Below, piece after piece: positions 1-64,000 of a DNA stretch of 64,000 nucleotides. Under the pieces are notes generated by a model. It made no database searches. It was not told the DNA's origin and saw nothing but the letters and a program-made list of their open reading frames with translations. Source of the stretch: Aphrocallistes beatrix (lineage: Eukaryota; Porifera; Hexactinellida; Sceptrulophora; Aphrocallistidae). The DNA lies in contig OY725489.1 in the NCBI GenBank assembly GCA_963281255.1, forward strand, positions 558,001 to 622,000. Reading direction: 5' to 3'. Position numbers and translations under genes: made by a program. Position 1 is the first letter of the stretch. Every line of letters starts with the position of its first letter.

Positions 1-512
1 ACCCCCCACTTTCTCGATTTCACCCCCCACTTTTTCGATTTTACCCCCCACTTTCTGGATTTGATTCCACACTTTCTGGTCTGCATCCTCCACTTTCTGG
101 TCTGCACCCTCCACTTTCTGGTCTGCACCCTCCACTTTCTGGTCTGCATCCTCCACTTTCTGGTCTGCACCCTCCACTTTCTGGTCTGCATCCTCCACTT
201 TCTGGTCTGCATCCTCCACTTTCTGGTCTGCACCCTCCACTTTCTGGTCTGCACCCTCCACTTTCTGGTCTGCACCCTCCACTTTCTGGTCTGCACCCTC
301 CACTTTCTGGATTTGATTCCACACTTTCTCGATTTCACCCCCCACTTTCTGGATTTCACCCCCCACTTTCTCGATTTTGCCCCCCACTTTCTCGTTTTTA
401 ACCGCCACTACTTTCTCAATTTTAACCGCCACTACTTTCTCAATTTTAACCGCCACATTCTGGATTTTACCCCCCACATTCTGGATTTCTCCCCCCACTT
501 TCTGGATTTCTC
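1..512. repeat. 21-bp minisatellite, coding on the minus strand
   Basis: About 24 tandem units of 21 bp, such as ccactttctggtctgcaccct, run in from the left edge. There are two sub-types: a homogeneous block at about 75-310, and more diverged blocks on both sides, including three longer 24-bp units near 398-455 that still preserve the frame. The unit is a multiple of 3, so length changes keep the membrane-protein frame open. The homogeneous centre with diverged edges is what recent unequal exchange or slippage would leave. Confidence 0.9.
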
Positions 513-1578
513 CCCCCACTTTCTGGTTTGCATTCTCCGCTTCCTTGATTTTATCCGCCACCTGGATGTCATTCCCCATCTCTCTCATTTCTTGCCATTT
601 CTTTTCTATGTACTCTTTGGAATTCTTCACGGCCTGTTCAGTTTTGTACTGTAGGTTTTTGCAGATATATCTAATCGCGATACAAGCCAACACAGGTGAC
701 AGATGCCACTGTACTGTGATGATGCACTCCAAAATACTATCGACATACCTGAGAGTCTTCAAGTTCATGGTTTTACTCACGTTGCAGCCAGATTTCTCTA
801 GAATGTCAGGGAATATATCGATGAATGTATTCACCGTACCGAGATAATACTTGTAGTTCAATTCCCTGTAACTGGGGTTATATTCTGGTTTGAAGTAGAA
901 GATCAGTATGAGTGGAAGGATGAAAACAATCATGTAAGCTAAAAAAAGTCCGGTTCCTGAGAAGAATTTACTCTTACCACTTGGAAACGGACATTTCCAT
1001 CTACTCGCTTCTCCATCTTCTGAATCTGAATTTGAAGAAGAAGAATCTATTTGAATTTTAGGATTGCTCTTCGTTAAATTTGACGTTACACCGTATTTAA
1101 ATTCGACCTCGTCCAATATGTTTGAGTTCACATAAATGAAGTAGCAGCAGCCTAGTGCTACTAGAGAGTTGATGAAGTCAGTTGCGAACAATACCTCTTG
1201 GAATGTGTCTTCACCTGATGTACTATTGTTACAACATCTCGCATTTAGATTTACGGAGTCAGTAATGAATAGGATGAACTGTAGCAATACCTCGAATGCG
1301 AAAATTAGAAAGAAAACCACCTGTAGCGCTATTTTTATCACTCTCCCGACTATCTTTGGTACTTTCCAGACTGTATCGTCATTCTCTTCGATTGTTCCAT
1401 GTTCTTCGCCTTTTTTGTATTTATATTCAGAAAATTCTCTTGGTAAAAATTCGATGAATTCGAAGGTAAAGAAGTAATACATTGCCTTAGGAACATACCA
1501 ACTGAGTTCTCTGCCTGTTTCCATCACCCTGTACGGTGAACACTTTTTCTTTAATTTGATGTTGCTGTCTTCATCCAT
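1..1578 (-). CDS. GRL-like multi-pass membrane protein, copy 1, with in-frame heptad-repeat expansion (3' end beyond window)
   Basis: Reading the minus strand from the ATG at 1576-1578, the frame stays open to the left edge, at least 526 codons. The first ~340 residues closely parallel the intact paralogue at 4084-5691: membrane segments in the same order, an extracellular-type loop with paired cysteines and an N-glycosylation site, an acidic Ser/Glu linker, then K-W-Q-x-M-R-E-M-G-N-D-I-Q. After that point the paralogue continues with ~30 linker residues and three more membrane segments. This copy instead enters a 21-bp tandem repeat read in frame as K-V-E-G-A-D-Q or K-V-G-G-E-I-Q units. I checked each 60-bp block of 1-600: there is no stop and the frame does not shift. 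The last membrane segments must lie left of the window. Function is inferred as for copy 2. Whether the protein is made is unknown. Confidence 0.6.
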   Translation of the reverse strand, partial: MDEDSNIKLKKKCSPYRVMETGRELSWYVPKAMYYFFTFEFIEFLPREFSEYKYKKGEEHGTIEENDDTVWKVPKIVGRVIKIALQVVFFLIFAFEVLLQFILFITDSVNLNARCCNNSTSGEDTFQEVLFATDFINSLVALGCCYFIYVNSNILDEVEFKYGVTSNLTKSNPKIQIDSSSSNSDSEDGEASRWKCPFPSGKSKFFSGTGLFLAYMIVFILPLILIFYFKPEYNPSYRELNYKYYLGTVNTFIDIFPDILEKSGCNVSKTMNLKTLRYVDSILECIITVQWHLSPVLACIAIRYICKNLQYKTEQAVKNSKEYIEKKWQEMREMGNDIQVADKIKEAENANQKVGGEIQKVGGEIQNVGGKIQNVAVKIEKVVAVKIEKVVAVKNEKVGGKIEKVGGEIQKVGGEIEKVWNQIQKVEGADQKVEGADQKVEGADQKVEGADQKVEDADQKVEDADQKVEGADQKVEDADQKVEGADQKVEGADQKVEDADQKVWNQIQKVGGKIEKVGGEIEKVGG

Positions 1579-1613
1579 GTTGTTTTTTTTGTCAAAAGCT
1601 CGTACATGTTTCA

Positions 1614-1621
1614 TTTATATA
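1614..1621 (-). promoter_or_regulatory. TATA box of GRL-like copy 1
   Basis: TATATAAA on the minus strand, about 36 bp upstream of the ATG. The block TATATAAATGAAAC is shared with copy 2 at the matching position, and the ATG is preceded by an A/C-rich leader (AACAAC). Confidence 0.45.
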
Positions 1622-2383
1622 TCAGAATCTTATCACCGCTTAAATTTTCCCTTCACTAGATGAAATAATCATTGACATAATTATGTCTGTGGACCCTGTT
1701 TGTGACGAGATTCAATTATTTTCGAGTGAATTAATGTGGTCTGTCTTGTGACATAATCTAATTTGGGAGATATTCCACATAGTGACTTAATAGGTTAATA
1801 TACGGACATATAGTCTCCTTTATGATAAGTAATGTCTACTGCATTACATCAATTTGAAATAAAGTATTATTTGAGTGAAATCGTTAATCTTATCTGTTGT
1901 AAGTATATATCTATATATTATTAATCATTACACATAATTTTTATTGTTTAAGTTGAACGGTCATCGTCGAGATGTTGATGTTTTTAGAAAAAAAAATTTT
2001 CTGTGTGTCCCTTAGCTTTTGTTATTAATTTATCAGTAAAATGACGATTATTAGTATTGCCCTAACTTACACTAGCTCTTGTGTAAGAACTCTACTCGCT
2101 CTAGTCTAGTGGGTTTACATGAGGCATGCCCAATTTCCTTTTAAACTCACTCGTTTTTGAGCGATTTCTTATTTCCTAAAGCTCATTTTAGAACAGTCAA
2201 ACTGCCAATCCTGCAGTTTCGTATATGAGTGTACCCCAATCCTGTGCTATACATATGAACAGTTATTCACATACAGTAGTATATAATTAGATTAGCAGCA
2301 AGCACTTTAGCATCTTATGTAAACAAAATGAACAACAAACATTCGTTAGCAGCCTATGTAAATAGAAATTAGAATGATAGAAG
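1622..2383. other. Intergenic region, GRL-copy 5' and 3' flanks
   Basis: AT-rich DNA without a convincing gene. The left part is the upstream flank of copy 1 and is duplicated upstream of copy 2 (compare 1660-1900 with 5760-5950). The right part (2200-2380) matches the 3' flank of the 6374-7894 gene. Nothing else recognised. Confidence 0.5.
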
Positions 2384-2598
2384 TTTAGGTTTTTATACCT
2401 CAACTTGGAAAAAATTGGCAGTAAATCTTGTAAGAACTCAAAGGTCAGGAAGTAGTACATAAACACAGGAACATACCAACCGAGTTTTCTGCTCATTTCC
2501 ATTACTGTTTGCGATGAAAAATTTTATAATTTGAATTTGTATTTTCTCTTCGAATACCTTCGTTAACCAATCAGAGATGTCAGTTCATTACTGCCCAT
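2384..2598 (-). pseudogene. Truncated GRL-like pseudogene
   Basis: The N-terminal ~70 codons of the 6374-7894 gene recur here from the ATG at 2596-2598. Codon 12 has become TAA (ctgattggttaa where the intact copy has ctgattagtgaa). After the first hydrophobic segment and the S-K-L-x-Y-K-x-L motif, the sequence jumps directly to the 3' flank of the gene (gatagaagt), so about 1.3 kb of body is deleted. This is a dead paralogue formed by internal deletion. Confidence 0.8.
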
Positions 2599-2635
2599 GT
2601 TGTTGTTGTTTTGTTTTGTTGAAAAGCTGTTGAGA

Positions 2636-3060
2636 AATCTGTTTTTACAACGAGAGTAGCATTTTTTTGTGAATTGATTTAAGTGGTCTGGCGACACAAT
2701 TCCACTTAGGAACATATGTCCTGTCCTGACTTTATGTCTTAAATGGACATAAACAAAAAAGTTTAAGTCTGTAAAATATCCTTCGGATGAGAACGTTAGA
2801 TTTTTTCGATCATTTTTAGGAAAAATTATTTTATAACTGACTCTGAAATTTTGTTATTAGCTCATCTGTAAAATATCCGATTATTAATGCCTAATTATAT
2901 CTCTTCACGTAATAGTTATTCTAATGCATTTACAAGAGACACTCACTCTAGTAGTACTTAGTCTGGATTGTCCCTTGGGCGATTTCTTCGATCCTGTATC
3001 TGTTGTAGGATCAAATGTGATGAATAAAATCAGACTTTGAAAAGTACTTGATCCTACCTT
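2636..3060. repeat. Duplicated GRL upstream flank
   Basis: This block (from gtttttacaacgag to gatcctacctt) recurs nearly base for base at 8041-8253 (left part) and 8945-9367. It marks segmental duplication of the GRL gene together with its 5' flank. In this copy the block ends where the foldback element begins. Confidence 0.75.
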
Positions 3061-3540
3061 GTGATTGGGTTAATACGAAAGATTTGAAGTTTTATTGGAA
3101 TGTTTGCTACATTCCAGTGTTGTTATGGAAACGTGTTTTGGTCAGTTCGGGTTATATCTTGACAACCGCGATAGCTAGATAGTCAAATATATGAACATTT
3201 GATAGCGAATAGACTACTTACTATTAAGCAAATATATAATTTCGACGTCTAATTTCAATGGTTTACGAGATATTCGACAAATTACCAAATCTGACCAATA
3301 TGATAAATTGTCGAATATCTCGCAAACCATTGAATTTAGACGTCGAAATTATATTATCGCTTAATAGGAAGTAGTATATTCGCTATCAAATGGAATTACA
3401 TTTGAATGTTTAGCTCTTGCAGTTTTCAAGATATAACCCCAACTGACCAAAACACGTTTCCATAGCAACAGTGGAATGCAGCAACATTCCATGAAAAAAA
3501 ATCAAAATTTTCTGTATTAATAACCCATTCACATCTCAAG
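3060..3540. mobile_element. Long inverted repeat (foldback or MITE-like element)
   Basis: Two arms of about 220 bp are reverse complements around a short centre near 3285-3300. For example, ggaaacgtgttttggtcag on the left pairs with ctgaccaaaacacgtttcc on the right, and atttcgacgtctaa pairs with ttagacgtcgaaat. There is no ORF. The outer part of one arm (ccatagcaac...acattcca) recurs at about 43368-43400. It could form a very long hairpin RNA if transcribed. Confidence 0.8.
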
Positions 3541-3887
3541 ATTCACTAAATCTGTCACAAATATAACCTATTGCGCAACCATATGGTGACTAATCTAAAT
3601 TTTAACAAGGATATGGGTACTTTGACACCATATTTATATAGCTGGTAATACATTCCTAAGCTCTATCGTGCTTTGTTAATTATTTAAGGCAGCTCATGCA
3701 ATAGTTCAACCATCTTCTACCGCATCCCTAGTCTCAAATCCGCAAGTTAGTGTGAGGCCTTATATACAGTAAGCTATGTTTATAGTTACTAAGTCTAGTT
3801 TCGTATTCCTGAATATTTTCCCATCACTCTCCCCCAAATGATGCTATACATTTAAGCAATTATTTCATACAGTATAATATCATATGA

Positions 3888-4066
3888 ATAATGAGCAACA
3901 CTTTAGTATCCTATGTAAACAAAATGAACAACAAGCACTTGTTAGCAGCCTTTGAACAAAATGAGCAAAAAGCACTTTTAGCAGCCTATGTAAAATGAGC
4001 AACAAACATTTTTAGTATCCTATGTAAACAAGATGAACAACAGAACAAACATTTTTAGCATCCTAT
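3888..4066. repeat. Short tandem repeats in GRL 3' flank
   Basis: Imperfect ~35-bp units containing agcctatgtaaacaaaatgagcaacaa(g/a)cactttt are repeated four to five times. Shorter versions lie at 2290-2370 and 6285-6355, always just downstream of a GRL-like copy, so they belong to the duplicated unit. They may lie in the 3' UTR. Confidence 0.6.
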
Positions 4067-4083
4067 ATCCGTGTGATACATCT

Positions 4084-5691
4084 TCAGCAGTTGAAGAACC
4101 TTGTAGCATGAATAGCCTTCACAACGAAACTTATCATCACAGTCATTCCAATAGGAATGATGGTGTAGAACAGACTTGTAGAGAAATCTCCGAAAAACGC
4201 AATCTCGAATCTCACTTGACTCCCAGCTATCATTGATAGTTCCTGCTTGATGCCTTCTGCGAATTTTTCAAGTTCTCCCGTGTTTTCTCCGAATATTTTG
4301 TCCATTACTTTTGTGTCTGAGGTTATTTCGTCACTAAATTTAGCTAGTTCCGTGTTGATCCCTAACATGCCATCACTCATCAACCAAACAGCAATAAACT
4401 GGTAAATGTAAACGAAAACCAATCTGTACACAATGATTTCGTCCACATGTTTGCTCTTCTTAGCAAATGAGAAGAATTTCTGCCCAAACTCATCTTCACT
4501 GTCGTTCAGGTAGCTAACGAATAGATATGCTATAATGATTATGATGGAAAAAATGTTCAGAGCTGATACGTAGTATACTCGATTTGAGTATTTCCTAACT
4601 TGTTTCGCTACTCGGTAAAATTCTCGAATCGGCTTTCCATTCCTCACTGCCTGATTTTCATCCACCACTTCCTGGATGTCATTCCCCATCTCTCTCATTC
4701 CTTGCCACTTCTTTATGTACTCTTTGGAATTCTTCACGGCCTGTTCAGTTTTGTTCTGTAGGTGTTTACAGATATATCTAATCGCGATACAAGCCAACAC
4801 AGGTGACAGGTGCCACTGTACTGTTATGATGCACTCCAAAATACTATCGACATACCTGAGAGTCTTCAAGTTCATGGCTTTACTCACGTTGCAGCCAGAT
4901 TTCTCTAGAATGTCAGGGAATATATCGATGAATGTGTTCACCGTACCGAGATAATACTTGTAGTTCAATTCCTCGTAATTAGGCTTGTATTCTGGTTTGA
5001 AGTAGAAGATCAGTACGATTGGAAGGATGAAAACAACCATGTAAGCTAAAAAAAGTCCAGTTCTTGAGAAGAATTTACTCTTGCCACTTGGAAGCTTACA
5101 TTTCCATCTACTCTCATCTTCTTTTTCATTTTCAGATTCACCCTCCGAATCTGAAAGTGAAGTAGAATCATTTTCAGATTCGCCCTCCGTTTTTAAAATG
5201 TTTTTAAAATCGACCTCGCCCAATATGTCTGAGTTAACATAAATGAAGTAGCAGCAGCCTAGTGCTACTAGAGAGTTGATGAAGTCAGTTACGAACAATA
5301 CCTCTTGGAATGTGTCTTCACCTGATGTACTTTTGTTACAACATCTCGCATTTTGATTTACAGAGTCAGTAATGAATAGGATGAACTGTAGCAATACCTC
5401 GAATGCGAAAATTATGAAGAAAAACCCCTGTATCGCTATTTTTAGTACTTTCCCGGCTATTCTTGGGACTTTCAGTTTATCTTTCACTGTGCCTTGTGTT
5501 TCGCCTTTTTTTAGTTTTTTGTACATATATTCAGAAATTCGTTTGGGTAAGTATTCTATAAACTCGAAAGTAAAGAAGTAATACAGTACTACAGGAACAT
5601 ACCAATTGATTTTTCTGCCTTTTTCCATCACCATGTGCTGTGAACATTTTTCCTCTGGTGTCCTTACTTGGATGTTGTTGTCTTCATCCAT
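4084..5691 (-). CDS. Gustatory-receptor-like (GRL) family membrane protein, copy 2 (intact, 535 aa)
   Basis: Hydrophobic segments lie near residues 29-48, 84-108, 131-153, 211-231, 285-308, 372-394, 421-437 and 505-526. Counting back from the C-terminus, the last seven fit insect OR/GR and animal GRL topology: N-terminus inside, a long cytoplasmic loop before the fifth segment, and a short loop before the last helix. All N-glycosylation sequons lying near membrane segments (119-121, 268-270, 396-398) fall in loops predicted outside, along with a Cys pair at 117-118. The end (R-F-E-I-A-F-F-G-D-F-S-T-S-L-F) resembles the GR/GRL final helix with its preceding G-x-F. Family members form tetrameric cation channels; ligand and partner are unknown here. 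An extra N-terminal hydrophobic segment (29-48) is not standard. Alternative: an unrelated sponge-specific 7-8 TM family. The gene is single-exon, and residues 166-194 are acidic (Glu/Ser). Confidence 0.5.
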   Translation of the reverse strand: MDEDNNIQVRTPEEKCSQHMVMEKGRKINWYVPVVLYYFFTFEFIEYLPKRISEYMYKKLKKGETQGTVKDKLKVPRIAGKVLKIAIQGFFFIIFAFEVLLQFILFITDSVNQNARCCNKSTSGEDTFQEVLFVTDFINSLVALGCCYFIYVNSDILGEVDFKNILKTEGESENDSTSLSDSEGESENEKEDESRWKCKLPSGKSKFFSRTGLFLAYMVVFILPIVLIFYFKPEYKPNYEELNYKYYLGTVNTFIDIFPDILEKSGCNVSKAMNLKTLRYVDSILECIITVQWHLSPVLACIAIRYICKHLQNKTEQAVKNSKEYIKKWQGMREMGNDIQEVVDENQAVRNGKPIREFYRVAKQVRKYSNRVYYVSALNIFSIIIIIAYLFVSYLNDSEDEFGQKFFSFAKKSKHVDEIIVYRLVFVYIYQFIAVWLMSDGMLGINTELAKFSDEITSDTKVMDKIFGENTGELEKFAEGIKQELSMIAGSQVRFEIAFFGDFSTSLFYTIIPIGMTVMISFVVKAIHATRFFNC

Positions 5692-5733
5692 GTTGTTGTT
5701 GTTGTTTTGTTAAAAGCTCACATACAGGTTTCA

Positions 5734-5741
5734 TTTATATA
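5734..5741 (-). promoter_or_regulatory. TATA box of GRL-like copy 2
   Basis: TATATAAA on the minus strand, 43 bp upstream of the ATG. Flanking bases match copy 1, and the leader is an (AAC)n run ending at the ATG. Confidence 0.45.
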
Positions 5742-6373
5742 TCGGAATCTTATTCACCTCCTTCGCTAGATGAAATAATGATTGACATAATTCTGTCTGT
5801 TGACATAATCTCATTTGGGATAATATTCCACGTTCTGACTTGATGGGTTAATATACGTACATATAGTCTCCTTTTGATGATCAATGTCTGCTATATCACA
5901 TCAATTTGAAATAAAGTATTATTTGGGTGAAATCGTGTCCCTTAACTTGTATTTCATCAGTAAAATGACGATTATCAATATTGCCTTAGTTTTGTAGCGT
6001 CATTTCCTGTTTAAGCCATTTTGGGCGGGGAAGCCATACAGATTTGAGGTCTCACTATAAATAGAAAAAAACACTTAGCCAACCGCAGGTTTTAACTGAC
6101 ACTCAAGAACACCTCTACTCACTCGTTCTTGGGCGATTTCTTATTTCCCAAGTCTATGTGAGGCTCATTGTAAGTAAAGAGTCAAACTCTTCATTACTGG
6201 TTTCGTATACGAGCGTACCCCAATCCTGTGCTAAACATATGAACAGTTATTCACATACAGTAGTATTTAATTAGATTAGCAGCAAGCACTTTAGCATGTA
6301 AACACAATGAGTAGCAAGCACTTGAGCATTCTATGTAAACAGAAATTAGCATGATAGAAGTAAGTCCGTGTGT
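5742..6373. other. Intergenic region between GRL copies 2 and 3
   Basis: Duplicated GRL flank. A segment at 5995-6066 (gtttaagccattttgg ... ctataaatagaaaa) recurs at 54290-54362 and, weaker, at 32090-32150, so it is a dispersed repeat. No gene seen. Confidence 0.5.
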
Positions 6374-7894
6374 TTAACTTGGACAGTAGAGGAACCTTGA
6401 AGCATGAATAGCTCTCACAACGAAACTAACCATCGTAGTCAGTCCAATAGGAATGATGGTGTAGAACAGACTTGTAGAGAAGTCTCCGAAAAACGCAATC
6501 TCGAATCTCTCTTTACTCTCCGCTATCATTGATAGTTCCTGCTTGATGCCTTCTGCGAATTCTTTAAGTCTGCCTGTATTTTCTCCGAATATTTTGTCCA
6601 TGATTTCCGTGTCTGAGTTTATTTCGTCACTAAATTTAGCTAGTTGCGTGTTTACTCCTATTATACCATCACTCATCAGCCAAACACCAATGAACTGGTA
6701 AATGTAAACAAAAACAGTTCTAAATAACATCATTTCATCCACATTTTCTTCTTTCTTAGCCCGTGAGAATTTCTCTGCAAATGCTTTATCACTGTCGTTC
6801 ATATAACTAACAAAGATATTCGCTACTATTATTCCGACGGAGAAAATGTTTAGTGATGAAATGTAATATAATTTGTTTGAGTATTTCCTGACTAACTTGG
6901 TTATAGTGTAAAATTCTTGAATCGGACTTCCATTTCTTGTCTCTATGTCATTTACATTCCCTAGCTCCGTAATTCCTTGCCATTTCTCCTCTATGTACTC
7001 TTTGGATCTCTTCACGGCATGTTCAATTTCATTCTGCAGATGTTTGCAGATATATCTAATCGCGACACAAGCCAACACAGGTGACATGTGCCATTGTATT
7101 GTGTTGACAAACTCCATCAAGTAATCAATACTCATGTAAACATTCATGTCAATATGCTCTTTAGTCAGGTTACAGCCAGAATTTTTTAGAATTTCAGGGA
7201 ACAAGTCGATGAATGTATTCGCAGATCCGAAATAATAAATTTGTGTGGTGCTGTTTTCTCGTTTGAAGGCGCAAGTGAGTGTGAGTGGAAGAAGGAGGAT
7301 GATTGTGTAAGCTAAGAATATTCCAATTCTTGAAAAGAATTTACTCTTGCCACTTGGAAGTTTACACTTCCAAATAATCTGGTCTTTGGGCATATTTTCA
7401 AATTTGACCTCCTTTTTCAATATTTTTGAGTTCACATAAATGAAGTAGCAGCAGCCTAGTGCTACTATAGAGTTGATGAAGTCAGTTACGAACATTACCT
7501 CTTGGAATGTGTCTTCACCTGATTTACTATAGTTACAACAGTCCACATTTAGATATACGGAATCAGTAATGAAGAGGATAAACTGTAGCATTACCTCGAA
7601 TGCTAAAAATAGAAAGAGAAGCCCCTGTATCGCTATTTTTAGTACTTTCCCGGCTATTTCTAGTTTCTCTTTGCCTATTTTTAGTTTTTTATACCCCAAC
7701 TTGGAAAAAAATGGCAGTAAATCTTCTATGAACTCAAAGGTTAGAATGTAGTACATAAACACAGGAACATACCAACCGAGTTTTCTGCTCATTTCCATTA
7801 CTGTTTGCGATGAAAAATCTTCTAATTTGAATTTGTATTTTCTCTTCGAATACCTTCGTTCACTAATCAGAGATGTCAGTTCATTACTGTCCAT
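6374..7894 (-). CDS. Gustatory-receptor-like (GRL) family membrane protein, copy 3 (intact, 506 aa)
   Basis: Intact paralogue of copy 2 with the same order of hydrophobic segments. It retains the cysteines after the second segment, the S-G-E-D-T-F-Q-E-V motif, K-C-K-L-P-S-G-K-S-K-F-F-S-R before the fourth segment, and the C-terminal R-F-E-I-A-F-F-G-D-F-S-T-S-L-F helix. The acidic linker after the third segment is much shorter than in copy 2 and the N-terminus differs. Conservation is highest in the last ~100 residues, the part that forms the pore in OR/GR-type channels. The leader before the ATG is a run of AAC triplets. Function is inferred as for copy 2. Confidence 0.5.
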   Translation of the reverse strand: MDSNELTSLISERRYSKRKYKFKLEDFSSQTVMEMSRKLGWYVPVFMYYILTFEFIEDLLPFFSKLGYKKLKIGKEKLEIAGKVLKIAIQGLLFLFLAFEVMLQFILFITDSVYLNVDCCNYSKSGEDTFQEVMFVTDFINSIVALGCCYFIYVNSKILKKEVKFENMPKDQIIWKCKLPSGKSKFFSRIGIFLAYTIILLLPLTLTCAFKRENSTTQIYYFGSANTFIDLFPEILKNSGCNLTKEHIDMNVYMSIDYLMEFVNTIQWHMSPVLACVAIRYICKHLQNEIEHAVKRSKEYIEEKWQGITELGNVNDIETRNGSPIQEFYTITKLVRKYSNKLYYISSLNIFSVGIIVANIFVSYMNDSDKAFAEKFSRAKKEENVDEMMLFRTVFVYIYQFIGVWLMSDGIIGVNTQLAKFSDEINSDTEIMDKIFGENTGRLKEFAEGIKQELSMIAESKERFEIAFFGDFSTSLFYTIIPIGLTTMVSFVVRAIHASRFLYCPS

Positions 7895-7958
7895 GTTGTT
7901 GTTGTTGTTGTTGTTGTTGTTGTGTTGGGTTTTTTTTGTTGAAAACTTTCATTTCATT

Positions 7959-7966
7959 TTTATATA
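7959..7966 (-). promoter_or_regulatory. Probable TATA box of GRL-like copy 3
   Basis: TATATAAA on the minus strand, about 65 bp upstream of the ATG. The longer distance is partly explained by the expanded (AAC)n leader. Confidence 0.35.
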
Positions 7967-8257
7967 TTTTTTTCACTACACACGTAAGTCTTTCTTATGA
8001 TAGATGACCTATAGTACTGCCATGCTTCCGGAGCACATTTCTGAAATCTGTTTTTACAACGAGTGTAGCATTTTTTTGTGAATGGATTTAAGTGGTCTGG
8101 CGACACAATACCACTTAGGAACATATGTCCTGTACTGACTTGATATCTTAGAAGGACATAAACTCTCCTTTAGAATGACTGATATCTAAATTACAATGAT
8201 TTAGTTTCAAGTCTGTAAAATAGCCTTCGGATGATAACGTTAGATTTTTTCATCTGC

Positions 8258-8930
8258 TTGGGTGGTTAGGGTGTTTGAACACTGAGACTTAGGTGATGGG
8301 TTCTAACTAGAGCATTAGTCGATCCTCAAAAAAAAAGGATCTAGAAAAAAGATCCTTTCAATAATAGTCAGAGGACTATCATTTTAATACAGCTCCTGGA
8401 AAGAGGTGCCTTATGGCATGGACGGCGTGTAATGGCCGCTGTCTGCAGCAGCCTGAGGCATACTTAGTGCTTAAGTTAGTATTCAAACCATAAAACACTT
8501 TTAAAAATATATTTAATCAACATAAATTTCAACACTTTCACCTACAACTAGGGGATTAAAAAGAAAAAGGATCGGATCGAATTCAGTAAAAGGATCGCGA
8601 TCCGGATCTTTCAAAGATCCTAATACCCTAGTTCTAACCTCGCCCTAGTCTTGCATTTTATTCTCAATTACATTGCTTCTGCTATGCAATCTGAGCCTAC
8701 ACTCTTGCAGAACCTTAGTGAGCTGAAACCACTTAGGATGTCATCTCGTTTGAAGTTAAAGTTAAGTCAGCTGCTATCTTTCTTGCCTACTGATAGCCGA
8801 GTTTTTCTCTGTAAACTTGCTATCATGTGCACACAGACATTCAGCAACTATCAATAGGTTTAGCACCTCACTCAGATTGTGAACCCCTGAGAACATATTC
8901 GCATGGATTCGGGGGTATATAAATATATAA
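8258..8930 (+). repeat. tRNA-derived SINE-like repeat, split by a hAT-type insertion
   Basis: 8258-8307 resembles the start of a tRNA (gcttgggtggttagggtg as A-box-like region, then gatgggttctaac as B-box). The B-box is completed at 8639 (ctcgccctagtc) after a 323-bp insertion. The body continues to about 8700-8930. No tail structure was confirmed. A tRNA-like origin is inferred from the two boxes and their spacing. Confidence 0.4.
8308..8630. mobile_element. hAT-like MITE with 8-bp target duplication
   Basis: Flanked by the 8-bp direct repeat gttctaac (8300-8307 and 8631-8638). The ends are inverted and imperfect: tagagcattag on the left, tagggtattaggatc read inward from the right. Non-coding. 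Eight-bp duplications and TAGGG-type ends are typical of hAT elements. Confidence 0.75.
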
Positions 8931-9458
8931 ACTTTACTTTTTTACTTTCACAATATGATACCACTTAGGAGCATATGTCCTGTCCTGACTTTATGTCTTA
9001 GATAGACTTAAACTCTCCTTTAGAATGACTAATATCTAAATTACATTGATTTAGTTTAAGTCTGTAAAATATCCTTCGGATGATAACGTTAGATTTTTCG
9101 ATCATATTTAGGAAAAATTATTTTATAACTGACTCTGAAATTTTGTTATTAGTTCATCTGTAAAATATCCGATTATTAATGCCTAATTATATCTCTTCAC
9201 TCTTCGTAATAGTTTATTCTAATGCATTTACAAGAGACACTCACTCTAGTAGGATAGATGGGACTTAGTCTGGGTTGTCCCTTGGGCGATTTCTTCGATC
9301 CCATGTCTGTTGTAGGGATTAAATGTAATGAATAAAATCAGACTTTGAAAAGTACTTGATCCTACCTTCTGCTTGTACGTCTAATGTATCAAATAATCTC
9401 AATATTTATTACAGAAATGTCCTTGTTATTGTTTACTTTCCTGTTATTAGAACAACAA

Positions 9459-10691
9459 ATGTCATCTCCGAACTCGGTTAAATCGATGCTTCTAACTCTA
9501 ATGTCAGAGCATAAGTTCATTACTGACATCCCAGACTTCTACCTCCTATCCTTCTCATACCTCTTGGAAGGAGAGAATGTTGTCCTAGAAGGATTTCCTC
9601 TCGACTCATCCATTAGACTAGTCGATTTATTCATATACGCACAAGCAGAGCAATTCCATAGATCCGGAAACGTAACATTGGTATGCTTCGGTTCGAATAC
9701 ACGTCAAATCTCAAAGATTCCAGATTTAAACCCGATCACCTGGACTCAGTCCAATGTTCTACCGACCAGACATCCTATCCTCGAAATATCCCAGCAGAAT
9801 TTAGAGAAACTGATTGAAGATAAGAAAAGTGCCGATCTTCAGTTCAGAAAATTTGCTGTTACATTAGTTCTATTTGAAGTTCCCGAAATGACACCTCATT
9901 TCTCAGTTCCAGACAGATGGCAAATAGTCGCGATACCCCTAGAAAGGTGTGAATACCCCTGTACTAATAATAGAACATTTGTAAAGGTAGCGAAGAATGG
10001 TAAAGTTACAAAAATAGAACGAGTTAAAGCTAGTCGGATTTCAAACTTGAAAGAAAGCAGCGAAAATACGAAAACTGAGGTTACTAACACCGAAATACCG
10101 CACACTTCTGAAACAGGTCCAGTCCATTCACACTCTAACTCGAGTATCTTCCTCACCTCACTTCTCCGGTCTCACACCAACCTGATCATAGAGCATATAC
10201 TAGACTATGACACTTATATCGAACATATCAGTGATAGTATTGACCTTAAATTGAAGAAATTACAAGTTGTTGTTTACGGAAACTCTCCTTCGATTTGTTT
10301 ATTATTTAAAAAATTTGTTGCTGCCAAAATAAAGAGGATATCGTCATTCTTTTTCGCTGGGGGAGATCACGGATTTTTTAACACCTATATGGTAAACAAC
10401 AATATCCAACTATTGTTTATCAACACAGAAAACCTTCACTCTATACTACGCAAATTCCCAATGTTAATTCGTCACTGTAAAGTCATAATGGGATTCGCCA
10501 TTGAAGAATTTGATGCTACTTTACCTGTGCAAGATCTGATTGAGCTACACCACACCACTGATGCAACCACTCAATGTGTCGTTATAACAACTGGGGATAT
10601 GGGGACTGACCACTTCATGTCGCGTCCTTTCTACCATCTAAAGGTGTCAGAAGATGTCAGGAAGAACTTCACAGTGGATCTGTACCACTAA
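9459..10691 (+). CDS. Decayed DEAD-box/RecA-like repeat protein 1 (about 410 aa)
   Basis: First of three tandem plus-strand paralogues. An open frame begins at 9384, but the first 25 codons are hydrophobic and absent from the others. A good 3' splice site (tttactttcctgttattag) sits just before aacaacaaATG at 9459, so I take 9459 as the start after a 5'-UTR intron. It has one module of the repeated type (L-L-E-G-E-N-V-V-L-E-G-F, aligning with the G-x-x-V-L-V region before helicase motif I). A charged linker follows, then a C-terminal module that resembles a DEAD-box N-terminal domain with all catalytic residues lost: position of motif Ia N-S-P-S-I-C, position of motif II V-I-M-G-F-A-I-E-E, position of motif III V-V-I-T-T-G. 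No ATPase activity is expected. Role unknown. Confidence 0.55.
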   Translation: MSSPNSVKSMLLTLMSEHKFITDIPDFYLLSFSYLLEGENVVLEGFPLDSSIRLVDLFIYAQAEQFHRSGNVTLVCFGSNTRQISKIPDLNPITWTQSNVLPTRHPILEISQQNLEKLIEDKKSADLQFRKFAVTLVLFEVPEMTPHFSVPDRWQIVAIPLERCEYPCTNNRTFVKVAKNGKVTKIERVKASRISNLKESSENTKTEVTNTEIPHTSETGPVHSHSNSSIFLTSLLRSHTNLIIEHILDYDTYIEHISDSIDLKLKKLQVVVYGNSPSICLLFKKFVAAKIKRISSFFFAGGDHGFFNTYMVNNNIQLLFINTENLHSILRKFPMLIRHCKVIMGFAIEEFDATLPVQDLIELHHTTDATTQCVVITTGDMGTDHFMSRPFYHLKVSEDVRKNFTVDLYH

Positions 10692-11240
10692 CACTGTATT
10701 TTAGTGTATTTAGTTTTAAGCTGATAATCCATTGTACATTTAATTACTAGTAGAAAATTATTGTTTATTAATAGAATTGATTTCAATAGCATTGCATCTC
10801 ATTCTATTTATAGAATTAACAAGAGACAAATTGGAATTGATAGAACTAGTTTTCCGTTTGTGCCAACCTGAGCCAAGATAAAAGCGTTGAATTCGCGGGA
10901 CATGGCGGGACGCAATAGAAAAGTACTATACATAGAATACAAAAAAGCGGGACATAATGGGGAAATTTCATGTAAAAGTGGGACACTCGAGAAAATTAGC
11001 TCAATGGAAGAGTGAAAAAGCGGGACGTCCCGCCAAAAACTGGACAGTTGGCAAGTATGTAAATCTTTGGCCAAAAAAAATGCGATTTGATTGGTCCTAG
11101 ATACAACGCCGTAAATCGATGTTTGCCTTTAAAATAAGTGAGTGTACTGATTGGATAATATTAATGTTCCTTTATTTAAATACTCCAATTAATATTGTTT
11201 TAATAGTTCGATTGGTGCTAGTTAGTGTTTAGTTACCGAG
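10692..11240. other. Intergenic region with GGGAC motif cluster
   Basis: Between repeat proteins 1 and 2. 10890-11035 contains six GGGAC motifs (gcgggacatggcgggacg, agcgggacataatgggg, gtgggacac, gcgggacgtcccgc), the last a perfect 14-bp palindrome. This may be a degraded repeat or a regulatory cluster. No gene. Confidence 0.4.
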
Positions 11241-14200
11241 ATGGCATGTTGGAATGGGAACTCTCTAGCTACTTCAGAAGATCCACAACTGATGCTTCGC
11301 TTATGCACTAAGCACAAGGTAGACACAGCCGATGTGACTTCTCTCTCTCGAGTTGTATCAGAAAACCTGAGTAGGAAACATTCCGTTCTAGTCTCTACCT
11401 TTCCTCTACCAACCCAGATCTGCTTGTTGGAATATTTTCTCGATTTGATTGTTGAGAATTCGGATTATCTAATTTTCCTACACATCTCCGGATTTAACCC
11501 TGAATTTCTCAGTTCTTTGGATATTTCCTCTTCTGTTCTATTTGAAGAGTTTCTAGATAGAAAGAAGACTTTTGATAAGTTTAAAAGAGTGTATCTTGTT
11601 GTTCATCAGGATTATTATAACTTAAACAACACTGACACTCTTGTCAACAACAACAATGTTGTGTTTGTTTTTATTTCGAATCATGTTCTAAGTCCGTTTT
11701 TGATGCCAGGCGTGAAAAACGCACTAAATTTAATTCTCTGTCCTGAGGCACCAAATAGTGAAGTATCTCCGTTCTCGTTTACGCACATTTCCACAGACGG
11801 AAAAGACGTGCTTGTAGAGATGTGCGATGGTAGGCCTAATGAGATTGTTTCTCGAATTAAATCTAACAAGAAGGTGGAGAGTTTGATTTCGAGATTGGGA
11901 GAGAGAGAACTTTCACAGAATCTCCCACGGATAATGTCAGATGAACTGTTGAATTCTCTGATACAGAAATATCTCATTTTAGACTTTGAGCTGTTAGAGA
12001 ATATCTCAGAAGTTGTGGCTAGTAATCTGCTCAAAGGAGTGTCTCTGGTAGTAGAGCGTTTTGATGCCGAACTTCTAACTTGTCTGCTCGATTTCCTCCT
12101 CATGAAGCTACTCAACACCAGGGATGCATGCGTTTTAGTTTATTACGTTAAATCAGTGTACAAACATATTCTGAAGTTAGATATCCTTCGCGAATCAAGA
12201 AATTTTTCATTTGTGCCCAATGAAAACGATTTCTCAAAGAAAATTCTGTTTTGTTCGGGCAAAGATGAGAATCAGATTTTCTATAAATTGAAAGATATAT
12301 TTGGAAAATCTCCTCAATGTTACATTATCTGCTATTCTCAAGGAAAATATGTAAATAGATCAATGTTTACATTCCAATGTCCATTTCTTTTTCTAACAAC
12401 TCAGAAAATGGAGAAAAGTGTGAATGGCATTTCACGTCCTTTCTTACTGGTCAATAAAGATACATTTCCAAGCCGTTTAAGCTTATTTCCCATAAATGGA
12501 TTTCAAAACTTAGACACCCCAGCAAACACAGTTGAAAGTGACAGTACTAAAGCCACGGTTGAAAAAGATACTAGAAACACGGTTAAGCCTGAAACTCCAG
12601 TTTCTGAAGAAGCTGATAAAATTCAAAAAAAGTGTTCTGAAAGCTTAACAGTTCAAGCTACGAATAGAGTAGAATCTTTTAATCTTTCTTCTCTCGATAG
12701 TGCAAGGACTTCTAGCCTTGCAAAGGAGTTTAAAACTAATCCTGTTGCAGTGGAGAAATTATGTTCAGCAGTCCTACACTTTCTGAATGAAGGAGATTCC
12801 ATCATTGTGGATAATTTCGATCACGACGTCTTAGCTTGCTTGTTCGAGTTTGTGGTAACAAAGAAAAGTGTTGATTCACAAGTCTATTATCGTTTCATCA
12901 ATTTACAATCTCAAAACTTGGACATTGTCAAATCCGTGAACGTAAAAGATGTAAGCGGTTCGAAACTGAAAAAATTACAACCTTTTAATCCCAATTCTTT
13001 GTATATACAATTCTATATCTCTCTCCATTTCCTCGAAAATATTTTCTCGAAGATCGGTTGTCAGGTGTTAGGTTTAGCGCGTTCTAATTTGAGTTACTAT
13101 TGCAATTCAAAATGGATTTCGTCAAATTTCGTTAATATTCGGTGTGTGAGAGGTGAAGAGTTCGTTATCAACCATTATAACATAGGAGAAATTCCAGCGG
13201 AATTTGAACCTGAAAATACTCAGGACAAGAAAGAACTCTCCGAACTCTCTGCATTTATTATAAACAAACACAATCCCGTTAAAATAATGATAAACAAATT
13301 GTTTACTGAACACAACATTCTTCAACCTTCCTTTTCTAGCTCTGACTCTTATCTCTGTATTCTCACGCTCCTGTTAGAGAATAGGAGCTTAGTCTTAGAA
13401 GGTTATGACGTCATATTTCTAACACCTCTCATTCGCATGTTTGCTCTGGAATCACAAAAGTATGACAGAAGTGTTTACATATATAATGGCTCCGAGTTTT
13501 ACGAACCATCTATTCCTAAATCGAAAATAATCACAAAAGAATATTTCCTACAACACAATTCAGTGAATGACGTCACTCTCAGTTTGTTTTTGTTGTTCTT
13601 TGTGGATAGTAAACATTTCTCTGAAATTAAACTTCATCTCTCGAAGCATCACCAGTATGTGTTTGTATTGTCAGAGGAGATAGCTAGCAGTGCGCTAGAG
13701 AATTCAGCATTCGATTTCACGCATGTTTCAGACATTTCTGATTCTGTTTGTATTCGAGAATATCGGGGATCAGAAAATAATTCTCTGGAAGCTTCGGGTC
13801 CCTCTGACTCTATTCCAGAGATAGAACAGTTGGATCGTTCTCCTAAGTTACCAGATTCGGACATAGTTATGTCGCCACCTAGCACAGAGATGGACTCAAA
13901 TCAGGACATTCCAGAAGTTCCACTGAAATCTATTGTAAGTGTTGATAAGCCTAATGAGACCAAAATTGAAGAAAACATCGTCCAACTCGAATCCACTATA
14001 GGAGAAGATTCACTTTTAGGAACGGAGAAATTGGAAGACTGCACTCCGTCTGAAATGCGAGATATTCCTGAGAATGAGGTTGCAGTTGATACTAAATCTG
14101 CTATGAATATTGAGTTGAACTCTGGAAGTGATGAAAATGTTGAAAATGCAAAAGAAGTAACGGAAAATGTGAAATTTGAAGAAATTCCTGAATCGGAAAG

Positions 14201-15119
14201 AATCGGCTATCTTCAACAAACGGCTGAGATCATTCACAGAAATTTAGAAATGTTTGAACTCGATCCTTCGAAGCTAGAATTTCCTAATTCACAATCAGAA
14301 ACTAAAGAATTTCGAGGAGAAAAACCGATAAATCAAATATCAGACGACGATTATCAATCTTGTGATGACGACGAGATCTCCCAATCCAACACACAGCTAC
14401 CATCAACCAATGAACTTTCAGACTCAAAAGATTCGCATTCTCTCCCGAATTCTAAAAACGAATTTGTATCTCAAGACAATTCGATTCCATTTTCTGAAAA
14501 TTCTATTTCTGTTCCTGAAAAAGTTAGCGATACGAATTTGAATTTAGATTTGTCCGATTCGAGCACTGAATTAATCACTTCTCTCCTACACTCGGGCATC
14601 CATCTTATAATACATAGTTCATCTGATTTACTCTACATTCCTATCTTACAACACGTTGCTAGCGTGCTCAATCCTTCTACTCTTCATCTTCAAGTAGTCC
14701 TAACTTCTAATTCCCCCCAGATATGCTCTACACTCTTCAAACTTCTCTCTACTAAGCTCGCGACTCTGGGACACGGATTTCTCTACAAAACTGGACAGAT
14801 TTTGAAACTCAAATCCTACATTTTGGAGGAGAATGTGCAAATTCTTTCTATTCCATTAGACTCACTCGTCTCACTTATTCAACACAAAGCTGTATTCTTG
14901 GAAAATTCGCTTCTAGTTTATATTGAAGATAATGAGGATAGAGATATCCGTAGATTAGAAATCTTACTTAAAAATGTCTCGAAACAGTTTATTTTCTTAT
15001 TACAAAACGAATCATTCTCTCTGAAAGCTTCGCATTTTCCGACACCTTTCTTTAAAGTAAAACAAACATCGCAAGAAAAGAGCAAAGAATCTTTTTGTGT
15101 TGAATTTAATTCTGATTAG
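11241..15119 (+). CDS. Decayed DEAD-box/RecA-like repeat protein 2 (1292 aa)
   Basis: A single open frame. I see four successive modules of ~190-210 aa at about residues 13-215, 235-425, 490-680 and 685-850. Each starts with a helix pair, then a hydrophobic strand, a gap, a G-F or N-F turn, and another helix (examples: L-L-K-G-V-S-L-V-V-E-R-F, L-L-L-E-N-R-S-L-V-L-E-G-Y-D). An acidic Ser/Glu/Asp-rich linker of ~260 residues (850-1110) follows, then a C-terminal module (1110-1285) shared with both neighbours. The layout matches repeated DEAD-type RecA domains, but the Walker A lysine, the D-E-A-D acidic residues and S-A-T are missing. A structural or scaffold role is more likely than a helicase one. 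Gene 3 starts 96 bp downstream, same strand. Confidence 0.55.
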   Translation: MACWNGNSLATSEDPQLMLRLCTKHKVDTADVTSLSRVVSENLSRKHSVLVSTFPLPTQICLLEYFLDLIVENSDYLIFLHISGFNPEFLSSLDISSSVLFEEFLDRKKTFDKFKRVYLVVHQDYYNLNNTDTLVNNNNVVFVFISNHVLSPFLMPGVKNALNLILCPEAPNSEVSPFSFTHISTDGKDVLVEMCDGRPNEIVSRIKSNKKVESLISRLGERELSQNLPRIMSDELLNSLIQKYLILDFELLENISEVVASNLLKGVSLVVERFDAELLTCLLDFLLMKLLNTRDACVLVYYVKSVYKHILKLDILRESRNFSFVPNENDFSKKILFCSGKDENQIFYKLKDIFGKSPQCYIICYSQGKYVNRSMFTFQCPFLFLTTQKMEKSVNGISRPFLLVNKDTFPSRLSLFPINGFQNLDTPANTVESDSTKATVEKDTRNTVKPETPVSEEADKIQKKCSESLTVQATNRVESFNLSSLDSARTSSLAKEFKTNPVAVEKLCSAVLHFLNEGDSIIVDNFDHDVLACLFEFVVTKKSVDSQVYYRFINLQSQNLDIVKSVNVKDVSGSKLKKLQPFNPNSLYIQFYISLHFLENIFSKIGCQVLGLARSNLSYYCNSKWISSNFVNIRCVRGEEFVINHYNIGEIPAEFEPENTQDKKELSELSAFIINKHNPVKIMINKLFTEHNILQPSFSSSDSYLCILTLLLENRSLVLEGYDVIFLTPLIRMFALESQKYDRSVYIYNGSEFYEPSIPKSKIITKEYFLQHNSVNDVTLSLFLLFFVDSKHFSEIKLHLSKHHQYVFVLSEEIASSALENSAFDFTHVSDISDSVCIREYRGSENNSLEASGPSDSIPEIEQLDRSPKLPDSDIVMSPPSTEMDSNQDIPEVPLKSIVSVDKPNETKIEENIVQLESTIGEDSLLGTEKLEDCTPSEMRDIPENEVAVDTKSAMNIELNSGSDENVENAKEVTENVKFEEIPESERIGYLQQTAEIIHRNLEMFELDPSKLEFPNSQSETKEFRGEKPINQISDDDYQSCDDDEISQSNTQLPSTNELSDSKDSHSLPNSKNEFVSQDNSIPFSENSISVPEKVSDTNLNLDLSDSSTELITSLLHSGIHLIIHSSSDLLYIPILQHVASVLNPSTLHLQVVLTSNSPQICSTLFKLLSTKLATLGHGFLYKTGQILKLKSYILEENVQILSIPLDSLVSLIQHKAVFLENSLLVYIEDNEDRDIRRLEILLKNVSKQFIFLLQNESFSLKASHFPTPFFKVKQTSQEKSKESFCVEFNSD

Positions 15120-15134
15120 ACATGCTTTTTCACT

Positions 15135-15140
15135 AATAAA
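15135..15140 (+). terminator. Polyadenylation signal of repeat protein 2
   Basis: AATAAA 16 bp after the stop codon, in the 96-bp gap before the next gene. Confidence 0.5.
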
Positions 15141-15215
15141 TCTTACTTACTTACTAGAACCTTAGTGTTTTGTGTTATGCTTCACTCATAGTTTTAGTTC
15201 ATAAATTAGCCTCAA

Positions 15216-18200
15216 ATGGCAGATAAAAGTGCTGCCATCGCTTCGTCAGAAAACTTGGAAATTCCAGCCAAGAAACTGCTTTCTTTCCCTACCAAAATGG
15301 AACCAGAATCGAAACTTGATTCTGAATCGAAAGTGCTATCGTCCGAAGCCTTTTCCTTAGAAAAATCTGAATGTTCTAACACTGAAGTAGCGAATTCGTT
15401 TAATTATTCTTTTCAAATGAAAATCAATTCCTTTCAAGAACTTAAATTAAACTCGGAACTCTTCAAGTCTCTCCAAAGCAACGGAATCCAGATTCCCACC
15501 GAACTGCAATCCAAGATCCTTTCTCCTCTCACTAAAGGCCGATCGATGCTAATCGAATCTCCCCGTGCATCAGGGAAACTCACCTCTCTCTCGATCGGAT
15601 TGCTACACCGAGCGAATTTAAGTCGTGTAACCTTACAAGCTCTCATAATCACTGATCTCACCGATGCCTGCTCCAAACTCGAGTTAGCTCTGAGTATTCT
15701 CTCCGAGGACGCGATTAGTATTAAACTAGACGACCTGGATGATGTAGCGGCTGGAGAAATTGCTGAGCATCATTTTATTATGGGTAGTGAGGGGAAGGCA
15801 AGTTTGCTCTGTGACATTATCGAATCTATAAAGTCGCGTGTCGTGTTGTATCTGTATAATGTGAATCTAGAATCTGGGCTGTTGATTAGGAAAATTGTTG
15901 AGAATAAGTTTAAGTTTTTCCAGATTGTAATCATGAGGAGTTCGGAGGTTCTCAGTTCTTATGAGCTCATTTCTCAACTCTTGGATGCGAACACAGTCTA
16001 TTTCGCTTCCGCTACTCTCGCAAACCATTCTGAGAGGATAATCAACATTTTAGAAAGTAAACAAACCGACAAACCAACTGTAAACAACAATAATCAAGAA
16101 GAATTAGATGAAATCATTGAATCGCCCATTACTGAAATATGTCAAAGATTGGAATCGGGCGAAAAGCTGTTAAGAATATTTGAGAAATACAATCTACCTC
16201 CAGACGTACTCCCAGGATTCTACATTTTTGTCCTACACTACCTCCTCAGAGGTGTTAGTGTCGTCCAGACCGGATATAAACCCACTGAGCGCGTAAACCT
16301 CTTATCCATAATAGCCAAGGAATTCAATTCCCACTTAACGATACCAGTTCGTGTCGTAGTGTGTCATGATGGGAGAGAGTTAGCTGAATCGATTCTGACC
16401 AATGACAATCAAGTGTTTCAACTCAAAAATGGACAGAACTTGAGTGATATTCCTCCCGATAAGACTATTGTGGTTGCGTCCAGTACCAAAACTCTCTCAG
16501 TCCTCACATCCTTTCCGAAACTGTTCCAAGGGACGGGGAGATTGATTTTATTTCTGAACACACAGGTTGAGAAGTTTAGGGAGATCTCGAGGTTGTTTCC
16601 TGATGGATTGCTGTTCCTCGCGATGCTAAAGTGTAGAGTCGAGACAGTCGAGAAAGAAGTCAAGCTTCCTTTCATTCACGTGTCCAGACGTGAATCTAAT
16701 CTTAGCGTGTCTGCATTCCAAGGCGCCACTGTGTCTCCTGGAGAATTGAGTTGTATCGAATTAGTTCCTAAAAATATCCCCGACATTCCAATCCAATCTA
16801 AACCCATTCTTAATCAACCTCAAAACCACTTTCCAGACTTGGAAGAGACAGACAGAGTAGTTCTGCCTAACATTGTCAGTTTCCAGTTATTGGAAACAAT
16901 AGCCGCCAAACACGGAATAAACCCCCAACGAATCCTTCCATTCTACCAGGAGTTATTCTCATTCGCTATTCGAGGTGACAATATTCTATTAATAGGCTTT
17001 GCACCCAAGGATTTCACACCTATTCTAAATTTAATCATGCTAGAGAAAGCGAGCAGTGGCACAGCTCCAGGGTGTCAAGTGGTCTTATTTGCGCCACATC
17101 TCGAATCGCCACTTTCAGAATACCCCAACTGTGTCCAACTAATCCCTTCCAACGAGGAGAACATACTGAACATCTCCTCCATTGTCCGTGTCGATTCTGT
17201 CAGTGACGTCATTAGAATGTATGCGGAGCAAACTGACAAATTTCGCACTTTTAAGAAGCTCGTCGTTCTGATCGGAGTGAGTTTCGACGAATGTGTCGAG
17301 TTGATTGCTGAGAGAATGCATTGCCAGTTCCTGTTTGTCTTTTCAGATTTTCCTTCAGATGAATTTTTCCAAGATTTCCCGCTCGTTTTCGTCCGATTTC
17401 TGAACGTGAACGGCTCAGTTAGAATTGAGAGTGTTGGAAAGGAAGTTGCATATGAAACGCCAGACGATTTTCTCCCTGAAGTAACTGAAAATTCAGGTCC
17501 TTCCACTCAAAACGACACAGATCCCACCCTACCCTTAATCCTAGAGATAGAAGAACGCTACCAAACTGAAACCTCTCTCAATCCCACTTTTTTCCATACA
17601 GTACTCACACACGTGTTCAATGGAGATAACATCGTGATCACAAACTTCTATCAAGATATCGTTACTACCCTAGTTACCATACTGTATCAAGAGTATTCCA
17701 TTGGAATTCCTGGAGGTGGACACACTCTAGTCTGTTTGGGATCCAAAATTTCTGAATTACTTTTGCCTACATTCAAATGCCTGTCTAATTTATGGCTGGC
17801 AGACAATGTGTCCGTGTTGTCGCTTCCTTCTAAACAGGAAGAAACATTCTTCCTAACAATCGCTAAAATGCTACATATTTTGAATAACGAATTCGACTTT
17901 CTCGTCAAACAGAACTGGTTCATTATGTTAATCGGTCTCTCACACCAAGAAACACAAAACTGCATTCCATTCATCCCTTTATCCAACCAATACCTCTTCA
18001 TTCTAAGTATAGAACACCCACAATTTAAGAAATTCATGTCAGCTCCCTACCTAATCATAAACTCTTCAAAGCGAAAACCGCTTACCACTGAGTGGGTACA
18101 TAAAGGCAAGATGAAATCGTTTAAGGCCGAATACAAACAAACTGAGGATGCACCCCTAAATAGCACTGATTCGAAAGAGAGCAATGAATTTGAGTCAATA

Positions 18201-18782
18201 TTACGAGATGTCGCGTCATCTTTGCTTAACTCCGGTAAACACATTCTGATACAAACCGACGAGACTAACATTCTATTCGAATACATCCTCTATAATGTCG
18301 ACAAAGGGAAGACTTGTATCCAAGCTATTTATACCACACCGACCATCATATCTAGTGTTAAATTATTTGCCCGCCTAAATAAATATTTACGCTTGAAAAA
18401 GGAAAACGGAGTTAAAGCATTTTTGTATTCGAAAGGTGGTCTCGACCAATTGTCTGCTTTTCTCGCTAACACTGGTTTTCATTTGCTAATAACGACCAAT
18501 GATATTCTCCCTGGGATCCTGAAACAGCCTGGCATCATGGGGGGATGTTGTCTCGTCGTGTTTGATGGGTTGCGCGGAGGTAAATTAGTAGATCAGTCAG
18601 AAAGGACTTTGCCTCAGTTGATTAACCAATCTATTCCGCGACGAATCCAGTGCGTGTTACAGACAGGAGTGAATGAAAAAGTCTCTAATCTGATTCGGCA
18701 GCTCCGAATTCCTATCTACCACGTCAAACAGGCACGAAGTTCGACTGAAAAAATTTGCTTTAGAATCAATTGTTATTTTTGA
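15216..18782 (+). CDS. Decayed DEAD-box/RecA-like repeat protein 3 (1188 aa), least degenerate member
   Basis: Residues 68-285 show the clearest helicase heritage. There is a Q-motif-like stretch (F-Q-E-L-K-L ... G-I-Q-I-P-T-E-L-Q at 73-97), a Walker-A-like S-P-R-A-S-G-K-L at 115-122 (Lys kept, Thr changed to Leu), and a conserved F-A-S-A-T-L at 263-268 matching motif III. Motif II reads V-V-L-Y-L-Y-N-V-N, so D-E-A-D is absent. Three further modules follow (about 318-520, 560-770, 790-985), and a C-terminal DEAD-like module (1005-1180) with L-L-I-T-T-N-D-I-L and C-L-V-V-F-D-G-L at the places of motifs Ib and II. Nucleotide binding by the first module is possible; hydrolysis is unlikely. No C-terminal helicase domain (motifs IV-VI) is visible. 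Single exon, same strand as its two paralogues. Confidence 0.6.
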   Translation: MADKSAAIASSENLEIPAKKLLSFPTKMEPESKLDSESKVLSSEAFSLEKSECSNTEVANSFNYSFQMKINSFQELKLNSELFKSLQSNGIQIPTELQSKILSPLTKGRSMLIESPRASGKLTSLSIGLLHRANLSRVTLQALIITDLTDACSKLELALSILSEDAISIKLDDLDDVAAGEIAEHHFIMGSEGKASLLCDIIESIKSRVVLYLYNVNLESGLLIRKIVENKFKFFQIVIMRSSEVLSSYELISQLLDANTVYFASATLANHSERIINILESKQTDKPTVNNNNQEELDEIIESPITEICQRLESGEKLLRIFEKYNLPPDVLPGFYIFVLHYLLRGVSVVQTGYKPTERVNLLSIIAKEFNSHLTIPVRVVVCHDGRELAESILTNDNQVFQLKNGQNLSDIPPDKTIVVASSTKTLSVLTSFPKLFQGTGRLILFLNTQVEKFREISRLFPDGLLFLAMLKCRVETVEKEVKLPFIHVSRRESNLSVSAFQGATVSPGELSCIELVPKNIPDIPIQSKPILNQPQNHFPDLEETDRVVLPNIVSFQLLETIAAKHGINPQRILPFYQELFSFAIRGDNILLIGFAPKDFTPILNLIMLEKASSGTAPGCQVVLFAPHLESPLSEYPNCVQLIPSNEENILNISSIVRVDSVSDVIRMYAEQTDKFRTFKKLVVLIGVSFDECVELIAERMHCQFLFVFSDFPSDEFFQDFPLVFVRFLNVNGSVRIESVGKEVAYETPDDFLPEVTENSGPSTQNDTDPTLPLILEIEERYQTETSLNPTFFHTVLTHVFNGDNIVITNFYQDIVTTLVTILYQEYSIGIPGGGHTLVCLGSKISELLLPTFKCLSNLWLADNVSVLSLPSKQEETFFLTIAKMLHILNNEFDFLVKQNWFIMLIGLSHQETQNCIPFIPLSNQYLFILSIEHPQFKKFMSAPYLIINSSKRKPLTTEWVHKGKMKSFKAEYKQTEDAPLNSTDSKESNEFESILRDVASSLLNSGKHILIQTDETNILFEYILYNVDKGKTCIQAIYTTPTIISSVKLFARLNKYLRLKKENGVKAFLYSKGGLDQLSAFLANTGFHLLITTNDILPGILKQPGIMGGCCLVVFDGLRGGKLVDQSERTLPQLINQSIPRRIQCVLQTGVNEKVSNLIRQLRIPIYHVKQARSSTEKICFRINCYF

Positions 18783-21287
18783 TTTGTATTGTTTTCTAGA
18801 TTATTATGAATGTTTCTGTGGTCATAACTTATATATTCTCAAAATTAGTTATTTGCTGAACAATATTGCTGCAGTTATTCTAATTTAGTACTCGAACCTT
18901 CAACTAATGTGTATTCCCAATCTTTTGGAATTTCCAAAACATCATTTAGCATGTAATACAGTAATACTGAAACTGCTTATTATGTAGCTCTCAATCTTTC
19001 CAGGAATTAATATAATCAATTAGCTTTGCTCTATTCTTAGAAAATTGTTAGTAGAAATGTTTCTAGATTAACCTACTGAACTGAAGTATCTGGTATTTCA
19101 AGGAAATATACTATTACTCATTGAAATTTAGTTGCAAAATGTGGCCTTGTAGTGGCTTAAATCAAGCCACATTCAAATAAATTTCTCCTCAGTAGATCAA
19201 TTTTTGAAAAAGGTAGGTGTCTCTTTTCAAAATCATCAAAATATTGCGATTTTCTCAAAAATGGACCACTCAATTAGTTTTAATGTTGATTTAATTATTA
19301 TTAGTGAAAGTGATAACTTGTATATTATTATTATTGGTATTTAAATATTCATTTGGAATCCGCGTATGCTTACATGTCCATTCTATGTATTTAATAAATG
19401 CCAGGAATTTGTTTACAATCGAGCAATCTAAATTTAGATATGAAACTAACATTTCTTAAAAATTTTCCAAAAATAAGCGAGTATAGAATTTAAATCCAGC
19501 AAAATGGTTTAATTACAAATTCGTCTATTAACATCGTCCGTACGCTCGCTCCTGGGAATTCTATTGGACCAAATTGCACCAAATTTAGACCATATATTCC
19601 TTATAGATTTGAACCTGGATCCAAATTCTGAAAAAATTTCCTTTACCTTTCCACAAAAGGTGTCAAAATGTATTGCAGCACATTTTGTCCCGATAGAGGA
19701 GAACCCTATTAACCGAAATTTTTTTCTATGCGTGAGAGCTATTCCGGTCTTACCAAAGTGACCCTATTAAGCGGAGTCTACTGTATTCCATGAATGAGCT
19801 GAGTGCAGCATTTCTCTCCTGATTGACTTTCTACTAACGCTTCGGAAGTCAAAATTGTGTCCTAACAGAAGTTTATTTTGTTTCGAACTATTACGGGATT
19901 TCTGGATTATCACAAAATCCAGGGATTTGTGTAATTTTATCTACTCACGGGTCTTATAAAGGTCATGTCAACAAATTGATTATCTTACCATATACCAGAT
20001 TAGGTGATGAAATTGATTATCCTAAATATCCATATTTGTCCATATTTGATTTGCATCCAATTCCCAGGAAAAATCTACAGGAAATGCGTTATCACGTTTC
20101 ATTCACTAATCAAATTACGACTTATTCTGTTGACAATATTTTGAATAGCAGCTATTCTAAATTTAGACTTTCCGCATGTAAGAAGTGCTAGGTTGGATCT
20201 ACTGTCAGTATTCCAAAGAATGATTGCATAATACAGCACATTTGTTGAATAATAATTATCTCATAGTGGGTTTCATGCCATCATGTATTATTGAATGAGT
20301 GGTAGACACTTCTCGAGTACTCTTCGTCATTGCAACTTTTGCAAAAAAACTTTTGGTCACCTTTGTTTCATTTTTTAAAGAATGATTTAATGTCACATAA
20401 TGAGGTCAATTCTATTTATAGAATTGATTCGATCGATCTAAGATGGAAGAGGGTGGAGTGAGTTGGAATCGGGTTCGGGGGTTTGAAGAGTCGACCCGAT
20501 TCCAACTATAGGTGGAGCTGTGAGGATATGCTCATAGGTTTGTCTAGGATTTTCTTTTTTTTTGAATGTGATAAAGGTTATATGGCACCCAAACAGGGGT
20601 TTATCTTGAAATTCCAGGGGTGGTGGCAACCCGGCGCCTAAATCGGACCATCCTTCAAGCACCTTGGCTTCTCGGACGATACCAGACTGGCACCTATAAG
20701 TGCTGGCCGAGCACCTAGATAAACCCCTGGATATGCCCCCCCTTCAAACCTGCCCTTGTGTAATAGTCCTGGTTAATAACTATCTCTCCCACTTATTAAA
20801 GTTCATTTTGTTGTTCATTGATTATTTAATGCCTGAAAGATGGGAAATCTATCTCGAACCTCCCATGTTAAATCACAGTACTCAATTTTCTTCTAATCTG
20901 CTTTATAACATTACAAATATATTATTATTGAAGCAAGGCCTATTTGCATGTGTCATTATTAACAGAAAGCAACCTTTGTACTATGTCCTACGTGCATACC
21001 AACGACCCTTTGATGTCTCTAAGTAGGCTAAGGTTACTATAATTATGATTCTATATTTACACATTAGCATTACTAATTTTAATTAGAAATTAGGATAACG
21101 TGCATTCCTAGTAACTATTCTGCTACCACGTGGTTTCTACTCTCTCTTGGAAGTGAAAGTATACTTGTAATAAATTATAACTGGAATTTGATCTTGTGAA
21201 AGCTCTCTATTTTTATAAATACAATAAGGTCATGGTAAACTACAACAAACAGTATAAATAAAATATATAAAGACAACAAACAAATAA
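18783..21287. other. Intergenic, repeat-rich
   Basis: No gene I can support. It holds the 3' half of a pogo-like MITE (19684-19783), a repeat shared with 48420-48530 (tcctgggaattctattggacca, then tttagaccatatattcctt at 19553-19610), and a small hairpin at 20462-20508 (ttggaatcgggt ... acccgattccaa). Short open frames at 20438-20662 and 20700-21026 look like chance products of repeats. Confidence 0.5.
19684..19783. mobile_element. Half of a pogo/Tigger-like MITE
   Basis: Right half of the element found whole at 28168, 34979, 46565 and 50338: ccctattaaccgaaa ... tgaccctattaagcggagt, ending ctactg before TA. The left half is missing. Confidence 0.65.
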
Positions 21288-22073
21288 ATGGATACATACA
21301 CAACTCGAGGATCTGGTTACGGATATGATTACAGTGAGAGTCAGCAAGAGATGAAGAGAAATAGTTACCATAATTCAAGAGAAAATTTAATGGAGAAAAT
21401 GAACTACAATGATTTAGAGAAAATCGATTCAGACAACATTCAAATGAATAGAACAACACCTGCCCTTTCAAACAATACTGACAAACAGTTGAATCTTAGC
21501 GAAAAGATATACAACTTGGAATTACACAATCGGAATTTAGAGGCAAAAAATGCGAAGAAATCAGAAGAAATTATATTATTGAAGGAGAGAGTTCAAAGTT
21601 TGACCGATAAACTGACTAAAATGACTGATCAACCGATAGTTGATATGAAAAACCATGCGGAAGAGAGGAGAAGTTGGAAAAGTGAGAAAGAACAGCTCGA
21701 AAATCAGCTAAGCATGATGGACAGCATGGTACGTAGTTTGAATGAAGATAAACTGCACATGAGAGAGAAGATCTCTGTCCTTGAAATTAATCTGGCAAGA
21801 CCAGTGTCTTACCCTCCAACCCAACCTCATTTCGACTATTCCGATCCAAGAGACGCCGGAGTTGGTTACCCGTTTACCAATCCAACTGGACATTACACTT
21901 ATTACCCGAGTCAAGATTTGAGTTATCCTTACCCCTCCAATGGTAGTCATGGTTACCAGCAGTCTCACCAGGCATGGGACCCCTTGTTGACGTGTGAAAT
22001 CTGTGGTCAGAAGTTTCAACGTGGCGATATACAACAGGCCCGCGATCATTTAAATTCTCAACACCCCAAATAA
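21288..22073 (+). CDS. Coiled-coil protein with C-terminal C2H2-type zinc finger (261 aa)
   Basis: Residues ~65-170 form a Lys/Glu-rich heptad coiled coil (L-N-L-S-E-K-I-Y-N-L-E and K-E-Q-L-E-N-Q-L-S-M). Residues 172-225 are Tyr/Pro/Ser-rich and disordered. The last 28 residues contain C-E-I-C-G-Q-K-F then H and H, a C-x2-C-x14-H-x4-H finger. Long coiled coil plus terminal single finger is the layout of ubiquitin-binding adaptors such as the NEMO, optineurin, TAX1BP1 and CALCOCO groups, so a role in ubiquitin or autophagy signalling is possible. The resemblance is of architecture only. The ATG follows an A-rich leader (caaacaaataaATG). It ends 464 bp upstream of HSP60, same strand. Confidence 0.6.
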   Translation: MDTYTTRGSGYGYDYSESQQEMKRNSYHNSRENLMEKMNYNDLEKIDSDNIQMNRTTPALSNNTDKQLNLSEKIYNLELHNRNLEAKNAKKSEEIILLKERVQSLTDKLTKMTDQPIVDMKNHAEERRSWKSEKEQLENQLSMMDSMVRSLNEDKLHMREKISVLEINLARPVSYPPTQPHFDYSDPRDAGVGYPFTNPTGHYTYYPSQDLSYPYPSNGSHGYQQSHQAWDPLLTCEICGQKFQRGDIQQARDHLNSQHPK

Positions 22074-22537
22074 GCGAAATCGAACGCTTCAGTTTTGTAT
22101 TTTGTCTACTGTGATGATATATTCTATGATAACCTTACGGGCCGTTGTTTCTCTTAAAGGGGAATTGACCGTTGCTAGCTTCTAAGCAGGGCGTTTAGTC
22201 GTTCCGTGTTCAATGTACGCATTAGAAATACTTGCTTTTTCTGCTTTTTAGAGTAAATTTGTTTTTTCAATGTTTTAAGTAAAATATCCTACGAATCTAA
22301 AACCAAATAACAGAAACTATAAATATAACTTTTTATTTTGTAACAAATATTTTTGTCTACATTAATTTAATTAATCAACACCAAAATTACAAGATTGAAG
22401 TGAATATAAAGTTCAAATTCCTAACTTTGAAATTTCGCATTTATTATTGTACCAGAAACAAATCCTATCTATCGCATAATACTCGCGCACTCCACATTCA
22501 CTCATTTACCATACACAGTGACTATAGTATTATTTCA

Positions 22538-25500
22538 ATGGCTTTATTCCGTACATCACTTCTACTTCGTGCGAGACCATTGTGTCCACGGATCTCGTCT
22601 TCAGATTTCGCTCACTCACTGCAATCCAATCTCTTACAGTCGAGGCAGAGGAGAAGTTTCGCCAAAGACATTAAGTTTGCGGGAGACGCTCGCTCTCTCA
22701 TGCTGAGAGGAGTGAATATTTTGGCAGATGCAGTCTCTGTCACTTTGGGACCAAAGGTAAGTTCCTTCAGTTACCCCCCTTACCCCCCTACCCCCTTACC
22801 CCCTTACCCCCTTACCCCCTTACCCCCTTACCCCCTTACCCCCTTACCCCCTTACCCCCTTACCCCCTTACCCCCTTACCCCCTTACCCCCTTACCCCCT
22901 TACCCCCTTACCCCCTTACCTCCTTACCCCCTTACCCCCTTACCCCCTTACCCCCTTATCCCCTTATCCCCTTATCCCCTTACCCCCTTACCCCCTTACC
23001 CCCTTACCCCCTTACCCCCTTACCCCCTTACCCCCTTACCCCCTTACCCCCCTTACCCTCCTTACCCCCCTTACCCCCTTACCCCCTTACCCCCTTACCC
23101 CCTTACCCTCCTTACCCCCTTACCCTCCTTAACCTCCTTAACCTCCTTACCCTCCTTACCCTCCTTACCCTCCTTACCTCCTTACCCTCCTTACCCCCCT
23201 TACCCTCCTTACCCCCCTTACCCTCCTTACCCTCCTTACCCTCCTTACCCCCCTTGAGGTTATAGTACGTATCACTATAAGTGCCCTTTATAACCAATCA
23301 CCAGTCAACTCGTACCAACTACCAAGGTAATGCGGAATAGTTCGACTTTTCGAAAAAGGAAATAGTTCTAATTGCAGATTTAGGAAATGGTTCGACTTTT
23401 TATCATTAGGATTAATGGTGGTTTTCATGTGAACTATTTCCTTTTTTGGAAAGTCGAACTATTTCCACCATACCACTACCAACTCATCCAAAAGAACTAA
23501 GTCAACTGGACCACTACCGAAATGAAATGTACGTTATAGTATTTTGGATGAGATATCTGTAAGAACACAGCGAAAAGCAGGATTTTCTGTTGACTTGGTA
23601 CGAGTCGGTATGTGATAGAGTTGACTGGCATTCACCAATCTAGATATAACGAAACTCCTCTTCGCACACTGTTCAATTGAAAACTTTTATCGCTGTCCTC
23701 ATGCTTTTGTACTGTACCATAATGCCATTATTGCTTTATATTCACATCCATTTACACTAAATCCTCTAACACTATATACTGGTACCAGTAATACACAGAC
23801 ATAAATACCAAATAAATACTTACTGTAACTAATCCAGAAAATCTTGATGAAATACTGAAACATTGACGAACGAATAAGTTCCTTATGAACCATGGATGAA
23901 CCTATAACAGAGTTCCATTGTTCCTTAGGGTCGGCTGGTGATCCTAGAACAGTCCTGGGGGTCTCCGAAGATCACAAAAGACGGTGTCACAGTGGCAAAA
24001 GCCATCGAACTTAAAGATAAATATGAAAATATCGGCGCCCGACTCGTTCAAGATGTCGCCAGTAAAACTAACGATGAGGCTGGAGATGGCACAACTACTG
24101 CCACCTTGCTCGCTAGGACAATCGCGAAAGAAGGATTCGACAGAGTGACACGTGGTGCCAACCCTCAGGAAATCAGACAGGGTTAGTGGTTACTTTTCTA
24201 CTCGTAAATTCGCTGACTCTTCTCTACATTCGTTAACCATTTTCTACCTTAACGAATCAAATTGAGTTTCACAATGAGTTTTCTATGGTTGAGGTTTCTA
24301 CTCGACATCTATGATAATAGTCACAGTTTCCATTAAAAAATAATATTTAAAGGCGAATTGAAGTAGAATCAGGTAGTACTATACTTATACTGTTTCATTA
24401 AATTCATTTACTAATGGACAATATTAAGGCGAAAGAGTATGTAGTAGAGTTGAACAATAAACTTTCCCTATTCACCAAATATTTCCAGTTGCTAAGGAGA
24501 AAATCTTAATTCCGTTCCCCTAATACAGTCGAAACCGGGTTTTTTTTCACTCCGGTTTATCCTTACTTATCGTTTTTTTCTTACTAATTTCAGAATCTTA
24601 ATTATGTAAAAAATCCAAATCTATATTAATTTCCATCGTTTTTTTCTTACTGTCTGAGCCTGTAAAGAAATAATGAGAAATTGTTTGTTTGTTTGTTTGT
24701 TTGTTTGTTTGTTTACTTCTGTGTTCACAGAACTGAGTCTATTCTTGTGCAGGTATCACTGATGCAGTGGCTGCTGTAGTGAAGAAACTGCAATCATTGT
24801 CTGTCACTATCTCCACTCCAGCAGAAGTAGCCCAGGTATCTTCACTCACATTTTATTCCGCACTTAAATTAATACTGTAATACTTATGTACTTCTAATCG
24901 CTGCAAAATTCTATTCTAGATTTAGAAATAATTTCTTAGTTGTTTCACTCCCTCGATTCTAGCCTAAATACTCGCATAATGTTATTATATTACACGCTAA
25001 GGCTATTATTACATATTAGCTAAGCTGAACAGTGGATGATTACTCATTTTGACATGTGCAGAATGTTAAAATCTTAAAATCCTTACTATTAAAACTCGAT
25101 TAATGTTTATATATATATGTACTTGTATATATATCGAATTGATTGTAAAAACTGCCAGGCAAAGAAAGCTGATTTTTGGCATGTGCGAGTCTTTTGGCTA
25201 TGGCTCCACTAAGTTCTGACCTTTTCGACCATAACTCAGCCATTTTAAGCGATAGAAGGCTGAAATTTTCATAGAGTGTGTATATTAACACATCTCACAT
25301 ATGATACAACTATAATAAAAAATGATGACTCATCACTCTGTTATGACGCCATCATTATGGATTTTAAAAAATGGGCTTTGAGACTTTTCTGTCTGAGATG
25401 CTCCCAATCCAACCTCAGATATTATATAAACAATTCAGACAACTTATCTCTACTATGTACTGATCTAGGGATCGACCGGTCCCCCGGTCCCGGTCCCGGC

Positions 25501-27578
25501 CAATCCAGGCCACTTCTGTCCCGGCCCCGGCCCCGGCTTAAAGTCCTGAACCTGGCCGGGGCCCAGTTGAGTTGGAAAAACATGTTGTTTACGAAGGAAA
25601 CTTTATAATTGTATGACAACTACATAAATTTAGCCTATTACCTACTTGCACTAACTACCTATACTAACAAATCTGCACTAACTACCTATACTAACAAATA
25701 TTTAAGCCGAACTTTCATCATCAATTTCTGAGTTGCGGTTTGGAAGATCAACTTCAGGAGGTGGCTGAGGTAGCTTGAACGAACCAAACCCAATGTTCGA
25801 AGGTTGTATTTTAGAAACAACTAGGGATCGACCGGTCCCCCGGCCCCAGTCCCGGCCAAAAACAGTTCAGCCCGGCCCCGGCCCCGGCTAAATTCTCCCC
25901 CCGGTCGATCACTATACTGATCCATAGTTCATTGTTCTATTACTAAAAAGTTCTGAGATAAATATAAATAATTCACAATGACTCTCTTAATTAAATAGGA
26001 ATTTTAGAAGTGAGTTATTCATGGTTCAAACAGACATTAACAAAAAGAAATCTACTCATACACCGAGTTGACTAATACTTGGTGGATTAAGTGTACAGTG
26101 GAACCTCGTTAGTACGAACACCAGGGGAAATTTTTTCATGTTGTCCGGAATTCATATTAACCAGAGTGATTTACATGTACATTAGATACCGGATATAAGG
26201 AATGACGGATGTTTCATCGCTGATATTTTTTTTGAATTAAATTATTGAATCCTCACTTTTATTCTCCCATTCATTCTACCAAATAATAAATGACAATCAC
26301 CCACCCACCTCACGAAATAAAAATACCACTCTCCCGTGCCATTTTATATTATTGCAAACTCAAATGCCCACTTTCTCTTTGCTCTTATGCATAATACTCT
26401 CCAAAATGCTCACTCTCAATCTCCTATCAATTCTATTCAGCTTTAGAACAAATTCATTTTTCCCAACAGTTTGTAATTCCATTCTAAAATATCAGCGACG
26501 AAACTTCCGTTTAGAAGAAGAACACCGGTTATAAGAACATTCTACTAGAAAACGGTTGACATATACCCCATGTAATTTATGCCGGTTATAAGAACATTAT
26601 ATGCAGTTCCCTACGGTGTTCTTATAACCGACATCTACTGTATTATCGTCTGTAAGGGATAAAACATCTGTTCGTATTATCCATGTTATTAACGAAATTC
26701 TACTTAACTTGTAAAGATATGTGAGATCCTAATTTCGGGAATTTATTATAATCGACTAATCGGAACATATCCCACGCATTTGTTGCCTATGATTTTGTCC
26801 CGATTAAGCAAAGTTCCCAATTAATCGACGTAATTTCGTATTAGCTCTATGTGCGTAGAAATTTTATGTTCCTAGGTTTTTGTCCTGATTATTAAGCGGA
26901 GTCAAACTGTATTTCATCTGAAATGTTTTTCCAGTAAAGTACGCTAAGATCTAACATCCATTTAAGCACCTGTATTTCATTTGAGTGACAGCCAATGAGT
27001 GGATAGAGTTATGTTGACACAAGTTATTCATTGAAATGAATCAGGACAAAGTATATAAGTAAAGAGGAGACAGTACATAGTCATTTGCGAATATTCATTC
27101 ATTTATGGTCAGTTGTTGTTATCGTTTATTGTTAGGTTGCAACTATCTCTGCGAATGGGGATAAAGAAATCGGGAGATTGATTTCAGAAGCGATGCAGAA
27201 AGTTGGCAACAATGGTGTTATCACTGTTAAGGTATTTTCAGACATAAATTACCGAACTACTTGAACTTCTTTGATTGACTCATTGACGTGATATTAATGC
27301 AATATGCTCCCATAGGATGGCAAGACTTTGGAAGACGAGCTGGAGATAGTAGAGGGAATGAAGTTTGACCGGGGCTACATATCCCCTTACTTCATCAACG
27401 TGACTAAAGGGAACAAGGTGGAGTTTCAGAATCCAATGATCCTCTTCTCAGAGAAGAAGATAACTTCAGTCCAGCAGATAGTGCCTGCTATGGAGATGGC
27501 GAATACACAGCGGAGACCGTTAGTAGTGGTCGCTGAGGAAATTGAAGGAGAAGCTCTCACCACGATGGTGCTCAACAG
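22538..27578 (+). CDS. HSPD1: Mitochondrial chaperonin HSP60, five exons, 3' part not found
   Basis: GroEL-type chaperonin of the mitochondrial matrix. Exons 22538-22756, 23929-24181, 24753-24835, 27136-27231 and 27316-27578 join in frame with GT-AG introns. The N-terminus has an Arg-rich presequence ending [10 protein letters not shown]. Then come L-G-P-K, the nucleotide-binding [14 protein letters not shown], and apical-domain [13 protein letters not shown]. Exon 5 ends in V-L-N-R at a GT donor (phase 2) after ~309 residues. The family is ~570 aa. Downstream sequence to 64 kb shows nothing matching the remaining apical, intermediate and equatorial parts (for example A-P-G-F-G-D-N-R, G-G-G). 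Either a very large last intron containing other genes, a partial duplicate, or a misjoined assembly. No HSP10 gene is seen upstream, although the two are often head-to-head in animals. Confidence 0.9.
22772..23254. repeat. 8-bp satellite (TTACCCCC)n in HSP60 intron 1
   Basis: About 60 tandem units of ttaccccc, with ttatcccc variants near 22956-22980 and a right-hand block shifting to ttaccctcc from ~23050. The minus strand carries G5 runs every 8 bp, a strong quadruplex pattern, with i-motif potential on the plus strand. It is not the canonical TTAGGG telomere repeat. It begins just 15 bp after the intron-1 donor. Confidence 0.9.
23302..23633. mobile_element. Nested inverted-repeat (MITE-like) element in HSP60 intron 1
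   Basis: Outer arms ccagtcaactcgtacca (23302) and gagttgactgg (ends ~23620), plus tggtacgagtc (~23600). Inner arms ggaatagttcgacttttcg (23331) and gaaagtcgaactatttcc (~23466). Non-coding. Confidence 0.55.
24682..24714. repeat. (TTTG)n microsatellite in HSP60 intron 2
   Basis: Eight TTTG/TTTGT units 38 bp upstream of exon 3. Possibly part of a polypyrimidine-poor intron end. Confidence 0.8.
25078..25372 (+). repeat. Partial copy of the ~545-bp dispersed repeat (family R)
   Basis: Starts ccttactattaaaactcgat and carries the conserved stretch tggcatgtgcgagtcttttg and catatgatacaactat...aaaatgatgactcatcac. It stops before the hairpin end. It lies in HSP60 intron 3 and is the most diverged copy. 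Confidence 0.75.
25466..25914. mobile_element. hAT-like MITE in HSP60 intron 3
   Basis: Flanked by the perfect 8-bp duplication tactgatc (25458-25465, 25915-25922). Terminal inverted repeats are tagggatcgaccgg and, from the right, tagtgatcgaccgg. GC-rich ends (cccggtcccggtcccgg). A second internal copy of the left end at 25823 suggests nesting or an internal duplication. Confidence 0.8.
26094..26705. mobile_element. Nested pogo/Tigger-like MITEs
   Basis: Left end tacagtggaacctcgttagtacgaac. The right-end counterpart is gttcgtattatccatgttattaacgaaattct. Inside, 26521-26641 is a second small element with caccggttataagaaca and gtgttcttataaccgacatctactgta ends. Degraded pogo-type sequence continues at 26755-26912 (cccgattaagcaaag ... 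ttaagcggagtcaaactgta). All lie in HSP60 intron 3. Confidence 0.55.
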
Positions 27579-28167
27579 GTTTGCTTGTTTACATTAGTTT
27601 GTTGTTGTTTACTGTTTTTCAACGGACAATGACATTATATATTACGTTTAAGTTCGGACCGATGTGTAATTTGAACTGTGGTGACTTAATTAGATTTTTG
27701 CATCAGAACTGTAAGTAATCAAGAAATGAGTGCAAGATAAATGATTATTCAATTAGTTGATAGTCACAATATCCAGGTCAAATCAGTTCGTAGTTCAACT
27801 AACCAACAGTGTTTAAATTTAATTCTTTGTAGAATTTATGCCTAAAAACGTATCATTCTACTGTGATGACTTAAGATTATATTTTGTCTACTACCTGTGT
27901 ACTCGTTCAGTAGAATTTCTATTTAGCTATTGTCACTAAGAAAGTTACGCCGTACGCCGTCAGAAAGAATTGATATTTGAAATGATTTTTTTCACCTTCA
28001 ACTGACAAGCATAAACCTACACCATACTTTGAATACTGAATTCTTATAGGATTATCTGTCAATGGAACACAAGATGATTGCTAGTATTTTCTGGCATTCC
28101 TTGATTCCATCATTCGTTAATGTTTCCAATGTTTAACTAAGGTCGACTAGCCCAAATAGTATAAATA

Positions 28168-28355
28168 CAGTCGACTCTGCTTGATAGGGTCACATCGGTC
28201 AGAGGACATTCTGCCCTGATTTAAGCGGAGAACCCTATTAACCGAAAATATTTTGTATTAGCTTCTATGTGTGAGAGTATTCCGGTCCTACCAAAAGTGG
28301 CCCGATTAAGCGGTTGACCTGATTAATCAGTGACCCTATTAAGCGGAGTCGACTC
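28168..28355. mobile_element. Pogo/Tigger-like MITE, complete, 188 bp
   Basis: Ends cagtcgactctgcttgata and (right, inward) gagtcgactccgctta. TA on both sides. Internal gattaagcgg / ccgcttaatc motifs. Almost the same length as the copies at 34979, 46565 and 50338, which define the family. Confidence 0.8.
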
Positions 28356-28501
28356 TACAACAATTTGCCAGGTTTAGTTTCTACATCTGGAATTTAAGAG
28401 ACGGGAAATGAATAACTTTCTCCGCTCCTTTGAGTACGTATTTTGAGAACTTAGTATATGAGCTGAAAGGCTAGAACCTCGTTATGGATAAATATCTTAT
28501 A

Positions 28502-28562
28502 CAGTTGACTCCGCTTAATATGGTCACTGTTTAATCGGGTCAACCGCTTATTCGGGCCACTT
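28502..28562. mobile_element. Half pogo/Tigger-like MITE at a duplication breakpoint
   Basis: Left half only: cagttgactccgcttaata ... gggccact. It ends where the duplicated block tcaacaagaaaatattt begins (28561, duplicated at 31079), so the breakpoint lies inside the element. Confidence 0.7.
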
Positions 28563-28870
28563 CAACAAGAAAATATTTGATCTTTACTAGTTTCAATCTT
28601 GACAAAAATGACAAGAATTTGCATTCGCGGGTGAATTCTAGGAACTAAGATCAAATATTTGAAATACGAGTCCTCTTAACTTGAAGTATGTTGTATAGGT
28701 TAAACTAAATTATACTAGACTGAACTCTTAGCAATCAGAAAGTATAAATGCAGCTTAGATGCCGTTTTAAAACTCATGCCAGTATTTAGGGATGGCAGAC
28801 ATGAGTTGGGTAGTGGACAATTATGAAGAAAGATGGGCTGAAAAAATTAATGACAAATTTGCGGTTCAAT
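28561..28870. repeat. Segmental duplication (promoter plus start of the 31310 gene)
   Basis: 28561-28870 matches 31079-31388 almost exactly, including the TATA box and first ~20 codons. A second block, 28930-29600 versus 32400-33020, is duplicated in the same order. The region therefore arose by tandem duplication of a ~2.5-3.5 kb unit. Confidence 0.8.
28742..28749 (+). promoter_or_regulatory. TATA box of the truncated small-family copy
   Basis: GTATAAAT 43 bp upstream of the ATG at 28792, identical in context to 31260-31267 before the intact paralogue. Confidence 0.45.
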
Positions 28871-28881
28871 CTGTATTTTAA
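28792..28881 (+). pseudogene. Truncated copy of the 31310 gene
   Basis: Begins M-A-D-M-S-W-V-V like the 31310 gene, then diverges and stops after 29 codons. Downstream resemblance is to the 3' flank. An internally deleted duplicate. Confidence 0.7.
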
Positions 28882-29781
28882 CAGATTGAACCACAAATGT
28901 GTCATTTAACATCATAAAAGGGAAGCAGTGGTGCACTCTAAAAATCCTCTAATTGGGTAGCTGGCACTGCTTGATTTGTACAATTCTGGAATTAAACAAT
29001 CCCTATAAGCTAGTATCAAACTGCATTGATCACATGTGACACTCATTTTATGGATTTTAATGCCAAAGCAAGTAAAATTTGGAATAACTAGCATAAATGC
29101 TTCAACAGTATTACATATTCTATTCAGTCACCCGAATGTGCAGAATTATCTTCTGTATCAAAAAGTGTCGTATAATATTGCAGTAGAGAGCAATGCAAGT
29201 AATACAAGGTAATACATATAAATACGTAGTATTAATGTCACTACAGTTATTCTCATAGGACAATGCAATACATACATACATATATGTTTAGATATATTTT
29301 ATTATGAACACTTGTCACGTCTGCTTATCTATTAATTTAACACAATATTCACTTTTATTGTTATTATTCTCTTCCAAATTTTAACTGTCTTTGTTCTGTG
29401 ATGACTGTGATAAAATCCCCCATTCGTGATTTGAAATTCTGAGAAATTAAAATTAGTTGAAACATGAGTCCACTGAACCCCTTGACATGTTCAGTATACG
29501 TATACACAAAAACGAGATTGATTACTAACTTCAAATTATTATCAATGAGGATCAGAATATTATACTAGAATTGCTTAGAATTGCTTGCAGCAGATGTCTT
29601 GTTTTGTTTAGTGGTCTGATTGAGTTGAGATTTCTTCATCGCTATCCGAATTTGATGTTTGCTTGTAACTAAATCTTTGTTCTATTTGCATTGTCCTGCG
29701 TAAACAAAAACAAATAAATAAATAAATAGCAGTTAATCTAATCCAGAATAATTCATATTTATTATTAATAAATATGTAAAT

Positions 29782-30243
29782 ATGAATCAATTTGAATATA
29801 AAAATTATCAAGAGGATAAATATAAATTGATTTTGAGCAATCTTCTTGATTTGGAAGATCAGCATGTTGCTACTACGTGTACTGCTGAAGCCATCCTCGG
29901 ACCTTGTCGCGAGGAAGAACTGCCTAGCGTTAAGGGAATTAATGACCAAATGCGTACTTTGGCGTCTCAAATACTGATTTTTATCCTCAAACATGTGTCT
30001 TTTGAGATCCCCAGCATCGCTTCTCAAAATCTCGATTCTCCAATTCATTTATTCCTCAAAGAAATTGCAGATCCGACCATTGAACTGGAATATGACTATA
30101 ACAATACGTCAGAAGATAGCATGCATTTTATATTCGAACTGAAGACATCGAACGGGGAAATCATAGATAGCATACTCTTGAATTCGGATCAAAATCCCGA
30201 GATATTTTGTTTACAATATTTATATAAAGGAAAAATAGGCTAG
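29782..30243 (+). CDS. Unknown small-gene family, member A (153 aa, C-terminus replaced by a repeat)
   Basis: Not a recognised family. It shares with 33190 and 35516 an N-terminal charged helix, then A-E-x-I-L-G-P-C-x-E-x-E-x-P, then D-Q-M-R-T-L-A-S-x-I-L-I-F-I-L-K-H, then L-K-E-I-A-D-P-T and F-I-F-E-L-K-T-S-N-G-E-I-I-D. After N-P-E-I the sequence leaves the family. The last 11 codons derive from a repeat whose homologue lies reversed at 49205-49345, so the C-terminal I-C-P-F-Y motif and tail are lost. Upstream, aaataaatagcagttaatcta is shared with 33190 and is a likely core promoter. Possibly a pseudogene. Confidence 0.6.
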   Translation: MNQFEYKNYQEDKYKLILSNLLDLEDQHVATTCTAEAILGPCREEELPSVKGINDQMRTLASQILIFILKHVSFEIPSIASQNLDSPIHLFLKEIADPTIELEYDYNNTSEDSMHFIFELKTSNGEIIDSILLNSDQNPEIFCLQYLYKGKIG

Positions 30244-30331
30244 ATTGAGTAACTTCAGGCGCCCGCAGGGAGACTCTGCGGATACAAAGTGTCCGAAAGC
30301 CGCGCAGCGTAAGCAAGTGAAGTGCGCTTAT
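30210..30331 (+). repeat. Insertion with GC-rich hairpin cassette that truncates member A
   Basis: ttttgtttacaatatttata, then gcgcccgcaggg..., then agccgcgcagcgtaagcaag..gcgctta. It matches the reverse of 49205-49345. Hairpin stems are conserved with G-T wobbles (cggatac/gtgtccg). Confidence 0.7.
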
Positions 30332-30453
30332 CCATATGAAACTTGTATTTAAGTATATTTCAATGATCAGTGATTGAATCGCTGAAATCTGAATATGGTA
30401 CACTTAACAACTCGGGATCATTTCGAATTATAGTAATTCATATGGTTTCCCCG

Positions 30454-30895
30454 CAGTGCTCGACAAAATCAAAATTTGGTGTTGGCTATCTTAACCGGTA
30501 AACGGAAATTTCGTCCTCTGGAAATTTCGTCCCCGGAAATTTCGTTCCAGGAAATTTCGTCTCCGAACTTTTGTCTCATTAGAGCCTAAAATAAACAGGC
30601 ACTAATATGTAAGGAACGGAAAGTGAGGCTTTTGGAGTGGAGTATGTTTGAAAAAATGGTGAAAATGAGGCATTTTGATTGAGAAATCAGTAAGTGCGAA
30701 AGGGACATTTCAGGGGACGAAAATTCCAGGGACGAAATTTCTGGGATTCATCTTAACCACCATTTTACTTTTTCTGGTGGCTTTGTTAGCCACCAAACTC
30801 TAAATACGCTATATTAATAGAACAGTACTTCATAAAATTTGGTGGCTTTGTTAGCCACCACGCTCGGGAATTTCCACCAGATTTGTCGAGTACTG
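30454..30895. mobile_element. hAT-like MITE with perfect 8-bp duplication
   Basis: Flanked by tttccccg at 30446-30453 and 30896-30903. Terminal inverted repeats cagtgctcgacaaa and (from right) cagtactcgacaaa. It contains an inner inverted repeat made of gaaatttcgtcc units (30508-30570, and reverse at ~30715-30752) and two copies of ggtggctttgttagccacca, itself a palindrome-like unit. Confidence 0.85.
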
Positions 30896-31260
30896 TTTCC
30901 CCGCCCAAAATTCCTTAAACCGGAAATGAGTTTGCAGAATTCAAAGTTTTTTATTCATCATTAAATTTACCAAATCTAATCATAACAATTCCACATACAG
31001 CTCATAAATTCCAAAGGTTTATCTCGTTTCCAAGGGAAGGTTTAGTTCAAACCCTCCCCCTCAATTCTTCTAGAATTATTCAACAAGAAAATATTTAATC
31101 TTTACTAGTTTCAATCTTGACAAAAATGACAAGAATTTGCATTCGCGGGTGAATTCTAGGAACTAAGATCAAATATTTGAAATACGAGTCCTCTTAACTT
31201 GAAGTATGTTGTATAGGTTAAACTAAATTATACTAGACCGAACTCTTAGCAATCAGAAAG

Positions 31261-31268
31261 TATAAATG
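31261..31268 (+). promoter_or_regulatory. TATA box of the 31310 gene
   Basis: TATAAATG about 49 bp upstream of the ATG, within the duplicated block. Confidence 0.5.
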
Positions 31269-31309
31269 CAGCTTAGATGCCGTTTTAAAACTCATGCCAG
31301 TATTTAGGG

Positions 31310-31963
31310 ATGGCAGACATGAGTTGGGTAGTAGAGAAATACAAAGAAAAATGGGCCGAAGAAATTAATGGTGAAATTGAAGAGTTGAGATCCTTTCGTA
31401 CAATCGCTGCAAACACAAATATTCCTTATTCAACAGAATCACAAATATTTTATGATATGCTTATTTTTGACTCGACAAAGTTAATTTCAAAATTCAACGA
31501 TTTACTAATTTACCTTTCTTCCCCTCTTCCTCACAACTCTAAAGCTCATAGAGACTTGATAAAAAAAGCTACACATGTTGAAGTAAACACACAAACATCA
31601 CCACATTTCGAAATGTTGCATATATATTTCAAGATACAGCAATTACTCAGAGGTTTGAAAGATGTGCATTATTATGCACAGTGTGGAGATATTCTAGGCC
31701 CGTGCCATGATGACGGATATCCTTGCGATCGCTTCTACTATCCACGAATTCGTAGATTAGAAATTTGGTCTAACAAGCTGTTTCAGGCAGTTCTATTTCA
31801 AGCTCCTCTTTCGATTGGACGCGAATTGCGATCTTGCATTAAAGAGAAAATGCCGCGAGAAAAATGCCCTAGTAAGCACAAGATGAAAAAATACATTTTC
31901 AAATCTTGGAAATTTTATATGCGCTCTCATCAGCCTTTTTACAACATGGCTAGCAGCAATTAA
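31310..31963 (+). CDS. Unknown small-gene family, diverged member G (217 aa)
   Basis: The family core is present late in the protein: C-G-D-I-L-G-P-C-H-D-D-G-Y-P-C-D-R-F-Y-Y-P-R-I-R-R-L at ~125-150. Before it lies an extra ~120-residue helical region not seen in other members, with two helix-rich segments (W-A-E-E-I-N-G-E-I-E-E-L near the start, I-S-K-F-N-D-L-L-I-Y-L later). The C-terminus is Lys/Arg-rich (R-E-K-C-P-S-K-H-K-M-K-K) and short; the L-K-E-I and F-x-F-E-L blocks are absent. Function unknown. A TATA box sits upstream and a truncated duplicate at 28792. Confidence 0.55.
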   Translation: MADMSWVVEKYKEKWAEEINGEIEELRSFRTIAANTNIPYSTESQIFYDMLIFDSTKLISKFNDLLIYLSSPLPHNSKAHRDLIKKATHVEVNTQTSPHFEMLHIYFKIQQLLRGLKDVHYYAQCGDILGPCHDDGYPCDRFYYPRIRRLEIWSNKLFQAVLFQAPLSIGRELRSCIKEKMPREKCPSKHKMKKYIFKSWKFYMRSHQPFYNMASSN

Positions 31964-32229
31964 GTGCGGCTTATCGCAGTTCTCAAGTGAGATAATCCTC
32001 TGCTATTTATGCGCTTTTTTTGCAATTCTGTATTTTGCTTGTTGTAATGCTTTGGATGCTAAAAAGAGTATTGCTCACTCATATCAGTGTGAGTTATTAT
32101 GGGACGGGGAGCCATTGAAATGTGCGGGTATTTACTATAAAAAGAACCTACTCCCCAGTTTTAAGTGATTAACAATTCGTCGTGGGTGTTCCTATAGTAA
32201 TTATTCTGGTGGCGTGATTGCTTCTTTAA

Positions 32230-32312
32230 TACAAGCGCGCTTCACTTACTTGCGCTCCGCGGCTTGCGGGCACTGCGTAGCCGCAGAGTTACCCAGTGGG
32301 CGCTTGGGGATA
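32230..32312 (-). repeat. GC-rich hairpin cassette (degenerate)
   Basis: acaagcgcgcttcacttacttgcgc, then ccgcggcttgcgggcac. Alone, without the rest of repeat family R. Surrounding DNA to 33180 is duplicated from 28930 onward. Confidence 0.6.
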
Positions 32313-33189
32313 TTCAACCATTTATATGAAATAGAATCGTGTGAATCGCATTATAAAGGTCTGATATTGATTGTGGTTAGTAATCCCTTAGAAGCTAGCT
32401 AGTATCAAGCTACATTGATAATGTCGTGACACTCGTTTTATGGATTTTAATGCCAAAACAACTGAAAATTGGAATAACTAGCATAAAATGATTCAACATG
32501 ATTACAATATTCTATTCAGTAATCCGAATGTGCAGAATTATCTCTGTATCAAAAAGTGTCGTATAATATTGCAGTAGAGAGCAATGCAAGTAATACAAGG
32601 TAATACATATAAATACGTAGTATTAATGTCACTACAGCTATTCTCATAGGACAATGCAATACATACATATATGTTTAGATATATTTTATTATGAACACTT
32701 ATCACGTCTGGTTATCTATTAATTTAACACAATATTCACATTTATTGTTATTATTCTCTTCCAAATTTTAACTGTCTTTGTTCTGTGATGACTGTGATAA
32801 AATCCCCCATTCGTGATTTGAAATTCTGAGAAATTAAAATTAGTTGAAACACGAGTCCTAAACCTTGACATGTTCAGTATACGTATCACGCAACAGTATT
32901 CATTACGAATAACTTTAATTGATTATCCACTGAAGGATCAGAATATTATTAATACTAGAGAGCTGGACTACACAGCTAATTGCTTGCAACAGGTGTCTTG
33001 TTTTGTTTAGTGGTCTGATTATATGTTGAGATTCCCTCATCACATTGCAAGCTAAACATAACGCTATCCGAATTTGATATTTTGCTTCTAATCAAATCTT
33101 GCTTCTATTTGCTTTGTCCTGCGTAAACCTATTAAATAGCAGTTTTTAATCTAATCCAGTATTCATATTTATTATTAATTAATGAATAA

Positions 33190-33813
33190 ATGAATATGAA
33201 TCAAATTGGATATAAACAAGGTGAAGAGGATAAATATAAATTGATTTTGAGCAAGCTTGTTGCTTTGGAAGAGCAGCGTGTTGATGCTACTGCTGAAACC
33301 ATTCTCGAACCTTGTCACGAGGATGAACCGCCTAGCGTTAAAGTAATTAGTGACCAAATGCGTACTTTGGTGCCTCGAATACTGATTTTTATCCTCAAAC
33401 ATTTTGAGATCCTCAGCATCGCTGCTCAAAATCTCAATCCTCCAATTCGTTTATCCCTCAAAGAAATTGCAGATCCAACCCTTGAACCGGAATTTGACAG
33501 TAACAAGACATCAGAAAATGGCATAAATTTTATATTCGAACTGAAGACATCGAACGGGGAAATCATAGATATACTCTTGAATTCGGATCAAACTCCCGAG
33601 ATAGCTGCTAAGCTATTCGAAATTGCAAAGCTCATCAAAGATATCTGTCCCTTCTATGTTGGGGTTTGTGAATACCGGATAAAGTGCACCGAAAAATTTG
33701 AATCTCGCATCGTACCTTACCAAAGTAAATCCTCAAACAAGAATCCACACAGCGATGTGAAAATGGATTCGGTTGGCTATGTTCGGCTAGAATACAAGGG
33801 AGGAGGTTATTAA
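33190..33813 (+). CDS. Unknown small-gene family, member B (207 aa, full length)
   Basis: Full family layout. Residues 1-40 form a charged helix (E-E-D-K-Y-K-L-I-L-S-K-L). Then A-E-T-I-L-E-P-C-H-E-D-E-P-P, D-Q-M-R-T-L-V-P-R-I-L-I-F-I-L-K-H, L-K-E-I-A-D-P-T-L-E-P-E-F-D, F-I-F-E-L-K-T-S-N-G-E-I-I-D, and the C-terminal block L-I-K-D-I-C-P-F-Y-V-G-V-C-E-Y. The end is a short Lys-rich stretch followed by S-V-G-Y-V-R-L-E-Y. It is close to C (35516), so the duplication is recent. No signal peptide or membrane segment. A second ATG two codons in is equally possible. Confidence 0.6.
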   Translation: MNMNQIGYKQGEEDKYKLILSKLVALEEQRVDATAETILEPCHEDEPPSVKVISDQMRTLVPRILIFILKHFEILSIAAQNLNPPIRLSLKEIADPTLEPEFDSNKTSENGINFIFELKTSNGEIIDILLNSDQTPEIAAKLFEIAKLIKDICPFYVGVCEYRIKCTEKFESRIVPYQSKSSNKNPHSDVKMDSVGYVRLEYKGGGY

Positions 33814-34049
33814 AGAAGTTAAGAATCCGCTATCTGAACCGTTTCTCCTGCATTGCTAAATCCAAACCACGTAACCCACGTTTCTGTATGCATTATTTAC
33901 TTAGTTACGGTATGCACAAGCTCGCTATGATAGAAATAACTGCGCGGCTGGCCGACACCCCCCGCATTGCATTTCGCTTTCTCCCCTTTTTATGAATAGT
34001 TTTTATGAATATGCGTTTTATGTTTGAAATGTGGATTTTTGCTTTAATA

Positions 34050-34337
34050 TTTACAAGCACGCTTCGCTTTCTTGCGCTGCGCGGCTGGTGGACACTTTGT
34101 GTCTGCAGGAGACACCCTTTGGGCACCTGGGCCGCATTGGTTAATTATAAGGCAGATAACATATCTAAATACGTCTGTCCTACTGTTATAATCGATATCA
34201 CATAAAAAATCAACAAATTTGCCAATTTTTAAAATTTTGTTGCGTAATGATGACGTCATAACATAGTGATGAGTCATCATTTTTTGATGATAGTTACATA
34301 ATATGTGAGGTATATTAATATACACATTCTATTAAAA
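34050..34337 (-). repeat. Partial copy of dispersed repeat family R (hairpin end plus inner part)
   Basis: Reads inward from acaagcacgcttcgctttcttg, with the hairpin cassette, to aatgatgactcatc and the catatgatgcaact region, then stops. On the minus strand relative to 43721. The hairpin loop stem gtggacac/gtgtctgc keeps pairing through wobbles. Confidence 0.75.
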
Positions 34338-34978
34338 TACACTCATAATAATATATTGCACTCTGCAGACAGCATATCCCTTCATTAAGATTATTGATTA
34401 ATTAAACAAAGTATTCAAATACCTCTCAGCAACACTTGTAGCACAAATGTTTACCAGCCACACACCGAATGTGAGGCATTTAAAAATGTCGGTTGATAGA
34501 TCGATAAGTGTCTCCAGGGAGCGTTAAATGTGAAATCCATACATCTGAAAATAAGTTTAGAGCTTCCTAGGTCTACTAAGCAGTATACTTGAAATGCACA
34601 TCGTGTAATACTCTATATAAAGTGTCTGGGACGGAATAATCCTCAGAAGTTAATATTAAACTATGTCAATCACATAGAGACACTAATTAATGGAATTTTA
34701 AGATAAAATTTGGATGAATTTGTATAAAATGATTCATCATTATAGTATTATATTCCATCATCATAATGTGCAGAATTATATTTGAGATTGAAAAATAGCT
34801 AAATAATACTGGAAAGAGCTGATACTTATACAAAAGATCTAACTAATACATATTCTGCATACAGAGTTAGAATATCAATCAGTTATTATCATAAGAGAAT
34901 ATCACTACCAGTTATTTTTACTTAGTTATTTATTACTTAATTAATTAATTAACACCTGCTTATACATTAATTTAAATA

Positions 34979-35162
34979 CAGTCGACTCCACTTAATAAGG
35001 TCACTGTTCAATCGGGTCAACCGCTTAATCCGGCCACTTTTGGTAGGACCTGAATAGCTCTCACACATAGAAGTTAATACAAATATTTTCGGTTAATAGG
35101 GTTCTCCGCTTAATCGGGGCAAAATGTCTGACCGATGTGACCCTATTAAGCGGAGTCGACTG
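34979..35162. mobile_element. Pogo/Tigger-like MITE, complete, 184 bp
   Basis: cagtcgactccacttaata ... ttaagcggagtcgactg with TA on both sides. Same family as 28168. Confidence 0.85.
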
Positions 35163-35460
35163 TATTATATTAACATTTATTGGTGATGACTGTGAAAAAA
35201 ATTTGATGTCTGGAAAATTCAAAATCAGTTGAAACACGAGCCCACTGAACCTGACATGTGTTCATACACGCAAACAAGATTGATTACGAATAACTTTAAT
35301 TGATTAGTTGTTTGCAGGTGTTGTTTTGGCTACATGGCGCCTTATCTGTTTGAATTGCTTCGTAACGTTTAATAAACATAATGTTATCGAATTTGATCTG
35401 TGTTCTGTGTAAGGAACGTTTCTAGTCTATTTTGATATATTATTAAGACCCTTCATTAAC

Positions 35461-35469
35461 TATAAATAG
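35461..35469 (+). promoter_or_regulatory. TATA box of member C
   Basis: TATAAATAG, only 31 bp before the first ATG (35492) and 55 bp before the second (35516). This argues for translation from 35516, because transcription should start about 30 bp after the box. Confidence 0.5.
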
Positions 35470-35515
35470 TAGTTTCAAATCACTTATTTTCATGTCTATT
35501 ATTCCTCATCAAAAT

Positions 35516-36292
35516 ATGTACAAAATTAAAAGTGAATATGAAAATAATAAAGAGCAATATAAGAATAAATTGGCCAAGCTTTATAATTTGAGAAAGCAGT
35601 ATGATGATGCTACTGCTGAAGCCATCCTCGGACCTTGTCATGAAGATGAACCGCCTTGCGTTAAAGGAATTAGTGACCAAATGCGTACTTTGGCGTCTCG
35701 AATACTGATTTTTATCCTCAAACATTTTGAGATCCCCAGCATCGCTTCTCCAAATCTCAATCCTCCAATTCGTTTATTCCTCAAAGAAATTGCAGATCCA
35801 ACCCTTGAACCGGAATTTGACAGTAACAAGACATCAGAAAATGGCATAAATTTCATATTCGAACTGAAGACATCGAACGGGAAAATCATAGATAAAATAC
35901 TCTTGAATTCGGATAAAACTCCCGAGATAGCTGCTATGCTATTCAAAATGGGAAAGCTCGTCAAAGTCATCTGTCCCTTCTATGTTGGGGTTTGTGAATA
36001 TCGACTTAAGCATACTGAAGGACCTGAATCTCACACCGTACCTTACTATCCCAAACCTTCGAACAGGAATGCTAATGGCAAAGTGAGAATGAACTCGATT
36101 GGCTATGTTGAGCTAGAATACGAGGGAAAGGTTATATACGATGGAAATACGCGAAAAGAACCTAGAGAGCAGAATAGCATTTCATGTTTCCCCATAAAGG
36201 CATTTGCGTTCAGAAAATCAGCGAAGAAACAACCGAAAAATGGCGTAATGAAACCTCCTTCTCCTTCCCGATCATCTCAGCAAACGAAATAG
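35516..36292 (+). CDS. Unknown small-gene family, member C (258 aa)
   Basis: The frame opens at 35492, but I prefer the ATG at 35516, eight codons later, because of the TATA position and alignment with B. Family blocks are intact: N-terminal charged helix, A-E-A-I-L-G-P-C-H-E-D-E-P-P-C, D-Q-M-R-T-L-A-S-R-I-L-I-F-I-L-K-H, L-K-E-I-A-D-P-T, F-I-F-E-L-K-T-S-N-G-K-I-I-D and V-I-C-P-F-Y-V-G-V-C-E-Y. After the part shared with B it has a further ~50-residue tail, Lys/Arg/Pro/Ser-rich (K-S-A-K-K-Q-P-K-N), probably disordered and possibly nuclear. Function unknown. Confidence 0.6.
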   Translation: MYKIKSEYENNKEQYKNKLAKLYNLRKQYDDATAEAILGPCHEDEPPCVKGISDQMRTLASRILIFILKHFEIPSIASPNLNPPIRLFLKEIADPTLEPEFDSNKTSENGINFIFELKTSNGKIIDKILLNSDKTPEIAAMLFKMGKLVKVICPFYVGVCEYRLKHTEGPESHTVPYYPKPSNRNANGKVRMNSIGYVELEYEGKVIYDGNTRKEPREQNSISCFPIKAFAFRKSAKKQPKNGVMKPPSPSRSSQQTK

Positions 36293-37224
36293 TCCATTTA
36301 TCCCATAAAGTTATGCAATGCAAGATGTTATCTTCCAAGTTTTGCCATACAAATAAGATCGCATACATATTTTGTCCGTTTATAGCGCATGTACTATTCC
36401 CCGTTAAGCTTCTGTAATTAATTTATTTCTCTTCTTGCTTATTTACAATATCATTGTAAATGCTAATATGAGAAAATTAATGTTTTGCATATTTTCATAT
36501 ATTAAATTGGAGGATCTAAATATAGTACTATTGAGGAATAATTTTAGATTAGCTAGCATATAGATAGAGCGAATATTCCGTAGGTCTCCAGTCTCTTTCT
36601 TATAAGCACCATGTATTTCAGGAAGAATAGTTTTGTGATTTTGTTAACAATGGGAATTCTCTTAAGATAATGCACACAGCAACCCTGGATAAGACCTTCA
36701 TTCAATCTAATAAAATATCAGTCGACAGACTGTTAGTGCACTGTCTGTCATTGAGTGACCAGAGAAATGCTAAATTATATTATTATCTTAATATAGTCAG
36801 GAAAAAACTCATATTAGAGCTTTCTAGGCGTGAAATTTGAAATCCACATAGCGAAATACCCCATAGTAACTGTTAAGGGTTCATTTCTATTATACAATAT
36901 GACTAAATATCAAGTCCTACCATTCATATCAATAGTCAACTCTTCTAATAGAACAACACTAAAAAATAACTCCAGCGAAAAGCAAGCGAATTTGTAGAAT
37001 CATTAAGATAATAATATTTCAGAAAATTGATACCATTGAGCGCAGTACAGTTCTTATTTTAAATGGAGAAATTAGTAACTTTGTAAGATGCGTTTAAAAA
37101 GCTCGAGTTTGTGATGTACGAGTTTGATAGTCCATAGCATTCTATATACTAAGGCAATGTTGCGCTCTATAATTGTTGAACCATGGATATAATAGTTAGG
37201 AAATCTCAAACAAATGAAACTAAA
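36293..37224. other. Intergenic, no gene seen
   Basis: AT-rich DNA downstream of member C. No repeat family recognised with confidence and no convincing ORF. Confidence 0.5.
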
Positions 37225-38099
37225 GGGGCGCATGCATTAGTTCTACTCCGGGGACGCAGCATTGTCCGAATTTCTAAGTTGTCACTTGTCCGAATCGTAA
37301 TTTTAGTTTTTTTTTGAATGAATGGGAGATTGAAAGTCAACATTTTGAAAATGATATACATGTATATCATTTAGTGTGAAAGGGGGCTTTTCAAGTTCGA
37401 AATATTGTCCAATTGAGTGTAAAATTGGCATTTTAATTTCAAATGACAATATTCCAAGAATCGATTCGGACAAGTGACAATATTCCAAATTACGATTCGG
37501 ACAAGTGACAATATTCCAAATTCTGATTCAGACAAATCACAACTTAAAAATTCGGACAAATGTATGCACCCCTCTACTCCATATGTACACATTAGTTCTA
37601 CTCTGAATGTAGCCGTCAGTTCTACCTTTTCAATGTGTAGGCATTAGTTCTATTGCCAAAATTGGCGTTGGTTCTACTTTTTGAATACGTAGAGTCGTAG
37701 ACGCTAGTTCTACTCTAAAATTCCGTTCTAAAGTGGCTCTTTCACTGTATATAGGCTAGTATTCTCAAATCAAAATGCTACTTTTCGCTTTCTCCTTCAC
37801 ATACCTCACCAAAATGCTGCACATTTCACATTATTTCAATTGATTCCTTCCACAACAGGTACCATTTATCCCTGGTTATTCACTGTCACTTCTCTAAAAT
37901 GCCACTTAACCACCTCTCCATTCAGAAATGCCTCTTCTATAGTCTTTGGCTAATATTCTCAACTCAAAATGCTGCTCCTCGCTTTCTTCTAACAGATATC
38001 TCATCCTAAATGCTGGACAATGGTGGGAATAGAACTAACGCCTACAAATGAAAATTAGAACTAATGACTACAGCCGTAGTAGAACTAATGACGCGTTCC
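37225..38099. mobile_element. Outer inverted-repeat element carrying a nested hAT-like insertion
   Basis: Ends ggggcgcatgcattagttctac and, from the right, gggaacgcgtcattagttctac. Several internal copies of the attagttctac motif lie at both ends (37586-37690; reversed at 38018-38090). No ORF. Target duplication not identified. Confidence 0.55.
37250..37572. mobile_element. hAT-like MITE with perfect 8-bp duplication, nested
   Basis: Flanked by tctactcc at 37242-37249 and 37573-37580. Ends ggggacgcagcattgtccg and (from right) ggggtgcatacatttgtccg. The right arm has three ~35-bp direct repeats (gattcggacaagtgacaatattcca, 37445-37545). Confidence 0.8.
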
Positions 38100-38604
38100 C
38101 GAAACAAAAAATGTTTCATAGGCATGAGATAGGCCTTAGAAATTTATTATCAGCACCATTGGTAAAAAAATTATTTCCCTCAGCTCTGATCCTTTCACCA
38201 ACACCGCCTATACGTAATTCTCTACACCAAACAGCCTCTAGATTATGTCAATATACTGTTCGAAGTAAATATTTTTCAGGCAGCTACTATCTATATAATT
38301 TGTGTTTGTTTTTCAGACGTCTGGAACAACTGGCAAAGTTTAAAAATATTATTCGGATGTACAGGGAGTATTCTTATACGCTGACGTCTTGAGCGATAAT
38401 ATTTCAACATTTTCACCCAAAAAATGGCACATTTATATTTGACCAATCACCGTGGAGAATTCTTAGCATTGAATACGATACGTTCTATGAAGAGTATAAA
38501 AATGATTGACTCATGGCGGCCAATCAATTATCTGACTCTTCCGTCATTTATAAATCTTAGGAATAGGATTAGTTTGAACTTAACGTAGTGGTGTGGGGCA
38601 CTAT

Positions 38605-38764
38605 AGTAGAGCCTCGTTCGACGAACACGGACACGGATAATACGAATAGATATTTATCCCCTACTGAGGTAGATACATGCAAATCATTTCGGTTAATACG
38701 AATTCCGGATAATACGAACAAATTTCGACCGTCCCCTGATGTTCGTATTAATGAGGTTCTATTG
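38605..38764. mobile_element. Pogo-like MITE (AGAACCTC-type ends), 160 bp
   Basis: agtagagcctcgttcgacgaac ... gttcgtattaatgaggttctattg, TA-flanked. Inner ataatacgaa pairs. Related in end sequence to 26094 and to the tacagtagaacctctgag fragments at 42659, 43058 and 55581. Confidence 0.65.
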
Positions 38765-39570
38765 TATTTCACAACTACATACTTGTTTCTACTTATCTGA
38801 ATTAGCTAGTATTATGTTGCAGGTTGGGTTGAATAATACCATGATTATTTCATAGAGTACATAGTATAACACAGTTGAAGATGATTAAGAAGTATAGTTA
38901 AAAACCATCTCGAATTGTTGGTGGTCAGCTTTCTACATCAACCAAATGTTGTTTTTTTTCCAGGAAATAAAAATCATTTACAATAAAATAGTCCAATTTA
39001 ACCATATGTATACTTATAAATACAACAGACATATAAATACAAGATATTTTACTTAGCTATTTATTTCTTGATTTAAATGTTTGGTTATACCATTTTTCCA
39101 ACTTCACTGGATATTTATATAATTTCCTTACCAATTTCTGGTTTCTCAATCAATTCAAGCATATTTGAGTTTTCTCTTATATTTTTTTATTATTAACGGT
39201 TTTCGAATATCAAGAACATATGATCCATTCTGATAGTTGATTACCCTCCACATCTCGTGGATACAGTGAGATTTCCTTTCGATGCTTTACATGCACTCAA
39301 ATGTATAGTTCACTGTGCGTTCTTTCACAGAGACGAGGACTCTTATTGCACCAATATAGTAGGTATTTGTGATAACTTCTACCTTATGAATTGACAATAT
39401 AATGATGCGTAATATATTTTTTGAAATTATACATCTAAAATTCTTTTCTCCCAAGGAGAGCAGTTTCTACTATTGTCTGCTTGCAATGGTAGATATAGAA
39501 TTAACCCCAGGATATATATATATATATACATACATATATATAGACACTAATTTCCTTTAAAGTTTTCTTT
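38765..39570. other. Upstream region of member D
   Basis: AT-rich with no repeat or gene recognised. A (TA)n run with TATATATA boxes lies at 39511-39541, 30-60 bp before the ATG, and may serve as the promoter. Confidence 0.4.
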
Positions 39571-40479
39571 TTGCCTGATATAATGGGAATTTTTCAAGAA
39601 AAGGACGAAATTATTTATCAATTAAACAAGTTACTGGATCAAATTCGTGATTTAAATTTTTTACATCACACTGCCATATGTGAAGATATATTAGACTCTT
39701 GTCTCACTGCTGAACTTCCTTGCGATGTAATATACGTTCCACGGATCCGTAGTTTGGCATCGAAAGCTTTGAAATTACTCTTCAAACTAGAATTATTCGA
39801 GATACGCGTATCAGCAGTTAATGATAATTTGCCTAAAGATTATATAGTCCAAATGTACTTGAAAGAAATAGAATTGATGCAAAACGAAGACATGGAGAAC
39901 TCAGATAGCTTTCGTTTCCGTTTTGAACTTAAACAGGTATTGAAAGGACATCCCAAGCAATCACTTCGGACCTTTAGTTGTGACATCAATGAATTCCAGG
40001 TTCCTAAAAATGTCAAAATGTTTGAGTTTGTCAAACTAGTCCATAATTACTGTCCATTCTTGGGCGATATTATTGAAACTAAGAGAGACAACTCACAGAA
40101 CGCAAATTCTCAAACTAATGAGAAAAGTATATCGATTGTCCCTGACAGACAGGAATCAAATGAAAAAATAAAAAGCGACCCAGAAACGAATCCTAACACA
40201 GACCTAATGATCCAACATTTCCCTCTGCATTCTAATCGGACGAATGATGAACTAAACTTGTCGAAAAGTGAAATTATTTTCTACAATTGTGATTCTGTTA
40301 TTAACAACACTACGATTCAGAATATCCCCAACAATTCATTACTACCCCACAAACGGCGTAAACGGCGTAGAAAAAGTTTGCATCCTCAAAGTAGCAGAAG
40401 AATAAAGAGAACAGACTACCCTTCGAGTATCAGTTGCTTTATATTTAACTTTATATTTAACTTCTTTGGCAATCAATAA
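39571..40479 (+). CDS. Unknown small-gene family, member D with basic tail (302 aa)
   Basis: Residues 10-35 are a charged helix (L-N-K-L-L-D-Q-I-R-D-L). The core reads C-E-D-I-L-D-S-C-L-T-A-E-L-P-C-D, then P-R-I-R-S-L-A-S-K-A-L-K-L-L-F-K-L. It is followed by Y-L-K-E-I, F-R-F-E-L, and N-Y-C-P-F as in the other members. The C-terminal ~130 residues are unique, low-complexity and Asn/Ser-rich, then strongly basic (R-R-K-R-R-R-K-S near residue 265) and a hydrophobic-aromatic end (C-F-I-F-N-F-I-F-N-F-F). The basic cluster is a probable nuclear or nucleic-acid-binding signal. Function unknown. Single exon. Confidence 0.6.
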   Translation: MPDIMGIFQEKDEIIYQLNKLLDQIRDLNFLHHTAICEDILDSCLTAELPCDVIYVPRIRSLASKALKLLFKLELFEIRVSAVNDNLPKDYIVQMYLKEIELMQNEDMENSDSFRFRFELKQVLKGHPKQSLRTFSCDINEFQVPKNVKMFEFVKLVHNYCPFLGDIIETKRDNSQNANSQTNEKSISIVPDRQESNEKIKSDPETNPNTDLMIQHFPLHSNRTNDELNLSKSEIIFYNCDSVINNTTIQNIPNNSLLPHKRRKRRRKSLHPQSSRRIKRTDYPSSISCFIFNFIFNFFGNQ

Positions 40480-41676
40480 ATGTTCATAATGAATTTATAA
40501 CCTTTTTGTGAAGATACAACACAAAGAAATACACGATTATTTGAACCCTGGCGCCCTAGTTAAGTTTTTGTCTGATTTAAAAAAATATTTTCGGAAGTCT
40601 CAATCAGCCTAGATTAACAAATGGACTTTATCAATTCGTCCGTTTTGCATTTGAACACACAAATATACCTCTTCTCTTGTACAGCAGAATCTGTATACTT
40701 CATACAGTAAGGTTTTTCGAGAAATACAATTGACTTTATTAATTGAAACAAACATCCAGGACGGAATAGCTCCCATACATAGAAGCTATACTGTAAGTTC
40801 AATCGAGTAAGAATAGTATAGGAGTAGAAACTATGACTGTATCACCAATTTAAAGTACTGTTCATATACTGAATTGCCACTAATAGTATATCGTGGTAGA
40901 AATAATTTGGCAAGATTGCATGTACTTGTAGATACAGAATATGCAGAGGATAAATTCCAATTCTATTCTAAAAAAATTGAAAAAATGCAAAAATAGTTAC
41001 TTTTGGACAGGAATGAGGTTGAAATTTGTTTTGTACCAAAGAAGTACGAACACGGATTAGAAGTATTCCCTGCATACACATACATACAAATAATTCTGGG
41101 CAGTACGACTTTCTGATGGTGGTAGAAAATGAAGGATTTTAGACATACCTCTACGCAGTAATTACTTAGAAAATACAACAAAAGTTTATTCAAGTATAAA
41201 AACAAGCAAAAAATAAAAAAATTTTTTGGGAAGTTTTTTTCTGTGTGTGGTTGCATTTTTCGATCGATCTACTTCATTGTATTGTCTAATATTAACTACT
41301 TTACTTCACATGACTTTGTCAATTATTCACAAATGCATCTACCGCAGCTAGTCTTACTGTTGCTCAATAGTTTTCTACCTTCTACCTACAACACACATGT
41401 CTCAATATTTCTACCTTTGCAAACAAGTGCCTGTTCAAGTTTCACAAACACTTGGATTACACTTATTAAAATGTCTCTATAATCTAAAATATGATTGATC
41501 CTCAGGGATAGACAGTTTTTGTAATCCTAAAAATTGCTTCATTTACTGTCTACCAATCCTTACTGTCTACCAATCCCCTTCAAATAATCGAGACTATTGA
41601 TCCTATTTCGCTTCTAATCACGAAGACAGAAATGTTCCCATTTCGCCTACTCCCAATTTGCTTATTCGCTTTTACC
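40480..41676. other. Intergenic, repeat relics
   Basis: Degraded pogo-like fragment around 40735-40795 (gaatagctcccatacatagaag ... atactgta). No gene. Several tggtagaaat-type fragments match relics elsewhere in the region. Confidence 0.4.
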
Positions 41677-41949
41677 CAGAGCTGCAAATGGGTCATGGCT
41701 CATGCACACATAGGTCATAACCCATTGAGAATAGCTACGTACTGCTACGCAGATTATGTCTAGTCGGTCTTAGGTGTGCTATTAGAAAGTAAGAAAAATA
41801 TACATATAAATCTTCATATGTTCCCATGAAATGATTTTCTCTTTAAAATATCATATAAAGCCACGTGAATAATTTAATATAAATGTACCATGTCACATGG
41901 GTCAAATGATGGGTCATGGGTCACTTCGTGTAACCCATTTGCAGCTCTG
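41677..41949. mobile_element. hAT-like MITE, 273 bp
   Basis: Ends cagagctgcaaatgggt and, from the right, cagagctgcaaatgggtt. An imperfect 8-bp duplication flanks it (cttttacc / gtttcacc). The internal part is AT-rich and non-coding. Confidence 0.7.
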
Positions 41950-42307
41950 GTTTCACCTAATCCCAATTTTCTCCTCCAAAACCACCCGCTCTCCTCAGAA
42001 CACTTCTAATTTTATGATAAATATATACATATTTTTGTTAACATTTTAGTTTGAGACTCGAATTTATATTATAATATATCACTTGGGTTAAAATATCCAT
42101 TTCTTGATCAAATACAAATACTAATACACAACATACAGTGGTGTTGTGGCCCTGGGGACCCATGAGGGGGATCCCTGATCACCTGTATAGCCACAATGCC
42201 CCTAACTACATAAAAAACCAAACAAACGACTACGCTTCTTTTTATTGATTCAAATACAAGTACAATTAGGTAAAATGATTCAAAACCATTAAACACGTGC
42301 AGGTTAT

Positions 42308-42388
42308 TGTACCAAGGGAGTATAGTCGAACACAGTTATTGCTCAATGCTTCTGTGAGTTCTGTGCTCGACTATTCTCCCTTGGCATT
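42308..42388. mobile_element. Short hairpin element
   Basis: ccaagggagtatagtcgaac ... gctcgactattctcccttgg form ~24-bp arms around a 30-bp loop. Possibly a very small MITE or an RNA hairpin. Confidence 0.6.
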
Positions 42389-42439
42389 TTGTGAAGAAGT
42401 CTAAAAGGTAACTGTGTGAGATATATGGAAGAAAACAGG

Positions 42440-43040
42440 TATTTTTATCCAAACTGTTTCTACCATTCATAACTTTAATAAGGCTGATGTAATCAATACT
42501 CTTCTACTCACTAACTTATAATCCTTTGTAATTATTAATAACCAAATCTACCTTGATTGCTTTTGGCCTTTCTACTTTATTTTAGAAAGCGGCTACATTA
42601 CACACAGCCTGTCTTACTTAGCACATATTTGAATAGCTATTACAATGATATACTTTGATGCAGTAGAACCTCTGAGATCAACTATCCTGATCTTTTGCAC
42701 CTGTCTAGAATGTTTTCTTCCTGACCTTCGAAATAAATCGAAATAAAGGCTCAGGCTGATAAGATTGTTCATTGAGTTGAGTAATTTATTAGTTATGTTC
42801 AACTATGACTAATCCAAATATGTAGATTTCGAATCTGAAATCAGATTTTTAGTATCTCTTAGAATTTGAACGTATTGCCCTTCATGAAAAAAAATTCCAA
42901 CAGTTTCTACCTCATCAGTTCATAGGTGTAAAGCTGATGAATCAATACTTTCTACTCTATAGTCCGTCTTTAAGTTCAGTGTTGCGACATCTATGTCTCC
43001 TGTCCTAATTAACCATATTTTTAATATCTACTCACTGCAA
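42440..43040. repeat. Relic copies of the small-gene-family upstream block
   Basis: Two degraded units (42450-42560, 42890-42970) resemble the block before the 48101 and 55799 fragments: ctgtttctacc ... gctgatgtaatcaatac ... tctactc. Each is followed by pogo-type tacagtagaacctctgagat pieces (42659, 43058). No ORF remains. Confidence 0.5.
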
Positions 43041-43720
43041 ATGTTTATCACTTGATACAGTAGAACCTCTGAGATGAAAATATCCCGATTATGTGCACCT
43101 GTCTGAAATGTTTTCTCTCTCATATAATAAATTTTGTTCTCTTCCCTTTATTTTGCTCAGTTAATACCACTTGTATTCTGAGTATTATACAGGTAGGTAT
43201 CGTTCTTAATATCAATCTCATAAATTCCATGCACGTAGTATATCGATCATTTTGGCTTAGAAATAGATCGAAATTTCGTGTTCCTAGACAATTTCTTGCT
43301 TCAATGCGTTACATTGATCTTCCGAAAATGAAAAAGACGCTGCGGTGTCTCCTCTACAAAATGATTTACCATAGCAACGCAGGAATGTAACAACATTCCA
43401 TTGAAAAATTCTAAATTTTCAAAATACTGTAACTAGTACTAATCTTGGCTCTACACGAAAAACATACATTTACTACCCATCAATGTACTATGGATTTTGC
43501 TAACTCATTTCCGATTAAGTCATTTCAATCGGCTACTCCTTAATCCCTAGTAATTTTCAAGGTTGAAACCACTTCAACCAAATACCAATTTAACCGAATA
43601 ATGGTCAGACCAAATAATTTGGTCAACCCAATATTTGGTCAACCCAATAATTTGCACGTTTTCGATTAAATCTAATAAACCAACTTATATTTGATTATAT
43701 TTTTGTATAAATGTTTATAT
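43041..43720. other. Non-coding, mixed repeat fragments
   Basis: Includes a piece of the 3060-3540 foldback element (about 43368-43400), and accaaataatttggtc motifs (43600-43660) that recur at 46460-46560. No gene. Confidence 0.45.
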
Positions 43721-44264
43721 CCTTACTATTAAAACTCGATGATTGTATATATATATATATATATATATCTGTAACGAATTGATTGAAGAAACTGCCGGGC
43801 GCAGAAGGCTGATTTTTGGCATGTGGGAGTCTTTTGGCTATGGCTCCAGTAAGTTCTGAGTTCAGAGCAAAATGTCGACTCATCATGGAATTATGACGTC
43901 ATTGTCACATTTTTAAAAGTTAAGCAACACAGTTATTCGGGCATAACTCAGCCATTATAGGAGATAGAAGGCTGAAATTTTAATAGAATCTGTATACTAA
44001 CATACCTCACATATGATGCGACTTTCATCAAAAAATGATGACTCATCACTCTGTTATGACGTCATCATTACGCATCAAAAATTTTAAAATTGACAAATTT
44101 GGTGATTTTTCGAGTGAAATCGGTTTTAACACTAAGATGGACATATTTAGAGATGTTATCTCCCTTATAATTAACCAATGTCACCTCCAGGCGACCGAAG
44201 GGAGCCTCTGGCGGACACGAAGTGTCCGCCAGCCGCGCAGCGCAAGCAAGCGAAGCGCGCTTGT
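43721..44264 (+). repeat. Full-length dispersed repeat, family R (544 bp) with hairpin cassette
   Basis: Reference copy. It runs ccttactattaaaactcgat, (TA)n, ctgtaacgaattgattgaag, tggcatgtgggagtcttttg, two near-palindromes (atgatgactcatcac and tatgacgtcatca), a 130-bp AT-rich stretch, then three GC-rich hairpins: ccaggcgaccgaagggagcc, ggcggacacgaagtgtccgcc and caagcgaagcgcgcttg. Copies at 49825 (-), 50766 and 51751. It is non-coding and non-autonomous. No inverted termini, and no clear duplication seen. Confidence 0.8.
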
Positions 44265-44318
44265 ATTCAATATATAGACATTTATACAAAAATATATTCA
44301 AGTGTGAATAGGCTTGTT

Positions 44319-46383
44319 CATAGCCTACTACATACAGGCCGTTTCACTACTTTAGACCAGGGATAAGATAAAGTCGAGTTTTTAATACAATTAAATTTAA
44401 CACAATATCATTTTGATATATTTAATATCGTGTAATTATACATCCTCTACCCCACAATAATGATATTACTGACTGCTGGCATAATTTAGTTGACGGACAA
44501 GGAATACTACATAAATATATAGGTGTATATATATACATATATTAATTAGAGGTAAGTTTAAGTATCTTCCTTTGAGTATCTTTGGGACAAGAGGTGGTAG
44601 AAGTAATATTCTTGGCCTTGTTGTTGAGTAAACAGTTACTTGAAGTCATTAAAATGCAACGTAGCATATCTTTTCCGTCAATACAGCAATCAGTACACTC
44701 AAAAGCCCAATCCTCACATTCTTCATCCTCAATTTTTAGAATAGCCAACTGAGCCTCATCCAAATGCTCCAGGTGCGTATCGAAACTGGGCGAGTGGACA
44801 CATGTGTCATCAACAAATGCCTGTACATTCGGACACCCTCGTAGAGCCTGGTCTGCCGCTCGCTGATAGGTAGCCTGTGAGTTTGACAATCCAAAAGGCA
44901 TGCGGTTGAATTCAAACTGGCCGCGAGTTGAAACAAACGCAGTGAGCTCCCTATGCTTTTCCTTCACAGGAACGCTCCAGTATGCGGATGCCCCATCCAG
45001 TGTAGAGAATACAGTTGCCCCTCCCATACGATCGAAAACATCTCGGGTATCCGGCATCGGATAGGCATCTCGCTTCGTCACATCGTTGAGATCCCGACAA
45101 TCTACGGCAAATCGATGGGTCCCGTCCTTTTTCTTCACTAAGATCACTCGACTCGCCCAAGAGGAAGAAGAGGGACGTATGATCCCATTCTCGAGCATTT
45201 CATCTATCTGCTTGGATACCTCCGCCTCAATGTCCGGAGAAACACGCAACGGCTGGCTTCTGATCGGCCGCTCATCCAGAAGAGTGATAACGTGTTCCGC
45301 GGTTCCAATTTCGCGCGGGCTCTTCGGGTTCTCCGCGAAAACGTCTTTCCATCTCGACAGCACCTTGCGTATGGCTGTCTCTTCTCGCGGTGATAGTTTC
45401 GGGTTTATATCGAACCTGGCCTCCAAGCTATCTCCCTCCTTTCCCATCTCAGTCTGCATAATTTCTGCTCTAGTCGCCGCGTATCCCCGCGTGCCGCAGC
45501 TAAAGAGGTTTTCCAACAACCACCTAGCCTAACTCTCATGTTTTCCCAATCGAAAGTAGTATTCTTGAAGCGCGCGAGGAACCTTCGCCCCAATATAACC
45601 ACCCTATTGTTAGTATCGAGTATTTCGATTTCGAGTTCTAGTGGTCGACCATCCCCCACATCCATCGCCACGCAGGCCGTATCACAGACCGCAAGCGCTG
45701 TCCGCCCTAGCCCATACACTTGACTGTACTTTGTGCTGTAAGGAATATTCATCTTTTGTACGGTGCCTCTGTCCACCACCGAAGGATCCGCCCCCGTGTC
45801 CATCATTACATTGATGGGTTTGCCGTTCCATTTAACTGGTACCACAACCGCCGTCTCATGTACAACACTATGCTGCGTCGTGGCCTGAAATACCCCTCTT
45901 CGACTTCGTGTATGTGGGCAATAGCGGACCTCGTGTCCTCTTTCGCCACATTTCGCACAGTGCCGTTCCGGGCATTGGGCCATAAAGTGCCTGTTCGAGT
46001 CGCAAATAAAGCACCGACCCTTCTTAGGGAATTGGCTTGCCGGATACTTCCTTGTAGGTCCATCCCGCCTCCCCATTGCCCTTTGCTGCGTGGCGCATCC
46101 TTATATGTATAGAAACAGTTGAGAGCTAACATTCAAGAACAAATACAACTTAAAAGTAAAAAGGAACCATATAGCAGAGAAAGAAAATAGCCATAACATT
46201 GATATTAATTTATTGGAACGTAGACTAGTTTCATATACTTATGCATCAAACAAATGATGAATTAGCAGATTTGGAACAAAAATTATTTATTCATATTATG
46301 GGTGCGTAGGAAAATCCACTTTATCTTATCCCTGGTACCATGGAAAATTGTTCAGTGAAACGGCCTGTATGTAGTAGGCTATG
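44319..46383. mobile_element. TIR element carrying a Ty3/gypsy-like gag-protease-RT fragment (2065 bp)
   Basis: The ends are inverted repeats. catagcctactacatacagg continuing through ccgtttcact (44319-44348) is repeated reversed at 46354-46383. An inner aligned piece accagggataagataaagt (44356-44374) is reversed at about 46318-46336. The direct repeat gcttgtt (44312-44318 and 46384-46390) is a 7-bp (possibly 8-bp ggcttgtt) target duplication. The cargo is a retroelement coding fragment without LTRs. This is the structure of a DNA transposon that captured foreign sequence. Confidence 0.7.
44542..46076 (-). pseudogene. Ty3/gypsy-like gag-protease-reverse transcriptase fragment, frameshifted
   Basis: Two overlapping frames on the minus strand. 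Frame 1 (46076 to 45405) has paired zinc knuckles (C-F-I-C-D-S-N-R-H and C-A-K-C-G-E-R-G-H), then a retropepsin active site D-T-G-A. Frame 2 (45519 to 44542) has the reverse transcriptase: A-V-D-C-R-D-L-N-D, M-P-F-G-L-S-N-S and F-V-D-D as catalytic loop. After the F-V-D-D region the sequence switches to an unrelated Cys-rich stretch (E-C-E-D-W-A-F-E-C-T-D-C-C). RNase H, integrase and LTRs are missing. The change of frame near 45520 is either degeneration or a former frameshift. The element cannot be active by itself. Confidence 0.8.
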
Positions 46384-46390
46384 GCTTGTT

Positions 46391-47286
46391 AAATTTATTT
46401 GTGTTCGGACCACCTCATGTAAAAACATGTGATTGTGTTGGGAAAGCATGCAAATTATTTGGTTGACCAAATATTCTGTTGATTAAATTATTCGTTGACC
46501 AAATTATTTGGTTCCCAACCGAATACCAAATAATGATATTTGGTTACGAACCAAATATCAACTACAGTCGACTCCGCTTAATAGGGCCACATCGGTCAGA
46601 GGACATTTTGCCCCGATTAAGCGGAGGACCCTATTAACCGAAAATATTTTGTATTAGCTTATATGTGTGAGAGCTACTCCGGTCCTGCCAAAAGTGGCCC
46701 GATTAAGCGGCTGACCCGATTAAACAGTGGCCCTATTAAGCGGAGTCGACTGTATTTGCAAATATTATTTGGTTAAATCGAATAGTCAACTATTCAGTTG
46801 CAACCCTGGTAATTTTCAGTCTACTGTGGGGCATTATATTGAGTAGACTATGAATCTGTGAATCTGTGAATCGCATTCTTAAAGCCTGATAATTGATTGG
46901 TTCTCGCTTGAACCAATGCATTTCAATCACAAATGATCCCTTCGATTGTATGCATTGTAAATGAAGTTAGTACTGTTTAGATCCTAATGTATTGTATTAA
47001 TAAATAATCGAATTTTATTGGTCAGCACATTTTGTCACCTATCTCTGCGAGGTGTGAAGATTTCGCTTAGATCTTCGAGCTCCCTCTTAGACTCATTACT
47101 ATTTACTTATGTGCCAAATTTCACACTTCTAGCATCCTCCATTTCTTCAATCAACTTGCACAAACAAACAAAAAAGAAAAATGTCAGTCGACAAGACTGT
47201 GAGTGAAATTAAGTGACTCGTAGGGCATTTGAATAATATACATCCTTAATTGAGTTTCATTTCAGCCAATCAAATTTCAAGTTTAA
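46391..47286. other. Intergenic, nested repeats
   Basis: accaaataatttggt-type repeats (46450-46560) interrupted by a pogo-like MITE (46565-46752), resuming after it. 47025-47180 belongs to the aggtgtgaagatttcgctt repeat family also at 50615-50720 and 59410-59570. No gene. Confidence 0.5.
46565..46752. mobile_element. Pogo/Tigger-like MITE, complete, 188 bp
   Basis: cagtcgactccgcttaata ... ttaagcggagtcgactg with TA on both sides. It interrupts an older repeat. Confidence 0.85.
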
Positions 47287-47387
47287 CCGTAGAATGCCCA
47301 GAGGGGACACAGTGTCCCCGATATCGCGGATGTCTCCCAGCCATTTTCTATGACACTGAAGCCATATAAATGCTGGGCATTCTACAG
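47287..47387. mobile_element. piggyBac-like MITE, 101 bp
   Basis: Flanked by TTAA on both sides (47283-47286, 47388-47391). Ends ccgtagaatgcccag and, from the right, ctgtagaatgcccag. TTAA duplication is specific to the piggyBac superfamily. Confidence 0.75.
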
Positions 47388-48100
47388 TTAAAGTGTGATT
47401 CTAACTTGTTCATGTGTATTGAGTCAGGTCTTTCCACATTGACCAATTATATTAAATTCCACTTTCAAATTAAAACCCTGCAATCTTATTGGGAACCGCA
47501 AATATCACATTTTGAGAGAAGGTATGAAAATAGGATTAATAGTTACATTAGACTAGAGTGATTCTAACTCGTATATTTTCATTAAGTTAGGTATAATCCA
47601 TTTGACTCAATAGAATTTCCAGGAGCGAGCAGACGGACGGACGTGGCACGCCGTTCATGGCATAATGAATCTCCTATACTAGGAGCTGCACTAAAAAACC
47701 CAACAACATCGAGTTTTAATATATAAGATATTCCATAGAAATTCGAATAGCTGATACAAAACGTCTTTAAATAACTGCCTTTGGATGAGAATTTCAAAAT
47801 AATTTATAAAATTTGATAAACGGAGGGGGAATCGGACTGTTAGGTCTCGCAGGATATCGGCCCCATGGAGAGACAAACGCAGCACACCTCATGCAAATAA
47901 CGACACCGCTTATACGAGCTGCTCTAAAAATGATTGAGCACCATCTAGTATGGTTTTCTTTGCTTCCTGCGGGGAGTGATTTAGCCCAAAAGTTTCTACA
48001 TTAACAATTTATTCAATAAAGCCTGATGTGTAATCATTCTTTTCTACTCGCTTAAATTCTTTTGTAACATTATATAGCCAAATCTACTACTATATTATTT
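47388..48100. other. Intergenic before the 48101 fragment
   Basis: No gene seen. 48010-48100 is the family upstream block (tcttttctactcgcttaaat ... atagccaaatctactactat), shared with 55745-55800. Confidence 0.45.
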
Positions 48101-48295
48101 ATGGATTTTCTACCTTGTAATGGTGATACGGCTAGTGACAAAATATACAGTGAACGTATCCGTGGATTGGCATCTAAAGCTTTGAAGTTGCTTTTCAAGC
48201 TTATATCATTAGATAATCCAGACTCTACTTGTTTACCTAACAATTCACACAACACACATTGGTGTCTGAAAAAGAATTTTATTTCAAATAAGTAA
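48101..48295 (+). CDS. Short small-family fragment H (64 aa)
   Basis: M-D-F-L-P-C-N-G-D-T-A-S then the core I-R-G-L-A-S-K-A-L-K-L-L-F-K-L and N-P-D-S-T-C-L-P-N-N-S, ending soon after W-C-L-K-K. Nearly a duplicate of 55799. It lacks the N-terminal helix, the I-L-G-P-C start of the core and all downstream blocks. Either a pseudogene or a genuine short peptide. That two copies keep the same short frame, ending within a few residues of each other, argues mildly for the latter. Confidence 0.35.
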   Translation: MDFLPCNGDTASDKIYSERIRGLASKALKLLFKLISLDNPDSTCLPNNSHNTHWCLKKNFISNK

Positions 48296-48541
48296 TCAAA
48301 TGGAGCTTGCAATCAGTGATTCTACCTTCATCCACTGCGTACTGCTTGGTAGTATTTTCCCAGGTAATGTACAGTGCAGCACCTGCAGCTCCGAGTGCCT
48401 TATGTCATGATCGGCATGCGACGTCCGTACGTCCGTATACTCGCTCCTGGAAATTATATTGGACCACATTACACCTAATTTAGACCATGTATTCTTTATA
48501 TAATGGAGATTTGAACTTGGGTCCAAATCTTATTTATTAAA

Positions 48542-48614
48542 ACGCCCGCAGGGCAGCTCTGCGGGTACGCAGTGTCTGCAAGCCGTGCCTGCAATCAAGC
48601 GAAGCGCGCTTGTT
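48542..48614 (+). repeat. GC-rich hairpin cassette at the break of a family fragment
   Basis: cgcccgcagggcagctctgc with stem cccgcag/ctgcggg (7 bp), then gcaagccgtgcctgcaatc, then aagcgaagcgcgcttg. Immediately followed by the 5'-truncated family copy (48640). Confidence 0.7.
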
Positions 48615-48639
48615 ATGAAATATTTTCACATCTTTCCAC

Positions 48640-48760
48640 AGAAGCTTTAAAGTTGCTCTTCAAGCTTATATCATCAGAGAATCCAGACCCTACTTGTTTA
48701 CCTAACAATTCACACAAACATCTGTGTCTGAAAGAAATTGATTACAAAGAAGTAAATTAA
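48640..48760 (+). pseudogene. 5'-truncated small-family fragment I
   Basis: Starts inside the core (E-A-L-K-L-L-F-K-L-I-S), continues N-P-D-P-T-C-L-P-N-N-S, H-L-C-L-K-E-I-D-Y-K-E and stops. The 5' part is replaced by the hairpin cassette. The 3' flank (aattaatcaaatggatcttg) matches that of 48295 and 55996. Confidence 0.7.
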
Positions 48761-49205
48761 TCAAATGGATCTTGCAATCAGTAATTCTACCTTCATCCAC
48801 TGCTTGGTAATATTTCCCAGGTTTATAATAATGATCACAACATAACCTAAATGTTCTACTACCCATTCCTAATTTAACAACATTACCTTGAAATGTCCTG
48901 GGTCTTGATTCAACTTGATTTAAAATTGTAGACGCTACCACATTATCTGTCATTATATTCTACCATTTTTAGTGCAGCTCCTAGTATTTGAACCTGGGTC
49001 CAACTTATCGAAAGGTGTCAAAATGTATTAACTAATCATAATTCAGAGATTTACCATTACAGTTGGCTTTCATTTTATAGATTAATAGGGATTCGTATAC
49101 AATTAGAAATATCTAACAAGTGTCTAGAGTTCTTTACACCTTTAAATTCATTTATCTTATTTTGTATTACTAAATTATAACGCAAATATTTGAACTATAA
49201 TAATT

Positions 49206-49281
49206 ACAAGCACGCTTCGCTTGCTTGCGCTGCGCGGCATGCGGACACATAGTGTCCACAGAGTCGCCCTGTGGGCGCCTG
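49206..49281 (-). repeat. GC-rich hairpin cassette with covarying stem
   Basis: acaagcacgcttcgcttgct, gcggacacatagtgtccaca and ccacag/ctgtgg. Compared with cccgcag/ctgcggg at 48543, both sides of one pair have changed (G-C to A-T), which preserves the stem. The reverse of 49206-49345 is the segment inserted in member A at 30210. Confidence 0.7.
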
Positions 49282-49309
49282 GAATTACTCAATCTAACAT
49301 ATTTTGGAA

Positions 49310-49735
49310 ATGTTTTCCTTTATATAAATATTGTAAACAAAGGTCGACGAATAATTTCTCATATGGATCCGAAAATATAATATTCGAAATCGACAGCACT
49401 AAAGACCCCATGTCAACCGTTGGAAGCTAGTTTCTAGCCCATTTTTTTAATTTGTTTACTTTATGCATCTATTGTAAACATAAGTATACAAATTGATCAT
49501 CATATTTACTCGAAAATATGATATTCGAAATCTACACCCCTAAAAACCCCATGCCAACTGTTTAAAGCAAGTTTCTAGCATATTTTTGAGATTTGTTTAC
49601 TTTATGAATCTATTGTAAACAAAAGTAAACAAATAATTTATCATATAGATCCGAAAATATGATATTCGAAATCTACACCCCTAAAAACCCCATGTCACCC
49701 GTTGGAAGGTAGTCTCTAGCATTATTTTCAAAATT
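49310..49735. repeat. 141-bp tandem repeat, three copies
   Basis: tattcgaaatc recurs at 49381, 49522 and 49663 (141-bp spacing), each within gaaaatatgatattcgaaat ... ccccatgtca. It adjoins the hairpin cassette at 49206 and shares the tttgtttac...attgtaaac motifs. Possibly the body of a repeat element that ends in the cassette. Confidence 0.75.
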
Positions 49736-49824
49736 CATCAAATGGTGTGAAAATATGCACATCATCTTTTCTATTGTAGTGTCGTACAATGATTTCTATT
49801 GAGATAGTGTAGTCATTTATTTAG

Positions 49825-50577
49825 TACAAGCGCGCTACGCTTGCTTGCGCTCCGCGGCTGGCGGACACTTCGTGTCCGCCTGAGGCTCCCTTCGGTCGCC
49901 TTGGGTCACATTGGTTAATTATAAGGGAGATAACATCTTTAAATATGTCCATCTTAGTATTAAAATCGATATCACTCGAAAAATCACCAAATTTGTCAAT
50001 TTTTAAAATTTTGATGCGTAATGATGACGTCATAACAGAGTGATGAGTCATCATTTTTTGATGATAGTTGCATCATATGTGAGGTATGTTAGTCTACATA
50101 TTCTATTAAAATTTCAGCCTTCTATCTCATATAATGGCTGAGTTATGCTCGAATAACTGTATTGCTTAACTTTTAAAAATGTGACAATGACGTCATAATT
50201 CCATGATGAGTGGACATTTTGCTCTGAGCTCAGAACTTACTGGAGCCATAGCCAAAAGACTTCCACATGCCAAAAATCAGCCTTCTACGCCTGGCAGTTT
50301 CTTCAATCAATTCGTTACAGATATATATATATATATACAGTCGACTCCGCTTAATAGGGCCACTGTTTAATCGGGTCAGCCGCTTAATCGGGCCACTTTT
50401 GGCAGGACCGGAATAGCTCTCACACATAGAAGCTAATACAAAATATTTTCGGTTAATAGGGTCCTCCGCTTAATCGTGGCAAAATGTCTTCTGACCGATG
50501 TGGCCCTATTAAGCGGAGTCGACTGTATATATATATATATATAAATATACATTAATCGAGTTTCAATAGTAAGGATA
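49825..50577 (-). repeat. Full-length family R repeat, interrupted by a pogo-like MITE
   Basis: Reverse orientation copy of 43721-44264, from tacaagcgcgctacgcttgc through the hairpin stem ggcggacac/gtgtccgcc to cgagtttcaatagtaagga. A 188-bp pogo-like MITE (50338-50525) sits in its (TA)n tract, as expected for a TA-targeting element. Confidence 0.8.
50338..50525. mobile_element. Pogo/Tigger-like MITE, complete, 188 bp, in a (TA)n tract
   Basis: cagtcgactccgcttaata ... ttaagcggagtcgactg. Inserted in the TA run of repeat family R, so it is younger than that copy. Confidence 0.85.
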
Positions 50578-50765
50578 GAAAAAGTGTGAAAAATTGTTTT
50601 CCATTTTTTTTGCAGAGGTGTGAAAATTTCGCTTAGATCTTAGAACTTAATCGTAGTCATATCATTTGACTCCTACATGCAAATTTTCACACCTCTACAA
50701 CTTCCCAATTCTTCAATCAATTCGGACAAACAAAACAAGACAAAAAAATCCTAGCATTTTAATAT

Positions 50766-51308
50766 ATCCTTACTATTAAAACTCGATTAATGTATATTTA
50801 TTTATATATATATCTGTAACGAATTGATTGAAGAAACTGCCGGGCGCAGAAAGCTGATTTTTGGCATGTGGGAGTCTTTTGGCTATGGCTCTAGTAAGTT
50901 CTGAGCTCAGAGCAAAATGTCGACTCATCATGGAATTATGACGTCATTGTCACATTTTTAAAAGTTAAGCAACAAAGTTATTCGGGCATAACTCAGCCAT
51001 TATAGGAGATAGAAGGCTGAAATTTTAATAGAATCTGTATTCTAACACGTCTCACATATGATGCAACTATCATCAAAAAATGATGGCTCATCACTTTGCT
51101 ATGACGTCATCATTACTCATCAAAATTTTTAAAATTGACAAATTTGGTGTTTTTTCGAGTAATATCGATTTAAAACTAAGATGGACATATTTAGAGATGA
51201 TATATCCCGTTTAATTAACCAATGTCACCTCCAGGCGACCGAAGGGAGCCTCCAGCGGACACGAAGTGTCCGCCAGCCGCGCAGCGGAAGCAAGTGAAGC
51301 GCGCTTGT
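50766..51308 (+). repeat. Full-length family R repeat
   Basis: ccttactattaaaactcgat ... ggcgaccgaagggagcctcc, gcggacacgaagtgtccgc and agtgaagcgcgcttgta. Very similar to 43721, so recently spread. Left flank (50588-50760) is another repeat family (gaggtgtgaaaatttcgctt). Confidence 0.8.
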
Positions 51309-51750
51309 AAGATAATAACGCAGGACTCAATGTATGGGGCCATTTGATCACTTAATAATTTATCTGCAATAATACATATTCATCATATAGAATTGAAAAT
51401 TACTTTTTGGGGCCATCAATATCGCTGCAGGTCCAAATGGGGGCCTTCTGGCGGCGAATGTTGGGAACCACTGCCCTAGATGTTTGGACAAATAAACACA
51501 ACACGCATACAACAATTGAGTTTTAATACTAACATAAATACTCCCGGAGATTAGTATGAAAACGGATTTGAGGTAATTCGGATAAGAAGTACTTTCTTTA
51601 AATCCTGCATGCAAATACAAATAACTCAGGTCATTACTAATTTCTGATAACGGTAGAAAATGACGGAATTTATCTGCACATTCTCTATTTACATGCCATC
51701 TTGTCAAATCATTTCTACCACTATATCCAATTGATGTAATTCAAGCTTAT
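51309..51750. other. Non-coding between two family R copies
   Basis: No gene. 51410-51475 contains gcaggtccaaatgggggccttctggcgg, resembling a non-autonomous transposon end. Unassigned. Confidence 0.35.
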
Positions 51751-52107
51751 CCTTACTATTAAAACTCGATGATTGTATATATATATATATCTGTAACGAA
51801 TTGATTGAAGAAACTGCCGGGCGCAGAAGGCTGATTTTTGGCATGTGGGAGTCTTTTGGCTATGGCTCCAGTAAGTTCTGAGTTCAGAGCAAAATGTCGA
51901 CTCATCATGGAATTATGACGTCATTGTCACATTTTTAAAAGTTAAGCAACACAGTTATTCGGGCATAACTCAGCCATTATAGGAGATAGAAGGCTGAAAT
52001 TTTAATAGAATCTGTATACTAACACGTCTCACATATGATGCAACTATCATCAAAAAATGATGACTCATCACTTTGTTATGACGTCATCATTACGCATCAA
52101 AAATTTA
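51751..52107 (+). repeat. 3'-truncated family R repeat
   Basis: Same start as 50766, ending at cattacgcatcaaaaattta. It lacks the AT-rich stretch and hairpin cassette. Confidence 0.75.
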
Positions 52108-52273
52108 TATGAATAGGACATTATAGGTTTCTACTCAAACACTATATTCTTTCTCCATTAAATTTGAGCCTTCATGACCACACGATAGAAGGTATATTGT
52201 TAATTAGAATAGTCATAATACTCTTTCTCTAACTTCCTCATTTCTACTGAACAAATAGTCCCTGTTTCAATTT

Positions 52274-52283
52274 TATATAAATA
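52274..52283 (+). promoter_or_regulatory. TATA box of member E
   Basis: TATATAAATA 61 bp before the ATG at 52344, followed by acacatg. Confidence 0.4.
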
Positions 52284-52343
52284 CACATGTACTAAATGTA
52301 AAGTTGGATAAAACGAATAATTTAAAATACTTGCTAAGTAAAT

Positions 52344-53090
52344 ATGCGTTTAAAGCGATACATTATCTCAAAATATAGAATAATATTTTCAAAGATTAAC
52401 AAGTTAGAACACTCTCACCACCTTACTCATGTTGAAGAAATATTGGGACCTTGTCATGATCTGCCTAGTGACAGAATATACAATAAACCTATCCGTAGAT
52501 TGGCATCTAAAGCTTTAAAGTTGCTCTTCAAGCTTATATCATTAAAGAATCCAGACTCTACTTGTTTACCTAACAATTCAAACAAACATTGGTGTCTGAA
52601 GGAAATCGGGTGCAAAGAAACAATTGAATCAGATGGAGAATATATAGAACTAGGAGATTTATTTTTCAGATTTGAATCTAATTCTGGAGCCAGTGCCATA
52701 CACATACAGAATACGAAAGAGACTTTTTTTTGGAACTCAATGGATTTACTTTCCAAGTATAATATTAAATTGGAAACACTTGCTAAAAAGATCAAAAATT
52801 ATTGTCCAATCACAGTTGAAGGTTGTAAGAGACAGAATCCTCTTTCTAGGTTATATGATTTACCATGTAGTAATTCAGCAGTCACTTCATCTGCTCCAAA
52901 TACTAGTATAAGACTATTAAGTCGACCTAGGCGAGTTATAGGAAGTGTCAAGACAGCAAAGCCTCATAGGAATTTAATTCGTCTCCGTAGGATACTCCTG
53001 GGCCATAGGAAACGTAAATTTACTGGTGCAGCGAGGTTGATAATGCTCCGTACCCACCGCCATCGTTCATTGTTAAATTGGTGCCCATAA
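52344..53090 (+). CDS. Unknown small-gene family, member E with basic tail (248 aa)
   Basis: V-E-E-I-L-G-P-C-H-D-L-P-S-D-R-I-Y, then I-R-R-L-A-S-K-A-L-K-L-L-F-K-L-I-S, then N-P-D-S-T-C-L-P-N-N-S, C-L-K-E-I, F-F-R-F-E-S and N-Y-C-P-I-T-V-E. The core is closest to fragments 48101 and 55799, which lack everything around it. The C-terminal ~70 residues are strongly basic with Arg/Lys/His clusters (R-R-I-L-L-G-H-R-K-R-K-F), suggesting binding to nucleic acid or the nucleus. It lacks the usual second Cys of the core. A TATA box (TATATAAATA, 52274-52283) lies about 60 bp upstream. Confidence 0.6.
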   Translation: MRLKRYIISKYRIIFSKINKLEHSHHLTHVEEILGPCHDLPSDRIYNKPIRRLASKALKLLFKLISLKNPDSTCLPNNSNKHWCLKEIGCKETIESDGEYIELGDLFFRFESNSGASAIHIQNTKETFFWNSMDLLSKYNIKLETLAKKIKNYCPITVEGCKRQNPLSRLYDLPCSNSAVTSSAPNTSIRLLSRPRRVIGSVKTAKPHRNLIRLRRILLGHRKRKFTGAARLIMLRTHRHRSLLNWCP

Positions 53091-55798
53091 GACATGAATT
53101 AAATGATCTCAGAAATGTTTTTCATTTTTTTCTTTTATGAGATATTTCCATATTACCAATATGTACATACTAATCACTGTTACTTACAGAAGTGATTCCG
53201 GGAAGTTTCCTGAAATATCTCTGAATGCAACTCCTCAGAATTACTCATAAATGGCATTTTTGAGCTATTCGATGGGACATACAGTAATTAAATGTGTGTT
53301 TAATTCTATATTACTCTATATAATATCCGTTTATTTCCTGTTTTTGTGAAGAATGTGCTATATACACATCTAAATGTCAATGTTATATAATAAAAGTGAT
53401 TCATAATATCTAATGAAATCCACGAATAGGGAAACGGTGCGGTAGTATAGAAATGAATTACTACCTAATACATCACTTTATTTTTTCAGGCTTGTACTAT
53501 CTTCAATTGGTGCTCATAAAACAAGTATTTAAGTATAGATTTCTTTAGTTCTTACTTCCACGGAATATTACCATTATGCATGAGTGCAATCAAGGAATCA
53601 CCATTATTGTTAGAACTAAAAGTGAGACTATAATTCAGGGAGGTATTTCTGAAAGTTTTAGAATAGTAGATTCTTAATTAAGCTATACTAAAGAGGGTAC
53701 AGAGTTAATAATATAATCCGACCCCACACTTAATCTTATTCGTGTGTGTGTGGGGGGGGGGAGGGGAGTTGATTTAAAACACGGGCTTCGCATATCGAGC
53801 CACTGATCGCACCCCAGAACATTGTTTTCCAAAAAAATGAAGAGCCAAGGCCGCATTAAGATAAGTTCGAATCTCAGACAGAAATTTCAATTCATTGTAG
53901 TATTATGGCGTCATGTTGCCTTTTATAATTATAAAGTGATTGATTATAGTGCATAACACGTACCTCGATTTTGTTGTTAACGTTACTCGGCTGAAGTTGT
54001 TTGAGTCGCTCAAATATAATAATCTTTGGAAATGTGAATGTGAACTTTCTACGTGGTTTCAAATTGACATTACATTTATGATTTGTTAGCTTAATAATAT
54101 TAAGCAAATTTCTTTTATTGTGAACCTAATTTTTCATCATTAGACATGACTCAATGTAAATAAACAATTATAATAACCACTCAAACACGAAATTTGATTG
54201 ACTGAAGTGAAAAATATATCTACAAAACAAAACTCTGCTGACCAATGAAATTGCAGGGTTTTAGCCCACGCTTGCCACAGGAATGTGTTGCGTCGTTTCC
54301 GGTTTAAGCCATTTTCAATGGGGAAGCCATATAAGTGTGGGGTTACTACTATAAATAGAAAAATCCCAAGTTTAATATTACAGCTGGCTTTAATGTTAGT
54401 GCCCAGTAGGTCAATGCATATAAATAAATCAGAGTGACTTCCTGAACTTGAAATATGATTGGTTGACATAGAGAAATTTGTTAATGAATCAAACGATATC
54501 TCAATGATTACTATATAATATTTCATCATGTTGGTGTTCTACGTACGAGTCATTTAATGGAGTTACACTATCAGTCTGTCGAAGGACATTTTTTTGCACC
54601 TTGTAATAAAATAATTTTTATACAGGAGAAGAATCATTTTCTACATGTCTAAGGTTAAGGCTAAGAGGTGTATGCTAACTACATTGTCCTGATGTCTCTT
54701 ATCTTGGCCTTCTCGACTTTATGTAATAACATTCTTTCCAACTGTTTCTACCTGATTTGTTCATAACTAAGTCTGATGCAATCAATACTTTTCTACTCAT
54801 TGCAACTATGATCATTATAGGGAAATATAGTATTAGACAAATCTGCTAGGTACATACAGATGTGATCTACTTTCTAAGAATAATGACTACAACTTCACTC
54901 TTCTTAGCTAAGCTATTTCATTATTATAATTTGATGTGTAGATTCTGAATAAATTCTTGGTGATGTCCACCTGGCTTATCATTTCCTTTGTAAAGTTTAG
55001 TTGTTCATGTAGGTGTCCAGAATGCTCAGCTAATGTTTACGAAGTTTGCTGTTAGTTCTGTTATCGTCTAACAGTTTTTTACTCGTTTATAATTTTAGTC
55101 GTGAATCGATAGAGTCTGAAGAGTTCATTCTCTTTACTCATAGATAAATTCAATATAAGCACTAAATTCGCAGATTCCTCGAACGGACGTAGTAATGCCA
55201 ATAACGATCCTCTTCATTTGTTCTAATAACAATCTACATATATTATTAAAATGAATCATCGTATGGACGCATTGATTGAAATAGCATTTTTACAATGAAA
55301 GATAACAATATTCTGCTTATCTAACTTGTTAATATTTCTGATGATAGCTATAGCTATTGGTGATTCGGTCTGATATATTCTATCTGTTTTTCTCTGCTTC
55401 CTTTTAGGGCAAACTCTTCCAACAGTTTCTATCTCATTCGTACATAGCTTTAATTAAAGCTGATGTAACCAATACTTTCTACTTTATAGTCCGTCTTTAA
55501 GTCAGTGTGGCGACATCTATGTCTCCTGTCCTACTTAACCATATTTTTAATATCTACGCACTGCAAATGTTTATCACTTGATACAGTAGAACCTCTGAGA
55601 TTAAAATATCCAATTATGTGCACCTGTCTATAATGTTTTCTAATGCTTTTTATTTTACTCACATTTCTGATAATAACTATTTGTAAATCGCTCTAATATC
55701 ATCTAGCAAAGTTTCTACATTAGCAGTTCATAGCTTAATCAATACTTTTCTACTCGCTAAGAATCTTTTGTAACCATTATATAGCCAAATCTACTACT
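53091..55798. other. Intergenic with relic family upstream blocks
   Basis: A G-rich run at 53738-53765 (gtgtgtgtg then g9-a-g4). The repeat gtttaagccattttcaatgg..ctataaatagaaaa at 54290-54362 is shared with 5995. From ~54730 there are successive degraded upstream blocks (54740-54830, 55425-55500, 55700-55798) like those at 42440, with ttctacc and tctactc motifs. No intact gene. Confidence 0.45.
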
Positions 55799-55996
55799 AT
55801 GTTATTTATGGGTTTTCTACCTTGTAATGGTGATACAGCTAGTGGCAGAATATACTGTGAACCTATTCGTAGATTGGCATCTAAAGCTTTAAAGTTGCTC
55901 TTCAAGCTTATATCATTAGATAATCCAGACTCTACTTGTTTACCTAACAATTCACACAAACATTGGTGTTTGAAGGAAATGGATTACAAAGAATAA
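55799..55996 (+). CDS. Short small-family fragment J (65 aa)
   Basis: Near-duplicate of 48101: L-P-C-N-G-D-T-A-S-G-R-I-Y, then I-R-R-L-A-S-K-A-L-K-L-L-F-K-L, N-P-D-S-T-C-L-P-N-N-S, H-W-C-L-K-E-M-D-Y-K-E. Its flanks (upstream tctactcgctaagaatc..., downstream aattaatcaaatggagcttg) are conserved too. Pseudogene or a short peptide, as for 48101. Confidence 0.35.
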   Translation: MLFMGFLPCNGDTASGRIYCEPIRRLASKALKLLFKLISLDNPDSTCLPNNSHKHWCLKEMDYKE

Positions 55997-56339
55997 ATTA
56001 ATCAAATGGAGCTTGCAATCAGTGATTCTACCTTCATTCACTGCTTGGTAATATTTCCCAGATAATATAGAACACAAACATAACCCAAACGTTCTACTAT
56101 CCATTTCTAATTCAATAACATTAATACTGCAATGTGCATATTTCTACCTTGAAATGTCCTCATCTTGATTCTACTTGATTTATAATTGTAGACGCTGCCA
56201 CATTGTAGTCAGCATGTCATTATATTCTACCATTTTCAATGACTGTCTTCCTGTCTTTCGGTATATATACTTGTGAAATACTAGATTAGTTTAAATATCT
56301 TAGATAAAACAAATATTCAAGTTTGAACTATATTCGAGA

Positions 56340-57062
56340 ATGAATAGAGATTTGCATAATCAACAGCTAGAACTTCTTCGCTCTGAATTAGAAAATAGAT
56401 TAGCAGAGATTGAGGATTTAAGGCAGAAACGAGACTCTGCCATGTGTGAAGAAGTGTTGGAAGTTTGTCATGATGATGAACTACCCTGTCAAAAACTATA
56501 CAATCCACTGATCCGTAGGTTGACGTCCAGAGTTTTGACGCTACTTTTAAAACTTTCATCATTCGAGTCTACTCATTTGAGTAACAATCTTCACAATAAA
56601 ATTTATCTGAAAGAAATATGTTTCATTCGAAATAATGAATCGATTATTTATGAAGAACCATCAGAAACCATATCATTTGAGATTGAAATTATTCATAAAG
56701 GCCCTTCAGCATCTACGCATAATAATATTACTTTGGATACCTTTAGTATAAACACAGTGTATTTATCTTCCTTGCTTAATTTTAAACTGGATAAATTCAC
56801 CAAATACATCTATGATCGCTTCTTTTTCAGTAATTCTTATAATGATAATGGTATACAACATGAATTCTCAAATGCCAGGACTGCAGGACAACAGACTGAG
56901 CGCTCAAACAAAAATCTGAAAACAAAGAATCTTAAAATTGGATCTTTTGTCAAGCATGAAAATGGAGGAAATATGCACAGGATTATGGGTACTATCAGAT
57001 GTGTTTATGCCGAAAGACAGGATAACTTTGGAGATTCGCATTTAGGGCTTTCAATCCCATGA
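56340..57062 (+). CDS. Unknown small-gene family, member F (240 aa)
   Basis: A strong N-terminal heptad helix (E-L-L-R-S-E-L-E-N-R-L-A-E-I-E-D-L), then C-E-E-V-L-E-V-C-H-D-D-E-L-P-C-Q-K-L-Y, then I-R-R-L-T-S-R-V-L-T-L-L-L-K-L, then Y-L-K-E-I-C and F-E-I-E-I. The downstream C-P-F block is not recognisable. The C-terminal part is Lys/Asn-rich. It is the most diverged full member of the main layout. TATATATA lies about 75 bp upstream (56262). Confidence 0.55.
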   Translation: MNRDLHNQQLELLRSELENRLAEIEDLRQKRDSAMCEEVLEVCHDDELPCQKLYNPLIRRLTSRVLTLLLKLSSFESTHLSNNLHNKIYLKEICFIRNNESIIYEEPSETISFEIEIIHKGPSASTHNNITLDTFSINTVYLSSLLNFKLDKFTKYIYDRFFFSNSYNDNGIQHEFSNARTAGQQTERSNKNLKTKNLKIGSFVKHENGGNMHRIMGTIRCVYAERQDNFGDSHLGLSIP

Positions 57063-57279
57063 TTGACCTTATTATATACTAATGTTTTATTTAATCATTA
57101 TTTTTTAATATTTGATTAATTGAATGATGAGAAATGTAATAAATGCATCTTATTTACTTGTAAGTAGGAAGTCAAAGTATTGAATATAACAGTTTCTCGC
57201 GTGATATCCAACATATATTAATAATTAATTGTTAATTAATAACAATTCAGAATGTATGAATTGAAAATATCATATTCAC

Positions 57280-59112
57280 GGGATACCGACATTTGGTTAC
57301 ACGACATTTCGCTACTAATTTGATTGGCCAATTCTAGTCACTTGAAAGTTATTGTCTAACATCATACTTCAGTACACAGAATGTTGTAAAGTAATCATAA
57401 AAATAACACAAAAACTTCTAGTTAACATCAATCATCTAGCTAGCATCAATCATCTAGTTAGCATCCATCCCGAAATGATGTGCAACCCCTCTTAGGAACT
57501 CAATCCTAGGGCGATAGAAATAACTAGCGATGAGATTCTTCAGCGCTAATTCGTTTGCTTGTGTCTTTACACGTTTAGGTGGCTGAGCTCCGCAATGAAT
57601 TTAGCCTGTCTCATCTCGACTAATCCTTGTTCCCGTTTTAAGGAAGCTACAAACTTCCAAATGGTAGGGTGGTGACACCCAACTGTGGCATTAAAAGAAC
57701 GGTGCCACGCCTCAACGATATTAGTTGTCAGGGGTAAACCAAATGGAGTGTCGAAATGGTGATTCCACATTTCAATAGGGAACAGAGCCTCCTGGTAAGT
57801 GCCGCCTGGTAGTGTACGTCCGATGTATGTTTTCTCAAAATATAGGATCAGACCGGTTGCTTGGGGAGTTGGAAGTTGTTGTACAACCTCTTCAAATAAA
57901 TGGGGCAGCGAAGGCGAGGGCTGGTCCCTCGGATTGTACCTTACGCCAAATGTTTTGGGTGAGGTGGAAAAAGCAGCACTTTAGGAACGTATCTGGCCAG
58001 ACTTGTTCAAAGCTGTTTAGTGCAGCCTTCTCGAAATCCATAATCATCTGGCTGGGATGAGCGTTAGGACAGAGAATTTTGATTTGATGCCACATCCTCG
58101 AGTATGTATTCTGTATTTTATTCGGTAACAGGACAAATAGACTAGGGAGCAAGTGACCATTTTGTAGAGGGTCAGGTCCTCCTCGCAGGGCATGTACTAC
58201 ATACACCTGGCTGAAGAGTTCAGGAGAAATTTTGAAGGTCCCATCAGCCAGCCAGTACTGAGATGACTCCAGCATCTCGAGGTTTTGTTGTGTGGCGAAG
58301 ATGAGGATTCTCTCTGATTCAGGGCCAGAGTCGTAGATAAGGAATTGCTCCCCTTTAGCAGTCTGTTGATAGTCCGGAGGGAAGATGAGCTCCTCCAGGC
58401 TAAGAGGTTGTACTGGTGCTGCAAGTTCTCGCTCTCTTTGACGCTGAATAGTACGCTTGAGACTGGTTAACTTTGGTAACTTAACAGAAACTCCCTCAGA
58501 CACAGTGATGAGACTATTCCCTAAGATGTGATGCGAACTATCCTGCGTTTCACTCGCTTTCCTCTTCAAACCTAGTTTTACTTCATGACAAGTAACCACC
58601 GTGTATCTGGTTCATGGAGATGTTCATTGGTACGCTTAACAATCCATATTCCCTTCGTATGAACTCTAGCTTTGCAGACTCCTCTTCTCTAGCATTGCCA
58701 ATGAATAACTTCCCCCACTCTCCTCTGTTGTCCATAAATAAATCCTCCTTCTATCATCTTAGAGCCCCTTCTTGATGATTCGATCAGTGATTTCCTGAAT
58801 TTGTAGCTGTTGCCATTTTTGATGCGAAGTAAGAAGAAATGAAAATGAACTTAATTCAAACGTTCACTATTTATTTTGTAGATGAACTGTAGTGTAGGAA
58901 AACCTTAAATTTCAACACAGGTGACATAAAATAATTACACACAAATTTTCTATGATTTTAAACAATAACTTTGAAGTGTTTAGAATTGGCCAATCAAATT
59001 AGTAGCGAAATGTCGTGTAACGTAATGTCACAGTAGCGAATTGTCATGTAACGAATTGTCTGTAACCAAATGTCGTGTAACGGATTGTCGTGTAACCAAA
59101 TGTCGGTATCCC
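57280..59112. mobile_element. Mutator-like (FLYWCH, Phantom-type) DNA transposon, degenerate, 1833 bp
   Basis: Perfect 9-bp target duplication catattcac (57271-57279, 59113-59121), typical of Mutator elements. TIRs gggataccgacatttggtta at both ends. The right end has extra subterminal tandem units of the tgtaacgaattgtc type (about 59012-59102) that the left lacks. Inside are transposase remnants on the minus strand. Confidence 0.9.
57567..58760 (-). pseudogene. FLYWCH/MULE transposase, broken by stop and frameshifts
   Basis: Minus strand. 58740-58600 has a FLYWCH-type zinc finger (W-Q-C, C-K-A-R-V-H-T, H-L-H-E-P-D) with an in-frame TAG. 58599-57892 has the MULE catalytic region: W-L-A-D-G-T-F-K, D-F-E-K-A-A, and C-C-F-F-H-L-T-Q. 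57770-57567 carries the C-terminal T-N-I-V-E-A-W-H-R-S-F. At least two frame changes and one stop interrupt the coding sequence, so it is inactive. FLYWCH plus MULE transposase is the mark of the Phantom group. Confidence 0.85.
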
Positions 59113-59409
59113 CATATTCACACATGATGATTCAAAGGATTAATATAAATGACGAGCAAAAAGCATTCATCAATAAGAAATCGATCATAATTTCTGAATT
59201 GTAACCAATCCCGGGATTGAAAGCCCTAATCGCATTATGTCTAATATTTGTATTGATTTTAAAACGTTTTAAGTGCTATGAATTAAATTGTAAAGCTACT
59301 AATGTTTAACGAATAATTTGAACTATTAATTCAATTGATAAATTTACTTTCAGTGAGCCATGGATAAATTATTTTCAACTTGTATATAGTCACGTACTAT
59401 GTTCAAACA

Positions 59410-59580
59410 AGGTGTCACTCTGGGGGAGTGCTAGAAATGTGAAATTTGGCATGCAAGTATATAATAATGAGTCGACTAGTACAAGAGGGTTCGAAGATCT
59501 AAGCAAAGTTTTCACACCTCGCTGAGATAGGTGATTGTGAGATTGTGCTGACCAATGAAATTATACTATTTTACGTATAA
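59410..59580. repeat. Dispersed repeat (aggtgtgaaaatttcgctt family)
   Basis: gatctaagcaaagttttcac, acctcgctgagataggtga and the flanking gtgaaatttggcatgcaagt match the reverse of 47020-47180 and 50615-50710. Non-coding. Confidence 0.6.
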
Positions 59581-59630
59581 TAAAAATACTACAAATACAT
59601 TGGGATCTAAACAATAGGGACATACATTTA

Positions 59631-60964
59631 CTAGGGCGTTCAATAAGTCTTGCGGGTCATGGTATATTTCGCAGACTATAATAGTAAACTAATCAGTTTT
59701 CATCTATAACACAACCTTATATCTTAGCTTGATTTACTGAAAATCTTAGCTTGATTGAATGAAAATTACAAATTTCTGATCAATTTATTCACACATCATT
59801 TCAACATACTGGTAAAATTATGGCTTCCAAGGATGACAATTTTAATCTGAAATGAAGAGCTTACATTGAGTTTCGCACAAAACTCCGCATCCAGCCGGTA
59901 CTCATCTACAATGAGTTGCAGGAGGTATTTTGCATGGACTGCCCTTCCAGATCAACGGTTGAGCAATGGGCTGCACGATTTCAGTCTGGAAATACAGACG
60001 TGTCAGATCTACCTCGATCTGGGAGACCGGTGTCCGTCAGCACCCCAGAGAATGTTGCTCTAATCGAGAGCAAAGTCAGGGAAGATAAGTGTATAACAAT
60101 CGAGCAGTTAGAGCAGAGTATGGAGATTTCTTCGGGGGCCATTCATTCCATTCTGACTACTCAGCTTGGTTTCCGATCCATTTGCGGTAAGTGGGTCCCA
60201 CATAACCTCGGCGATCAACAAAAGCTCGCACGTGTAAAGACTGCCAAGAAACTCCTGGAAACCTATGACGGTTGTGATCCTAGACGCCTAGCTGAAGTTA
60301 TAACCGGGGATGAGACTTGGGTCTATTATTCAACCCCTTACAGCAAGTATAAAATGCGATCATGGGTGAGAGGGGACGAAAGACCGACCCAAATTCCTAG
60401 GCCCGACTTCAGAAAACCGAAGGTCATGTACCCGATTTTCTTCAATAGTAGTGGAATAGTCTTGCAAATACCTTCTGAAAGTGGTAAAACAGTAAGCGCA
60501 ACGTTTTTTACAGAGAAAGTACTTCCAAACCTAATCAAAAACGCGGAAGAGCTCCGAGCCAAGGCTAAAACGAGGGGAATAAAATTATTGATAGATAATG
60601 CTAGCTCCCATACAGCCAAGCTCACTAAAAATTTCTTGGAATCAGAGGGGTTAGATTTACTTCCCCGCCCACCCTACTCACCAGACCTAGCTCCCTCTGA
60701 TTTTTGGCTATTCCCCAAGCTCAAAATCTACCTTCAGGCAGGGAACTTGAGCCGAAACAAACCCTCGGGTCGGCCCTGTACCACTGCTTCAAATCCATCC
60801 CCGAAGAAGAGTACAGAAATGCATTCATAAAGTAGGTGGAAAGATTGAAACGCTGTGTAGAATTAGGAGGGGGGTATTTCGAATAAATAATACATTGAAA
60901 CATATTCTATGACATTTATTTATTATTTTATGGTATGACCCGCAAGACTTTTTGAATGCCCTAG
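59631..60964 (+). mobile_element. mariner transposon, 1334 bp, inactive
   Basis: TA on both sides (59629-59630, 60965-60966). Inverted ends ctagggcgttcaataagtct and (from right) ctagggcattcaaaaagtct, continuing tgcgggtcat. Size is normal for mariner. Confidence 0.95.
59820..60886 (+). pseudogene. mariner transposase with stop codons and frameshift
   Basis: Starts M-A-S-K-D-D-N-F but codon 12 is TGA. A long open part follows (from 59855), with helix-turn-helix region W-A-A-R-F-Q-S-G and G-R-P. The catalytic Asp residues are in I-T-G-D-E-T-W and L-I-D-N-A-S-S-H; the third, in P-D-L-A-P-S-D-F-W, lies 34 residues after the second, so DD34D. The C-terminus is shifted out of frame near 60750 and contains a TAG. 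Three lesions make it a dead copy. Confidence 0.9.
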
Positions 60965-61947
60965 TATAATGCCTATAATCGAAGGAATTTGTGATTGAAA
61001 TTATTTGTTCATGTGTGAACCAAACAATCATCAGGCTTTTATAATGTGATTCACAAGATTATATTCATATAAATGATATAAATGATTGAATACAGCTATT
61101 TTGAGTCTATTCTTTGATTGTTAGAAGTCAATTAATGATCAAATTGATTTTATAATCTATAACACATACCTCGATTGTTGTTAACATTACCAACTAAAGT
61201 TAGTTGACTCGTCTAAATATAATAATAATTAGAAATGTTAATTTACAAGTACTTTATGGTTTCAAATTGAGATTGCATTCAGGATAGTTAGCTTGATAAG
61301 TTCTACCATGAACCTAATTTGTTTTCTACAGCTCCGAATTCATGAATATAATAACCTTAGATACATGACAATTCAGTAATCCTTAGTAGAGAATCAGAAA
61401 GTAACAGACCGTTTCTTTGACTCTGTGGCCACTGCGTGTCCGCAAGCCGCGCACCACAAGTACCTCAACGGAGTTATTTATTGCTTTCAATTTAATAATA
61501 AATCTCTAATTTAGAAAATAGTAGTCCATCCTGTCTTTGAGATACTCGAACTTGACAGTCTGAGTGTGCCAGACCAGGACTCGCGTACAGTTTGCATCTA
61601 TCGTCTCCAATTCATTCACGTCTGTTTGTAGAGAGTTCAGAAAGTCACATTCCATGTTCCCTACTTTAGAGCTTCTGTCCCAATACACATTAGAATATTC
61701 TAGAATAATCTGGACATTAAATATCCTATTTTAAGTTTCGTGTATAATGAAAAAATACTATCTAAAAGGTGTCTAGAGTTCTTTCACACCTTAAATTCAT
61801 TTAAAGATTTTGCATTACTAATTTCTAATGCAAATATTTGAAGTATAATAATCTGATAAATTATATTCAAATGCGTTACAAGAGTACATAATTAGTGTAA
61901 ATATTCGGGGAACCAAAAGGAAATTTTGCATTGTTTGAACTCAATCT
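60965..61947. other. Non-coding, 3' of the NLR gene
   Basis: A degenerate hairpin cassette (61436-61466: actgcgtgtccgcaagccgc) and the atgcaaatatttgaa block (61790-61860), shared with 49120-49205. A 60-codon minus-strand frame at 61506-61688 is not supported by homology. Confidence 0.45.
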
Positions 61948-64000
61948 TTAGTCTGAATTTTCACTTCCCGATTCAGTATTTTCTGATTCTGGATCGAATA
62001 GTTCAATCTTGACAGAACATTCCTCAGCTATCTGTGTGAGGAGTTGGAATTGTTCTGGATCTGGACTGGATAGCTCACGTTTGGATAGTTCCAGTGTTCT
62101 CACAGTCTTTAGTGTCTGAATGAGACACATGAGAGGGACACACGAAACAGAGCTTAGTTTACAATCCCATACCATTAACTTCCTAATAGCTGAATGGTAG
62201 GACAAACTATGGCACAGCACTATCATGCCTGAGTCTTGTAATGGAATATAGGCGAGTCCCAAATATGCGAGTGAGTTGAGAGCTGAAGAAGCTCTGTACC
62301 AACAACTGATTTCGTCAGAACTAAATTCAGTGTTATCCAGCATTAACACTATCAGGTTAGTACATGATGTGACACAACTGAAGTAGCTACTCCAGCTGTC
62401 AAACCCAACTTTATGCAAAAAGTCCAAACGTAAATCTCTCAGGGAATGAAAATTATTGGAAATCAGCTTTGAAAGAGAATCATGAACTGAATCATTGGAA
62501 GTTGTTGGTTGCTGTGAAAATAATGTAATTAGTGTGAAAGAGGTGAATTGAAGGATGTAAGGTATCAATTGGTACGCATCTTCACGCTGTATCACATAAA
62601 ACTCAGTTAGCGAGGAGAGGTTGGATAGTGTGTCAGGTGTCACAATGACGTCATATTCAACATCAATACAGTAGAGTCCATTGAACTGATGGCTTAATGG
62701 TAACTGTTTAATAGTTGACCAATGGGAGGAGTCAGGGTTGGTTTCATAATGTAAGTTCTCTATTGAAGAGAATTGATTGGTCAGATCCTGCAACACTTCG
62801 GCAGTCATATCGAAATTGGATATATTTAAACTCCCAGCGAATGGATTGGTTACTGTGAAGAGGTGTTGGGAAGGGAGACAAGCAGACAAGTCACACGATT
62901 CGAGGTGGATACTAATTTTGGTGTCACGTGGCAGAGTGGCAGAGGAGAAGAGACGCGTGTAAAAATGTATTATGTCGAAGTCTTCTTCAACGAACACCAG
63001 TGCTAGGTAACGTATATGGCAAGAAGATATGCTAGTCAGGAGAGAGTGGAATTGTGTCACGGACACGTAATCAGACTGGATTTCTATTATTTGAAAGTCG
63101 CAAATGTATTGCAGTGACAACAAGAAGCAATGCCAATCATTCGGTGATGGAGTGAATCGAAAATACAGGTAGAGAGGAAATGGAAAGTCTCGCTCGAAGT
63201 AGGCAAAGTGGTCAGTAATGGCTTCTGATTTTGTCTCAATTATCGTTGTGGTTAGTTGAATGTATGATTGTGTGAATTCAATCCAATCTGATACCTGAAC
63301 AAGTGATTGGTCATAACCCAACTGATGACACATAGGCACCTCAATGAATGACATCGGTTTAGGGATTGTGTGCCGACACAGAATTGGAGTTATGCAACCA
63401 GCGTCCCGCTTCAAGATGCCACACACAAACCGGATTACCATCTTGTACATGGATAGGTACCTGGTGGAAGCGGTGAAATACCGGATTATGTAACATTGGT
63501 TTTTCCAAGAGTTGTAGCAGATGGAAAGTGCCGCCATGAATTCCTGAATTGTCAAGTGTTGGAAGGTCCACACCCTCACATGAATTCCGAGGCTCAACTC
63601 TTTCAAGTGGCATTGCATCAGCCCGAGTCGGTCACTAGGATACACCTTGTCTCCGATCGTGAAGGAGATTTTTTTATCAGAGGTGAGTTCTCTCTCAAAA
63701 ATGCCCTGATTGGCTTCCAGCCCGATGGCGTGGATGCACTCTCTGATGGCCGGGTGGAAGTTGGAGATACGGAGCACTTTGCTGTACTCCTCCAAACCAA
63801 TGCGGGACAACTGGCGCCTTATCATGTACACTATCAGCTGGGTGTAGAGGTGCGACAGTGAGGTGGAGAGGATGGAGTCGGACTCGTTGAAGAGAGCACA
63901 AAACAGACTCGCATTCACTGGCACCAGAGCCAGCTGATTGATTTCGTCATGGCGGTAGAACATTTCGCGCACGGCGCTGAGTTTCTCGGGCGTGTCGATG
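61948..64000 (-). CDS. NLR-type protein, C-terminal half (NACHT end, winged helix, leucine-rich repeats), 5' part beyond window
   Basis: The frame is open to the right edge, so the start and the nucleotide-binding part are outside. From the edge: T-P-E-K-L, then V-P-V-N-A-S-L-F-C-A-L-F and L-Y-T-Q-L-I-V-Y-M-I (NACHT-associated helical region). F-Q-H-L-T-I-Q-E-F-M-A-A-L at ~135-150 is the conserved end-of-winged-helix motif of NLRs. The C-terminal ~450 residues have spaced L-x-x-L-x-L patterns (for example F-H-S-L-R-D-L-R-L-D-F, L-N-S-L-A-Y-L-G-L-A-Y, V-R-T-L-E-L-S-K) indicating LRRs, ending in an acidic tail. NLRs are cytoplasmic sensors of infection or damage; such genes are expanded in sponges and cnidarians. 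Single exon over the visible part. Confidence 0.8.
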   Translation of the reverse strand, partial: IDTPEKLSAVREMFYRHDEINQLALVPVNASLFCALFNESDSILSTSLSHLYTQLIVYMIRRQLSRIGLEEYSKVLRISNFHPAIRECIHAIGLEANQGIFERELTSDKKISFTIGDKVYPSDRLGLMQCHLKELSLGIHVRVWTFQHLTIQEFMAALSICYNSWKNQCYIIRYFTASTRYLSMYKMVIRFVCGILKRDAGCITPILCRHTIPKPMSFIEVPMCHQLGYDQSLVQVSDWIEFTQSYIQLTTTIIETKSEAITDHFAYFERDFPFPLYLYFRFTPSPNDWHCFLLSLQYICDFQIIEIQSDYVSVTQFHSLLTSISSCHIRYLALVFVEEDFDIIHFYTRLFSSATLPRDTKISIHLESCDLSACLPSQHLFTVTNPFAGSLNISNFDMTAEVLQDLTNQFSSIENLHYETNPDSSHWSTIKQLPLSHQFNGLYCIDVEYDVIVTPDTLSNLSSLTEFYVIQREDAYQLIPYILQFTSFTLITLFSQQPTTSNDSVHDSLSKLISNNFHSLRDLRLDFLHKVGFDSWSSYFSCVTSCTNLIVLMLDNTEFSSDEISCWYRASSALNSLAYLGLAYIPLQDSGMIVLCHSLSYHSAIRKLMVWDCKLSSVSCVPLMCLIQTLKTVRTLELSKRELSSPDPEQFQLLTQIAEECSVKIELFDPESENTESGSENSD

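Follow-up and report, generated by a model that had tools for sequence, protein, structure and literature searches.

Which gene family occupies the interval from 28.5 to 57.1 kb of the Aphrocallistes beatrix window (the whole stretch of 64,000 nucleotides analysed here), and how do its copies come to differ from one another? The original prediction had described a multi-copy family of small genes that it could not name. This tandem family is real: profile and blast searches bore it out at the positions proposed, always on the plus strand, and together they delimit ten family copies and one dead 5′ end, all in the same orientation (Table 1; copies are called by their start positions). Five of these copies (33190, 35516, 39583, 52344 and 56340) are full open reading frames (ORFs) of 207–298 codons from the ATG with a common core, in place of the "six long members" for which seven coordinates had been listed.

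Table 1. Family features in the window (window coordinates).
Feature	Position	Strand	Description	Evidence
Dead 5′ end	28561..28852	+	5′ part of a dead family gene, duplicate of 31079-31370	blastn
Member 29782	29782..30240	+	Truncated	tblastn, blastn, profile
ORF 31310	31310..31960	+	Divergent or chimeric, 217 codons	blast, profile
Member 33190	33190..33810	+	Intact ORF, 207 codons	ORF, blast, profile
Core tract	33282..33671	+	Core of 33190, near-identical to 35516; putative gene-conversion tract	Low-divergence scan, synonymous divergence (pS)
Member 35516	35516..36289	+	Intact ORF, 258 codons from ATG 35516; second in-frame ATG at 35492	
Member 39583	39583..40476	+	Intact ORF, 298 codons; Arg/Lys-rich stretch in tail	
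Fragment 48101	48101..48292	+	Core fragment	blast; profile E 3e-16
Fragment 48632	48632..48757	+	Core fragment within ORF 48515-48757	blast, profile
Member 52344	52344..53087	+	Intact ORF, 248 codons; strongly basic tail	
Fragment 55799	55799..55993	+	Core fragment	blast; profile E 3e-18
Member 56340	56340..57059	+	Intact ORF, 240 codons	

A profile of six members, searched against the six-frame translation, returned ten copies, namely the six training members and four more (55799 at E 3e-18, 48101 at 3e-16, 48515 at 2e-10 and 31310 at 3e-10), with the next candidate only at E 2.4. When each member was left out in turn, it still scored 93.8 (39583), 158.2 (29782), 191.3 (33190), 194.3 (35516), 78.9 (52344) or 73.5 bits (56340), compared with a best score of at most 12.6 bits among 500 residue shuffles per member. 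Two subgroups also recovered each other without shared training data: a profile of 29782, 33190 and 35516 detected 56340, 39583 and 52344 at E 2e-12 to 1e-9, and the reciprocal profile detected 29782, 35516 and 33190 at 1e-16 to 2e-13. The former profile missed 31310 (E 0.062) and the fragments (48101 at 2.7). As a yardstick for ORF length, 50 single-base shuffles of the 30-kb region contained no stop-free run above 162 codons (median 123); the five full members and 31310 exceed this, and 29782, with a stop-free run of 163 codons, is level with it.

The remaining copies are incomplete or aberrant. The dead start that had been placed at 28792 was found, as a 292-base copy (96.6% by blastn) of the sequence around the start of 31310, its upstream part reaching 99.1% of 231 bases. 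Member 29782 is truncated as predicted, since its match to 33190 stops at 30204 and a dispersed repeat recurring elsewhere in the window starts at 30206. The three predicted fragments are indeed core fragments (the one given as 48640 spans the interval 48632–48757); 48101 shares 84% protein identity over 58 residues with 55808–55978, and the start of ORF 48515-48757 resembles dispersed-repeat sequence. Other details had to be revised: the member assigned to 39571 has its ATG at 39583, and 31310, which had been counted as an ordinary long member, resembles the core only over about 43 residues (approximately 109–151). A duplicated domain was suspected within 31310; the profile gave a single match there. 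Local duplicates and dead copies both occur in the window, and the proposal of birth and death is supported within it by the duplicates, the repeat-truncated copy, the dead 5′ end and the three fragments.

The shared core spans about 100–130 residues, beginning at the C-H loop and ending with the C-P-F block, and no residue besides C40, L58 and K94 (numbered as in 39583) is invariant across the ten copies. Its motifs are looser than was first claimed. The E-x-I-L-G-P-C-H string, said to be common to all, occurs exactly in just two of the ten copies (35516 and 52344); the I-R-R-L-A-S-K string, also claimed for all, is exact as IRRLASKALKLLFKL in two (52344 and 55799) and as SKALKLLFKL in four; and the C-P-F block, attributed to most members, is found in three of the five full ones (33190, 35516 and 39583), with CPI in 52344 and neither in 56340. 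A zinc-binding C-H module or zinc finger was rejected on account of the single invariant Cys of the ten-copy alignment, in which the His of the C-H loop and the flanking Cys vary. The tails carry a net charge of +3 to +19 in five members; the suggested nuclear or nucleic-acid-binding role is a guess drawn solely from these basic tails.

The pattern of a constant core with variable ends is clear between two neighbours, 33190 and 35516. A low-divergence block scan of this pair found 23 differences in the 390 positions of 33282–33671, as opposed to 76 in the 230 outside, a contrast seen in 0 of 2000 permutations; the block opens some ten residues ahead of the C-H loop and closes just past the C-P-F block, i.e., it coincides with the conserved core. 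Synonymous divergence of the pair rose from 0.061 in the core (33301–33603; 4.0 of 66.0 sites) to 0.299 in the tail (13.5 of 45.2 sites), with a label-permutation p of 0.003, for boundaries that were chosen after looking and with a weak circular-shift control (43 of 203 shifts at least as extreme). The core of 29782 is similarly close to those of 33190 and 35516 at synonymous sites (0.062 and 0.092). The near-identity of the 33190 and 35516 cores, synonymous sites included, suggests that neighbours have exchanged the core by gene conversion, with divergence continuing in the N-terminal helix and in the tail: low synonymous divergence points to conversion or ectopic recombination rather than to protein constraint alone, which could nonetheless contribute. 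The claim of rapid evolution is supported at the N-terminal helix and in the tails, with the refinement that the core is homogenised between neighbours.

The 5′ flank common to 29782 and 33190 is 88.9% identical over 749 aligned bases (63 gap columns), with five 100-column blocks at 97–100% and the remaining flank blocks at 73–89%. For 33190 and 35516 the flank is weakly alike (47–71% by block; a single 105-base blastn stretch at 79%), then three core blocks reach 94–97% and identity drops to 81, 75 and 64%. Left of a switch near 33284, informative sites among the three copies support 29782-33190 by 58 to 33, and right of it they support 33190-35516 by 24 to 7; in this test, which comprised three copies only and omitted gap columns and about 25 sites of a third kind, the switch was equalled in 9 of 5000 permutations. 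The leftmost sub-block (33020–33100) favours 33190-35516 by 16 to 12, which speaks against a single clean switch.

Among the deep pairs, dN/dS was 0.51 for 39583-56340 (bootstrap range 0.30–0.78), 0.44 for 39583-52344 (0.25–0.71) and 0.71 for 52344-56340 (0.46–1.01), the range thus lying below 1 in two of three; these values belong to pairs with dS of 1.1–1.7, near saturation, from which saturated bootstrap replicates were dropped. Recent pairs gave 2.63 for 29782-33190 (1.20–13.18), 1.57 for 29782-35516 (0.72–4.21) and 0.99 for 33190-35516 (0.64–1.60). The comparison of 29782 with 33190 yielded 43.5 nonsynonymous changes in 325 sites and 4.5 synonymous in 83 over the whole alignment (Fisher p 0.034, rounded counts), and 17.5 in 86.2 and 0.5 in 18.8, respectively, in the N-terminal part (p 0.038); the other four Fisher tests were not significant (p 0.086–0.75). 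Given six tests, few synonymous sites and one truncated copy, we take this as a hint of positive selection and no more.

The simplest reading of the gene structure is that of single-exon genes with short leaders and, by prediction, their own TATA-type promoters. A TATAWA motif lies 46–78 bases before the ATG in six of eight starts (28792 and 31310 at −49, 35516 at −55, 39583 at −70 to −46, 52344 at −70/−68 and 56340 at −78/−76), or in five of seven when the duplicates 28792 and 31310 are counted once; none was found within 120 bases of the ATG at 29782 and 33190. Across the window 173 of 2381 ATGs carry TATAWA at −80 to −40, a background that was counted after the positions had been inspected. 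Downstream, AATAAA occurs 79 bases past the end of 56340; the ORFs of the other seven starts lack it within 303 bases, three of them (28792, 35516 and 52344) having ATTAAA, and in 39583 an AATAAA overlaps the stop. A clear downstream AATAAA in just one of the five full members (56340) counts against the single-exon reading.

The protein has no name in the libraries searched. Pfam gave no family above cut-off for ten proteins, NCBIfam no match for six members, PHROGs none for six members (best E 0.15) and PDB sequences none below E 0.6. Sub-cut-off Pfam matches comprised IL4Ra_N in three proteins (E 0.0073, 0.024 and 0.04), DUF5667 (0.084) and DUF3657 (0.13); IL4Ra_N (PF09238) was rejected at 17 bits in 52344 against a cut-off of 22.1, two fragments scoring 15.3 and 14.6 bits and all three matches falling on one stretch. 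Pattern-limited searches found no relative in IMG/VR (39583, 56340 and the 29782/33190/35516 alignment) or in GTDB genomes (52344 and the same alignment), nor did a search of phages with 35516; distant relatives may escape the IMG/VR and GTDB searches, which work through exact matches to short peptides, and since the collections other than Pfam and PDB are prokaryotic or viral, their silence says little for an animal gene. Scans for Rfam families (at the gathering threshold) and for tRNAs returned nothing from the window, and at title and abstract level we found no literature on this family; PMC5041008 deals with NLR and other very large families.

Structure prediction, suggested along with the original prediction, gave a low-confidence layout of the core, and no significant fold match followed in the PDB or BFVD. 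A first model, of the whole of 56340 with six sequences, was poor (pLDDT 44). A second, of the 39583 core with seven sequences, reached a pLDDT of 63 and a pTM of 0.55 (low confidence) and predicts helices at 3–30, 33–36 and 46–73, strands at 87–99, 109–120 and 126–134, and a helix at 146–156. Foldseek with this model gave 0 of 937 PDB matches at E ≤0.001 (best E 0.012, TM 0.17, COMMD-like) and 0 of 1391 in BFVD (best E 0.0042, TM 0.19), and such weak matches do not identify the modelled fold. Prompted by them, we considered the COMM domain of COMMD proteins, whose order of three strands followed by a helix agrees with that predicted by our low-confidence model. It was not supported: sequence comparison with one COMM protein, COMMD1, gave nothing (hhalign, run with the core profile against its COMM domain, paired one column only, at a printed Prob of 0.1), TM was about 0.2 and Pfam COMM did not match any of ten proteins at E up to 10, a search in which HMMER filters drop most matches above 0.1. 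We also take the member layout to resemble RWD/kinetochore-type proteins with a coiled coil and a small alpha/beta domain; they share the helix, sheet, helix order, whereas their name is absent from the Pfam matches, the one PDB sequence match and the best 50 of 937 fold matches.

These results bear on whether the genes descend from a known, widespread family as a branch that has diverged beyond the reach of sequence profiles and been amplified locally. The core as modelled, with three strands between helices, is a plain alpha/beta layout that would suit such an origin, as would the COMMD-like, Commander or CCC-complex chains that make up 14 of the best 50 of 937 PDB fold matches; yet the empty Pfam, NCBIfam and PDB sequence searches, the low score of the top fold match and the single column aligned with COMMD1 make it somewhat unlikely. 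We give less credit still to an origin from a transposable element, with the ORFs as its gag- or ORF1-like gene, or to captured viral multigene copies. Single ORFs combining an N-terminal helix with a basic tail, in a region rich in mobile elements, would fit this very improbable reading, and 55417–55641, upstream of fragment 55799, recurs at 42895–43116 (90%) without a family ORF. However, gag, reverse transcriptase and zinc-knuckle domains are absent from the Pfam search of ten proteins, all copies lie on one strand, the longest shared flanks in the blastn self-comparison of the window connect nearby copies (29782 with 33190; 48101 and 48632 with 55799), and neither IMG/VR, within its pattern-limited search, nor the viral fold comparison gave a significant relative.

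Fast-changing families of a single lineage often serve conflict or recognition, and are overlooked because no profile names them. An immune or allorecognition family with ends diversified by positive selection would account for the nonsynonymous excess between 29782 and 33190 and sits well with the NLR-like ORF about 5 kb away. We nevertheless hold it to be improbable: the other four tests were not significant and 29782 is truncated, mosaic exchange can mimic the selection signal, Pfam found no recognition domain in the members, and a single NLR-like neighbour proves nothing. The restraint of the original prediction on this point was right, as nothing here shows an immune function. It is equally hard to credit that the cluster is decaying with no working member left; truncated or fragmentary pieces amount to 5 of 11 and dN/dS of 33190-35516 is 0.99, but the five full ORFs exceed the shuffle maximum and deep-pair dN/dS is 0.44–0.71.

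We consider it likely that these short, probably single-exon genes of an invertebrate animal form a tandem family whose core is homogenised by conversion or ectopic recombination while the ends diverge. Such a family would expand and decay as genes duplicate locally, are truncated or receive repeat insertions; exchange between neighbours, by gene conversion or ectopic recombination, would keep their cores alike and leave N-terminal helices and C-terminal tails free to diverge. Its product may be a small protein of intracellular location (guessed, with low confidence), in which the N-terminal helix, possibly a coiled coil, might serve pairing, the helix, three-stranded sheet and helix of the low-confidence model would form the constant scaffold, and the disordered, mostly basic tail could be the variable contact part; pairing and contacts are likewise guesses. 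Lineage-restricted tandem multigene families with birth and death and partial gene conversion are an established general kind, and the evolutionary mode is in this sense familiar. Our family resembles them in its one-strand row of copies, truncated copies, fragments and mosaic tracts, and differs in that its low-divergence tract and core domain coincide, with divergence at both ends, and in that its protein matches no named family in the libraries searched. A constant core with exchanged ends would be a testable design; that this animal family is a modular generator of diversity, with a core kept constant by conversion and a diversified pairing helix and basic tail, is an idea we regard as quite doubtful.

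Several other features share the window. Three long ORFs on the minus strand (1–1614, 4087–5709 and 6377–7948) form a second tandem family with hydrophobic stretches alike by eye; Pfam matches above cut-off are limited to Alanine_zipper in the repeat tail of the first, which ends in a 21-base tandem array encoding a 7-residue repeat, and the other two have none. Two very long plus-strand ORFs of 1297 and 1190 codons follow (11226–15116 and 15210–18779), the latter with a DEAD-helicase match just below the Pfam cut-off (25.7 versus 26 bits). ORF 22526-23254, for which Pfam gave no match, has a start that we take to resemble the HSP60 N-terminus, and after it about 58 copies of CCCCCTTA at 22775–23252. 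At the other end, the NLR-like ORF on the minus strand (61951–63999) runs off the window, with ribonuclease-inhibitor-type leucine-rich repeats (E 3.5e-16), a weak NLRC4_HD2 match below cut-off (E 0.0015) and no NACHT in its in-window part. Mobile elements include a minus-strand retroelement remnant at 44545–46100 (reverse transcriptase E 5e-20, aspartyl protease E 4e-9), presumably Ty3-like by its look; a MULE transposase domain (E 7e-10) in ORF 57895-58611 of the minus-strand interval 57570–58611; and a plus-strand DDE transposase at 59856–60827 (DDE_3, E 5.5e-7), which we assume from weaker sub-cut-off matches to be of mariner type. Together with the NLR-like ORF, these neighbours point to nuclear DNA of an animal. 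A 141-base unit is repeated 3.1 times in tandem at 49293–49735. Finally, dispersed short repeats at 28160–28562, 34962–35170, 46563–46757 and 50321–50534, pairwise about 86–98% alike by blastn, carry GACCCGATTAAGCGG-type sequence and resemble a small non-autonomous element.
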